This document shows, one piece after another, positions 1 to 38,896 of a DNA stretch of 38,896 nt. Source of the DNA: a virus. Where the stretch lies: positions 1 through 38,896 of the IMG/VR virus record IMGVR_UViG_3300021371_000935, one strand, 5' to 3'. The notes beneath the pieces are model-generated. The model ran no database searches. It was not told the DNA's origin and saw only the letters and a program-made list of their open reading frames with translations. Made by a program: the position numbers and the translations under genes. Numbering within the stretch: position 1 is the first letter of the stretch; every line of letters begins with the position of its first letter.

Positions 1-1
1 C

Positions 2-235
2 GAATTCTATGAAATATGTCAGAGAGAAAACGTAGACTATTCCTTTGTGTCTAATCTTCTATCACATGATTCGTGGACAGGAGGAACTCATTGGGACGTT
101 CCTGGTCCAGACGGAAAATTAGGTTTCGGAGGTAGTTGTTTTCCTAAAGACTTGACACACATGAAAACTCTGTGTTATAATGATTTAAATATTTTTGACA
201 CAGCTTTAAAAATTAATGATGAACGGAGAAAGTAA
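2..235 (+). CDS. UDP-glucose/GDP-mannose dehydrogenase family, 3' part only
   Basis: The reading frame is open from the left edge, so the N-terminal NAD-binding part lies outside the window. The visible 77 residues contain GFGGSCFPKD, the catalytic-cysteine signature of nucleotide-sugar dehydrogenases, which oxidise a UDP- or GDP-sugar to the uronic acid with two NAD+. The protein stops only about 33 residues after that motif, so the usual C-terminal UDP-sugar-binding domain is absent. Short versions of this family occur in marine phages, so this may be a natural phage form rather than a broken gene. Its stop codon directly abuts the uvsX start. It may act in envelope or capsule sugar modification (inference). 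Confidence 0.8.
   Translation, partial: EFYEICQRENVDYSFVSNLLSHDSWTGGTHWDVPGPDGKLGFGGSCFPKDLTHMKTLCYNDLNIFDTALKINDERRK
152..181 (+). promoter_or_regulatory. sigma70-type early promoter ahead of uvsX
   Basis: TTGACA at 152-157, an 18-base spacer and TATAAT at 176-181 preceded by TGT, an extended -10. It lies inside the dehydrogenase coding region, about 50 bases upstream of uvsX, and would start RNA near 188. The match to the host consensus is strong, but its position inside a gene lowers certainty. Confidence 0.55.
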
Positions 236-1315
236 ATGAGCTTAATGGAAAGATTGAAAAAGAATAGCACGATTAAAGATACAGCTATTCTAACCGAATC
301 AAAATTCTTCACTACAAAAGATTTGATTCAAACATCAGTACCTGCCTTGAATGTAGCACTCAGTGGTCGCCTAGACGGTGGTCTTACTCCTGGACTTACA
401 GTATTCGCAGGTCCTTCGAAGCACTTCAAGACAGCGTTCTCTCTTTTACTTGCGAAGTCTTATCTGGACAAGTATGACGATGCGGTTGTTTTGTTCTACG
501 ATTCAGAGTTTGGTACTCCTCAGGCATACTTCGATACTTTTGCTATTGACACTAGCCGAGTGATTCATACTCCTATCACAGACATTGAGCAGTTGAAGCA
601 CGATGTAATGTCTCAGATGAATGGCATTGAACGTGGCGATCATGTGATTGTGATTGTAGATTCTGTAGGTAACTTGGCATCGAAGAAAGAAGTTGAAGAC
701 GCACTTGACGGCAAGTCAGTAGCAGACATGACACGAGCAAAGCAGATGAAGTCGTTGTTCCGAATGGTTACTCCTCATTTGACAATCAAAGACATTCCTA
801 TGGTAGTTGTGAATCACACTTATCAGACTATGGAAATGTTCAGTAAGGCAGTCGTATCAGGTGGTACAGGCATCTACTACTCAGCAGATAACATCTACAT
901 CATTGGTCGTCAGCAAGAAAAGACTGGTCAAGACTTGACAGGCTATAACTTCATTATCAATGTTGAGAAGTCTCGTTTCGTTCGTGAGAAGTCTAAGATT
1001 CCTGTTGAAGTATCATTCGAAGGTGGTATCAGCAAGTGGTCAGGACTTCTTGACATGGCAATGGAATCAGGACATGTTATCAAGCCAAGCAACGGTTGGT
1101 ATCAGCGAGTTGATATGTCTACTGGCGAAGCAGTAGAACCTAAAGCACGAAAGACTGATACATACAAGAAAGATTTCTGGTTGCCTATTCTGTCAGATCA
1201 AACATTCATTGACTGGATTTCAAAGCGATATACAATCTCAAGTTCAGATGGTATCATGAAAGAAGAAATCACAGAGGAAGATATTGCAGATGTTTACGAA
1301 GCGATTGAAGACTAA
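236..1315 (+). CDS. uvsX: UvsX RecA-like recombinase
   Basis: Strand-exchange recombinase that coats single-stranded DNA and drives T4-type recombination-dependent replication and repair. The 359 residues show a Walker A variant typical of UvsX (GPSKHFKT, about residues 59-66), the YDSEFG strand near 88-93, and Walker B IVIVDS ending at D142. Length and order fit T4 UvsX. A GGAG ribosome-binding site lies 6 bases before ATG 236, which follows the previous stop without a gap. The gp41 helicase two genes downstream points to one recombination/replication operon. No disruption is seen. Confidence 0.95.
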   Translation: MSLMERLKKNSTIKDTAILTESKFFTTKDLIQTSVPALNVALSGRLDGGLTPGLTVFAGPSKHFKTAFSLLLAKSYLDKYDDAVVLFYDSEFGTPQAYFDTFAIDTSRVIHTPITDIEQLKHDVMSQMNGIERGDHVIVIVDSVGNLASKKEVEDALDGKSVADMTRAKQMKSLFRMVTPHLTIKDIPMVVVNHTYQTMEMFSKAVVSGGTGIYYSADNIYIIGRQQEKTGQDLTGYNFIINVEKSRFVREKSKIPVEVSFEGGISKWSGLLDMAMESGHVIKPSNGWYQRVDMSTGEAVEPKARKTDTYKKDFWLPILSDQTFIDWISKRYTISSSDGIMKEEITEEDIADVYEAIED

Positions 1316-1466
1316 AGGCGCATGTGATCGTTGTCAAACAACGATTTACGAAAACGATACAGCAGTATGCTTTCACACAGATACGGAAGAATTGTATCTG
1401 TGTGAGGCATGTGTAGAAATAATCCGTGAAGAATTTATTAAGGAAGACCTTTGCAACAATCAATAG
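1290..1466 (+). CDS. small two-CxxC zinc-finger-like protein
   Basis: Protein of 58 residues with two CxxC pairs, CDRC and CEAC, about 25 residues apart, the spacing of a zinc ribbon; the middle also has C and H residues. It overlaps the end of uvsX by 26 bases and the start of the gp41 gene by 16 bases, each in another frame, which suggests translational coupling. ATG 1290 is preferred over TTG 1284. No specific function is recognised; binding to nucleic acid or a replisome partner is a guess from its place between uvsX and the helicase gene. Confidence 0.7.
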   Translation: MFTKRLKTKGACDRCQTTIYENDTAVCFHTDTEELYLCEACVEIIREEFIKEDLCNNQ

Positions 1467-2836
1467 AACAAATTATTTTATCTAATCTTTGTTACAATGA
1501 AGAGTATTTGAGGAAAGTTATTCCTTTTCTCAAGCCTGAATATTTTTCTAGAAACGAGGACAGAATAGTCTTCAACAAGATAGCAACACACACTGAAAAT
1601 TATAACGCTGCGCCTTCGAAGCAAGCTCTTATCATTGCAGTGACAGACGATAAAGCTGTTACTGAAAGTGAATTCAGTGAAATACAGGCTATCATTGAAA
1701 CGCTAGACACAGAAGATGCAGACAGCCAATGGCTTCTGGACGAGACTGAAAAGTTTTGTAAAGACAAAGCACTGTACAATGCCGTGATGGAAAGCATTAG
1801 TATTCTCGATGGCAGAAACAAGACTCTCAGCAAAGATGCGATGCCTAGTATTCTATCAGAAGCATTGAGTGTAGGCTTTGATAACAATGTAGGTCATGAC
1901 TACATCGAAAATGCTGATGAGCGATTTGATTTCTATCATCGACTAGAAGAGAAACTGCCTTTTGATCTTGAAATGTTCAACAAGATTACAAACGGTGGTT
2001 TGTCAAATAAGACACTCAATGTAGCACTCGCAGGTACTGGTGTTGGTAAATCGTTGTTCATGTGTCACATGGCAGCAGCGAATATCGCAGCAGGTAAGAA
2101 TGCGTTATATATAACATTAGAGATGTCTGAAGAACGAATTGCAGAAAGAATCGATGCGAATCTGATGAACTTGCCTATTGGTCAGTTGAAAGATTTATCT
2201 AAAAGTATGTTTGATGATAGGATTAGTAAACTAAATGAAAAAATTCAAGGTAGGCTCATTGTTAAAGAGTATCCGACAGCATCGGCTCACGCAGGCCATT
2301 TTAAGTCCCTTCTCAATGAACTTAAGCTCAAGAGAAATTTTAGGCCTGACATTATATTCGTTGATTATCTCAATATTTGTACTAGTAGTCGCTTTCGTGC
2401 TGGGTCTAGCGCAAATTCTTACACTATTATTAAGTCCATTGCAGAAGAACTTCGAGGCCTCGCAGTAGAGTTTGACGTTCCTATTGTCACAGCAACACAG
2501 ACTACTCGTGGCGGTTACAACAATTCAGATGTTGAGTTGACAGATACTTCAGAGTCTTTCGGTCTTCCTGCGACTGCCGACTTGATGCTCGCTCTTATCA
2601 GTACAGAAGAGTTAGAACAGTTAGGTCAAATCATGGTGAAGCAATTGAAGAATCGTTACGCTGATCCTACAACTAACAAGCGATTCATGATTGGTGTTGA
2701 CAGAGCAAGAATGAAACTGTTTGACTTAGAAGATTCGCAAGCAGGTCTAACTGATTCAGGCGCATCTAAGTACGATGATACACCAGTGTTCGACAGGAAA
2801 AATATAAAAACTGACTTCGATGGAATCAAATTCTAA
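1451..2836 (+). CDS. 41: gp41-type replicative DNA helicase
   Basis: Hexameric 5'-3' helicase of the T4-like primosome, partner of the gp61-type primase encoded at 18175. The 461-residue protein follows T4 gp41 throughout: N-terminal region with LKPEYF, a VGHDYIENADERF linker, Walker A AGTGVGKS, YITLEMSEERIAERIDAN, Walker B IIFVDYLNIC, and the SAGLPATADFMLA-like region near the end. No ATG gives the full N terminus. TTG 1451, preceded by AGGAAG, reproduces the gp41 start (QSIEQIILSNL), so a TTG start is chosen. DnaB/RecA-fold helicase family; high certainty. Confidence 0.95.
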   Translation: MQQSIEQIILSNLCYNEEYLRKVIPFLKPEYFSRNEDRIVFNKIATHTENYNAAPSKQALIIAVTDDKAVTESEFSEIQAIIETLDTEDADSQWLLDETEKFCKDKALYNAVMESISILDGRNKTLSKDAMPSILSEALSVGFDNNVGHDYIENADERFDFYHRLEEKLPFDLEMFNKITNGGLSNKTLNVALAGTGVGKSLFMCHMAAANIAAGKNALYITLEMSEERIAERIDANLMNLPIGQLKDLSKSMFDDRISKLNEKIQGRLIVKEYPTASAHAGHFKSLLNELKLKRNFRPDIIFVDYLNICTSSRFRAGSSANSYTIIKSIAEELRGLAVEFDVPIVTATQTTRGGYNNSDVELTDTSESFGLPATADLMLALISTEELEQLGQIMVKQLKNRYADPTTNKRFMIGVDRARMKLFDLEDSQAGLTDSGASKYDDTPVFDRKNIKTDFDGIKF

Positions 2837-2840
2837 ACTT

Positions 2841-2848
2841 TATAAATA
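2841..2848 (+). promoter_or_regulatory. T4-type late promoter
   Basis: Exact TATAAATA, the sequence read by gp55-type late sigma factors in T4. With T4 geometry (element at -13 to -6), RNA would begin near 2854, leaving a short leader with the GGGAGG ribosome-binding site of the gene at 2870. It lies just after the helicase stop, where early genes give way to late ones. Confidence 0.8.
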
Positions 2849-2871
2849 GTGAGAAAGGGAGGTCTCACTAT
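2846..2871 (+). promoter_or_regulatory. ribosome-binding-site hairpin overlapping a late promoter
   Basis: Perfect 9-base inverted repeat (2846-2854 with 2863-2871). The 8-base loop AAGGGAGG is the ribosome-binding site, and the 3' arm runs into the ATG at 2870. Read-through RNA from the helicase operon would carry the whole hairpin. RNA begun at the late promoter (about 2854) would lose the 5' arm. This resembles the T4 gene e late-translation switch. Confidence 0.65.
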
Positions 2872-3196
2872 GGCTGAAGAAGAAAAACCACAATTTCATC
2901 CTGCCGATACAAACGGCGATGGTCAAGTCAGTGAAAAAGAACACGAAATGTACATGGAGTTCAGACGCAAAGAACTCGAAGATAAAGATGCTCAGAGAGA
3001 TGCTATTCGTAAGATGGCTTGGTTCTCTCTATGTGGACTTTTAGTATATCCTATTGGTATTGCTCTTACTTCATTGTTGGGCATGGAACAAGCAGCACAA
3101 TTGATTGCTGATATTGCTCCTACATACTTTGCTTCAATTGCAGTATTGGTATCCGCTTTCTTTGGTGCTGATGCTATTAGTAAAAAAACACAATAA
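2870..3196 (+). CDS. late small membrane protein with EF-hand-like loop
   Basis: Protein of 108 residues. Near the N terminus is a calcium-loop-like stretch DTNGDGQVSEKE (about residues 13-24), then a charged helix, then two hydrophobic segments (about residues 46-65 and 78-102) that look like membrane helices. Similar proteins of unknown role are common in marine T4-like phages. Two membrane spans, small size and late expression allow a holin-like or virion membrane role, but nothing proves it. ATG 2870 has GGGAGG 7 bases upstream; the longer frame from GTG 2849 would begin before the predicted late RNA start. Confidence 0.75.
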   Translation: MAEEEKPQFHPADTNGDGQVSEKEHEMYMEFRRKELEDKDAQRDAIRKMAWFSLCGLLVYPIGIALTSLLGMEQAAQLIADIAPTYFASIAVLVSAFFGADAISKKTQ

Positions 3197-3205
3197 GGCA
3201 ATATA

Positions 3206-4546
3206 ATGGCGAACTTCAATAAGAACACACAAACATTTGGTCCTCACGGACATGACAAAACAATCTTTGAAGTTCCAATGATTGCGACCAAGGATGGTCA
3301 AGTTGTTACACATGAAAATCCATTTCCAGTTACAATGTCCGCATCTGCTACAAGCACTGGATCTGATGCGTTCGGTAGAACTAGAACTTCTAATCCATTA
3401 ACTTTATTTGAGTCTAGCCATCGTTATGTTGATAACGACAAATGGCATGAATCTACTAGTGGTACTGCCTCTTCAGCGCACAATGCAGATGAGGGTCTAA
3501 TTGATTTAACAATCGATACTGCAAGCGGCGATGAAATCATTCGTGAATCTAAAAGAGTGATGGCATATCAACCAGGCAAGTCGTTGTTGATTATGACAAC
3601 TTTTGTTTTTGCTCCTGCTCAAGAAAATCTAAGACAGAGAGTAGGATATTTTGGTACAGAGAACGGTATATTCTTAGAGCAAACTGATAGCACACTAAGC
3701 ATTGTCAAGCGTAGTTCTATCTCAGGTTCAGTGGTAGACACACAAATCGCCCAAGACAGTTGGAGTTATGATAGTCTTGACGGCACTGGTCCTTCTGGTG
3801 AGACATTAGACATTTCTAAGGCTCAAATCTTTTGGATGGATCTAGAATGGCTTGGCGTAGGTTCAGTGAGATCAGGCTTTGTTATTGATGGCAAGTTTGT
3901 CGTTGCACATGTATTCCATCACGCAAATGAAGTGACAGGAACTTACATGACAACTGCCTCGCTTCCTTTGAGACAGGAACTCACCAACACGGGCATAACT
4001 GTATCAGCGAGCACAGCAAAGCAAATCTGTTCGACTGTTATATCAGAAGGTGGATATCAACTATCTGGAGAACAGTCTGCCATAAATACTCCTATTACTG
4101 CTGCTAAAGCACTAGCTGATAAAGGTGTTTATTATCCTGTAGCTGCTATAAGACTGAAAGCCTCGCCTGACAGATTAGATGCTATAGTTATTCTAAGCAA
4201 TATTTCTTTGATCGGCGTAGGCAACGGGATTAACTTTCACTGGAGACTAAGACAGGGTGGAACTGTAACAACTGCTTCTTGGACAAGCGCAGGGACAGAT
4301 TCTTCTGTTGAATATACACTTATAGGAACAGCAACGTCTGGTGGACATGTCGTGTTTTGTGGATTCTTTAACTCTTCTAATCAAAGTACTCCTACTATCA
4401 CTATACCTAAAGCAGACTTGTTCAAGTTTCAATTAGAAAGAAACTCATTCACAGGAACAGGTGAACCTCTTGTATTAGAAGTTACTGCCGCCACAGACTC
4501 AGAACAAGTCTTTGGCGGAATGGATTGGGAAGAAATATCTAGATAA
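3206..4546 (+). CDS. virion structural protein
   Basis: 446 residues, rich in beta-strand patterns, Ser/Thr and Gly, without signal peptide or membrane segment. The N-terminal part (DAFGRTRTSNPLTLFES, near residues 53-69) matches a structural family I recall from many marine phages and often found near tail or baseplate genes; the exact role is not known to me. It follows the late membrane protein after 9 bases with AAGG upstream, so it should be expressed from the late promoter at 2841. Appendage or decoration protein are both possible. Confidence 0.7.
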   Translation: MANFNKNTQTFGPHGHDKTIFEVPMIATKDGQVVTHENPFPVTMSASATSTGSDAFGRTRTSNPLTLFESSHRYVDNDKWHESTSGTASSAHNADEGLIDLTIDTASGDEIIRESKRVMAYQPGKSLLIMTTFVFAPAQENLRQRVGYFGTENGIFLEQTDSTLSIVKRSSISGSVVDTQIAQDSWSYDSLDGTGPSGETLDISKAQIFWMDLEWLGVGSVRSGFVIDGKFVVAHVFHHANEVTGTYMTTASLPLRQELTNTGITVSASTAKQICSTVISEGGYQLSGEQSAINTPITAAKALADKGVYYPVAAIRLKASPDRLDAIVILSNISLIGVGNGINFHWRLRQGGTVTTASWTSAGTDSSVEYTLIGTATSGGHVVFCGFFNSSNQSTPTITIPKADLFKFQLERNSFTGTGEPLVLEVTAATDSEQVFGGMDWEEISR

Positions 4547-4561
4547 AATTGAGTTTATATT

Positions 4562-5272
4562 ATGTGGAACAATTTGTATACGAGAGAAGAGCAACACAAC
4601 AGATATCCGATGTTCGAAAATATTTTCGGAGAAGTTGGAGATTCGACGGTATTAGACTACGGTGGTAATACTGCGAATCTCCTTTTCTTTTCTGAAGGAA
4701 AAATAAAAGAAGAAAACTACACCTGTATCGATCTAGACAAAGAAGCATTGAGGATAGGAAAGGAAGATTTTCCTAATGCAGAATTTCTAAAGTTCAATAG
4801 ATATAACTGGGCATATAATCACGACGGTGACTATCATGCCGACTATCCCATCCTAAGAAACGGAAGCGTTGATTACATTTTTTCATATAGCGTTTTCAGT
4901 CACTCAGATTTTCTAGACCTTATTATCACCCTACAATGGATGAAGACATTAGGTCCTAAGAAAATCGCCATCAGTATTATCACAACCGAAGACAAAGTAT
5001 TAACAAACTGGTTCTGGCAGAGACGAGTTCAGGAGTATGGAGAATGCGTAGACTTCAGGCCCGACATAGCAAACTGTACCTCTACCTTCTCTTTATTTGA
5101 CAACAATCTCGTGGTCACTGGGCATACGGCTTTACAAGAATATGATTCTAGGCATATTATCACTATATACGACCCAGACTGGCTCGTGGGGCGATTAAGA
5201 ACCGAAGGGTTCCACGCTAGGATCGAGCGTCCAAGAGGCAGTTTCGCTTCATTTGTAATAATAGACCAGTAA
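4562..5272 (+). CDS. class I SAM-dependent methyltransferase
   Basis: 236 residues with a Rossmann methyltransferase layout: motif I VLDYGGNTANL (about residues 29-39), the acidic end of strand 2 at YTCIDLD (about 53-59), and a motif IV-like VDYIFSYSVFSHS (about 99-111). No target-recognition domain for DNA methylation and no DPPY-type motif are visible, so a small-molecule, sugar or protein substrate is more likely than DNA. It lies 15 bases after a virion protein gene and closes this late group. Substrate unknown. Confidence 0.75.
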   Translation: MWNNLYTREEQHNRYPMFENIFGEVGDSTVLDYGGNTANLLFFSEGKIKEENYTCIDLDKEALRIGKEDFPNAEFLKFNRYNWAYNHDGDYHADYPILRNGSVDYIFSYSVFSHSDFLDLIITLQWMKTLGPKKIAISIITTEDKVLTNWFWQRRVQEYGECVDFRPDIANCTSTFSLFDNNLVVTGHTALQEYDSRHIITIYDPDWLVGRLRTEGFHARIERPRGSFASFVIIDQ

Positions 5273-5317
5273 ATCTACTATCTCTCACAGGCGCTTAGCA
5301 AGCGTCTCAGACGATTC

Positions 5318-5400
5318 CTAAGTCATTGATTTCATTGGACTTTTAGTTCTTGACAATAGACCCTTTCCTTGCTATAATATAGGCTTCTAAGTCATTGATT
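5318..5400 (+). repeat. two copies of a CTAAGTCATTGATT element
   Basis: CTAAGTCATTGATT occurs at 5318-5331 and 5387-5400, 69 bases apart, flanking an early promoter. Further copies, one direct with a mismatch and one inverted, lie upstream of the promoter at 30990. The rest of the 5273-5509 gap holds two promoters and a 6-base hairpin (GCGCTT, AGC loop) without a T-run. Confidence 0.6.
5350..5378 (+). promoter_or_regulatory. sigma70-type early promoter
   Basis: TTGACA 5350-5355, 17-base spacer, TATAAT 5373-5378 with TGC just before it (extended -10). It is the upstream one of two tandem promoters serving the small genes from 5510. Confidence 0.75.
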
Positions 5401-5439
5401 CTATTAGGCGAAAAAAACGAAAATAATTGAAAATAATGC

Positions 5440-5468
5440 TTGACATTTGCCTCAATAGGTGCTATAAT
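5440..5468 (+). promoter_or_regulatory. sigma70-type early promoter of the repeated family
   Basis: TTGACA 5440-5445, 17-base spacer, TATAAT 5463-5468 with extended TGC. The surrounding AATGCTTGACATTT and AATAGGTGC blocks recur at 38809 almost unchanged. The RNA start near 5475 leaves only about 5 bases before ATG 5480, which argues for the later start at 5510. Confidence 0.85.
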
Positions 5469-5509
5469 GTAAGCATAGAATGAAAAAACAAGCTGTGAGG
5501 GCTAATATT

Positions 5510-5767
5510 ATGACAACTACTTGGAACCGTGACGATCTTGTTGGTTATATCTCAGACCGATACAAGGAACTGAATGGCATTCGTCCTCGCTTTAATTGGG
5601 ACGAATGGAGCACCGAGGAGCTTGAGGCAGAGTGTGATAGCCTCAGTGCTCAGATCGAGTACGAGATCCATCGTGATCGCCTCGAAATGGAGGCGGCTCT
5701 TGGCGCCATGCTGGAGTATGCTCCAGATTTCGAAACTGCCCAACGATGGGCAAAGGAGTTTGTGTAA
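5510..5767 (+). CDS. early small protein, unknown function
   Basis: 85 residues, acidic and helical, with no recognised motif beyond resemblance to short early phage proteins that carry a similar YKELNGIRPRF-type stretch (about residues 17-27). ATG 5510 has GAGG 9 bases upstream and leaves a normal leader from the promoter at 5463; ATG 5480 would sit at the RNA start. Its stop overlaps the next start (TAATG). First gene of an early two-gene unit, perhaps a host-takeover protein. Confidence 0.65.
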   Translation: MTTTWNRDDLVGYISDRYKELNGIRPRFNWDEWSTEELEAECDSLSAQIEYEIHRDRLEMEAALGAMLEYAPDFETAQRWAKEFV

Positions 5768-5976
5768 TGAAATATACTAATTATCCTTGTCAGGTCGAAT
5801 TGGTGAAGTATCATCTCGGCGGTATGAAAGAAGGTATGCATACCTGTGAGAAAATGGGATTTCTAAACTGGAACGATGCCTGTACATGGGCAGGTTCAGT
5901 GACTCAAAGCCCTAAGGTTTCGTATGTCGTCCTCGAGATGCGTAACGTAAAAACAGGCGAAATTGAGAAATTTTAA
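5767..5976 (+). CDS. early small protein, unknown function
   Basis: 69 residues starting at ATG 5767, which overlaps the upstream stop; AGGAG lies 8 bases before it. The sequence has two Cys, several aromatic residues and a strand-rich C-terminal half (YVVLEMRNVKTGEIEKF) but no known catalytic pattern. Cotranscribed with the gene at 5510. Function not recognised. Confidence 0.6.
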   Translation: MKYTNYPCQVELVKYHLGGMKEGMHTCEKMGFLNWNDACTWAGSVTQSPKVSYVVLEMRNVKTGEIEKF

Positions 5977-5979
5977 TGC

Positions 5980-6008
5980 TTGACATTGTGCTTCCTAATG
6001 TGTATAAT
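5980..6008 (+). promoter_or_regulatory. sigma70-type early promoter of the regulator gene
   Basis: TTGACA 5980-5985, 17-base spacer, TATAAT 6003-6008 preceded by TG, with the family block AATGCTTGACATT. It begins right after the stop of the previous gene and gives an unusually long leader (about 85 bases) before the gene at 6099. Confidence 0.85.
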
Positions 6009-6014
6009 GTCAGC

Positions 6015-6070
6015 ATGTTTAAAGAATTTGAGAGTGATCTCAAATAGCGACCGCAAAGTCGTTTAATTTT
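6015..6070 (+). promoter_or_regulatory. structured leader with mini-ORF and two hairpins
   Basis: A 10-codon ORF (ATG 6015 to TAG 6045-6047, MFKEFESDLK) spans hairpin 1 (7-base stem, 6027-6033 with 6038-6044, GTGA loop). Hairpin 2 (CGAC 6048-6051 with GTCG 6058-6061) is followed by TTTAATTTT. Together they resemble a weak attenuator or a structured 5' leader ahead of a DNA-binding protein gene. Confidence 0.4.
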
Positions 6071-6098
6071 AATGTTAATAATCAAAGGTGATTATATT

Positions 6099-6386
6099 AT
6101 GGCTACAACTACTACAACTAAAACTGCTAAGGCAGCTCCTGCTAAGAACCAGAACGAGAAGATCCTTACTTTCCTCCGTTCAGGTCAGACACTTACTGAA
6201 GCACAAGCAGCTTCCATGTTCGGTGTTAAGCGTGTAAGCGCACGAGTAGCAGAACTTCGTGCAGCAGGCTACCCTGTTTACGCTAATGTAAACAAGTCAG
6301 GCAAAACTGCTTATCGTCTAGGTCGTCCTAGCCGTGCAATGATTGCTGCAGCTTATGCAGCAGCTGGATCAAAAGTATTCAGCTAG
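6099..6386 (+). CDS. winged-helix-type DNA-binding regulator
   Basis: 95 residues. After a Thr/Ala/Lys-rich N-terminal tail (residues 1-18) comes a compact helix-turn-helix-like core (ILTFLRSGQTLTEAQAASMF, then VKRVSARVAELRAAGYPV) and a YRLGRPSR end. It matches a helix-turn-helix family common in marine T4-like phages. ATG 6099 is chosen because AAAGGTGA lies just before it. It probably binds DNA to control transcription; strong promoter, structured leader and early position suit an autoregulated early regulator (inference). Confidence 0.75.
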   Translation: MATTTTTKTAKAAPAKNQNEKILTFLRSGQTLTEAQAASMFGVKRVSARVAELRAAGYPVYANVNKSGKTAYRLGRPSRAMIAAAYAAAGSKVFS

Positions 6387-6442
6387 TAGTAATGTCCTGG
6401 GCATGATGCGAAACTGCCCACTCAAATTCATTAGGAGGTAAT

Positions 6443-7003
6443 ATGGCAAATCATGTTGATAACTACATTCAAGTTCAAGGCAGTGCAGAAGCAGAAGCCG
6501 AATTTGAGCGAATCTTTGGAGGACTTATTGGTGATGACAAGTCATTGTTTGATGCCGAGTTCCTTCCAAGAAACGAAGATGGTAAGGTAGACATAGATTC
6601 AGTAGGCGCAAAATGGGCATTTGTCGAAGATGCTGCCGATGATTATGCTTGCGTTACTTCAGCATGGTCTGCTGTATTACCTTTTGTTGAGTTTCTAGGT
6701 GACCACCTGTTAGAAATTGACGAGAAGGTTCGAATTACTTGTCAATTTACAGATGAAGGTTACAACTTTGTTGGCTCAGCTTTATATCATGATGGCTACA
6801 TCATAGCAGACGAAGAGTACTATGAAGATTTAGTCGAGGCTCGTATGGCATATCTTTCTGCCAACGGAGAAGAAGTACCAGAAGATTCTGATGAGTATGA
6901 TCCATGGGAAGATGACGGTTGGCATGATTTTGTTAATGATAGAGTCCATGCAATAGAACTCGATCTAATGGAGTCATGTGAAAATGAAGCTCAACTGAAC
7001 TGA
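6443..7003 (+). CDS. acidic phage protein, YubB/DUF1281-like ferredoxin-fold
   Basis: 186 residues, strongly acidic. The start MANHVDNYIQVQG and the central GAKWAFVEDA...TSAWSA...DEGYNFVGSALY pattern resemble the YubB/Api92-type ferredoxin-like family of plasmids and phages, from memory. The C-terminal tail (about residues 125-186) is Asp/Glu-rich. An excellent AGGAGGT lies just before ATG 6443, so high translation is likely. A DNA-mimic or host-protein-binding role is conceivable from the charge but not shown. A weak hairpin (GGGCA 6399-6403 with TGCCC 6415-6419) lies between it and the regulator gene. Confidence 0.7.
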   Translation: MANHVDNYIQVQGSAEAEAEFERIFGGLIGDDKSLFDAEFLPRNEDGKVDIDSVGAKWAFVEDAADDYACVTSAWSAVLPFVEFLGDHLLEIDEKVRITCQFTDEGYNFVGSALYHDGYIIADEEYYEDLVEARMAYLSANGEEVPEDSDEYDPWEDDGWHDFVNDRVHAIELDLMESCENEAQLN

Positions 7004-7015
7004 GAAAACGAATCT

Positions 7016-7261
7016 ATGCCGCTAAACCAATCAGTGTTAAAGCTGTTCCTTGAGGATTGGGAATTTAATATGAATGAATCAGATGTGAAAAGAAAGATCG
7101 CAAAGGTAGTTATCGCTGGTCGTAAGTCGTTAGATCCTTCTTTCAAAATGTATTGGAAAAATACTGCTAAAACTTTGGCGACTAAATATGATGTGAACCT
7201 ATCAGAAATAGAAAAATGCCCGGAGTTTTATTATGAACCTAAAGTTAGTAGCATGCACTAG
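7016..7261 (+). CDS. small protein, unknown function
   Basis: 81 residues from ATG 7016; an internal ATG at 7070 would give 63 residues, and neither start has a convincing ribosome-binding site. Basic and helical in the middle (VKRKIAKVVIAGRKSL). It overlaps the next gene by 29 bases. No family recognised. Confidence 0.5.
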   Translation: MPLNQSVLKLFLEDWEFNMNESDVKRKIAKVVIAGRKSLDPSFKMYWKNTAKTLATKYDVNLSEIEKCPEFYYEPKVSSMH

Positions 7262-7580
7262 AGTTTACAAAAACATTGGTAGCATGGAAGTGCCAATGTG
7301 GCGGTGCGTAGATGGCGGTGAATATATCATCGAGCGATTTAAGAAAGAGCCTAAGTGGAAACAAGTTGGAGAAGCAATTACTAAGTTTCAACATATCCTC
7401 GAAGGCAAGCTAGAAGTAGATGTAAAAGAAATATATGCTGGCTTTGAACTGTATGATAACAATTCACTGACACACGGAGAAAATTTTCAGCTTCAAGAGG
7501 GCGGAACAATTGACTTTCCAGCAGAAGATGTCACCAAGATTGATGTAACGGAAGCAATGGATGGCATCAAAGGACTGTAG
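7233..7580 (+). CDS. hypothetical protein
   Basis: 115 residues from ATG 7233 with GGAG 8 bases upstream. Mixed alpha/beta composition, with a strand-like first half (LVACTRVYKNIG, MWRCVDGGEYIIERF) and no recognised motif. It overlaps both neighbours, so the three genes 7016-8286 are probably translated together. Confidence 0.6.
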   Translation: MNLKLVACTRVYKNIGSMEVPMWRCVDGGEYIIERFKKEPKWKQVGEAITKFQHILEGKLEVDVKEIYAGFELYDNNSLTHGENFQLQEGGTIDFPAEDVTKIDVTEAMDGIKGL

Positions 7581-8286
7581 ATTTACAATCGGGTACACTT
7601 ACTACAATGAACCTGAACTACTTCGACAACAACTAAATCTTTGGAAGCATTATCCACATCAAGTTGAAATAATACTTGTGGATGATGGTTCCAAAGAATT
7701 TCCTGCATACGATATTGTAAAAGATTTCGACTATCCAAACTTTCAATTATGGCGGGTAGATGAAGATTTGGGATTTAATAGTCATGGTTGTCGCAATTTA
7801 ATTGCTGACATAGCAACTTGCGATAACATATTATTCTCCGATATTGATTGTAACTTCTCACCTGAAACAATTGCGTTTCTAAAGCGAGTGACCTTCAATC
7901 CAAAAAGACTGTACTATTTTTCTTTTTACTCTTCTGCCTCATTTGAGTATCATCCTTGGCCAGGACATCCTAACGTCTTTATTATCAATAAAGACAAGTT
8001 TTGGGAAGCAGGTGGCTATGACGAATCGTTCACTGGTTGGCATCATGGCGACAGAGAGTTTATAGAAAGATTACAGATTGTGACAGAGCTATCAAAAATA
8101 TCAGATCACCTAGGCTTCACAGTAGTACGAGGCGCCAGAAAGTGTGAGGTAGATGCTAGAGTAGATAAAACTACTTATGATGATGTTCATATGGTCATAA
8201 AAATACCCACAAGTATGCCTCCAGAATCAGAATTAAAAGGCACAGTTAAAGAAAAAATTAACTTCTCGTATTCTCGATTATTATAA
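7561..8286 (+). CDS. family 2-type glycosyltransferase
   Basis: 241 residues with a GT-A fold signature: TIGYTYYNEPELL (about residues 8-20), VEIILVDDGSKE (about 35-46), and the DxD-like FSDIDC (about 93-98), followed by a GGYDESFTGWHHGDREF acceptor-loop motif. Such enzymes transfer a sugar from a nucleotide-sugar. With a nucleotide-sugar dehydrogenase in the same window, glycosylation of DNA, virion or host envelope is possible; the acceptor is unknown. It overlaps the previous gene by 20 bases, and its end contains the late promoter at 8282. Confidence 0.8.
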   Translation: MASKDCRFTIGYTYYNEPELLRQQLNLWKHYPHQVEIILVDDGSKEFPAYDIVKDFDYPNFQLWRVDEDLGFNSHGCRNLIADIATCDNILFSDIDCNFSPETIAFLKRVTFNPKRLYYFSFYSSASFEYHPWPGHPNVFIINKDKFWEAGGYDESFTGWHHGDREFIERLQIVTELSKISDHLGFTVVRGARKCEVDARVDKTTYDDVHMVIKIPTSMPPESELKGTVKEKINFSYSRLL

Positions 8287-8289
8287 ATA
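8282..8289 (+). promoter_or_regulatory. T4-type late promoter
   Basis: Exact TATAAATA with only 5 bases (CAGTT) between it and ATG 8295. With T4 geometry the RNA would begin at or next to the start codon. No Shine-Dalgarno sequence is present. It opens the long late block 8295-14382. Confidence 0.75.
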
Positions 8290-8294
8290 CAGTT

Positions 8295-9458
8295 ATGATG
8301 AAATTTAGCAAGTTTTTAAAAGAAGAAGCGGGTTCAGACGACAAGCTGAAACACCTAGAGCATGTAGAAGATCATGTTGTTCACGGTGGTTCAGAAGGGT
8401 TTGCACATGCCTTTCACGCCCTGAATGGTGTTCACGAGCAACTCAGAGGCGGAAAGAGCAGCACAAAGATTACTATGAAATACGATGGTAGTCCTTCTGT
8501 TGTCTTTGGCACACACCCAGAAACTGGTAAATTCTTTGTTGGTTCTAAATCTGTATTCAACAAAAATCCTAAGCTAAACTACACACCCGAAGACATTGAA
8601 AAGAATCACGGACACGCTCCTGGTCTTGTTAGTAAACTAAAAGCAGCACTTGAGCATCTGCCTAAAGTACATGACGGCAAGGGTGTCTATCAAGCAGATA
8701 TTATGCATGCTGGTGATGTCAAGCACGAAGGACATCGTGTGTCATATAAGACAAATACTATCACCTATCATCATCCTGCTGATTCAGAACACGCACAGAA
8801 AGCAGTGAATTCTAAGATAGGTGTTGCTGTACACACTGCCTACGAAGGCAAGAAGTTTGAGGACATGAAAGTCAAACAAGGTCATGTTCCTGAACTTAAA
8901 GATCACGAAGATGTACACCAGTTACCTATTCATCACGATGTGTCTAAGGCAGTGTACACACAGGCTGACCAATCTGAATACAAAAAGCATTTAGACGCAG
9001 CAGTTGAAGCATTTAAGAAGACACCGAAAGAGGCTCATGAAGCAGTGTCAAAGCATGTAATTCCTCTTAAAACTTACATGAACGCTACAGTAAGAGACGG
9101 CTCTACTCCTTCACATGAAGGCTTTGCTAAACATTACTCTACCGCAATGAAAAAGAAAGTCGCTGGTGTCAAGACAGACGCAGCAAAAGCAAAACATACT
9201 AAGACTCACGATGACACGATGAGTCATGTAAATAAGAACAAAGAACATATTGAAAGCGTCATTGCGATGCAGCAACACCTACAAAAAGCAAAAGGTGTGC
9301 TAACAAACGCTCTCAACTCACATAACACAATAGGACACGAAATAGCAGGCGCTCCTACAAATCCAGAAGGCTATGTTGTTCATCACAACGGCAAGCCGTC
9401 TAAGTTTGTACACAGACACGAATTCAGTGCTGCTAATTTTGCGAGGGCAGGTGACTAA
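8295..9458 (+). CDS. ATP-dependent ligase-like nucleotidyltransferase with head-targeting-like N terminus
   Basis: 387 residues belonging to an otherwise uncharacterised marine-phage family. It shows the marks of the covalent nucleotidyltransferase (DNA/RNA ligase, capping) superfamily: motif I KYDG with Lys62 as predicted nucleotide acceptor, a possible motif III at QADIMH (about residues 133-138), motif IV EGYVVH (358-363) and a motif V-like Lys at KFVHR (370-374). The N terminus (MMKFSKFLKEEAG) resembles T4 capsid-targeting sequences. It is very rich in His and Lys. ATG 8298 is an alternative start. Ligation of DNA or RNA ends, possibly delivered with the virion, is inference. Confidence 0.65.
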   Translation: MMKFSKFLKEEAGSDDKLKHLEHVEDHVVHGGSEGFAHAFHALNGVHEQLRGGKSSTKITMKYDGSPSVVFGTHPETGKFFVGSKSVFNKNPKLNYTPEDIEKNHGHAPGLVSKLKAALEHLPKVHDGKGVYQADIMHAGDVKHEGHRVSYKTNTITYHHPADSEHAQKAVNSKIGVAVHTAYEGKKFEDMKVKQGHVPELKDHEDVHQLPIHHDVSKAVYTQADQSEYKKHLDAAVEAFKKTPKEAHEAVSKHVIPLKTYMNATVRDGSTPSHEGFAKHYSTAMKKKVAGVKTDAAKAKHTKTHDDTMSHVNKNKEHIESVIAMQQHLQKAKGVLTNALNSHNTIGHEIAGAPTNPEGYVVHHNGKPSKFVHRHEFSAANFARAGD

Positions 9459-10084
9459 TGGCTGATAAGCATATGGTATTCAGTTTCGGACGATTTAATC
9501 CTCCGACTGCTGGTCACAGTAAAGTAGTTGACCACGTTATGAAAACCGCTGAAAAGCACGGTGCTGACCATAAAGTTATTGTCAGTCACTCACAAGACAA
9601 GCACAAGAATCCTTTGTCAGGACAGCACAAGGTTGACTATGTAAAACATATTCACCCAGACGCAAACGTGGAAGCATCAACAAAAGAGCATCCTCATTTC
9701 ATGGCACATTTAGCCAAGATGCATAAAGATGGATATTCACATGTAACAATGGTTGCAGGTTCAGACAGAGTAGAAGAGTTTCAAAAACTCGCTGATAAAT
9801 ACAACGGCCCTAACGGTCAGTATCATTTCAAGCATCTCAAAGTAGTCTCAGCAGGACACAGAGATCCTGATTCTGAAGGCACAGAAGGTGTGAGTGGTAC
9901 AAAGATGCGAGCACACGCAGGAAATAACGATTATAAATCATTCAAGTCAGGCCTACACCCAAACGCATCAGACGAACATGCTAAGAAATTATTTAATGCT
10001 ACAAGAAGTGGCATGGGATTACAAGAAAGCCAAACTAGATTATCTTTTGGAGCATTTTTAAATGAACAGAGAAGCAGTATTTAA
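9458..10084 (+). CDS. NMNAT/cytidylyltransferase-like nucleotidyltransferase
   Basis: 208 residues. GRFNPPTAGH (about residues 11-20) is the HxGH-type nucleotide-binding motif of the NadM/NadR/cytidylyltransferase fold, and GVSGTKMR (about 147-154) fits the closing ISGTxxR signature. The likely reaction is transfer of AMP or CMP to a phosphate, for example NMN + ATP to NAD+. The C terminus, LSFGAFLNE, resembles the FxxFLxEE targeting motif of neighbouring proteins. It overlaps the ligase-like gene by 1 base (TAATG) and the lysozyme gene by 23 bases. NAD+ supply for the ligase-like partner or NAD+ repair is inference. Confidence 0.7.
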   Translation: MADKHMVFSFGRFNPPTAGHSKVVDHVMKTAEKHGADHKVIVSHSQDKHKNPLSGQHKVDYVKHIHPDANVEASTKEHPHFMAHLAKMHKDGYSHVTMVAGSDRVEEFQKLADKYNGPNGQYHFKHLKVVSAGHRDPDSEGTEGVSGTKMRAHAGNNDYKSFKSGLHPNASDEHAKKLFNATRSGMGLQESQTRLSFGAFLNEQRSSI

Positions 10085-10508
10085 TCAATTAAAAGAAGAT
10101 GAAGGAGTAGTGTATGACATCTATCTCGACCATCTCGGGCTCCCTACCTTTGGAGTCGGTCATCTTGTCCTCGAGAGTGACGAGGAATTCGGACAACCAG
10201 TTGGAACTCCAGTTAATGAAGAAAGAGTCCGGTCATGTTTCGAGCGAGATCTCGATATTGCAATCGGAGAGTGTGGAACTCTATACGGAGAAGGGACATT
10301 TGGAGACCTACCAGATGAAGTCCAGCAGATCCTGGTTAACATGATGTTTAACATGGGACGTCCTCGTCTCAGCGGATTTAAAAAATTCAATGCCGCAATT
10401 GCAGAAGGCGATTGGAAAGAGGCAGCAAAAGAAGGTAGAGATTCACGATGGTACAATCAAGTCACCAATCGTGCTGAGAGATTAATGGAAAGATTGGAGG
10501 AAGTATAA
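10062..10508 (+). CDS. e: T4-type lysozyme (glycoside hydrolase family 24)
   Basis: Endolysin that cuts the MurNAc-GlcNAc bond of peptidoglycan. The 148 residues align with T4 lysozyme: catalytic triad Glu14 (in EDEG), Asp23 (in YLDHLG) and Thr29 (in PTFGVGH), a 3-residue shift from T4 E11/D20/T26; later VNMMFNMG and SRWYNQVTNRA match the C-terminal half. No signal peptide, so a holin should be needed. It begins inside the upstream gene and ends overlapping the lipase gene (TAATG), within the lysis cassette that runs to the spanins. Confidence 0.93.
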   Translation: MNREAVFNQLKEDEGVVYDIYLDHLGLPTFGVGHLVLESDEEFGQPVGTPVNEERVRSCFERDLDIAIGECGTLYGEGTFGDLPDEVQQILVNMMFNMGRPRLSGFKKFNAAIAEGDWKEAAKEGRDSRWYNQVTNRAERLMERLEEV

Positions 10509-11224
10509 TGTTATCGACTGAGTTTCATCATCACGCATGTATTGCAAGACTGGCATATAAAGACCTAGACAAAGAAGTACGCAAAGAATGGAAAGCACTT
10601 GGCTTTACTAGTGTTAAGTTTTTTGACATCGAAGGCGCACAAGCGTATGTCGTTGGTAACAAAGACCGAATCACTGTAGCATTTCGTGGCACTGAGCCAA
10701 CTGAAAAGAGTGATGTCTTTGCTGACTTGGAAGCAACTCACGAAAGAGGCTTTCACGAAGGTTTCTATGAAGAGTACGAAAAACTACAACTCAAAGTACA
10801 TGCCGAAGTAGCGAAACTCATGGGACGCAAGAAGCGCCCAGTGTATGTAACAGGTCACAGTCTCGGAGCAGCGATTGCTTCTATCTTCTGTTTTCACTAT
10901 CCAACAGCAGAAGCACTCTACACATACGGTTGTCCACGAAACGCAGCATGGTCAAAGGCAAAAGAACTGAAAGTTCCTCACTTCCGCTGTGTGAACAACA
11001 ACGACATTGTACCTAAAGTACCACCTGTGTTTCTTGGATTCAAGCATCACGGTGAACTACACTACATCAACTTCTACGGCAATGTTCGTAAGATGACTTG
11101 GTGGCAGAGATTTAAAGATGGTTGGCGTGGTCGTAGAGCAGCTTGGAGAAAGAAAGAAATCTTCGACGGCGTTCGTGACCACAGCATGGATCAATACTGT
11201 AAACACCTAGAGGATAACGACTAA
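10508..11224 (+). CDS. class 3 lipase-like alpha/beta hydrolase
   Basis: 238 residues. GHSLG places nucleophile Ser118, NNDIVPKVP supplies Asp166, and DHSMDQY gives His225, the full triad of class 3 lipases; AFRGTE near residues 58-63 forms the oxyanion part. No signal peptide or lipobox is visible. The place between lysozyme and membrane/spanin genes suggests attack on membrane lipid at lysis or infection (inference). Its C-terminal third (about 190-220) is basic and Trp-rich, which could favour membrane contact. Such lipases recur in marine T4-like phages. Confidence 0.8.
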   Translation: MLSTEFHHHACIARLAYKDLDKEVRKEWKALGFTSVKFFDIEGAQAYVVGNKDRITVAFRGTEPTEKSDVFADLEATHERGFHEGFYEEYEKLQLKVHAEVAKLMGRKKRPVYVTGHSLGAAIASIFCFHYPTAEALYTYGCPRNAAWSKAKELKVPHFRCVNNNDIVPKVPPVFLGFKHHGELHYINFYGNVRKMTWWQRFKDGWRGRRAAWRKKEIFDGVRDHSMDQYCKHLEDND

Positions 11225-11565
11225 TGTGGATTCTATTAGTTAGAGCAGCTTTAACAGGTATATTTGGTTCTGCTTTCGGAAAATGGTTTCTGTCTACTCG
11301 CATGGGCAGATGGTTTCAAACGAAGTTAGATAACTTCATGGAATATCTCGCTAAAAAATACGATATAAATATAGCAAAGAAAGAAGCTAAGTGGGCATCA
11401 GAGTATCCCGGACTAGCTAATAAAATCGAACAATTAGAGGCATGGTCACATCCTCCTATTGCTCCTGGTGGTGCGACAGAACTTATGGAAGAGATTGCTA
11501 AACTTCAAAAAGAAATAGACGCACTCAAGCCAAAAGAAAGAACTCGATCTAGGAATAAAAAATAA
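11224..11565 (+). CDS. membrane-anchored coiled-coil protein of the lysis region
   Basis: 113 residues. An N-terminal hydrophobic segment (about residues 2-22) is followed by basic helices and a coiled-coil-like C-terminal half (MEEIAKLQKEIDALK, about 87-101) ending in Lys/Arg. It starts 1 base before the end of the lipase gene (TAATG). A single N-terminal span plus a coil suits a lysis accessory or internal virion protein; I do not recognise a named family. Confidence 0.65.
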   Translation: MWILLVRAALTGIFGSAFGKWFLSTRMGRWFQTKLDNFMEYLAKKYDINIAKKEAKWASEYPGLANKIEQLEAWSHPPIAPGGATELMEEIAKLQKEIDALKPKERTRSRNKK

Positions 11566-11724
11566 ATGAACTGGATTAAAGACAGGCTCAAAGAAAGAAC
11601 TACACTTGACGGTGTTGCCTTAATTGTTATCTGCGGCAGTGTCATTGTTCTAGGCGGAATTGTAAAAATAGTGGCATGGGCAGGACTCGCCTATGGACTA
11701 TTCACTGCATTTAAAGGTGAGTGA
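11566..11724 (+). CDS. 52-residue two-span membrane protein, candidate holin
   Basis: Short ORF directly after the previous stop. A charged start (MNWIKDRLKERTTLDG) is followed by two close hydrophobic segments (about residues 17-32 and 34-48) separated by a single glycine-containing turn, and the end is FKGE. Size, topology and place between lipase and spanin genes fit a small holin or pinholin, but this is inference. Its TGA overlaps the next ATG, which supports that it is translated. Confidence 0.65.
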   Translation: MNWIKDRLKERTTLDGVALIVICGSVIVLGGIVKIVAWAGLAYGLFTAFKGE

Positions 11725-12011
11725 TGAAAAGTTTCAGAGAGTTTCTAGAAGAAGAAAAAGGCATGGAAGGCATGACGCAGAAAGGCGGACACAAACGCCC
11801 TACTGATAAAGGTGCCGGTCTTACTAAAAAAGGTGTTGAGAAATATCGTAGACAGAATCCAGGTAGTAAACTACAAACCGCTGTCACTACACCTCCTAGT
11901 AAACTAGACCCTGATAGTAAAGCAGCTAAGAGACGCAAATCATTCTGTGCAAGATCACGTAGCTGGACAGGCGAACGAGGCAAGGCAGCCCGTAGAAGGT
12001 GGAACTGCTAA
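11724..12011 (+). CDS. basic small phage protein with head-targeting-like N terminus
   Basis: 95 residues, strongly basic. The N terminus MKSFREFLEEEKG resembles T4 capsid-targeting peptides. The rest carries KGAGLTKKGVEKYRR, PGSKLQTAVTTPPSKLD and KRRKSFCARS, a pattern common in phage proteins (I recall it as DUF6321), ending in RRRWNC. The C-terminal part is shorter than the usual SFCARM...RKW form. ATG 11724 overlaps the upstream TGA. A DNA-condensing internal head protein would fit charge and N terminus (inference). Confidence 0.7.
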   Translation: MKSFREFLEEEKGMEGMTQKGGHKRPTDKGAGLTKKGVEKYRRQNPGSKLQTAVTTPPSKLDPDSKAAKRRKSFCARSRSWTGERGKAARRRWNC

Positions 12012-12406
12012 TGGGAATGAAACTTGCCCTAGTAATGCTTCTAATGATGATAAGCATGGGTGTTGTAGGTAAAATGTACTACGATGACACACAGGCTAGA
12101 CTGACTCAGCTCAGAGAGAATGCCGTCAGACTAGAACTCGCAGCTAAAACTAGCCAAGAGACTATTGGTAGATTACAAGCAGATGCGGCACAGTTTGAAC
12201 AAGCGAACAATGAACTTAGATCACAGTTAGTCGCAGCAGAAGCATATTCAGATGATCTGGCAGGTAAATTAAGAAGACATAATCTTACAGTTTTGACTTT
12301 ACAAAAGCCAGGACTAATTGAAACGAGAGTTAATAATGCAACAGCAAAGTTATTCGATGAAATGGAAACTATTACGGGCAAGCCTGTTCCTGCTCCTGCT
12401 GAGTAG
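12011..12406 (+). CDS. i-spanin-like inner-membrane lysis protein
   Basis: 131 residues from ATG 12011, overlapping the upstream TAA. One N-terminal membrane helix (about residues 3-20) is followed by a long coiled coil (about 27-90) and a Pro-rich end. This is the build of Rz-type i-spanins, which span the periplasm and fuse inner and outer membranes at the last lysis step. The next gene, overlapping by 71 bases in another frame, encodes a lipoprotein, the classic Rz/Rz1 arrangement. Assignment rests on topology and gene order. Confidence 0.75.
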   Translation: MGMKLALVMLLMMISMGVVGKMYYDDTQARLTQLRENAVRLELAAKTSQETIGRLQADAAQFEQANNELRSQLVAAEAYSDDLAGKLRRHNLTVLTLQKPGLIETRVNNATAKLFDEMETITGKPVPAPAE

Positions 12407-12752
12407 TCTAACAGCCTGTTCTCTTTTTAGTAAGCCAGAAAAAGTAGTAGTAACTCAGGTAGAGTATGTTGAAAGGACTATTCCTATTCAGCCTAGACCT
12501 AAACCTGTTACTCTATATGACATAGAGTTTTATGCTGTTACAAAAGAAAATATAGACGAATTTATAGAAAGATTTGAAAAGGCAGAAGGTAGTTTAGTTT
12601 TCTTTGCTATCAGTGTGCCTGATTACGAAAATATAGCACTAAACATGGGCGAGTTGAGAAGATTCATTGAATCTCAAAGCGCAGTCATTCTATATTACGA
12701 AGAGAATGCTAATCCAAAGCCAAAGGTAGAAGAGACAGATGAAGAGCTTTAA
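12336..12752 (+). CDS. o-spanin-like outer-membrane lipoprotein
   Basis: 138 residues from ATG 12336 (GAGAG upstream) or 118 from ATG 12357. A basic start and hydrophobic core end in the lipobox LTAC (Cys28 from the long start, Cys21 from the short one), so signal peptidase II processing is expected. A short Pro-containing linker (IQPRPKPV) and an acidic C-terminal domain follow. It overlaps the i-spanin-like gene by 71 bases in a different frame, as in Rz/Rz1 pairs. At about 110 mature residues it is long for Rz1, so the C-terminal domain may add a function. Confidence 0.75.
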   Translation: MQQQSYSMKWKLLRASLFLLLLSSLTACSLFSKPEKVVVTQVEYVERTIPIQPRPKPVTLYDIEFYAVTKENIDEFIERFEKAEGSLVFFAISVPDYENIALNMGELRRFIESQSAVILYYEENANPKPKVEETDEEL

Positions 12753-14382
12753 AGATCATTTAAACGAAGGCGGCCTCTGGGATAATATCCACGCAAAGAG
12801 AAAGCGTATCAAAGCTGGCTCAAAAGAGCGTATGCGTAAGCCTGGTTCTAAAGGTGCCCCAACAGCACAAGACTTCAGAAATTCTCAAAACGAAGGTAAA
12901 CAACATTCTTGGAAGTCTGAGGGTCACTACACAAAAGACGGTAAAGAGTGGACGGGTCCTCAACACGCACACAACGGCCAAGTAATGACAGGCGAGAAGC
13001 ATACTGCCGATAGTCAAAACTTGTATCACTACAAAGAATTATCCAAAGAAGCACAAGACAAAGTAGAAAAGAAGCATGAGATAAAAGAAGAAGAAGGCAA
13101 ATCACTTAATAATTACCAAAAAACCGTAAACAGAAATGACCTGAAAAAAGCAGAGCAGAAAGCGAAGTTAAAAAAGTCTAAAGATAAGCCAGGATTTGGC
13201 AGCTCTCCTTTGAGACTCAGTAATACTATAGGCAGGACAGCTTCTCAGAAATATTCGACAGCTTCTGGTAAAAAAATTAAAGCTACGAAGTATCACCCAG
13301 GAGCTCCTGATCCAGAAGCAGCTAAAAGACGCAAAGCTATTGAAAAACATCAAGCTAGAAAAGCTGAAAAGGATTATTGGGATGATGACACAGACTATAC
13401 AAAAGGTTGTCCGCTCTTAGAAAAACTTGATGCATCTAAAAACAGCATCGGTGACTATGTAAAAGATTTTAGCAAATCAGACGCTCCTCAATTCAAGGGC
13501 AAAAATTCTTCTAAGCGTCGTCAAATGGCTATCGCTGCTTACTTAGGTTCTAAGCGAAGAGCTGGCGAGAGAAAACTAGGCGAAGAAATTAAATACAATT
13601 CAACTATGGGTGCTATGGATTGGGGAACACCTGCTGGCACAGATTACATGAAAGATGTAACTCCGGGTCAAAAGAATCCTAAAGAAGATCCTGTTAAGCC
13701 TTTAGAACAGTCTACTCTCAAAAAACTCAATGTAAAAGACGAGTATGTTAGAGAAGAAACTGAGGCTGGCGAAACTAAAGCAGAGTATCGTAAAGACAAC
13801 GCTGACGAAGCGCCTGAGTTAGGTGATTACGCTCTCACAAAGCAAGACATCAAAGAACTTGAACACGAAGCAGATGCTATTACTTGGGAACAAGCTATAG
13901 AACTTGGTATGTATGACCCAGACGAACTCGAAGATGATTTAAATTCAGCAGATCCACATGATGAAGTAAACATCACTGAAGTATTGTCAATACAAGGAAG
14001 ACTCAAGCGTAAGTTTACCGCTAGAAAGAATAGACAAAGACTAAAAGTTGCTCGTGGTATTGCTCTTAGACGAGGATCATCACCAGATCGTTTGAAGAAA
14101 CGAGCACAACGTGGCGCAAAAGGTATGATATACAAGCGACTATTGAAAGGACGAGACAGGTCAAAGTTACCACCAGCAGAGAAAGGTCGTCTTGAGAAGC
14201 TGATTGGTATGTACGCTCCTTTAGTATCAAGACTAGCGCAAAGAATGCTTCCTGGAATGCGTAAACTAGAAATCAATCGCATGAAGAACAGAAAGGGCGG
14301 CGCACAAAAAGCTAAGAAGTATAAAGCAGCACGTCCTACTGCTAAGAAGCAAACAGCAAAGAAATTTAAGATAAAAAGATAG
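12739..14382 (+). CDS. mosaic basic internal-head-type protein
   Basis: 547 residues built from several small modules that I recall as separate proteins in other T4-like phages: N-terminal MKSFKDHLNEGGLWDNI with AKRKRIKAGS...RKPGSKG (residues 1-40), a KYHPGAPDPEAAKRRKA linker, SIGDYVKDFSKSDAPQFKGK (about 235-254) with AIAAYLGSKRR, an acidic middle, and a C-terminal basic block (about 420-530, RQRLKVARGIALRRGSSPDR to LPGMRKLE). The N-terminal LNE|G resembles a T4 prohead-protease site after a targeting peptide. No enzyme motif. Likely packaged in the head and possibly processed. It overlaps the o-spanin gene by 14 bases. Confidence 0.65.
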   Translation: MKSFKDHLNEGGLWDNIHAKRKRIKAGSKERMRKPGSKGAPTAQDFRNSQNEGKQHSWKSEGHYTKDGKEWTGPQHAHNGQVMTGEKHTADSQNLYHYKELSKEAQDKVEKKHEIKEEEGKSLNNYQKTVNRNDLKKAEQKAKLKKSKDKPGFGSSPLRLSNTIGRTASQKYSTASGKKIKATKYHPGAPDPEAAKRRKAIEKHQARKAEKDYWDDDTDYTKGCPLLEKLDASKNSIGDYVKDFSKSDAPQFKGKNSSKRRQMAIAAYLGSKRRAGERKLGEEIKYNSTMGAMDWGTPAGTDYMKDVTPGQKNPKEDPVKPLEQSTLKKLNVKDEYVREETEAGETKAEYRKDNADEAPELGDYALTKQDIKELEHEADAITWEQAIELGMYDPDELEDDLNSADPHDEVNITEVLSIQGRLKRKFTARKNRQRLKVARGIALRRGSSPDRLKKRAQRGAKGMIYKRLLKGRDRSKLPPAEKGRLEKLIGMYAPLVSRLAQRMLPGMRKLEINRMKNRKGGAQKAKKYKAARPTAKKQTAKKFKIKR

Positions 14383-14391
14383 CTGGTCTAG

Positions 14392-14434
14392 GTTTGTTTT
14401 GTTATAAATACAAGTATGGAAAAACAAAACAAAC
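14392..14434 (+). promoter_or_regulatory. 12-base inverted repeat enclosing a late promoter and start codon
   Basis: GTTTGTTTTGTT (14392-14403) pairs perfectly with AACAAAACAAAC (14423-14434). The 19-base loop holds most of the late promoter and ATG 14416. RNA reading in from upstream would loop out and block the start; RNA begun at the promoter would lack the 5' arm. Low sequence complexity lowers certainty. Confidence 0.5.
14403..14410 (+). promoter_or_regulatory. T4-type late promoter
   Basis: Exact TATAAATA, 5 bases (CAAGT) before ATG 14416, the same spacing as at 8282. The predicted RNA start coincides with the start codon. No Shine-Dalgarno sequence is present. Confidence 0.75.
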
Positions 14435-15723
14435 AACGATTAGAACAGCTAGTACGTCAAGGTCTTGTGCCTAGCCGAAAACTCCCCATGCTCATGCAAG
14501 CCATGAGCAGTCTTTACATGGGCAAGCAACTCACGCCTACTGAGAGAGATATCCTAGCAAAATACATGCACAACATGACTGATATCATGTTGAAGGATGA
14601 TACTGTCTTTAATCGTACAAAATTACATACGCAACGAACAAAATATCAAACGGAGGAGACTACCGTGGACTTGGATGAAAAGATGGTTGATGGGGTTGAG
14701 ATACTAGACGGTCCCGAAGACGAAAACAAGAAAATGAAAATGAAGAAGAAAGAAAAAGACATGAAAGAGTCTAGAGAAGGTGACGAAGAAGAGAAAATGA
14801 GAAAGAAAGAAGAGAACAGGGCTAGACGCCTCTCTATTCGCAAAAGAGATAAGTTCCGTATGCTTCCAACTGAACTCAAAAAAGAGAAGATGAAAGCAGG
14901 CGTAGAAGAAGAAGTTATCAACTTCAACGCTATGTACAAAGAACAGTTTGAAGCTGCTCTAGAGTACTACGGTGTTGATAACATCCGTGATCTTCCAGAA
15001 GAGAAGAAAGCAGAATTCTTTAAAGTTGTAGACGTAGCACTTGAAGAAGCTAAGATGGCCAAGAAAGACCACGACGGCGACGGCAAGATTGAGACTTCTA
15101 CAGCAGAGTACATGGGTTCTAAAGACAAAGCTATCAAGAAAGCAATCAAACTTAAAGGCTTTGGTCCAGACGCTGGTAAAAGCAACATGAGCAATCCAGC
15201 AGCTAGAGCTTCTTTGATGAAAAAAGAAGAAGTAGAACTTGAAGAAGATATGCAAGTTAAGCAAGCTATCGGTATTGCTTCTGATAAGCGGTACAAAGGC
15301 GGCAACATGACTGGAGCCGTTAATGCTATTGAAAAAATGCGTAAAGGCTTGTCAGATCATCCTCAAGTCAAGGCAGTTCTCAAGCGACAAAACGAAGAGA
15401 CTGAAAGACTTGATGAATATGGCAACCCTGCTGCTACTCCTGACAGACTTGCTATGATTAGAAGAGCGGCTGACAGAGTACAAAGCGGACAAGCTGCTAA
15501 AGATGTTAAAAAAATAGCTAAAGCAGACATGAAGCAGAAAGGTGCTCAAAAGGGCATGGCTCCTACGAAGAAAAGAAGCACTGCTCACATCGAGTATGAT
15601 GTAAATGAACAAGTAGCTTCAATCAGAAAAATAATTAAAGAAGGCTCAGCAAAAGAAAAAATTGAAGCCTACAAAGAACTCAACACAATTATAGAACAAT
15701 TTAAAACAACGGGAGAACTATAA
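14416..15723 (+). CDS. mosaic structural/internal protein with EF-hand-like segment
   Basis: 435 residues of modules seen separately in marine T4-like phages (from memory): an N-terminal helical domain (RLEQLVRQGLVPSRKLP, residues 8-24), a long Lys/Glu-rich stretch (about 85-150), an EF-hand-like DHDGDGKIET near 218-227 followed by YMGSKDKAIKKAIK, and VKQAIGIASDKRYKGGNMTG with LSDHPQVKAVLKRQNEE (about 280-327). There is no signal, membrane span or enzyme motif. Late promoter, charge and composition suit a core or internal virion protein, perhaps cut by the prohead protease. The start has no ribosome-binding site. Confidence 0.6.
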   Translation: MEKQNKQRLEQLVRQGLVPSRKLPMLMQAMSSLYMGKQLTPTERDILAKYMHNMTDIMLKDDTVFNRTKLHTQRTKYQTEETTVDLDEKMVDGVEILDGPEDENKKMKMKKKEKDMKESREGDEEEKMRKKEENRARRLSIRKRDKFRMLPTELKKEKMKAGVEEEVINFNAMYKEQFEAALEYYGVDNIRDLPEEKKAEFFKVVDVALEEAKMAKKDHDGDGKIETSTAEYMGSKDKAIKKAIKLKGFGPDAGKSNMSNPAARASLMKKEEVELEEDMQVKQAIGIASDKRYKGGNMTGAVNAIEKMRKGLSDHPQVKAVLKRQNEETERLDEYGNPAATPDRLAMIRRAADRVQSGQAAKDVKKIAKADMKQKGAQKGMAPTKKRSTAHIEYDVNEQVASIRKIIKEGSAKEKIEAYKELNTIIEQFKTTGEL

Positions 15724-16265
15724 TGTCCGGATGGTCAAGAACTACAAAACCAAGTGCTGATACAACTATTTCAGCAGGTGACATCTACGGTGTAGACCGT
15801 AACGAAATTGCAGTGACAGAAGGCATTGCACAAACTGGTTGGGTAAAGCGTACTACTGTTGGCAGTCGTGTTAAGCACGAAGTCCTCGTAGCTATGAAGA
15901 CTCCCCCTACAGAAGATAACGCAGACGATTCAGTATTTCCTGATACAGTACTTGCGATTGGCACACAACCAGCAAGTCGCAGTGATGCAACTGGTTCAGC
16001 GGTAACATTTAGTGTTGTTGCTACTGCAACACCAACAGCAACTATCTCATACGCTTGGGAAAGATCGCTTGACTCAGGTGCTAACTGGGTAACAGTAGAC
16101 GGTGTTATCGACGGCGGTGTGTACAGTGACTTTACGCTTGATACACTAGCTGTTTCTGACAACACTGGTCTTGATACTTATCAGTATCGTGTAGTAGTTT
16201 CTGCCGCTGACACTGGCGCAGCAGACGTTACTTCAACAGCAGCAACATTAACAGAAACCGTATAA
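15723..16265 (+). CDS. virion protein with Ig-like domain
   Basis: 180 residues. The N-terminal part (SGWSRTT to RVKHEVLVAMK, about residues 2-59) matches a short structural domain of marine phages. The C-terminal half (about 85-180) has the alternating strands and YAWERSLDSGANW...YQYRVVVSA pattern of Ig-like domains found on capsid and tail surfaces. ATG 15723 overlaps the upstream stop and follows GGGAG. Likely a decoration or appendage protein. The last codons and stop contain the next late promoter. Confidence 0.7.
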   Translation: MSGWSRTTKPSADTTISAGDIYGVDRNEIAVTEGIAQTGWVKRTTVGSRVKHEVLVAMKTPPTEDNADDSVFPDTVLAIGTQPASRSDATGSAVTFSVVATATPTATISYAWERSLDSGANWVTVDGVIDGGVYSDFTLDTLAVSDNTGLDTYQYRVVVSAADTGAADVTSTAATLTETV

Positions 16266-16268
16266 ATA
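16261..16268 (+). promoter_or_regulatory. T4-type late promoter
   Basis: Exact TATAAATA whose first bases form the stop codon of the preceding gene. The predicted RNA start near 16274 leaves a leader with AAGGAG before ATG 16293. Confidence 0.8.
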
Positions 16269-16290
16269 CTTTTTATTTAAGGAGTATTTA
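16263..16290 (+). promoter_or_regulatory. hairpin between late promoter and ribosome-binding site
   Basis: TAAATACT (16263-16270, mostly the promoter itself) pairs perfectly with AGTATTTA (16283-16290); the AAGGAG at 16279-16284 runs from the loop into the 3' arm. Only RNA passing through from upstream contains both arms. Confidence 0.55.
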
Positions 16291-16292
16291 AT

Positions 16293-16733
16293 ATGGCAGA
16301 TGCGAAACTATCAGAACTAACAGCGGCCACTGCGGCCGCTGGAACTGATATCCTTTATACAGTACAAGGTAGTAACAGTAAAAAGACAACTGTTGCTACT
16401 TTGTTTTCTGACGTAGCAACACCTGTAAAGTTTAGTGATACAATTGCTATTACTGATACTAACACTATGACCGCCGTGGGCGAAATTATCACTACTACTA
16501 ATATCACGCTTATTAACAATGTTGATGTTGGAGGTAACTTCACTATAGGAAACGGCACCGAAGGCCAACTAAAAATTATAATTATGACTTCGAATACTGG
16601 CGGCCATATTTGCACCTTGCAAGGTTCTACTATGGCAAGAGATGTAGTATTTGATGCAGCAGGCGAAACTGCAACCCTACTATATACTAATAGCAAATGG
16701 TATTTCATTGGAGGTACCGCTACAGTATCATAG
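16293..16733 (+). CDS. virion structural protein
   Basis: 146 residues. It starts MADAKLSELTAATAAAGTDI, a Thr/Ala-rich N-terminal pattern frequent in phage fibre, baseplate and decoration proteins. The rest is strand-rich (ITDTNTMTAVGEIITTTN; GGHICTLQGST; WYFIGGTATVS) and may form a small beta-sandwich cap. No membrane or enzyme signature. It has its own late promoter and a strong AAGGAG, so it is probably abundant in virions. Confidence 0.65.
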   Translation: MADAKLSELTAATAAAGTDILYTVQGSNSKKTTVATLFSDVATPVKFSDTIAITDTNTMTAVGEIITTTNITLINNVDVGGNFTIGNGTEGQLKIIIMTSNTGGHICTLQGSTMARDVVFDAAGETATLLYTNSKWYFIGGTATVS

Positions 16734-16742
16734 GATTACATA

Positions 16743-17120
16743 ATGCTACAATTGAATGAAGATAATTTTTTGATTTATGCTATAAAAAATTATCACAGCC
16801 CAGGTTCACTTGGAATGAAAGATTTGGAAGACGACTTAAAACGATTCAAATATGTTAAACGTCTTTTAAGTAGGTATAAAAAAACAGGTGAAGTCAGCGA
16901 ACGACTAGTATTGAATCATCTAGTTGTTATATACAATGTTTTCGGTGATGCAGCAACAGATATGTTGTTTTACAAGTTAGATCCAGAATATTGGTCTGAT
17001 TTAAAAACTTATCTTGTTTACTTACATAGAATGCCGTTAGAGACTGTAGTTTCTCCTGGTATTAAAGAAACAGATATACCTTTAAACCAAGAACTTATAC
17101 AAGTCTTAAGGAAACTATAG
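16743..17120 (+). CDS. conserved T4-like phage protein (DUF7207-type)
   Basis: 125 residues, helical, with LTEDNFLIYA-like start and LVLNHLVVIYNVFGDAATDMLFYKL (about residues 55-79, LDPEYW following), which I recall as a small family conserved in T4-like phages (DUF7207 from memory). It is probably a head or neck assembly protein by neighbourhood, without direct evidence. It starts 9 bases after the previous stop and overlaps the next gene by 1 base. Confidence 0.65.
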   Translation: MLQLNEDNFLIYAIKNYHSPGSLGMKDLEDDLKRFKYVKRLLSRYKKTGEVSERLVLNHLVVIYNVFGDAATDMLFYKLDPEYWSDLKTYLVYLHRMPLETVVSPGIKETDIPLNQELIQVLRKL

Positions 17121-17653
17121 TGTCAAGATTAACAGATGCCTACGTAACATACAGAATCATTAGGATGCTTGCCACTCCTATTGAAAATTCTGATGCCTAC
17201 AAATTAGGCATTGTGGATGCTGAAGGTAAGAAAATTAAGAATCCTACCACCTCATCTGAAAAAGACGCATATTCCTTACTACAACGATTCGTATTCAAAG
17301 TTCAACGAGCATTAGTCAAGTCTCCAGACAGAAATGCAAAAAGACTCTTGACAGTAGCCGCAGCACTTAGTATACTTAAAGATCATAAAGAACAAGACTT
17401 AGACTCATTAGAGGTAGAACCATTGTTAGAAATGTATTCTGCCTTTGAAGATGTCGAGCAACAAGCAAAACTATTAGAACACAATCTGATACCTTTTAGC
17501 TCTTTCTTGAAAGAGGAAGGTGTTGTCGCAAATGCAGTTGGCGCAGGCGGCATCGATGGTATTGGTGTAGGACCTAAAGGCGAGCCTGGAAGAGATCCAG
17601 TCATGATGCCAATGGTTCGTAGAAAAAAGAAGAAGAAAGATGCCAACAGTTAA
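17120..17653 (+). CDS. conserved late structural/assembly protein
   Basis: 177 residues from GTG 17120, which overlaps the upstream TAG. The N-terminal two thirds are helical (LTDAYVTYRIIRMLATPI; EKDAYSLLQRFVFKVQRAL), a pattern conserved in marine T4-like phages. At residues 127-133 is SFLKEEG, a copy of the FxxFLKEE motif, followed by a Gly-rich stretch (VGAGGIDGIGVGPKGEPG) and a Lys/Arg tail. The internal site might be a prohead-protease cut site. AAGG lies upstream of the start. Function unknown. Confidence 0.65.
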   Translation: MSRLTDAYVTYRIIRMLATPIENSDAYKLGIVDAEGKKIKNPTTSSEKDAYSLLQRFVFKVQRALVKSPDRNAKRLLTVAAALSILKDHKEQDLDSLEVEPLLEMYSAFEDVEQQAKLLEHNLIPFSSFLKEEGVVANAVGAGGIDGIGVGPKGEPGRDPVMMPMVRRKKKKKDANS

Positions 17654-18113
17654 AACTCTAGAAACAGAAGTGGCGTTAGTCAAACAGGATGTTAGTCAAA
17701 TCGGGCAGTTGTTTTCAAAACTAGAAACAGCACTCGATAAGATTACAGATGTTTCAAATAATATCAGTCAAATTCTTGCTGTTCATGAACAACGATTGCA
17801 TGAAGGCGAGAAAGAATTCGAAACTTTGAGATCCGATATGAACACCGCTGAAGACAAGTTTGATCATGAGGTAAAAGACCTCCATTCGAGGTTAACATCA
17901 AACACTAGAGAGATCGAAAATAAAATGTCCAAAGAAATAGATAAAGTCCTAGATTCAATCAAGGACCTCAAAGAACATCTTATTGACAAGAACGATAAGA
18001 TAGAAAATAGATTAGTTGCTCTTGAGCGCTGGAGATGGATACTTGTAGGCGCTATGATTGTTTTCTCTATGATTGTACCAGAACTTCCAAGCCTTTCAGG
18101 TTTTTTTAAATAA
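17640..18113 (+). CDS. tail-anchored coiled-coil membrane protein
   Basis: 157 residues. A long coiled coil (about residues 5-130, with repeated heptads and several Leu/Ile positions) leads to ALERWRWILVGAMIVFSM, one C-terminal membrane helix (about 132-148). This resembles XhlA-like or marine-phage membrane accessory proteins. It overlaps the upstream gene by 14 bases and is the last gene before the terminator at 18147. A lysis-accessory or virion-membrane role is possible; not proven. Confidence 0.65.
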   Translation: MPTVKTLETEVALVKQDVSQIGQLFSKLETALDKITDVSNNISQILAVHEQRLHEGEKEFETLRSDMNTAEDKFDHEVKDLHSRLTSNTREIENKMSKEIDKVLDSIKDLKEHLIDKNDKIENRLVALERWRWILVGAMIVFSMIVPELPSLSGFFK

Positions 18114-18116
18114 CAC

Positions 18117-18145
18117 TTGACATTACATCTTTAGTATACTATACT
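18117..18145 (+). promoter_or_regulatory. sigma70-type promoter of the primase/nucleotide operon
   Basis: TTGACA 18117-18122, 17-base spacer, TATACT 18140-18145. RNA would start near 18152, inside the 5' arm of the terminator that follows. Confidence 0.75.
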
Positions 18146-18146
18146 A

Positions 18147-18174
18147 AACCTATACTAAACGTGTAGGTTTTTTT
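18147..18174 (+). terminator. intrinsic terminator of the late block, overlapping a start site
   Basis: AACCTATAC (18147-18155) pairs with GTGTAGGTT (18161-18169) over 9 positions with one T-G wobble, 5-base loop, then a T-run up to 18174. It lies 34 bases after a stop codon. RNA starting at the overlapping promoter would lack most of the 5' arm and so escape termination. Confidence 0.75.
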
Positions 18175-19200
18175 ATGTCCCTTTATATTGATCTGAAATA
18201 CATTAACATGATATCAAATCGCTTGCCTCTGTTTACACGCAAGGACGATTATCTGTTCAATTGTCGCTGCATCATATGTGGTGACTCCTCAGAAAAGAAG
18301 AACAAAGCTCGTGGCTATTTCTACAAGAAAGAAGCCAACATGTTCTATCGCTGTCATAACTGTGACTATGGCACAACTGTCGGTAAGTTTATCGAGCAGT
18401 TGGATCCTATGCTGTACAAAGAATATGTACTAGAGAAGTTTGTCAAGCAAGACGAAAAGCCTGAGCCTAAGAAAGAACCTGATCCATCATACGCATTTAA
18501 TTTCAAGCCTACATTCGATAAGCCGCTGAGCATTATTGACGGTCTGATGGACAGACTAGACACGTTGCCTAAAGATCACGAGGCAGTTCAGTATGTAAAG
18601 AATAGAATGATCCCAGAGTCGCAGTTCAATCGTTTGTATTATGTAGATGATATTCGCAATCTATCACAACTAAATCCTAAATATACAAAAGCACTAAATA
18701 TAAAGCAGCCGAGAATTTGTCTGCCTTTCATTCGAGAAGACGGACAACTTTCAGGCATGGCATTGAGAGGTATCCGTGGAGAAACACTTCGATACATAAA
18801 TCTCAAAATAAAAGAAGAAGATCCTACTATCTTTGGTCTAGATGTTATAGATAGAGAGAAGGAAGTTTATATCGTTGAAGGTCCTATTGACAGTCTTTTT
18901 CTAGACAACGCAATCGCAGCCGCCGGTTCATCGTTTCATAAGATTGACAAGATAGGCTTGACTCATTTCACGGTAATCTTCGACAATCAACCCAGAAACA
19001 AAGAAATCTGTTCGTTGATACATAAGCAGATAAAAGCCGGCAATCGAGTTTGTTTGTGGCCTAGTGACATTGAAGAAAAAGATATTAACGATATGATACT
19101 ATCGGGCTTGACAAAGGAAGACATTCAGTATATTATAGATAATAATACTTATGAAGGACTTGAAGCAGAACTTGAATTTACAGCATGGAGAAAATGTTAA
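18175..19200 (+). CDS. 61: gp61-type DNA primase
   Basis: 341 residues, the length of T4 gp61. It makes the RNA primers for lagging-strand synthesis with the gp41 helicase. An N-terminal zinc ribbon uses Cys30/32/35 and Cys60/63 (CRCIICG and CHNC), and the TOPRIM core shows VYIVEGPIDSLFLDNAIA near residues 233-250 and the FTVIFDNQP acidic strand further on. The ATG follows the terminator T-run directly; TAGG gives a weak ribosome-binding site. It leads an operon of dNTP genes, so primer and precursor supply are transcribed together. Confidence 0.92.
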   Translation: MSLYIDLKYINMISNRLPLFTRKDDYLFNCRCIICGDSSEKKNKARGYFYKKEANMFYRCHNCDYGTTVGKFIEQLDPMLYKEYVLEKFVKQDEKPEPKKEPDPSYAFNFKPTFDKPLSIIDGLMDRLDTLPKDHEAVQYVKNRMIPESQFNRLYYVDDIRNLSQLNPKYTKALNIKQPRICLPFIREDGQLSGMALRGIRGETLRYINLKIKEEDPTIFGLDVIDREKEVYIVEGPIDSLFLDNAIAAAGSSFHKIDKIGLTHFTVIFDNQPRNKEICSLIHKQIKAGNRVCLWPSDIEEKDINDMILSGLTKEDIQYIIDNNTYEGLEAELEFTAWRKC

Positions 19201-19853
19201 TGAGTGTTAGTCTAGTTGGTATGACACAGCCATCAGCAGCTACAGGTTGCTACACGGCAAATGAGTTAATCGCATACGCAGCAAGAGTAAGTAACCCGGA
19301 CAATCAAAACAACCCAAAAACTGCATCAAAACTGTTAGGATATCTCATAAAACATGAACATTGGAGCCCATTTGAGATGGTTTCCGTTACAATGGAGATT
19401 ACCACTACTCGTGACATCTCTAGACAGATTATAAGGCATCGTAGTTTCAGTTTCCAGGAGTTTTCACAAAGATATGCAAAATCAACCAACTTCGAGACGA
19501 GAGAATGTCGATTACAAGACGAGAAGAATCGTCAAAACAGCATCGAAACAGAAGACCGTGAGTTGGCAGAAAGTTGGAACATGGCCCAAAAGGCAGTCAT
19601 CAACGCAGCGAACGATGCCTACCAGTGGGCGCTAGAGAACGGAATAGCAAAAGAGCAAGCAAGGGCAGTACTACCAGAAGGTAATACTGAAACAACACTA
19701 TACATGTCAGGCACTCTCAGATCGTGGGTACATTACTGCAAATTGAGAATGGCTAACGGCACACAAAAAGAACATATTGAAATCGCAGAAAAATGTTGGG
19801 ATGTTATCAGCCAGCATTTCCCAGATGTAGCGAAGGCAGTAGAGGAACTATAA
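19200..19853 (+). CDS. thyX: flavin-dependent thymidylate synthase ThyX
   Basis: 217 residues. RHRSFSFQEFSQRY contains the ThyX signature RHRxxSxxExSxR, which binds dUMP and FAD; the enzyme methylates dUMP to dTMP using methylene-tetrahydrofolate and NADPH. The GTLRSWVHYCKLRM helix near residues 170-185 fits the family. ATG 19200 overlaps the primase stop (TAATG) and has GGAG 9 bases upstream; ATG 19185 and 19194 are less well placed. It replaces the T4 td-type enzyme. Confidence 0.93.
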   Translation: MSVSLVGMTQPSAATGCYTANELIAYAARVSNPDNQNNPKTASKLLGYLIKHEHWSPFEMVSVTMEITTTRDISRQIIRHRSFSFQEFSQRYAKSTNFETRECRLQDEKNRQNSIETEDRELAESWNMAQKAVINAANDAYQWALENGIAKEQARAVLPEGNTETTLYMSGTLRSWVHYCKLRMANGTQKEHIEIAEKCWDVISQHFPDVAKAVEEL

Positions 19854-21655
19854 TGGCAAAAAAAGAGTACATGGGAATTCAAATAGATTATAGCAGAGAT
19901 GCGCTATTTGATAAGTTAGGACTAGCTAGACTCAAAGAAAGCTACATGCGAGAAGACGAAGAGTCTCCTCAAGAACGATTCGCACATGTAAGCGCAAAGT
20001 TTGGTAGCAATCCAGAACACGCACAGCGTTTATATGATTACAGTAGCAAGCATTGGCTTTCCTATTCTACTCCTATTCTCTCTTTTGGTCGTTCAAAGAA
20101 AGGCATGCCTATCTCATGTTTTCTAAACTACATTAATGATACAGCGGAGGGACTCGTTGAAAACCTTTCTGAAACAAATTGGCTTTCTATGCTTGGGGGT
20201 GGCGTTGGGATTGGTTTTGGTATCCGTTCCTCTGATGATAAGTCTGTTGGTGTTATGCCTCATCTCAAGACTTACGATGCATCGTGCCTCGCATATCGCC
20301 AAGGCCGCACTAGACGGGGCTCTTACGCTACTTATCTTGATATATCTCACCCAGATGTGATGATGTATCTTGAGATGCGAAAGCCGACAGGTGATCCGAA
20401 TGTTCGCTGTTTGAATCTTCACCACGGCATCAACATCTCAGATCGTTTCATGGAAATCATTGAACGATGTATGACTGATTCTGATGCTGACGATGGTTGG
20501 AATCTATGTGATCCACACTCAGGTGAAATCAGAGACACAGTGTCAGCAAAGCATTTGTGGCAGAAGATTCTTGAGCTTCGTATGGAAACAGGCGAACCGT
20601 ATGTTCACTTCATTGACACAAGCAATCGTCACTTGCCTGAATGGCAGAAAGAATTAGGACTTAAGGTACATCAATCTAACTTATGTTCAGAAATTATTCT
20701 GCCTACAAACAAAGACAGAACAGCAGTATGTTGTTTGTCATCTGTGAATCTTGAGCATTACGATGCTTGGAGCAAGAACGGTTTGTTCCTCAAAGATATC
20801 GCAGAGATGCTAGACAATGTACTACAGTATTTTATCGACAACGCACCTGATCAAGTCGCACGAGCTAAGTTCTCAGCAAGCCGTGAAAGAAGTATTGGTG
20901 TAGGCGCATTAGGCTTTCACGCTTACTTGCAGCAGAAGAATCTGCCGTGGGAAAGCGCAATGGCTAAAGGCGCTAACCTAAGAATGTTCAAGCACATAAG
21001 AGGAAAACTCGATGACGCAAACAAAGAACTGGGGGAAGCCAGAGGTGAAGCCCCAGACGCTAAGGGACGAGGTCTTAGATTTAGTCATGTTATGGCTATT
21101 GCTCCCAATGCTAGTAGCAGTATTATTATGGGCAACACTTCGCCTTCCATTGAACCTTTTAGGGCGAACGCTTACAGGCAAGACACTCTTTCTGGAGCTT
21201 TTCTCAACAAAAATAAGTATCTGGTACAACTCATTCAGAGTAAGATTGAAGCTGGCGAAACAAAACAGGCAGAAGACGAAATCTGGTCATCGATCATCTC
21301 AAACGACGGATCAGTCCAACACTTAACTTTCTTAGACCAGTGGGAGAAAGATGTATTCAAGACCTCAATGGAGATTGACCAGCGATGGGTGATTGAACAC
21401 GCCGCTGATAGACAAGAGTTTATCGATCAGGCGCAGTCACTCAACACATTCTTCCGTCCTGACTCTAACATCAAGTATCTACATGCTATTCACTACATGG
21501 CATGGAAGCAAGGCTTGAAGACACTTTACTATTGTCGTTCAGAGAAACTAGGCAAAGCAGATAAAGTATCTAATCGCATTGAACGTCAAATTATCAAAGA
21601 GATTGACATGACAGCACTTGTAAACAATGACGAATGCTTGGCATGTGAAGGATAA
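19853..21655 (+). CDS. nrdA: class I ribonucleotide reductase, large subunit
   Basis: 600 residues. It reduces ribonucleoside diphosphates to deoxy forms with the NrdB radical subunit encoded at 22957. Visible active-site parts are SCFLNYIND (N-terminal redox Cys), SNLCSEI (radical Cys and Glu), CCLSSVNL (second redox Cys), the YY pair in LKTLYYCRSE that relays the radical, and the C-terminal CLACEG thiol pair. The N terminus begins directly at the barrel region, so the ATP-cone allosteric domain is missing and dATP inhibition is probably absent. ATG 19853 overlaps the thyX stop. Confidence 0.95.
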   Translation: MAKKEYMGIQIDYSRDALFDKLGLARLKESYMREDEESPQERFAHVSAKFGSNPEHAQRLYDYSSKHWLSYSTPILSFGRSKKGMPISCFLNYINDTAEGLVENLSETNWLSMLGGGVGIGFGIRSSDDKSVGVMPHLKTYDASCLAYRQGRTRRGSYATYLDISHPDVMMYLEMRKPTGDPNVRCLNLHHGINISDRFMEIIERCMTDSDADDGWNLCDPHSGEIRDTVSAKHLWQKILELRMETGEPYVHFIDTSNRHLPEWQKELGLKVHQSNLCSEIILPTNKDRTAVCCLSSVNLEHYDAWSKNGLFLKDIAEMLDNVLQYFIDNAPDQVARAKFSASRERSIGVGALGFHAYLQQKNLPWESAMAKGANLRMFKHIRGKLDDANKELGEARGEAPDAKGRGLRFSHVMAIAPNASSSIIMGNTSPSIEPFRANAYRQDTLSGAFLNKNKYLVQLIQSKIEAGETKQAEDEIWSSIISNDGSVQHLTFLDQWEKDVFKTSMEIDQRWVIEHAADRQEFIDQAQSLNTFFRPDSNIKYLHAIHYMAWKQGLKTLYYCRSEKLGKADKVSNRIERQIIKEIDMTALVNNDECLACEG

Positions 21656-22323
21656 TGTTAGAAAGAATGATTGAAAGGGTAACAAGTCGTTACCCAATTG
21701 AAAAGATTCTGCCTTTTTGTCAAGTAGCAGACAATGACGAACGTCCCAGTACTGATGTATTCAAGACACATGACTGGGAAAATCGCCCTGGTAGTTTATT
21801 GCATTGTATATATATAGAAAAGAGGTTTGATAATAGGGCTGGTTATTATATTTATCGAGAGGATGGTCAGATAATATCTGGGCACGGATATTACCCTTTT
21901 GATGAAGATCCTAACATATATGTGTTGTGTAGAGGATATTCTATACCGTCATATAAACCTAAACTAGGAAAAAAAACTCTTATTCATATGAATCTTTTAG
22001 GTTCTGTAATTGCTGACAGAGCATACAAAGAAGGATATCTAGGCTTAATAGACACGTTTGAAAAACATAACGAAAAACTAGCAGAAAAACTTGTAAAAAT
22101 AACAGACCCTAAAAGACATCCAAATTATCATTTCGACACAGAGATAAAAGACGGAAGAATTTTTAAACCTAGACACTACAAAGAAGGTGATCTAAGGACC
22201 CAACCGATGACAATGTTCGGAAGATGTATGATTAGATACACCGAACAGATAGTCGTATATCACTTGTTTGATGAATCCTATGAAAATGAATTAATCAAAA
22301 AACTAACAGGAGTAAAAATATAA
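21655..22323 (+). CDS. unknown protein in the nrd operon, possibly GNAT-fold
   Basis: 222 residues, no clear catalytic motif. A mixed strand/helix pattern with GYYIYREDGQIISGHGYYP, then LCRGYSIPSYKPKLG and LGLIDTFEKHNEKLAEKL resembles phage acetyltransferase-like (GNAT) proteins, but the acetyl-CoA loop is not convincing. It starts in the nrdA stop (TAATG) and overlaps the nitroreductase gene by 1 base. An operon place between nrdA and a flavoprotein suggests a link to nucleotide metabolism without showing it. Confidence 0.5.
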   Translation: MLERMIERVTSRYPIEKILPFCQVADNDERPSTDVFKTHDWENRPGSLLHCIYIEKRFDNRAGYYIYREDGQIISGHGYYPFDEDPNIYVLCRGYSIPSYKPKLGKKTLIHMNLLGSVIADRAYKEGYLGLIDTFEKHNEKLAEKLVKITDPKRHPNYHFDTEIKDGRIFKPRHYKEGDLRTQPMTMFGRCMIRYTEQIVVYHLFDESYENELIKKLTGVKI

Positions 22324-22952
22324 TGCAAGACATGAAAAAAGTAATTCATAAGAGCCAACACTGCCAACGAAATTGGGACTTGTCGAAAGAAATTCCACAA
22401 GAAGATTTAGATATTATGCTAGAGGCTGTAACACAGTGTCCTAGCAAGCAGAACAAAGCCTTCTACAAAGTACACTTCATCACTAACCGAGATGTCATCG
22501 AAAAAGCACACGCAAACACAGTTGGTTTCGGTAATTATCTAACAATCAATGAAAACACTGCAAAGTTCGAACCGCAAACTAATTCACAAGTTCTTGCCAA
22601 TCTTCTCGTAGTTTTTGAAAAGTATGACGAAGATAAGGTACAACAGCACCCTAATCCAGAATTTGAATTCGACACAGAACAAGTAGAAAATTCAGATAGA
22701 GACACAGCGGTAGGTATTGCAGCAGGTTATCTAAACCTCACTGGTTCTCTTCTTGGTTATTCTACTGGTTGTTGCGGTTGTTTTCAGCCACAAAAGATGC
22801 AAGAAGTTTTAGGCTTAGAAAAAGAGCCATTGTTGCTAATGGGTGTTGGTTACCCTGATGAAACAAGAAACAGAAGAATGCATCACAAAGATGAAAACTT
22901 CAAGTTTCCAACGATTAAGAAAACACCTATCCCTACTAACATAATCCGGTAA
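22323..22952 (+). CDS. nitroreductase-family flavoprotein
   Basis: 209 residues. QCPSKQNKAFYKVHFITNR (about residues 39-57) and a later GIAAGYLNLTGSLLGYSTGCCGCF (GSLLGYSTG loop) match the FMN-dependent nitroreductase fold, in which NAD(P)H reduces flavin. The GCCGC cluster is unusual and adds three close Cys. It sits between nrdA and nrdB, so it may serve redox supply to RNR or ThyX (inference). Similar genes occur in marine myoviruses. Confidence 0.75.
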   Translation: MQDMKKVIHKSQHCQRNWDLSKEIPQEDLDIMLEAVTQCPSKQNKAFYKVHFITNRDVIEKAHANTVGFGNYLTINENTAKFEPQTNSQVLANLLVVFEKYDEDKVQQHPNPEFEFDTEQVENSDRDTAVGIAAGYLNLTGSLLGYSTGCCGCFQPQKMQEVLGLEKEPLLLMGVGYPDETRNRRMHHKDENFKFPTIKKTPIPTNIIR

Positions 22953-22956
22953 AAAA

Positions 22957-23934
22957 ATGGCTACAAAATTGAAGTTGACAGATGAAAGGAGCTATTTCAA
23001 GCCTTTCAACTACGCTTGGGCATACGATGCTTGGCTAAAGCACGAACAGTCTCATTGGTTACACACAGAAGTACCAATGAACGAAGATGTAAAAGATTGG
23101 AAATCAAAACTGTCTGATGCAGAAAAAGGATTTCTTACTAACATCTTCCGTTTCTTTACTCAAGGTGATATCGATGTGGCGGGTGGTTATGTAAATAACT
23201 ACTTGCCTAACTTCCCACAGCCTGAAGTTAGAATGATGCTCGCAGGGTTTGCTGCTCGTGAGGCTCTTCATGTAGCAGCATATTCCCACCTCATTGAGAC
23301 ATTGGGCATGCCTGAGTCTACTTACAATGAGTTTCTTGAATACGAAGCGATGAAAGAGAAACACGATTATCTTCAAGAACTTTCGATGGAGACACAAGAC
23401 AAGACAACAATCGCTACTAACATTGCGGCGTTTTCAGCATTTACTGAAGGTATGCAGTTGTTCTCGTCTTTCATTATGTTGTTGAACTTTCCACGCCATG
23501 GTAAGATGAAAGGCATGGGTCAGATTGTTACTTGGTCAATCGTAGACGAAACTTTACACGCCGAGAACATGATTAAATTATTCCGTGAATATGTAAACGA
23601 GAACATTGACCTGTGGAACGATAGCCTCAAAGGTAAGATTTATACTATCGCAGAGAAGATGGTAGAATTAGAAGATCAGTTCATTGATCTAGCGTTTGCG
23701 ATGGGTGCTATGGAGAATCTAACCTCAGAAGATGTGAAGAAGTACATTCGTTACATCTGTGACAGAAGATTGATTAGTCTTGGACTCAAGGGCATCTTTA
23801 AAGTTAAGAAGAATCCATTGCCGTGGGTAGAAGAAATGATTAATGCTCCTACTCACACAAACTTTTTTGAGAATAGAGCAACTGATTATGCTCGTGGAGC
23901 ACTTTCAGGTAATTGGGGAGACGTTTGGGCATGA
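22957..23934 (+). CDS. nrdB: class I ribonucleotide reductase, small (radical) subunit
   Basis: 325 residues of the ferritin-like R2 fold. Metal and radical residues can be placed: Asp71, Glu102 and His105 (REALHVAAYS), with Tyr109 at the radical-tyrosine position, the same spacing as E. coli D84/E115/H118/Y122; the second metal half shows VDETLHAENM. This is the partner of NrdA. It starts 4 bases after the nitroreductase gene with only a weak ribosome-binding site; its TGA overlaps the next ATG. Confidence 0.94.
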   Translation: MATKLKLTDERSYFKPFNYAWAYDAWLKHEQSHWLHTEVPMNEDVKDWKSKLSDAEKGFLTNIFRFFTQGDIDVAGGYVNNYLPNFPQPEVRMMLAGFAAREALHVAAYSHLIETLGMPESTYNEFLEYEAMKEKHDYLQELSMETQDKTTIATNIAAFSAFTEGMQLFSSFIMLLNFPRHGKMKGMGQIVTWSIVDETLHAENMIKLFREYVNENIDLWNDSLKGKIYTIAEKMVELEDQFIDLAFAMGAMENLTSEDVKKYIRYICDRRLISLGLKGIFKVKKNPLPWVEEMINAPTHTNFFENRATDYARGALSGNWGDVWA

Positions 23935-24359
23935 CCGAATGGGAAGTATTGAAAGATAGATGGATACAATATTATGTTAAGGTAGCAAAAGATACCGCAT
24001 TGTTATCTTCTGCTAAAAAACTACAAGTAGGGTGTGTCATTGTACGAGACAACAGAATACTGTCAATAGGATACAATGGTACTCCCTCTGGTTGGGACAA
24101 TTGTTGTGAAGAGAATGGTAAAACAAAACCTGAAGTCCTTCACGCAGAAGCAAATGCGCTAATGAAGTTATGTAGCTCAACAGAGTCAAGCCTACGTGCT
24201 ACATTGTTTGTCACTCATACTCCATGTATTGAGTGTGCTAAACTTATCTATCAAGCTGGCATCTCGCAAGTGTACTATATAAATGAGTATAACGCAACAA
24301 AAGGTTGTGGACAGGAGTTTTTAGAAAAGGCGGGAATAAGATGTCAGATAGTATCATAA
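23931..24359 (+). CDS. cd: dCMP deaminase
   Basis: 142 residues. HAEANAL supplies the zinc His and catalytic Glu, and PCIECAK the two zinc Cys, the cytidine/deoxycytidylate deaminase signature. It converts dCMP to dUMP, the substrate for ThyX, so three steps of dTTP supply (NrdAB, deaminase, ThyX) lie in one operon. ATG 23931 overlaps the nrdB stop (ATGA), preferred over an upstream in-frame start at 23913. Confidence 0.93.
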   Translation: MTEWEVLKDRWIQYYVKVAKDTALLSSAKKLQVGCVIVRDNRILSIGYNGTPSGWDNCCEENGKTKPEVLHAEANALMKLCSSTESSLRATLFVTHTPCIECAKLIYQAGISQVYYINEYNATKGCGQEFLEKAGIRCQIVS

Positions 24360-24529
24360 TCAATAAAACTGTAGAATGCGAAGAGTGTGAGGCAGAATAT
24401 AAAGTACGCCACGACATGTCAGACAGGCATTATGTAGTAAGTTTTTGTTCTTTTTGTGGTGCAGAGTTAGAGATTGAAGCATCGCTCGATGACTTCATAG
24501 ATGAAGAAGATATAGAGGAAGATTGGTAA
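24341..24529 (+). CDS. small zinc-ribbon protein with acidic tail
   Basis: 62 residues. CEEC (about residues 12-15) and CSFC (about 36-39) form a likely zinc ribbon; the last 20 residues are almost all Asp/Glu. ATG 24341 lies inside the deaminase gene end (19-base overlap). Similar small zinc proteins are frequent in T4-like marine phages, with no known job. Overlaps the next gene by 1 base. Confidence 0.7.
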   Translation: MSDSIIINKTVECEECEAEYKVRHDMSDRHYVVSFCSFCGAELEIEASLDDFIDEEDIEEDW

Positions 24530-24741
24530 TGACAAAATGGCATGGGGGCAAGGGTTCAGCACGCCGCAAGGGTGCTGACGATAAAAAGTTCGCCGATAAC
24601 TGGGACAAAATCTTCAGCAAGAAGAACGATACTGACCTGAAGTTTACGACTGCTGAAGACTTTATAAATAGTGTTTCTGATGATGAAGGAACACTAGATG
24701 ACAGTGAAGAAAAGGAAGCCGAAGGAGAAACAGGTACATAG
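24529..24741 (+). CDS. small conserved phage protein
   Basis: 70 residues. The basic start TKWHGGKGSARRKGADDKKF is a pattern I recall from small phage proteins of unknown role; the C-terminal half is acidic. ATG 24529 overlaps the upstream TAA. The late promoter and hairpin at 24663-24696 lie inside its 3' part, and it overlaps the next gene by 44 bases in another frame. Confidence 0.65.
   Translation: MTKWHGGKGSARRKGADDKKFADNWDKIFSKKNDTDLKFTTAEDFINSVSDDEGTLDDSEEKEAEGETGT
24663..24670 (+). promoter_or_regulatory. T4-type late promoter inside a coding region
   Basis: Exact TATAAATA within the preceding gene. RNA would begin near 24676, leaving 22 bases with AAGGA before ATG 24698. The attached hairpin supports a real promoter rather than chance. 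Confidence 0.65.
24669..24696 (+). promoter_or_regulatory. hairpin hiding the ribosome-binding site of the GIY-YIG gene
   Basis: TAGTGTTTC (24669-24677) pairs with GGAACACTA (24688-24696), 9 positions with one T-G wobble. The GGA of the ribosome-binding site is in the 3' arm, and the ATG begins 2 bases later. RNA begun near 24676 would lack the 5' arm. Confidence 0.6.
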
Positions 24742-25042
24742 AGTTTATTGTACTTATTTTCCAGACGGCACATACTACATAGGTTATTCAGGCAAAACAC
24801 AACGCCTGTATGAAAAATATTATGGGTCTTCAAAGTATGTCTTAGAGTACGAAGGACAACTTGAGAAGGAAACTATTGCAGAGTTCGACAAGAAGTCGTG
24901 GGCTAAAATGCAAGAGTTTCTCCTACAGTGGCAACAACGACACGATCCTAAGTGTTTAAATTCCATGCTCAACATTCGCCTGAACAAAGAACCTCTGGCT
25001 GATTTCGAGCCCATAGAGTGGACACCAAAATGTTATTCATAG
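24698..25042 (+). CDS. GIY-YIG-like small protein
   Basis: 114 residues. VYCTYFPDGTYYIGYSGK (about residues 16-33) resembles the GIY...YIG core of GIY-YIG nucleases, followed by YEKYYGSSKYVLEY. The catalytic Arg and Glu are not certain: R36 and E39 (QRLYEKYYG) are candidates. It is short, with no DNA-binding extension seen. The start has AAGGA 7 bases upstream, inside the hairpin described. It could be a stand-alone homing or repair nuclease, or a non-catalytic relative. Overlaps the next gene by 13 bases. Confidence 0.6.
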   Translation: MTVKKRKPKEKQVHRVYCTYFPDGTYYIGYSGKTQRLYEKYYGSSKYVLEYEGQLEKETIAEFDKKSWAKMQEFLLQWQQRHDPKCLNSMLNIRLNKEPLADFEPIEWTPKCYS

Positions 25043-25977
25043 CACTTTTACTATTTTCGGCATTGGCAGTATCTACAGTAGCAGGTTATTTTTCGATTGT
25101 CGGTCTCATGGCAATCTTTCCTGCAGCAGCAGAACCTATTCTCGCAATGGGTGTTGTATTAGAGGTAGCGAAACTTGTCACGGCATCGTGGCTGTATCGA
25201 TACTGGAACAAAACAGCACTCGCCATGAAGTCATACTTTACGGTTGCTGTCATCATTCTGTCCGTCATCACATCGATGGGCATCTTTGGCTTTCTCAGTA
25301 AAGCACACCTCGAGCACAGCGTCTCTACAGGCGATAACACACTACAAGTCGCTAGGCTTGATAGACGCATAGAAACTGAGCAGAGACGTATAGCAGACGC
25401 AGAGACGGTACTAGCACAGTTAGACGACACAGTACAAACACTCATAGACTACGACAGAATTCGTGGTGATGATGGTGCGATAGCTACAAGAGAGAGCCAA
25501 GCAGCAGAAAGGGAGGAATTGAACGCCTCAATTGACGCAGCAGTAGCAGCCATTGACGCCTTGTCGGAAGAAAAACTAGTACTGGAGACAGAGCAATTGC
25601 TAATTGAGGTTGAGGTCGGGCCTCTATTATATGTTGCCGAAATGGTATATGGCGACACAGATAAAGAAACACTTGACAAAACTGTCAGGTTTGTTATAAT
25701 ACTATTAATACTTGTATTTGACCCGTTGGCTATCTTGCTTGTTGTAGCGGCTAATATGAGCATGAAAGAGCGTAAAGGTGAAAGTATCACGTTTATATCA
25801 GAGAAAGACTTAGAGCCAGATGTAGAAGAGTTCGGCATCGAAGAGCCTGAATCTGAGACTGAACCAGAAAATGATATGGAAATCACCGAAGACGATATGC
25901 AACATGTACAGCGACTTGATAGACGAGTCCGCAGAAAACTTGAATGGTTAATTGATAAGAAAGGAACTAAAGTATGA
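25030..25977 (+). CDS. multi-span membrane protein with coiled coil
   Basis: 315 residues from ATG 25030 (GTG 25018 possible). N-terminal hydrophobic spans (about residues 2-22, 27-50 and 66-88), a long coiled coil (about 100-190), another strong span (about 213-235) and an acidic tail. The VGLMAIFPAAAEPILAMGVV and ITSMGIFGFLSKAHLEH stretches match a membrane protein family conserved in marine T4-like phages. Function unknown; remodelling of the host membrane is possible. A promoter-like TTGACA-16-TATAAT lies inside (25673-25700), read here as probably chance. Confidence 0.7.
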   Translation: MLFIALLLFSALAVSTVAGYFSIVGLMAIFPAAAEPILAMGVVLEVAKLVTASWLYRYWNKTALAMKSYFTVAVIILSVITSMGIFGFLSKAHLEHSVSTGDNTLQVARLDRRIETEQRRIADAETVLAQLDDTVQTLIDYDRIRGDDGAIATRESQAAEREELNASIDAAVAAIDALSEEKLVLETEQLLIEVEVGPLLYVAEMVYGDTDKETLDKTVRFVIILLILVFDPLAILLVVAANMSMKERKGESITFISEKDLEPDVEEFGIEEPESETEPENDMEITEDDMQHVQRLDRRVRRKLEWLIDKKGTKV

Positions 25978-26261
25978 ACTACCACCGTGAAAGAAATGAA
26001 GCAGCATGGCAAGGCAAGGTATTAGATTATCTGAATCGCTACGAGTGCAATGTCCAGTTTGAAAAAGCTGATGGCACAGTGCGTGATATGAAGTGTACTC
26101 TACAAGAGTCTATTGTGCCGGAAACAAAAGGCACCGGAAAGGCAAAGGCTACCGGCATTCTTACCGTGTTCGACACAGAGAAGCAAGGCTGGAGAACTAT
26201 CAAATTTGATAAGGTCATTGATTTTTCTATTCAAAATGAGTATGTTAGATCAGCAGATTAA
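25974..26261 (+). CDS. DUF2693-type SH3-like small protein
   Basis: 95 residues. VQFEKADGTVRDMKCTLQES (about residues 22-41) and VFDTEKQGWRTIKFDKVIDF (about 66-85) match the DUF2693 family of phages and plasmids, predicted SH3-like beta barrel. The role is unknown; modulation of host transcription or translation is speculation. ATG 25974 overlaps the upstream TGA. Ends just before a strong early promoter. Confidence 0.7.
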   Translation: MNYHRERNEAAWQGKVLDYLNRYECNVQFEKADGTVRDMKCTLQESIVPETKGTGKAKATGILTVFDTEKQGWRTIKFDKVIDFSIQNEYVRSAD

Positions 26262-26264
26262 TGC

Positions 26265-26293
26265 TTGACATAGTGACTCCTAGGTGTTATAAT
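26265..26293 (+). promoter_or_regulatory. sigma70-type early promoter of the repeated family
   Basis: TTGACA 26265-26270, 17-base spacer, TATAAT 26288-26293 preceded by TGT. The upstream block TTAATGC is shared with the promoters at 5980 and 38383. Serves the operon from 26325. Confidence 0.85.
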
Positions 26294-26324
26294 TACGGAT
26301 GTAATGAAAATAAGGAGTCCTATA

Positions 26325-27425
26325 ATGGCAAAACGACAACGCAGTACTTACGTTCTCCCAGAACCTAAATGGCGAGAATTCAAAGAGTACACAGACGAGG
26401 CAGACCGTGAGGCAGCATTTCGTGACTGTGAGTATTTCACTCACTACGAAGTTGCCGACAAGTCTGGTGTGCCTCACATCAAGAAGTGGATGAAGGCGAA
26501 CTTTTCAGCAGATGATGTAACAAGCATTCTGAAGTCGCCTGATTCTACTTTCTATTCTATCGCAAAGTATGGTTACATTTGGTCTAAGCTCGGCTACATG
26601 ACACAGGCACATGAAAACTACCTTCACTCTATCAAAGATGATTTGGTAGCAAAAGGCAATGCTTATGTTGCCGACAAAGAAGAAGCACCTAAAGTCGTGC
26701 CTATCAGAAAAAATCTTGATAACTTTCTCGATGGTGTAGAAGATGCACAGGCTACGATTGCACAGAACGGCAAAGTCAATATAGAATCATTTGTTGAAGG
26801 CTACAAACTCAACGCAGCAGAACTTACAACAGCCTACACAAAGCTAGATGAAATGGCATTTGAGTGGCGTGAACTGTTGGCTCTTCGCAATCTCAAAGGC
26901 GAACTTAGTGAGTGGGACAAGCAGTTAGTAGAAGGCTACAGTCATCTTAAACTGTCACTGGTTAAAAAGCTCGTAGAGTTTTATTCTCAATTACAAACAG
27001 GTCTACTTGAGACTAAACAGTCAAAGAAGATTGTCCGTATTCGCCGTAAGAAGCCTACAGACAAAACAAAGATTGTTCGCCGTCTCAAGTATCTCAAGGA
27101 GTTTGCCGAACTTAACCTCAAGTCAGTTGATCCTGTAGCCATCATTGGTGCAAGTGAAGTGTGGGTGTATGACACTGCTCGTAAAAAGATCGGTGTGTAT
27201 GCGTCAGAGTATGAAGGTACGCTAAGTGTGAAAGGCACCAGTATAGATAACTATTCAGAAGCAAAGTCTTATGAGAAGACAATGCGAAAGCCTGAGACAC
27301 AGATGCCTGAATTTATGGCAGCTCGCAAGAACGGACTGCACAAATATGTTGACACGATTCGTGGCAAGAAACTCGCACCTCGCAAGCGATTACTTCCTTC
27401 GATGGTTATTGTGAGGGTTATATAA
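26325..27425 (+). CDS. conserved marine T4-like phage protein, unknown function
   Basis: 366 residues from ATG 26325, with AAGGAG 8 bases upstream. Basic, helical N-terminal and middle parts (residues 1-270), with RKKPTDKTKIVRRLKYLKEF, then a strand-rich block IIGASEVWVYDTARKKIGVY and LSVKGTSIDNY, and KTMRKPETQMPEF near the end. I recall the family as widely conserved in marine T4-like phages without known role. Early promoter and position directly before RNase H suggest a DNA-replication or nucleic-acid function (inference). Confidence 0.7.
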   Translation: MAKRQRSTYVLPEPKWREFKEYTDEADREAAFRDCEYFTHYEVADKSGVPHIKKWMKANFSADDVTSILKSPDSTFYSIAKYGYIWSKLGYMTQAHENYLHSIKDDLVAKGNAYVADKEEAPKVVPIRKNLDNFLDGVEDAQATIAQNGKVNIESFVEGYKLNAAELTTAYTKLDEMAFEWRELLALRNLKGELSEWDKQLVEGYSHLKLSLVKKLVEFYSQLQTGLLETKQSKKIVRIRRKKPTDKTKIVRRLKYLKEFAELNLKSVDPVAIIGASEVWVYDTARKKIGVYASEYEGTLSVKGTSIDNYSEAKSYEKTMRKPETQMPEFMAARKNGLHKYVDTIRGKKLAPRKRLLPSMVIVRVI

Positions 27426-27426
27426 C

Positions 27427-28323
27427 ATGATGGTAGTGGACTTTAATCAAGTAGCAATTGCTACATTCATGGGTGAGATGGGTCATCGTGGCGGTTCAGA
27501 CATCGAGGTCAATTTGCCATTGATGCGTCACATGATACTCAACACAATACGCTCATACAAAAACAAATTCTCAGATGAATTTGGTGATGAGGTAGTAATT
27601 GCCTGCGACAACAAACGCTATTGGCGTAGAGATATATTCCCTTACTACAAGGCACACCGAAAGAAAGCACGAGATGACAGCGCCCATGATTGGTCTGCTA
27701 TATTCGAGGCACTCAATACTATTCGTCAGGAATTAGATGAGTACTTTCCTTATCCTGTAATCGATGTTGACGGCGCTGAGGCTGATGATGTTATCGGTAC
27801 ACTCGCTGAGTATTCACAGACAGCAGGCGAAGGCGGTGGTTTGTTTGATGAAGGCACACAGATTCCTTTTCTAGTGTTGTCAGGTGACCATGACTTCAAT
27901 CAGTTACAGAAGTGGAGCAATGTGAAACAGTACTCGCCTGCACAGAAGAAGTGGATCAAAATCAAAGAGCCTGCTGAACAAGTATTGATGGAACACATCA
28001 TCACAGGAGATAAAGGTGACGGTGTGCCTAACATGCTTTCGGCAGACAATTGTTTTGTTGAAGGCGTTAGGCAAAAGTCTATTCGTAAGAATCTACTAGC
28101 AGAGTGGAAGAAAACTCCTCCTGAGAAGTGGATCACTGCTGATATGTCTCACGGTTACAATCGTAATCAAATGCTTGTAGACTTAACTAAGACTCCACAA
28201 GACATCAAAGATGAGATTATAAGTAGTTACGAACGGCAACAGGGAGGCGATAAGTCTCAACTATTAAATTATTTTATCAAGCACAAAATGAAGAACATGC
28301 TTGAGGTGATGGCCGACTTCTAG
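27427..28323 (+). CDS. rnh: T4 RNase H-type 5'-3' exonuclease
   Basis: 298 residues (T4 RNase H 305). FEN1/PIN-like nuclease that removes RNA primers from lagging-strand fragments. Acidic metal-binding motifs are visible: VVDFNQ near the N terminus, DGAEADDVIG (about residues 117-126), SGDHDFNQLQ (about 152-161) and GDKGDGVPN (about 194-202). ACDNKRYWRRD is the family's bridging region. ATG 27427 or 27430; GAGGG lies about 10 bases before. Intact. Confidence 0.92.
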   Translation: MMVVDFNQVAIATFMGEMGHRGGSDIEVNLPLMRHMILNTIRSYKNKFSDEFGDEVVIACDNKRYWRRDIFPYYKAHRKKARDDSAHDWSAIFEALNTIRQELDEYFPYPVIDVDGAEADDVIGTLAEYSQTAGEGGGLFDEGTQIPFLVLSGDHDFNQLQKWSNVKQYSPAQKKWIKIKEPAEQVLMEHIITGDKGDGVPNMLSADNCFVEGVRQKSIRKNLLAEWKKTPPEKWITADMSHGYNRNQMLVDLTKTPQDIKDEIISSYERQQGGDKSQLLNYFIKHKMKNMLEVMADF

Positions 28324-28331
28324 GAGAAATT

Positions 28332-28481
28332 ATGAGCAATAGAGAAGTGTTAATTGAAGTTGACACATTGAAAGAAACAGATGAGCAGCGAAAGGCAAGA
28401 GAACTCGCAGAAATCAAAGCTGAGTTTGCTATGCTCATAGAACAAGATGAGTTAGAATCTTTTGGAGATGAAGATGAATAA
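28332..28481 (+). CDS. 49-residue acidic protein
   Basis: Short ORF with AGGAG 5 bases upstream, between the RNase H gene and the next gene, which it overlaps by 8 bases. Highly charged, helical (TDEQRKARELAEIKAEFAML), acidic tail. No family known; tight packing and a good ribosome-binding site support translation. Confidence 0.6.
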   Translation: MSNREVLIEVDTLKETDEQRKARELAEIKAEFAMLIEQDELESFGDEDE

Positions 28482-29016
28482 TAATTTTAGACAAGTAGAC
28501 GAAGGCTTTAAGTGGGTGTTCGATGCCGACAAGCCAGAGGAACAAGTAGAACGACTCAAGACATGGGCTTCTAAGAATCAGACAGTTGTGCCAATGGTTC
28601 GTCTGGGTGTAGGTGCTGAGAAAGTAGACTGGCAATTGCCAGAAGGTTTGCCAGAGACAGCAAAGATTCAAGATGATATTCCTGCAGGCATGGGCGAGAC
28701 TACATTAATGCTTGAATGGCGCAGAGTGAAGCAGTTTATTGATCCTACTAGCAATATGAGCAATCTACCGCCATGGAAGCGTGAACAACAGTGGGTCAAT
28801 ATTCTCGAAGCAGTACAACACGAAGAAGCTAAGATTCTCACCGCAGTTAAAGATGGAGAGTTATTGAAACTCTATCCTAAACTAGAGAAGTGTCTGCCAA
28901 TCCTCGGAATCGAGGAGTATAATAAACCGCCTCGAAAAAGTGCCAAGAAAAAGCCTGTTACAAAAACTCCTAGAGCTAGGAAAGGCAAATCAGCCCCAGA
29001 CGAAGTGGTTATCTGA
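28474..29016 (+). CDS. conserved T4-like phage protein (DUF6433-type)
   Basis: 180 residues. ATG 28474 has GGAG 6 bases before it. The sequence contains FRQVDEGFKWVFDADKPEEQ near the start, AKIQDDIPAGMGETTLMLEWRR and FIDPTSNMSNLPPWKRE in the middle, and PRKSAKKKPVTKTPRARKGK at the basic end; I recall this as a family restricted to T4-like phages (DUF6433 from memory). Neighbouring RNase H suggests an early DNA-related role; a basic tail would fit nucleic-acid binding. Confidence 0.7.
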   Translation: MNNNFRQVDEGFKWVFDADKPEEQVERLKTWASKNQTVVPMVRLGVGAEKVDWQLPEGLPETAKIQDDIPAGMGETTLMLEWRRVKQFIDPTSNMSNLPPWKREQQWVNILEAVQHEEAKILTAVKDGELLKLYPKLEKCLPILGIEEYNKPPRKSAKKKPVTKTPRARKGKSAPDEVVI

Positions 29017-29465
29017 TGAGAAATTTCGTGCATTTAACAGAAGAACAAATCGCACCTTATATTAAGGATGATCCTGTTCGACCGCATCTTTCTGCTGAGT
29101 TTAGAACAAGTGGCAGAAATAAAGCATTTGCACTAGTCGAAGACAACGAAGTTCTTGCCATAGTATGTTGTGCATTGACATTCGGTGTACCTACTGAAGA
29201 GAAAGACTTAACATCAAAAGAAGGAAAAGAGATGATTTTGTCACCTTATACTGTTTGGTCTTACAAGAAGGGAGCAGGCAGACAGATTATTGAATGTCTG
29301 CTTCGCTTTGTACAGCAAGAGCATCAAGAAATTTCAAGAAGCTATTGGCCTAGAGTTGTTACACTGTCGCCTAAGACAGAGATGGCAGAAAATTTTCATT
29401 TGAAGAATGGAGCGAAGATGATCGGAGACAACGAAAATTCAAATAACTTTGAGTATATTCTCTAG
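29016..29465 (+). CDS. GNAT-like N-acetyltransferase
   Basis: 149 residues. Strands and the AVWSYKKGAGRQII-like turn (about residues 78-92, WSYKKGAGRQIIE) resemble the acetyl-CoA pyrophosphate loop of GNAT enzymes, and SPKTEMAENFHLKNGAKMIG near residues 122-141 matches the usual C-terminal 'A.nFy.k.GF' end. Substrate unknown. It ends tail-to-tail with the minus-strand gene: both stops share CTAG at 29462-29465. Confidence 0.6.
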   Translation: MRNFVHLTEEQIAPYIKDDPVRPHLSAEFRTSGRNKAFALVEDNEVLAIVCCALTFGVPTEEKDLTSKEGKEMILSPYTVWSYKKGAGRQIIECLLRFVQQEHQEISRSYWPRVVTLSPKTEMAENFHLKNGAKMIGDNENSNNFEYIL

Positions 29466-29962
29466 TCTTCAGGACGATACTTGTCGTACTTCATTCCAAG
29501 TTGATAGCCTTCGGGTAGTGGCTCATGTTTAGGAACTAGGAAAGCTCCTTCTGGGCCACATATCCAACGCTTACGTACACGTTTCTTCCAAGCATCATGC
29601 ATCTTTTGTCGGGTAGAGTCTTTGTGCTTTCTACCGTACATAGGATTCATGTAGTCTTGGCGTGTGCCTGTCATAGTCTTTTTAATCTTAGACTTATGAG
29701 ATTCTGTTAGACCGTCTTTGTGTCCGTGATTAGCCTTCACGCCTGCGCCTATCTTTAGCTTAGTCTCTTCAGTGTGCTTAGACTTTGCTCGTGCTTTGTC
29801 AATGTCAACTTCTATTTTATTCTTAGCGGCATAGTCACGCACTGCCTCTACAGTGGCAGCACGAGTGAGCATCTCACGAGGCTTAGGTACCTTGTGAACG
29901 TCTTTATTCTCGACTATGTAATGACCTTCCTTGGTCTTGAATAAAAAGTATGACTTGTTCAT
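29462..29962 (-). CDS. NUMOD3-type DNA-binding protein without a visible nuclease core
   Basis: 166 residues. Three copies of the NUMOD3-like pattern are visible: KHTEETKLKI (62-71), LTESHKSKIKKTM (85-97) and NPMYGRKHKDSTRQKM (106-121). These modules bind DNA in homing endonucleases. No GIY-YIG, HNH or LAGLIDADG core is seen; the N-terminal 55 residues look like a small unrelated domain. It follows the nuclease-like gene on the minus strand with an ATGA overlap, so the two are cotranslated. A split homing endonuclease is the favoured reading (inference). Confidence 0.7.
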   Translation of the reverse strand: MNKSYFLFKTKEGHYIVENKDVHKVPKPREMLTRAATVEAVRDYAAKNKIEVDIDKARAKSKHTEETKLKIGAGVKANHGHKDGLTESHKSKIKKTMTGTRQDYMNPMYGRKHKDSTRQKMHDAWKKRVRKRWICGPEGAFLVPKHEPLPEGYQLGMKYDKYRPED

Positions 29963-30696
29963 TTTTCAAATGGGTTATTTTTTGATGTACCAGGCTTTAT
30001 TGAATAATTACTGTATGGCATTTTTACGATTTTTATTTCAGGCTGTACTTCATAAAAGTCTGATCTCAAACCTATTCTCATTTTAAAATCGCCTCTACCG
30101 GACAATAAAGGAATATTTGCTGGTAGTTTTAAAGGATTTTGATTTCCTATTCGGTAGAAATCATCGCCTGCTTGCATGTAGTATGCTGGCTCTGCTTTTC
30201 CAACTAAGTAGTGTTGAGTCACCATTTTACCCAAATCAACATTTTTTATATCAAGTATGTACTGAGTTTTATTTTTAAAAAACTTTTTCATAACATCTAA
30301 TGGCACAGCATCTGGATCTTTTAGTCCGCCTTTAGTGGTTGGTATTTTGGGATTTTTTATTCCAGAAAATTTAGCAAGGTCTGCAATAAACTTCTTCACT
30401 TCTCTTGACTCTGATAGGTATTTTATTGCAAAATCTTTTATGGGCGACTGTTCTCCAGGAGCATATGATGCAGTCCATTTCTTGCCGTCCCATGCCACTC
30501 GTGGATTTCCTAAATTGTCAGTGTGGCTCATCTTAACTTCAACCCAAACAGGTTTAGTTACTTTTTTGTTATTGTGCTCTGTAATCAGAACATCTGCAAA
30601 CTTTACGCTTACTTTCGGTCTTTCAGCAGTGACGCCAGGTGTAGCATCTATTGCATCTGCTACGTCTTTTTCATACTTATCTGACTTTGCACTCAT
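29959..30696 (-). CDS. PD-(D/E)XK-like nuclease
   Basis: 245 residues. Glu9 in KYEKDVADAI, Asp35 in FADVLITE and Glu53-x-Lys55 in VWVEVKMS give the E...D...ExK layout of restriction-endonuclease-fold nucleases. The remainder includes KMVTQHYLVGKAEPAYYMQ and FKMRIGLRSDFYEVQPEIK. Similar proteins occur in marine T4-like phages. ATG 30696 has AAAGGAG upstream and is served by the minus-strand late promoter at 30721-30728. Homing, DNA degradation and packaging-linked cutting are all possible. Confidence 0.65.
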   Translation of the reverse strand: MSAKSDKYEKDVADAIDATPGVTAERPKVSVKFADVLITEHNNKKVTKPVWVEVKMSHTDNLGNPRVAWDGKKWTASYAPGEQSPIKDFAIKYLSESREVKKFIADLAKFSGIKNPKIPTTKGGLKDPDAVPLDVMKKFFKNKTQYILDIKNVDLGKMVTQHYLVGKAEPAYYMQAGDDFYRIGNQNPLKLPANIPLLSGRGDFKMRIGLRSDFYEVQPEIKIVKMPYSNYSIKPGTSKNNPFEK

Positions 30697-30720
30697 TTAA
30701 CGCTCCTTTAAACTGTATAC

Positions 30721-30728
30721 TATTTATA
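30721..30728 (-). promoter_or_regulatory. T4-type late promoter on the minus strand
   Basis: TATTTATA on the + strand, TATAAATA on the minus strand. RNA would begin near 30715 and cover AAAGGAG before ATG 30696. No hairpin involving the promoter was found. It lies two bases from the -35 of the opposite-facing early promoter. Confidence 0.8.
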
Positions 30729-30730
30729 AC

Positions 30731-30759
30731 TTGACACTGACTCTAATTTGTGCCATAAT
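30731..30759 (+). promoter_or_regulatory. sigma70-type early promoter, divergent from a late promoter
   Basis: TTGACA 30731-30736, 17-base spacer, CATAAT 30754-30759. Leader of about 25 bases with AAGGAG before ATG 30790. Confidence 0.75.
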
Positions 30760-30789
30760 GGTATTACAAATTAATAAAGGAGTCAAGCA

Positions 30790-30936
30790 ATGACAAAAGA
30801 TACACTAATTGAAATGCTATTTTCAGCCGAACAGGCACTCGAAAACTACTACACCTCCGGCAGTAATTATGACATAGAAGCTGCCGAAAAGCAGTGTGCT
30901 GACCTAGAAAGACAGCTCGCCTCTCTAAGTGATTGA
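30790..30936 (+). CDS. 48-residue early protein
   Basis: Short ORF with AGGAG 7 bases upstream and its own promoter at 30731. Acidic and helical (TLIEMLFSAEQALENYY; EAAEKQCADLERQLASL), likely a small helical hairpin. No family recognised. Its last codons overlap a CTAAGTGATTGATT repeat element. Confidence 0.6.
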   Translation: MTKDTLIEMLFSAEQALENYYTSGSNYDIEAAEKQCADLERQLASLSD

Positions 30937-30984
30937 TTTCATTACAGAAATTAATTTTAAATCTCCAAGGATATCAATGACTTA
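30925..30984 (+). repeat. inverted pair of the TAAGTCATTGAT element
   Basis: TAAGTGATTGAT (30926-30937) faces ATCAATGACTTA (30973-30984), 11 of 12 positions complementary, just upstream of the promoter at 30990. Direct copies lie at 5318 and 5387. It could be a paired operator or an RNA stem. Confidence 0.5.
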
Positions 30985-30989
30985 CGGAT

Positions 30990-31018
30990 TTGACATTGCC
31001 GTATTTGTGTGCTATAAT
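30990..31018 (+). promoter_or_regulatory. sigma70-type early promoter
   Basis: TTGACA 30990-30995, 17-base spacer, TATAAT 31013-31018 with TGC before it. The leader (TACAAAATGAGAAAAGGAAA) matches those at 38153 and 38832. Likely main promoter of the long operon from 31048 onward. Confidence 0.85.
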
Positions 31019-31047
31019 GGTTGTACAAAATGAGAAAAGGAAATGAA

Positions 31048-31587
31048 ATGATATCAATTAGTATAGAAGGCGGCACAAAGACGCAGCGCAATCTCGGTGA
31101 GTCTGCTATCAGATTCTTTGTTAAGAAACTGATGCCTCGCAAACGCAGTCTAACAATTGATTTACAGATTAAGAATTTAATCAAAGATGATGTTGCTGGA
31201 TTGTGTGAGCAGATGGGACGTAATGAAGTCCTCATCGAATCTCACAGTCGTGGCACTCTCTATGATTATATCAGTTTTCTAGCACACGAATCAATTCACA
31301 TGAAACAGTTTGTGACTGGTGAATTGAAAACTGTCAACAGAAGAGAACTGTGGCACGGTGAGGACTTCACTGATGTGCCATACAAAAAGCAACCATGGGA
31401 AGTTGAAGCATGGGGCAATCAACACGAATTAGCAAAAGATTTTATTAAAAACGAAATGGGTATAACACTCAAAGAAGCGAAAGACCTGAGTCCAAGAACA
31501 ATGAAACAAATGGACTGGAACGCAGAGGCTTTGTTTCTACACAAAGTGTGTGAAGCCCAAGTAAAGAAGGAGAAAAAAAGAAAATGA
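31048..31587 (+). CDS. zinc metallopeptidase-like protein (HExxH)
   Basis: 179 residues. HESIHMKQF (about residues 81-89) is an HExxH zinc motif, and PWEVEAWGNQHELA (about 117-130) supplies a plausible third ligand Glu. Similar putative peptidases occur in marine phages. ATG 31048 is chosen over 31030 because AAAGGA lies 6 bases before it. It might cleave a host or virion protein; no signal peptide. Overlaps the next gene by 4 bases (ATGATG). Confidence 0.65.
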   Translation: MISISIEGGTKTQRNLGESAIRFFVKKLMPRKRSLTIDLQIKNLIKDDVAGLCEQMGRNEVLIESHSRGTLYDYISFLAHESIHMKQFVTGELKTVNRRELWHGEDFTDVPYKKQPWEVEAWGNQHELAKDFIKNEMGITLKEAKDLSPRTMKQMDWNAEALFLHKVCEAQVKKEKKRK

Positions 31588-32189
31588 TGTTTAAAGAAAA
31601 AATAATCCTAACTGACATAGACGGTGTATGTCTCGATTGGGAATATGCATTTCATCAATGGATGGAAGTGCAAGGCCATGAACTAGGCGAGAAAGATGTC
31701 TATTCAATGGCAATGGCGTATCAAATGGCGCCAGATAAAGTGAAGCGTCTAATCAAGACCTTCAACGAATCAGCAGCGATTGGCTTCTTGCCACCGTTGC
31801 GTGATGCACAGTACTATATCAAAAAGCTCCACGAGAAGAAGCAGTATCGTTTCGTGGCAATCACTAGCTTAAGTTTAGATCCTTATGCTAAACTGCTACG
31901 AGAACGCAATCTCAAAAAGATTTTTGGTCCAAACACATTCAAAGATGTTATCTGTTTAGAATGTGGTGCTGATAAAGACGATGCACTCGGTCATGCAGCA
32001 GTAAAGTATCCTGGTGCAGTCTGGATTGAAGACAAGCCAGAAAATGCTGATGTTGGTGTAAGGCTAGGCTTTGATACATATTTAATGGAACATGCTCACA
32101 ACATGAAGTACAAAGGTAAAGCCAGAAAGGTAAAGAACTGGCAAGAACTGTATGGTCTAATACTACGAGGCAGACCTGTCTGGCCTTGA
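31584..32189 (+). CDS. HAD-superfamily phosphatase
   Basis: 201 residues. TDIDG (about residues 10-14) is the HAD nucleophile motif DxDG, AITSLS near residues 93-98 is motif II, and WIEDKPENAD (about 151-160) motif IV with its acidic pair. The cap region is helical. A nucleotidase or another small phosphatase is possible; a role in nucleotide turnover fits the MazG-like gene two positions downstream. AAGGAG lies upstream of ATG 31584. Confidence 0.75.
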   Translation: MMFKEKIILTDIDGVCLDWEYAFHQWMEVQGHELGEKDVYSMAMAYQMAPDKVKRLIKTFNESAAIGFLPPLRDAQYYIKKLHEKKQYRFVAITSLSLDPYAKLLRERNLKKIFGPNTFKDVICLECGADKDDALGHAAVKYPGAVWIEDKPENADVGVRLGFDTYLMEHAHNMKYKGKARKVKNWQELYGLILRGRPVWP

Positions 32190-32200
32190 AAGGGTAAATT

Positions 32201-32308
32201 ATGCTAATTAATATTCAAATTGAAATTGATACTGAACGAGACGCAGATGAGCTTCGTGTTTTGATGGAACTCATTCAACAGCTACAGGATAAAAAAGATG
32301 TCAACTGA
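32201..32308 (+). CDS. 35-residue protein
   Basis: Short acidic helical ORF (INIQIEIDTERDADELRVL) after AAAGGG, overlapping the MazG-like gene by 11 bases. Strand-then-helix pattern only; no function assigned. Included because of ribosome-binding site and overlap. Confidence 0.5.
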   Translation: MLINIQIEIDTERDADELRVLMELIQQLQDKKDVN

Positions 32309-32606
32309 AGGAATGTGTGAGAATTTTATTTACAAGATTAGGCAGTGGCATCATGACCGCAATCTAATCGATGGCGCCACTGACAAGGATCAGGTGTGTA
32401 AACTGATTCAAGAAGTGGGCGAACTGTCTGACAATGTATGTAAGCAACGAGATGTCCGTGACGACATTGGTGACATCATTGTAGTACTAATCAACATTGC
32501 AGAACGCAACAATATCACGATTGCTGAGTGTTTGCAGCAAGCGTATGACGATATCAAAGACCGTAAAGGTAAGATGGTAGACGGCATCTTTATCAAAGAA
32601 GAATGA
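32298..32606 (+). CDS. mazG: MazG-like nucleotide pyrophosphohydrolase
   Basis: 102 residues, the single-domain size. KLIQEVGELSDN (about residues 35-46) gives the ExxE and VRDDIGDIIVVLINIAERNN the second acidic helix of the all-alpha NTP pyrophosphatase fold. It hydrolyses NTP or dNTP to NMP and PPi; phage MazG proteins are thought to adjust nucleotide pools or ppGpp signalling. The stop overlaps the next ATG (ATGA). Confidence 0.8.
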   Translation: MSTEGMCENFIYKIRQWHHDRNLIDGATDKDQVCKLIQEVGELSDNVCKQRDVRDDIGDIIVVLINIAERNNITIAECLQQAYDDIKDRKGKMVDGIFIKEE

Positions 32607-32710
32607 TCCTTTGTGTCTGTAACAATGTTCGTTCTAGTGACACTGATAAATATCATTTGATAGGAACTTGTTGCGGTAAATGCATTCAATCTGAGAGGAA
32701 GAAAAAATGA
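32603..32710 (+). CDS. bfd: 35-residue bacterioferritin-associated-ferredoxin-like [2Fe-2S] protein
   Basis: Short ORF coupled by ATGA overlaps on both sides. LCVCNNV (Cys4, Cys6) and GTCCGKC (Cys23, Cys24, Cys27) reproduce the CxC...CGKC pattern of BFD, the small ferredoxin that reduces bacterioferritin to release Fe2+. Full-length BFD has about 31 residues between the Cys pairs; here there are about 16-17, so this is a minimal form. Cluster binding and iron release are predictions. The downstream IscU and ErpA genes in the same operon support an iron role. Confidence 0.65.
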   Translation: MILCVCNNVRSSDTDKYHLIGTCCGKCIQSERKKK

Positions 32711-32889
32711 CTATGGAAATTTATTACGCTGTTACGCTCTTCCTCATGGCAGGGTGCGGTTTTATGTCCTATCAAATAGGAAGAAAGGAAGGTGTCATGC
32801 GCTTTCTTGAATACTTAGAAAGTATGACAAATAAAGATGGCACTCTAAAGATTAAAATCACGGAGACAACATTCGAGATATTGCAGTGA
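32707..32889 (+). CDS. small single-span membrane protein
   Basis: 60 residues. One hydrophobic helix (about residues 6-22) with Cys17 and GCGFMSYQIGRKEG after it, then a charged soluble end. It overlaps the BFD-like and oxygenase-like genes by 4 bases each. No known function; could anchor or regulate the neighbouring proteins. Confidence 0.6.
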   Translation: MTMEIYYAVTLFLMAGCGFMSYQIGRKEGVMRFLEYLESMTNKDGTLKIKITETTFEILQ

Positions 32890-33473
32890 ATAATTACATA
32901 AGAGAGAATACTCTTTTTCCTCTTACTCAACGAGATATTGAAATATTCGGTAAAACAGTGAGTCATCCTGATAACGAGAGGTTGACTCATCATGCTATCA
33001 AAGACAAATCAATTCTACGGACAGATTTCACTAAGAATATGATACGCCTCGCTAAGATGTTAGACTTGGAAGTAGCATCTATTACAGCGTTCACTGGCAA
33101 ACCAGGAGAAGACTCCGCTCCTCACATCGACGGCGAGCCAGGCAAATCATATTCATGGAGACTTGCATACTACGCATCAGGTGATAATAGTATACTGAAC
33201 TGGTGGCGTGTAGGACCTGTGCTAAAACATGTTATGCTTGAACTTGACAACAACCGTTCAAAAGAAAAGAATACACCAACTGGTTATTCTGTAATAGACA
33301 CAAAGCATAAAGTTTACTCCAAAGATATAAATATAAAGTCAGCGTTTGTACGGACAGACATTCCTCACTCAGTTGATATGACAAAAGCAACAGAAGAACG
33401 CTTGACAATATCTGCAACATTCTTTCCTCATATCTCGTGGGAAGAACTCAATGAAAGATTAGACAAATTATGA
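32886..33473 (+). CDS. 2-oxoglutarate/Fe(II) oxygenase-like protein
   Basis: 195 residues from GTG 32886 overlapping the upstream TGA. PHIDG (His80, Asp82), DIPHSVD (His161) and ERLTISATF (Arg172) fit the HxD...H...R layout of 2OG-Fe(II) dioxygenases (double-stranded beta-helix). Substrate unknown; such enzymes are frequent in marine T4-like phages. It needs Fe(II), consistent with iron-handling neighbours. Overlaps the SDR gene by 4 bases. Confidence 0.65.
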   Translation: MNNYIRENTLFPLTQRDIEIFGKTVSHPDNERLTHHAIKDKSILRTDFTKNMIRLAKMLDLEVASITAFTGKPGEDSAPHIDGEPGKSYSWRLAYYASGDNSILNWWRVGPVLKHVMLELDNNRSKEKNTPTGYSVIDTKHKVYSKDINIKSAFVRTDIPHSVDMTKATEERLTISATFFPHISWEELNERLDKL

Positions 33474-34015
33474 AAATAGCAATCACTGGGACCTCTAGCG
33501 GCATAGGACTAGCCGTTAAAAATTTACTAGAGGCTGACCATGAAGTGGTGTGTCTAGATATTACAGACGGATATACTATAGACGACCTGTCTATAATTAA
33601 GCACATTTTAGATGCAGATATATTCATCAACAATGCTTTCAGTAAAACAACTCCAGCAGCACAGCAACTACTGTTTGAGACAGTGTATGGAGAATGGAAA
33701 TACACAGAGAAGCAAATTATAAATGTAGGCAGTCTTTCAAAATACTATAGCCCAGAAGACACTGTGAAATTTCCTAACTACACGAATGCTAAAAAGTCAT
33801 TGAATGAAGCGCACTGTAAAGCATTAGTACAAAAAGATAGAACGGTAAGGATAGCACAAATCTGTCCTGGTTACACAGACACCGAAATGATAGAAGAATG
33901 GGATGTTCCTAAGCTTGATGTGAGAGTGATTGCGCTCGCAATCCAACATTGTATAAAAATGGCGGAAGACGGTATAGAAATAGCAGACTACACAATTTGT
34001 AAAGCAAAGGATTAA
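33470..34015 (+). CDS. short-chain dehydrogenase/reductase
   Basis: 181 residues, short for the family (usually about 250). TGTSSGIG (residues 7-14) is the NAD(P) Rossmann motif, INNAF the NNA-like motif, Ser in INVGSLSKYY and YTNAK (YxxxK) the catalytic residues, and CPGYTDTEM the PG motif. All key residues are present although loops are shorter. Beside a ketoacyl synthase it would fit a ketoacyl reductase (FabG-like) role (inference). Confidence 0.8.
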   Translation: MKIAITGTSSGIGLAVKNLLEADHEVVCLDITDGYTIDDLSIIKHILDADIFINNAFSKTTPAAQQLLFETVYGEWKYTEKQIINVGSLSKYYSPEDTVKFPNYTNAKKSLNEAHCKALVQKDRTVRIAQICPGYTDTEMIEEWDVPKLDVRVIALAIQHCIKMAEDGIEIADYTICKAKD

Positions 34016-34016
34016 T

Positions 34017-35219
34017 ATGAAACTAGCAGTGACAGGCGTAGGCATCGTCTCGCCTCTTGGTAATAACATTGACGAAAACATGAGGGGACTATTAGACCTT
34101 GATGTAAATATTTCCGACTTCAATAAAGTTGGACACTACAGTGAACCTATGCTTGAAATTGAAAAAGCATTTCATTGCAATTATGATAGCGTAGACACTA
34201 GCGAACTAGTCAGAGAAAAGGATAGAAGCACACTAGATCCTAATGTGATTACAAGTCTCATTGCAGCAGATCAAGCAGTCAAAATGTCAGGACTAGATTT
34301 ACCTGAAGATACTCCTGTTGTTGTAGGCACAGTACGAGGCGGTTCTGCTAATCTAGGCAGAGTGGGCAACGAACTGTGTCAAGGAAAGACACGCATTCAT
34401 CCTAATGTTCTATTGAGTAGTGCTCAGGACTATGTAAGTAATCATGTTAGTAGTCATTTCAAACTCAAAGGGCCTAGTCTAGGCACAAGCGCAGCGTGTG
34501 TGAGTTCCATACAAGCCTTAGACATTGCTAAGAAATATATGCAAACAGACGGATACACAGCAGCCATCGTAGGCGGCACAGAGTTTATGGCTAACTCAAT
34601 CACCGCAATCTATTTTCAAATGTTAGGCGCTGCGAGCAAAACAAACAAAAGCACTCCTTGGGACAAAGACAGAGATGGACTTGTCATAGGCGAAGGCAGC
34701 GTGTATGTTGTAGTAGAGCCGCTAGAACTAGCAGAAGCACGAGGAGCTAATATCCGCTGGGTGATTGACGGTATCGGCATTGCAAACGATGCAGCGCATG
34801 TACTACAGCCAGACAAGAACGGCACAGGTGCTAGAATTGCTATTGAAAAAGCAATGAAACAAGCTGATACACAGCCAAGAGATTACAAAGTATTCAACGC
34901 ACACGCTACAAGCACTCCTACAGGTGATCCTATCGAGTACGATGTACTGAAGGACATATTCCTTGGCGGCTTCTTGTACAGCAACAAAGGTCAGATAGGA
35001 CACATGATGGGTGCATCAGGTCTCACAGAACTAGTACTAGGTGCTGAGGCAATGAGAAGAGGTTTTATACCAGGCAACGCAGGACTTAAAACTCCTTTCA
35101 CGGACGATAAATATTTCACACTCAAAGAAAAAACTGTAACCGGAGAATACCATAGGTTTATGAAAACAAGTTTTGGCTTCGGAGGCAGAGCAGCAGCAGT
35201 CAGTGTAAGGAAATCATGA
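34017..35219 (+). CDS. fabF: beta-ketoacyl-ACP synthase (KAS I/II type)
   Basis: 400 residues, full length for FabF/FabB. It condenses an acyl thioester with malonyl-ACP. The catalytic set is intact: Cys161 (SAACVSSIQA), His296 (NAHATSTPTGD), Lys324 and His329 (SNKGQIGHMMGASG), with the GFGG loop near the C terminus. No acyl carrier protein gene is seen, so host ACP is presumably used. It starts 1 base after the SDR stop and overlaps the radical SAM gene by 4. Closeness to FabF versus a polyketide-type KS cannot be judged by eye. Confidence 0.88.
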   Translation: MKLAVTGVGIVSPLGNNIDENMRGLLDLDVNISDFNKVGHYSEPMLEIEKAFHCNYDSVDTSELVREKDRSTLDPNVITSLIAADQAVKMSGLDLPEDTPVVVGTVRGGSANLGRVGNELCQGKTRIHPNVLLSSAQDYVSNHVSSHFKLKGPSLGTSAACVSSIQALDIAKKYMQTDGYTAAIVGGTEFMANSITAIYFQMLGAASKTNKSTPWDKDRDGLVIGEGSVYVVVEPLELAEARGANIRWVIDGIGIANDAAHVLQPDKNGTGARIAIEKAMKQADTQPRDYKVFNAHATSTPTGDPIEYDVLKDIFLGGFLYSNKGQIGHMMGASGLTELVLGAEAMRRGFIPGNAGLKTPFTDDKYFTLKEKTVTGEYHRFMKTSFGFGGRAAAVSVRKS

Positions 35220-36463
35220 AAGATAACGGCGTTTTTTGTATACTGCCTTTTGTGCATTTACATATAAACACACAGGGCAATGTTAAGCCTTGTTGTATAT
35301 CTCCTACAATTTCGGAAAATGTAGGCAAAGTATCAGATTCAACTATTGAAGAAATTTTTAATAGCGACAAAATGAAACAGTTGCGACTTGATATGATTAA
35401 TGGAGTATCTCGTCCTGATTTTTGCAAAACGTGTTATAAGAACGAAGCCGCTGGGTTCCAGACATATAGAGGAGCTTTGAATGGAGCATTCAGCGACTCA
35501 GTTGAGCCAGTGTTAAATTCTATAAAAGAAGACGGTTATCTAGAACCTAAACTAAAGTATCTCGACACTCGCTACAGCAATCTGTGTAATCTCAAATGCC
35601 GCACTTGTGGTGATAAATACAGCACGTCCTGGTCAAAAGAAAACGCCGACAACGGCAAAGGAATCTACAAAGAACTCAAAGCGTACACAGAAAAAGATCC
35701 TCTTGACAATCAGTATGTCAACGTGAAGAGAGCATACTTTGCAGGCGGCGAACCTCTGATTATGCCAGAACACTATGACACGCTCAGAAAGATCATAGAG
35801 ACAGGCAGAGCAAGCGAGGTTGAGCTTGCGTACAATACAAACATGACTAAGCTAAATTACAATAAACAGTATTTGCCTGATCTGTGGAAACAATTTAGGT
35901 CAGTTCACCTCGGCCTAAGCATAGATAACGTCGGAGAAAGAGCAAACTACATAAGGCATGGCAACGTAAAATGGAATAAGATAGAGCAAAACATAAAAAC
36001 GCTAAGGGACTATTCCAACGTAGACTTTGTTATATCACCAACGGTCAGCATGATGAGCGCATACACTATGACTGACATGCATCGATATCTTTTTGAAAAT
36101 AACATTATTCGAGATATTGATCAAATTCGTTTTAACTTGCTCCATGAACCTGGTTATTATTCAGTAAAGATTCTCCCGGATCACATTAAAAAAGAGATAC
36201 AAGCAAAGATAGCAGACCATATCATTTGGATTGAAGAGAACAATGGAACACAAGCCACGGTAAACGAATTTCAAACTTTATCAGACTATCTCAACAATAC
36301 TTGGTCAGATTTCGAGCAGATGTTGTGGACAACTCACCTTATAAAAGAAATAACAACGACTGACAAAATAAGAAACGAATCATTTCCTGATACCTTCCCA
36401 GAATACCGAGAGTGGTGGGAAGAGATTACTAAAAACGTAATACCTACGACTAACATACAATAA
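35216..36463 (+). CDS. twitch-domain radical SAM enzyme
   Basis: 415 residues. The N terminus has a twitch/SPASM-like Cys set: Cys8, Cys26/27 and Cys70/73 (FCILPFVHLH, KPCCIS, FCKTCY). The radical SAM core follows with CX3CX2C at Cys124/128/131 (SNLCNLKCRTC) and GGEP at 177-180. One cluster in the core binds SAM and makes the 5'-deoxyadenosyl radical; the other may bind an auxiliary cluster. Similar proteins occur in marine phages with unknown substrate. It precedes iscU by 10 bases and is the obvious local Fe-S client. Confidence 0.85.
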   Translation: MKDNGVFCILPFVHLHINTQGNVKPCCISPTISENVGKVSDSTIEEIFNSDKMKQLRLDMINGVSRPDFCKTCYKNEAAGFQTYRGALNGAFSDSVEPVLNSIKEDGYLEPKLKYLDTRYSNLCNLKCRTCGDKYSTSWSKENADNGKGIYKELKAYTEKDPLDNQYVNVKRAYFAGGEPLIMPEHYDTLRKIIETGRASEVELAYNTNMTKLNYNKQYLPDLWKQFRSVHLGLSIDNVGERANYIRHGNVKWNKIEQNIKTLRDYSNVDFVISPTVSMMSAYTMTDMHRYLFENNIIRDIDQIRFNLLHEPGYYSVKILPDHIKKEIQAKIADHIIWIEENNGTQATVNEFQTLSDYLNNTWSDFEQMLWTTHLIKEITTTDKIRNESFPDTFPEYREWWEEITKNVIPTTNIQ

Positions 36464-36473
36464 GGAAAAGCAA

Positions 36474-36854
36474 ATGGCATACTCAGATAAAGTTATTGAT
36501 CATTACGAGAACCCACGCAACGTAGGCAAATTCGATCCAGCAAAGCAAAACATAGGCACAGGCATGGTAGGAGCACCTGCTTGCGGTGATGTCATGCGTT
36601 TACAGATCGAGGTAGACGAAAACAACGTCATCACGGACGCCAAATTCAAAACCTACGGCTGTGGATCAGCAATCGCATCATCAAGCCTATTAACAGAATG
36701 GGTCAAAGGATTGTCCTTAGACGAAGCAAAAGACATAAAGAACGTAGACTTAGCAGAAGAACTAGCATTGCCTCCAGTAAAAATTCATTGCTCAGTCTTA
36801 GCCGAAGACGCTATCAAGGCAGCAATCAAAGACTATCAGGACAAACAAGTATAA
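36474..36854 (+). CDS. iscU: IscU Fe-S cluster scaffold protein
   Basis: 126 residues, colinear with bacterial IscU. It is the scaffold on which IscS sulfur and iron form [2Fe-2S]/[4Fe-4S] clusters. Ligands and motifs sit at the E. coli positions: Cys37 and Asp39 (GAPACGD), Cys63 (YGCGSA), LPPVK (HscA site, 99-103), His105 and Cys106. No IscS, HscA or ferredoxin of the Isc type is encoded here, so host partners would be needed. AAGGAAAAG precedes ATG 36474. The residue match is so high that recent acquisition from a gamma/betaproteobacterium is likely (inference). Confidence 0.95.
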   Translation: MAYSDKVIDHYENPRNVGKFDPAKQNIGTGMVGAPACGDVMRLQIEVDENNVITDAKFKTYGCGSAIASSSLLTEWVKGLSLDEAKDIKNVDLAEELALPPVKIHCSVLAEDAIKAAIKDYQDKQV

Positions 36855-37561
36855 TGAAATATTATATCTGTTCGCCAATAGGAAGAACCGGCAGTAAACG
36901 TATCGTGTTTGGCTTGCACCACTCTCTGAAAGCATCAGAAAGAATGTTTATCTCTCTTGAAGGCGTGTACGATGAAAACAATCCTGTCTATCAAGGATTC
37001 AAATTGTACACTTCTCCTGATTCTGATATGTCTGACATGTACACTGACGAGCAAGCGATCCAGACAATGAACGACTGGACATCACCTATCACGCTCCACA
37101 GTCACAACATCAACTTATTGCCTACAGACCCAAGCGGCTGGAAGTTTATACTATCGACAAGAAAAAGAAAGATAGACACAGTACTCAGCGGAATCATGGT
37201 AGGAAAAACAGGATCAACCAGCCCACAAGAAGCTATAGATAAGGACTTCAAACCCTTTCACGCAGAAGTAGATAGAGTGGACAAATGGATGGAAGAATAT
37301 GCAAAACGAGAGAACAACTTCTGTAATAACATAAAACGTCTCACAGGAAAACTTCCTACAATAATCTATCTAGAAGACAATTGGCAGACAATACAACAGA
37401 AAGCAGGACAACAGTTTACGCCAGAAGCAGACCATCAAGACACTTTTACGATAAGCACACACAAAGCAAAAGATTATATCATTAACTACAATGAGATCCA
37501 AGACAGATACGAGCAAAGACTCCAAGAGCATAAGTTAAGATTCCCAACGGAGACACATTAG
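36854..37561 (+). CDS. sulfotransferase-like P-loop protein
   Basis: 235 residues. IGRTGSKRI (about residues 9-17) resembles the 5'-phosphosulfate loop of PAPS sulfotransferases, and WKFILSTRKRKIDTVLSGIM (about residues 95-114) the 3'-phosphate-binding region; LHSHNINLLP lies between. The overall match is moderate and other P-loop uses are possible. It starts in the iscU stop (TAATG). A sulfo-modified lipid or peptide product would link it to the neighbouring synthase or radical SAM enzyme (speculation). Confidence 0.5.
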   Translation: MKYYICSPIGRTGSKRIVFGLHHSLKASERMFISLEGVYDENNPVYQGFKLYTSPDSDMSDMYTDEQAIQTMNDWTSPITLHSHNINLLPTDPSGWKFILSTRKRKIDTVLSGIMVGKTGSTSPQEAIDKDFKPFHAEVDRVDKWMEEYAKRENNFCNNIKRLTGKLPTIIYLEDNWQTIQQKAGQQFTPEADHQDTFTISTHKAKDYIINYNEIQDRYEQRLQEHKLRFPTETH

Positions 37562-37563
37562 CA

Positions 37564-37887
37564 ATGATAGAAGCATACACACCGAAAGCATTAATCTTAA
37601 CGGAAAAAGCAAAAGAAAAAGCAAATTCTCTTAAAGACGGAGACAAGCTATTAAGAGTCTATGTACATGGAGGAGGATGTAGCGGCTTTCAATACGGATT
37701 CAGCATAGAAGCAAAAGCAGACGATGATACCGTAATAGATGAAGCAGTACTCGTAGATAGCTTATCATATAGTTATGTAGTAGGAAGCACGCTAGATTAT
37801 AAAGAAGATATCATGGGTAGTAGCTTTACATTAGAGAATCCCAATGCCGTAGGTACTTGCGGTTGCGGAGTTAGCTTTACAGTTTGA
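37564..37887 (+). CDS. erpA: A-type Fe-S carrier (ErpA/IscA family)
   Basis: 107 residues. GGGCSGFQYGF (Cys39) and TCGCG (Cys99, Cys101) form the three-Cys cluster site of A-type carriers, which take clusters from IscU to target enzymes. RVYVHGGGCSGFQYGF and NPNA.. before the CGC motif look closer to ErpA than IscA. It is the last gene of the Fe-S operon, 2 bases after the previous stop. Together with IscU it would load clusters such as those of the radical SAM enzyme. Confidence 0.93.
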   Translation: MIEAYTPKALILTEKAKEKANSLKDGDKLLRVYVHGGGCSGFQYGFSIEAKADDDTVIDEAVLVDSLSYSYVVGSTLDYKEDIMGSSFTLENPNAVGTCGCGVSFTV

Positions 37888-37896
37888 TCTATAAAC

Positions 37897-37971
37897 GAGA
37901 CATTATAACGGTATATGTACTGTAGGTGAGACAGCGTTTCGTTATAAGAGACAAAAGCGAGACAGCGTTTC
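37897..37971 (+). repeat. 31-base-spaced GAGAC repeats with inverted repeat
   Basis: GAGAC begins at 37897, 37928 and 37959, exactly 31 bases apart; the last two extend to GAGACAGCGTTTC. TTATAACG (37903-37910) faces CGTTATAA (37940-37947). The gap 37888-38189 otherwise holds a 24-codon ORF and a promoter. Spacing near three helical turns suggests a binding-site array. Confidence 0.55.
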
Positions 37972-37984
37972 ACTAAGACTAGGC

Positions 37985-38059
37985 ATGAACATCGGAATGG
38001 GTGGAATGCCGGAAATAGGCGGAACTAATCCGACAGGCCGATTGCCGCATAGCACCTAA
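37985..38059 (+). CDS. possible 24-residue Gly-rich peptide
   Basis: ATG 37985 to TAA 38057-38059 encodes 24 residues, Gly/Met/Pro-rich (it starts MNIGMGGMPEIGG and ends RLPHST). The composition is more protein-like than chance, and the base composition differs from flanking noncoding DNA. The ribosome-binding site is poor (CTAGG directly before). Could be a small peptide, or chance within a regulatory region. Confidence 0.25.
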   Translation: MNIGMGGMPEIGGTNPTGRLPHST

Positions 38060-38129
38060 TGACCGGAATGTCAAGCATTTTCTTATTGAATTTTCCGATT
38101 GATATCGAGAGGACTATCGTTATTTTCCG

Positions 38130-38158
38130 TTAGACTTTTCGTGAAACTCGTGTATAAT
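38130..38158 (+). promoter_or_regulatory. sigma70-type early promoter with weak -35
   Basis: TTAGAC 38130-38135, 17-base spacer, TATAAT 38153-38158 with TG before it. The leader ACAAACTGAGAAAAAGGAAA is shared with the promoter at 38832. Confidence 0.7.
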
Positions 38159-38189
38159 GACGGTACAAACTGAGAAAAAGGAAATAACT

Positions 38190-38369
38190 ATGATTGAGAA
38201 AAACGTAAAATTAAACATCAATGAAATCAGTACGTTACGAGGAATTCTTTTCGAGTATTATCAAACACTTAGACAAGAATACATGTGTGACGAAGAGAGA
38301 GAGGCCCACGTGTCATTAGAGTCTAAACTTGCGAAAATCGAAAATGAGTTCTTTTTTGATACAAAGTGA
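38190..38369 (+). CDS. 59-residue early protein
   Basis: ATG 38190 follows AAAAGGAAA; an upstream in-frame ATG at 38157 overlaps the -10 and cannot be used from this promoter. Helical, charged (NEISTLRGILFEYYQTLRQEY) with an EFFFDTK end. Function not recognised; first of three small early transcription units. Confidence 0.6.
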   Translation: MIEKNVKLNINEISTLRGILFEYYQTLRQEYMCDEEREAHVSLESKLAKIENEFFFDTK

Positions 38370-38382
38370 GTCAAATTAATGC

Positions 38383-38411
38383 TTGACTTTTAGCACGAAA
38401 GGTGCTATAAT
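38383..38411 (+). promoter_or_regulatory. sigma70-type early promoter of the repeated family
   Basis: TTGACT 38383-38388, 17-base spacer, TATAAT 38406-38411, extended TGC, with the family blocks TTAATGC and ATGTACGCACAAACT. Confidence 0.85.
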
Positions 38412-38442
38412 GTACGCACAAACTCAAAAAAAGGAAGAAAAT

Positions 38443-38793
38443 ATGTCAATTTATTCAGTAAACGCAGTAACCTCGGTCAACGGCTCATACCTCAGCATGC
38501 GGGAGCAGGCGCTAGGCATGGATCGCCACACTTTAAGCCATGACGGACAGTTGGTCCGCAAGGAAACAGTACTCAAGGAAGTGGAAAAGTGGGTTCCTTC
38601 GACTCTTGGCAAGGTGTTGAGCGATCAAAAGCTCCTCAAATTCGATCTCCTCGCCCGGAATGTACTCAAGGAGGCGGGAATGACCCCTCAAACTGAGTGC
38701 GAGGTCGGTTTCGTGGGTAAGCAGAAGCAAATCCGAGTCGAGGGAAGTGTATTCCTGCAGATCGGCACTCAATATCACGGTGATATTGCCTAA
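38443..38793 (+). CDS. early protein, unknown function
   Basis: 116 residues from ATG 38443 with AAGGAAG upstream; a longer frame from 38383 would start inside the promoter. Soluble, mixed composition (VEKWVPSTLGKVLSDQKLLKF; ECEVGFVGKQKQIRVEGSVF). Codons are visibly richer in G/C than in the neighbouring early genes, which hints at a separate origin. Not recognised. Confidence 0.6.
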   Translation: MSIYSVNAVTSVNGSYLSMREQALGMDRHTLSHDGQLVRKETVLKEVEKWVPSTLGKVLSDQKLLKFDLLARNVLKEAGMTPQTECEVGFVGKQKQIRVEGSVFLQIGTQYHGDIA

Positions 38794-38808
38794 AAGTGAA
38801 AATAATGC

Positions 38809-38837
38809 TTGACATTTAGGCCAATAGGTGCTATAAT
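38809..38837 (+). promoter_or_regulatory. sigma70-type early promoter of the repeated family
   Basis: TTGACA 38809-38814, 17-base spacer, TATAAT 38832-38837, extended TGC. Nearly identical to the promoter at 5440, including AATAATGC upstream and CCAATAGGTGC before the -10. Confidence 0.88.
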
Positions 38838-38868
38838 GTACGCACAAACTGAGAAAAAGGAAGAAAAT

Positions 38869-38896
38869 ATGACAGATTATCGAGATATGGCACTGG
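38869..38896 (+). CDS. start of an early gene cut by the window edge
   Basis: ATG 38869 follows AAAAAGGAAG in the standard early leader. Only 9 codons (MTDYRDMAL) are visible. Included because promoter and ribosome-binding site match the other early genes; product unknown. Confidence 0.55.

Follow-up and report, generated by a model that had tools for sequence, protein, structure and literature searches.

How is a late gene kept untranslated when a same-strand gene upstream reads into it? The question arises in the window analysed here, a 38.9-kb virus record covering part of the genome of a T4-like marine phage. The window contains uvsX, gp41, primase, thymidylate synthase, nrdA, nrdB and dCMP deaminase genes, together with genes for a virion protein, a cytidyltransferase, endolysin-like and spanin-like products and a head protein. 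Its late structural genes are interspersed with early/middle-type genes on the same strand (uvsX, gp41, primase, nrdA/B). The gene order from gp41 to nrdB resembles that of Syn9, and relatives include the Methylophilales phage Melnitz, cyanophages and many IMG/VR contigs. The phage collection holds no close DNA relatives of bases 1-25000, and neither known RNA families nor tRNAs were found for the window.

T4 offers a precedent. Hairpins spanning the late promoter and the start region act as a switch at genes e, soc, 49, I-TevI/II/III and segB, and at Aeh1 mobE (PMC3014915, PMC2988022). In gene e and I-TevI, hairpins of the same geometry as those described below keep early read-through RNA untranslated (PMC3014915, PMC2988022), and the late RNA of gene e lacks the 5' arm. 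A sequence-only reading of the present DNA had proposed this switch as a general rule for its late genes. That reading found real T4-style switches, but it overstated their reach. Neither the hairpin nor a second, predicted leaderless device is general to late promoters; they are reserved for some genes.

Late promoters in the window

The late promoter element TATAAATA occurs eight times in the window (seven copies on the plus strand, one on the minus strand), against 2.05 expected, and none of 100 shuffles reaches eight. Five plus-strand copies, at 2841, 8282, 14403, 16261 and 24663, lie before gene starts, exactly where the sequence-only reading had placed them. With the minus-strand copy at 30721, six T4-type late promoters are thus located immediately 5' of a gene. 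For the switch, the gene order also provides a same-strand upstream gene that reads in. The exact copies at 11364 and 33326 are intragenic with no start codon nearby, and two is the number expected by chance. The same -10 element precedes late genes in other marine T4-like phages, as NATAAATA in S-PM2 and Syn9 (PMC2984593) and as TATAAAT in Melnitz (PMC9004378). The late-promoter passages of these two papers mention neither leader hairpins nor leaderless starts.

Inverted repeats link promoter and start region at four of the five plus-strand promoters, and the arms proposed earlier hold base by base with small corrections. The stem of only five bases noted at 8282 is likewise borne out. For the five promoters as listed above, the best perfect stems are 9, 5, 12, 8 and 7 bp. 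Among 1500 random 70-nt pieces of the window, stems of at least 7 bp occur in 12%, at least 8 in 4.3%, at least 9 in 1.6% and at least 12 in 0.4%. In the mismatched-arm control, arms are taken from other late promoters or exchanged between gene families. Three SD-led window promoters beat this control (p = 0.015 at 2841, 0.029 at 24663 and 0.044 at 16261), and the minus-strand one does not. The hairpin is identified by covariation at 2841 and 24663, and from sequence and folding only at 16261 and 14403.

Table 1 Positions of promoters, hairpins and genes in the window.
Position	Strand	Feature	Remarks
2841..2848	+	Late promoter -10 box TATAAATA, directly after gp41, before gene 2870-3196	Exact match
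2846..2871	+	Hairpin, arms 2846-2854 / 2863-2871	SD AAGGGAGG in loop; start codon 2870
2870..3196	+	Late gene, small EF-hand-like, membrane-protein-like ORF	
8282..8289	+	Late promoter, offset of ATG 8295 from first base exactly 13 nt	Predicted leaderless late mRNA; no strong hairpin
8295..9458	+	DUF6267-domain gene, no SD	Pfam E 7.5e-96
14392..14434	+	12-bp inverted repeat, arms 14392-14403 / 14423-14434	Around -10 box and start codon
14403..14410	+	Late promoter, offset of ATG 14416 from first base exactly 13 nt	Predicted leaderless late mRNA
14416..15723	+	SD-less late gene of unknown function	
16261..16268	+	Late promoter -10 box	Exact TATAAATA match
16263..16290	+	Hairpin, 5' arm 16263-16274 (-10 box + CTTTTT), 3' arm 16279-16290	3' arm over SD AAGGAG
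16293..16733	+	Late gene behind 16261 switch	
24529..24741	+	Small upstream ORF overlapping 24698 gene	C-terminal tail encoded by hairpin
24663..24670	+	Late promoter -10 box	Exact TATAAATA match
24670..24695	+	Hairpin, arms 24670-24677 / 24688-24695, 3' arm over part of SD	Strong covariation
24698..25042	+	Late gene of unknown function behind 24663 switch	
30721..30728	-	Late promoter without hairpin, SD-led gene 29959-30696	Mismatched-arm p = 0.88

Covarying hairpins at 24663 and 2841

At 24663, the arms AGTGTTTC/GGAACACT form 8 bp including one G.U pair, and the 3' arm covers the GGA of the SD. Relatives of gene 24698 carry a stem of 6-8 bp that extends from the last A of the -10 box to just before the start codon. 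Across this family we count 26 double-sided changes, a number reached in none of 500 shuffles. In the 15 distinct long-loop leaders, 97.5% of the cells pair and five pairs change on both sides, giving a covariation score of 0.579, compared with 0.242 for shuffled leaders and at most 0.25 for slid structures. Five short-loop leaders agree with the covariation. Because the arms change together across relatives, the 24663 hairpin is, judged by its covariation, a real RNA structure.

The 24698 gene retains this promoter downstream of several different, unrelated ORFs. The stem doubles, in most relatives, as coding sequence for the tail of the small overlapping ORF. We rejected coding constraint as the source of the covariation, as residues swap V/T to follow the pairing, and short-loop leaders (for example L198, L200 and L228) covary behind other upstream ORFs or none. 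In the tail of the 24529-24741 ORF, the swap (V/T to T/V) changes INSVSDDEGTL into INSTSDNEDVL, and the promoter also lies within the tail reading. The 24698 protein contains, by eye only, a GIY-YIG motif-like VYCTYFPDGTYYIGYS...YYGSSK. Its identity as a GIY-YIG homing endonuclease is not established, with no match to Pfam or PDB profiles and a model pLDDT of 50.

At 2841, the arms ATAGTGAGA/TCTCACTAT form 9 bp. Relatives of gene 2870 that bear a late promoter have a stem that runs from the last A of the box up to the base preceding the ATG, with differing sequences (AGTGAGA/TCTCACT, AGTAG/CTACT, AATAGT/ACTATT, and AATAG/CTATT in Melnitz). This family shows 15 double changes against 4.7 in shuffled leaders, and 0/500 shuffles match it; three leaders (L034, L036 and L042) fit the common register poorly. 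Here too the arms change together across relatives, which argues that the 2841 hairpin is a real RNA structure. The compensating base changes looked for in the arms are thus present at both loci. The 2870-3196 product has 594 confirmed relatives, is widespread in marine phage contigs and gives Pfam matches below the cut-off. In two gene 2870 homologs (L054 and L060), a long two-part helix (about -19 to -20 kcal/mol) replaces the short stem and runs through the -10 box and SD.

Folding of the read-through and predicted late RNAs is consistent with a switch. At 24663, TIR pairing drops from 0.77 to 0.36 in the predicted late RNA and the helix is lost. The predicted relief at 2841 is modest (0.54 to 0.42); this helix, too, is lost. 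Since the SD at 2841 sits in the loop, the block, if any, would act on the start codon and the ribosome footprint.

Limited use of the hairpin

The part of the earlier proposal that concerned T4-type read-through hairpins is supported at these two loci, but the general rule is not. Among 69 SD-led late gene families in the relatives, the mismatched-arm test yields two at p<0.05, compared with 3.5 expected, so that true arm pairs match no better than exchanged ones. Promoter-spanning repeats are not enriched at late promoters over the same families. As a positive control, this test ranks segB, 49 and e first in T4, followed by inh and I-TevI, whereas soc is missed. A broader accessibility-shuffle test is flat across late families; it is insensitive where one of the arms consists of the -10 box (p=0.20 for T4 e), and our conclusions do not depend on it. 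The rule also fails at 8282, where a same-strand gene reads into the promoter, yet there is no hairpin. The promoter at 30721 does lack the hairpin, as had been claimed (p=0.88; best perfect stem 5 bp), but as a single case it provides a weak contrast. These controlled counts indicate that the T4-type device is reserved for some late genes.

In T4, hairpin matches (p<0.1) are found at 5/14 promoters on the early/middle strand and at 1/13 on the other strand (rank test p=0.04). T4 early and middle RNAs share one polarity, and the strand bias lends some support to the read-through logic. The T4 inh late promoter (L315 112042, minus strand) scores like known hairpin-controlled genes (p=0.06) and is not among the T4 cases in PMC3014915 and PMC2988022. 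In addition, a Melnitz tail fibre gene (L027 7273, record 107273) has a promoter-spanning repeat, TACACA/TGTGTA (p ~0.03-0.06).

Predicted hairpins at 16261 and 14403

At 16261, the -10 box together with the T run behind it (TAAATACTTTTT) pairs with AAGGAGTATTTA over 12 bp, including two G.U pairs, hiding the whole SD. This pairing between box and SD is the arrangement found in T4 e, segB, 49 and I-TevI, and the sequence layout is nearly that of e and I-TevI. In the folds, TIR pairing falls from 0.91 to 0.24 in the predicted late RNA and the helix is lost. Nine distinct leaders of the 16293 family keep the hairpin; they hold no informative variation, and no covariation is found among them. At 14403, the arms GTTTGTTTTGTT/AACAAAACAAAC form 12 bp with the start codon in the loop. 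The start codon of other 14416 homologs lies within other helices. These folds, like the upstream-arm hairpins seen in leaderless members of the 24698 and 14416 families, are suggestive and not significant by family.

It could be argued that only 24663 and 2841 are functional, and that the 16261 and 14403 hairpins reflect chance or composition. The missing covariation at 16261, its mismatched-arm p of only 0.044 and the absence of general enrichment all fit such a reading, as does the 14403 3' arm, which is coding sequence and would be conserved anyway. On the other hand, strong -10/start pairing (E <= -5) is found in 5/108 late families or promoters and in 0.6% of ordinary starts, and the five are the 16293 family and T4 I-TevI, 49, segB and e. 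Moreover, the close relatives L001-L005 and L013 retain the 5' arm of 14403 between diverging flanks. We thus regard this restriction to two loci as rather unlikely.

Start codons at the predicted RNA start

The start codons behind 8282 and 14403 are located exactly at the predicted T4 late +1, a feature absent from the sequence-only reading. In T4, the -10 box is numbered -13 to -6, and late RNA begins roughly one helical turn downstream of it. This numbering puts the first T of the box at -13, hence the A of an ATG at 13 nt would be +1, and we infer that late RNA starts at this offset. At 8282, the spacing between box and ATG is kept in more than 20 homolog leaders.

Box-to-ATG offsets are bimodal, with 71 contexts from 13 families at 12-14 nt, 197 SD-led contexts from 69 families at 24-50 nt and five contexts at 15-23 nt, a split that may be partly made by the method, as gene starts were called by a rule preferring 11-14 nt if no SD is present. 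Within the 12-14 nt class, 58/71 contexts have exactly 13 nt, and 0/71 have an SD. Raw ATG counts, for which no genes were called, show a peak at 13 as well (31; the adjacent offsets have 4 and 5), where control motifs give 2-11. Starts at 13 nt account for 9/23 promoter-start pairs in the Pelagibacter phage isolate HTVC008M and 3/27 in Melnitz, compared with 0/33 in T4 and 0/24 in Syn9. All nine in HTVC008M (9/9) match annotated CDS starts. These nine annotated HTVC008M genes, which start exactly 13 nt after the first base of NATAAATA, include baseplate, tail and DNA-end-protector genes, and eight lack an SD.

Late mRNAs of the 12-14 nt class, including those of 8295 and 14416, should be leaderless, which would be the case for up to 9/23 promoter-start pairs in HTVC008M. 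A predicted leaderless late mRNA at 8282 would also explain the missing hairpin there. If the class is true, it would correct gene-start predictions that rely on the SD. Our literature search, which covered few subscription papers, turned up no report of late transcripts lacking a leader in T4-like phages. A passage of PMC5312081 describes phage transcripts as often leaderless. As in leaderless mRNAs, the AUG of 8295 and 14416 would be at the predicted 5' end, and there is no SD. Unlike leaderless mRNAs generally, the present class is tied to a gp55-type late promoter with a fixed 13-nt spacing, and it is seen in HTVC008M, Melnitz and relatives of the window and is absent from T4 and Syn9.

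Some 24698 relatives have no SD leader, and their ATG lies 12-13 nt from the box. As homologs in this family use either form, the hairpin and leaderless forms may be interchangeable. We tentatively suggest, as a possibility short of an even chance, that late translation in marine T4-like phages of the Pelagibacter/Methylophilales type is timed by a promoter-coupled leaderless switch, in which +1 is the A of the start codon and the late RNA, but not upstream RNA, can be translated without an SD.

Proposed mechanism

The sequences, spacing, covariation and predicted folds together make it probable that the window uses the known read-through switch of T4 on other genes, along with a leaderless variant. 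Several late genes would be kept untranslated on RNA reading in from upstream. At 2841, 24663, 16261 and probably 14403, a hairpin in the read-through RNA would take up the SD and/or start codon, blocking translation by the mechanism of T4 e, I-TevI, segB and 49. Since the 5' arm is located within, ahead of or immediately behind the -10 box, RNA from the late promoter is predicted, from the T4 numbering, to lack all or most of it and would be translated. At 8282 and 14403, where the ATG is the predicted +1, the late RNA would be leaderless, whereas read-through RNA would have the start codon without an SD and, from the missing SD, is presumably poorly translated. Expression from these switches would be late.

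The likeness to T4 comprises a late promoter just 5' of the gene, a same-strand early/middle gene upstream, and a hairpin across promoter and start, predicted only for the read-through RNA, that would take up the SD and/or AUG. The differences are that other genes in other phages are involved, that the 5' arms at 2841 and 24663 lie behind the -10 box and evolve freely, and that the putative switches, known here from sequence, show covariation across many relatives. A textbook T4 device would be extended, with support from covariation, to unrelated marine phage genes.

An alternative is that the hairpins belong to the 5' end of the late RNA, which would start just behind the box, and that as stem-loops there they give the message stability or hold the SD in place instead of blocking read-through RNA. 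In both the 2841 and the 24663 family, the last base of the -10 box is where the 5' arm begins, and late RNA starting at offset 8-9 would therefore retain most of the stem; the leaders of T4 genes 25 and 38 do contain structure that helps initiation. However, the T4 start about one helical turn after the box, the gene e late RNA without its 5' arm and the 12-14 nt ATG class all point to a later +1. In addition, most or all of the 5' arm at 16261 and 14403 falls within or ahead of the box, which keeps that part out of the late RNA, and SD spacing is normal without the stem. We consider such stem-loops improbable. Still less credible, and in our view very improbable, is that an autorepressor binds the repeats as DNA sites over the late promoter; I-TevI does bind an operator overlapping its own late promoter, but the arms described here vary freely so long as they pair, unlike a fixed binding site.

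Follow-up and report, generated by a model that had tools for sequence, protein, structure and literature searches.

The window, by which we mean the whole 38,896-nucleotide stretch of viral DNA analysed here, is the genome of a T4-like phage, and it carries T4-like markers in the form of UvsX, T4 RNase H, a DnaB-type helicase, NrdA/NrdB and ThyX. Our interest centres on a very short open reading frame (ORF), which we call mini-Bfd, together with its immediate neighbours and the iron and Fe-S genes of the same genome, as follows:

22957 to 23934, plus strand: NrdB, ribonucleotide reductase small subunit family (PF00268, E 7e-76), a possible iron client
32298 to 32606, plus strand: MazG-like pyrophosphohydrolase, whose stop overlaps the mini-Bfd start (ATGA)
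32603 to 32710, plus strand: mini-Bfd, 35 aa, class S17 (CxC-x17-CxxC), with C4, C6, C24 and C27 as presumed ligands
32612 to 32683, plus strand: module core from C4 to C27, conserved, CVCNNVRSSDTDKYHLIGTCCGKC
32707 to 32889, plus strand: 60-aa ORF, whose start overlaps the mini-Bfd stop (ATGA)
35216 to 36463, plus strand: radical SAM/SPASM enzyme, a possible Fe-S client
36474 to 36854, plus strand: IscU/NifU_N Fe-S scaffold (PF01592, E 4e-53), 3.8 kb downstream of mini-Bfd on the same strand
37564 to 37887, plus strand: A-type Fe-S carrier, IscA/ErpA-like (PF01521, E 3e-13)

The translated product of the ORF is MILCVCNNVRSSDTDKYHLIGTCCGKCIQSERKKK. A preliminary description of this DNA had seen in it a CxC...CCGKC pattern and translational coupling on both sides, and both observations stand: C4-x-C6 and C24-G-K-C27 are present in the 35-residue product, and 4-base ATGA overlaps join it to the MazG-like ORF and to the 60-aa ORF. 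Further along, at 32886-33473, lies a gene for a 195-aa protein that is conserved in six related contigs and has neither a Pfam nor a significant PHROG match; its HxD...H residues suggest a candidate 2OG-Fe(II) oxygenase. It is followed at 33470-35219 by two adjacent phage genes, encoding a short-chain dehydrogenase and a beta-ketoacyl synthase.

A reading frame this short could of course be an accident, and its very shortness is what speaks for that explanation, but we put the probability of a chance ORF close to nil, since it is refuted by conservation: the pattern occurred 0 times in 100 shuffles of the window, the cysteines are conserved, codons vary synonymously at conserved residues among S17 members, and dN/dS is low. 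The MazG and 195-aa genes nearby led to the first S17 relatives, and the search for homologues that the preliminary description had proposed found them across IMG/VR viral stretches. A degenerate DNA pattern picked out 74 stretches, a version left free at residue 7 picked out 108, and the S17 module (CxC-x17-CxxC) is present in about 100 IMG/VR stretches in all. A separate scan of IMG/VR, with no cysteine codon anywhere in its pattern, returned 63 stretches, of which 62 were genuine, and all 38 distinct sequences among these genuine ones keep the four pattern cysteines, so that the conservation on which the earlier reading had been staked is there. The order is C-x-C ... C-x2-C with the first cysteine at residue 4, and at S17 and S21 loci (S21 being a sister class, described below) that cysteine lies nearly always exactly three residues after the start codon; a fifth cysteine of the window protein, C23, is not conserved. 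Median dN/dS comes to 0.15 for the whole set and likewise for the window lineage, and to 0.085 where the ORF lies within tmRNA genes, all told roughly 0.10-0.15; the figures are approximate, as many pairs are saturated. The mini-Bfd gene is thus real and under protein-level selection. A conserved DNA or RNA element in place of a protein is excluded by third-position synonymous variation and low dN/dS, the latter holding even where the ORF sits inside tmRNA genes.

The module is a phage family, located by our scans in phages only and outside the catalogues searched. In 84,980 bacterial and archaeal genomes the pattern was met just 15 times, and we take these hits as chance matches because the number is close to chance expectation and none has the YHLIG core. 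Matching the S17 consensus by tblastn against 50,697 phage records produced nothing, the S21 consensus gave only insignificant matches to GenBank phages, PHROGs held no significant family for either class, four chosen phage genomes did not contain the module, and database searches with the single 35-aa window protein returned nothing informative.

What, then, is the module related to? The preliminary description had called it BFD-like, and Bfd is indeed the best PDB match for the profiles of both classes. For the S17 profile, built from 45 sequences, the top four PDB matches are all Bfd (E 3.7e-4), and against Pseudomonas aeruginosa Bfd (4e6k/6e6s) its positions 1-12 align to 1-12 and 20-32 to 34-46, so that both cluster-binding ends of Bfd align around a 14-residue deletion and C24 and C27 correspond to Bfd C38 and C41. 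Weak NCBIfam Bfd matches are found in 41 of the 45 S17 members and weak Fer2_BFD matches in 30, the best of these relatives reaching E 0.0014, below the cut-off. At the level of profiles, then, S17 is detectably homologous to Bfd, as far as sequence can tell. The two share an N-terminal M-x-x-C-x-C-[N/Q]-x-[V/I] and a GTxCGKC second ligand pair (4e6k, 6e6r/s; NF007803). They differ in that the mini-Bfd spacer is 17 residues, about half the usual length as had been stated, where Bfd has about 31 arranged as a helix-turn-helix, most of which is gone; in that free-standing mini-Bfd is minimal, at 31-35 aa; and in that the scans find it in phages only, where it often adjoins IscU or tmRNA or is fused. 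Against the Bfd reading stand the missing helix-turn-helix, the absence of Tyr2 from the window protein, its lack of a Fer2_BFD match (Pfam cut-off 26 bits) and its low-confidence AlphaFold model (pLDDT 59), with which a fold search found no match. Because the spacer length and the Pfam cut-off both fail, we class the module as a shortened phage variant of Bfd and not as Bfd itself. BsaP, a protein with three cysteines, was also considered as an analogue (PMC11099021).

The window protein, moreover, does not stand alone: it belongs to a broad phage family that also takes in fusions and a larger, less shortened sister class. This class, S21 (CxC-x21-CxxC), was found by searching IscU loci and numbers at least 120 stretches in an IMG/VR pattern scan. 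It shares with S17 the same N-terminus and the IscU and tmRNA contexts, and differs in having four more residues between the ligand pairs, a usual length of 50-65 aa and a model that matches the Bfd fold. The two profiles match each other at E 3.9e-20, the S21 profile finds Bfd as its best PDB match (E 1.4e-5), and Fer2_BFD matches occur in 61 of 69 S21 members, none of them seen to pass the cut-off. The S21 AlphaFold model reaches a pLDDT of about 90 across the first 30 residues; Foldseek assigns it to Bfd with probability 0.92-0.96 (E 0.06), every other hit being at or below 0.02, and VIA-align gives a Z of only 2.8, with an rmsd of 2.8 over 41 residues. Stretches with the spacer-31 pattern numbered only eight, and of these about four are genuine Bfd. 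Judged by these comparisons, S21 forms a bridge from S17 to true Bfd with its spacer of 31.

A rather different proposal, which we rate as improbable but deserving of attention, is that the four cysteines form a knuckle holding zinc and not a cluster, in a small adaptor that perhaps works on RNA or the translation apparatus. The YHLIGTxCGxC end does resemble zinc-ribbon ends (DUF35 chain 6esq, E 0.08), 30 of the 45 S17 members match zinc_ribbon_6 weakly, the module occurs in tmRNA genes and beside bS21, and in fusions to T5orf172-type endonucleases it stands in place of a treble-clef zinc finger. DUF35/zinc_ribbon_6 and treble-clef (DUF4379) fingers share with it an HL-x-G-x-x-C-x-x-C end; their first pair, however, is CxxC or CxxH, whereas that of mini-Bfd is CxC at residue 4. 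The zinc_ribbon_6 score is 12.4 bits against a cut-off of 27, and the profiles speak for Bfd: S17 scores true phage Bfds at 12-21 bits and a treble-clef finger at 3.8, S21 scores them at 18-34 and 1.4, and S21 members match Fer2_BFD over zinc_ribbon_6 by 61 to 3. A DUF4379-type zinc finger as ancestor is likewise disfavoured by profile scores far lower than those of Bfd, the comparison being with one finger sequence. As for the fusions themselves, the module forms an N-terminal extension of a T4-type UvsW helicase (L152:3805-5391), of a PD-(D/E)XK exonuclease (L368:7755-8510) and of a T5orf172-like nuclease (L116:4960-5421). In this it resembles the PF04324 Fer2_BFD domain of larger proteins, which has the same ligand pattern and is also fused to other domains; the differences are these particular partners and a score below the family cut-off. 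The UvsW and exonuclease of cultured phages begin to match only at about residue 25-34, past the module.

In P. aeruginosa, Bfd is positioned over a heme of bacterioferritin, and the electrons that it sends inward free Fe2+ (PMC7760384), the residues that dock on bacterioferritin being M1, Y2 and L5 (PMC12261321). The phage family drops the middle of the protein and retains mainly the four ligands and the N-terminal strand, conserved as M-[Y/F/I]-x-C-[I/V]-C-N; at the docking positions it has mostly M/V/L1, Y/F2 and I/V5. Since the docking strand is conserved, mini-Bfd is most likely an electron carrier to host bacterioferritin. The explanation that we favour, and to which we would give about an even chance, is that it is a shortened Bfd descendant with a [2Fe-2S] cluster that frees the iron of host bacterioferritin for phage Fe-S assembly and NrdB. 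In this scheme one [2Fe-2S] cluster would most likely sit on the four conserved cysteines; the N-terminal strand would be the part of Bfd that docks; electrons delivered to host bacterioferritin would free Fe2+; and this Fe2+ could pass to the phage IscU and A-type carrier, which would build clusters for radical SAM enzymes, or could be used directly by NrdB. The cluster type, the partner and the direction of electron flow are what we infer here, and having I2 and V5 and no Tyr2, the window protein is a weaker case for bacterioferritin docking than most of its relatives.

The same docking face, better preserved than the fold, could also be taken to mean that the protein is a decoy, one that fills the place of Bfd on host bacterioferritin, passes on no electrons and thereby blocks the release of iron. 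We think this highly improbable, because a decoy has no need of four strictly conserved presumed ligands, and because the genes to which the module is linked, those for Fe-S assembly, require iron.

That link is an observed one. Within the context set of 142 distinct modules (70 S17 and 72 S21), IscU lies no more than 5 kb away from 23, spread over 11-14 sequence clusters, compared with none of 78 MazG-anchored control loci. The controls form a single lineage-biased set and the loci are not fully independent, so that p-values for this comparison are no more than indicative; a paper on phage Fe-S assembly genes (PMC5332604) gives a base rate for IscU of 6 in 1,352 marine viral genomes. The iscU and A-type carrier genes of that paper are the very genes to which the module is linked here, and the passages of it consulted make no mention of a Bfd-type protein. 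Most module loci have no IscU nearby, and neither IscU nor IscA was detected in most of the large module-bearing records, which may be fragments, so the IscU link is common and not universal. Where the genes do adjoin, the arrangement is tight: an IscU gene lies directly upstream in L110, L158, L148 and L293, its stop overlapping the module start; L121 and L159 have the order IscU-IscA-module, with the module beginning at the stop of IscA; and L108 has the order IscU-module-IscA. A further neighbour, found upstream of both S21 and S17 modules, is as frequent as IscU (cluster 2; 20 loci, for example L391) and may be a putative secreted protein resembling cell-wall hydrolases.

The direct overlap with the stop codon of IscU or IscA, met in several lineages, speaks for a reading that we consider possible though rather unlikely, in which the protein is again a Bfd-derived [2Fe-2S] protein, and its partner is the phage or host Isc machinery and not bacterioferritin, making it an electron donor or cluster carrier with a role like that of Fdx in isc operons. 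A bacterioferritin gene was not seen adjoining the module, and of 25 records bearing the module only 2 have ferritin-family genes (the S21-bearing records of L307, at 148549-148977, and L314, at 30295-30693). IscU is, however, absent from many loci, and the bacterioferritin-docking face (M1, Y2, L/I5) is largely kept, albeit perhaps for the sake of the first ligand pair alone. The economical reading would be a stripped cluster carrier that has either kept its docking on bacterioferritin or shifted it to IscU. Of the preliminary description as a whole, then, Bfd ancestry, the conserved cysteines, a real gene and the link to iron and Fe-S genes are borne out, and the suggestion that this is the smallest BFD-type protein is not, since a relative, L275, is shorter at 31 residues.

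Should the module bind a cluster, spacers of 31, 21 and 17 would form a natural series bearing on the least protein with which a [2Fe-2S] ferredoxin can do. The module would then also point to phage control of intracellular iron release, in a field where IscU and A-type carriers were already known from viruses, and would offer a small genetic handle on that control. More speculative, and in our estimation a minority prospect, is that the module works as a ferredoxin in its free-standing form of 31-35 residues, which might make it the smallest [2Fe-2S] ferredoxin-type protein in nature, drawing iron from host stores into phage Fe-S assembly, and that in several lineages, where its ORF lies inside a permuted tmRNA gene, one transcript yields both a tmRNA and an iron protein.

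It is puzzling in its own right that a protein gene under selection should stand in the intervening sequence of a tmRNA. Six distinct loci of class S17, and one of class S21, have the ORF placed between the pieces of a permuted tmRNA gene, and tmRNA is found near 22 of the 142 modules as against 1 of the 78 controls, a lineage-biased set. In L100 (7891-8285) the acceptor piece ends with its CCA at 7984, the ORF opens at 7987, two bases beyond it, and reaches into the second piece from about 8077; the arrangement with the ORF in the intervening sequence is also observed in L091, L111, L117, L119, L137, L141 and L403. S21 loci where a permuted tmRNA begins downstream of the module start, mostly by 65-150 bases, number a further 15 (for example L390:6178-6576). 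A paper on the tmRNA database (PMC11915505) mentions one intervening sequence that contains a tRNA gene, and we found no report of a protein gene in such a place in the open-licence literature. At other loci it is a gene of the phage bS21 family that lies directly upstream of mini-Bfd, in L098, L099, L115, L123, L135, L139 and L151, with the family confirmed by Pfam for L115.
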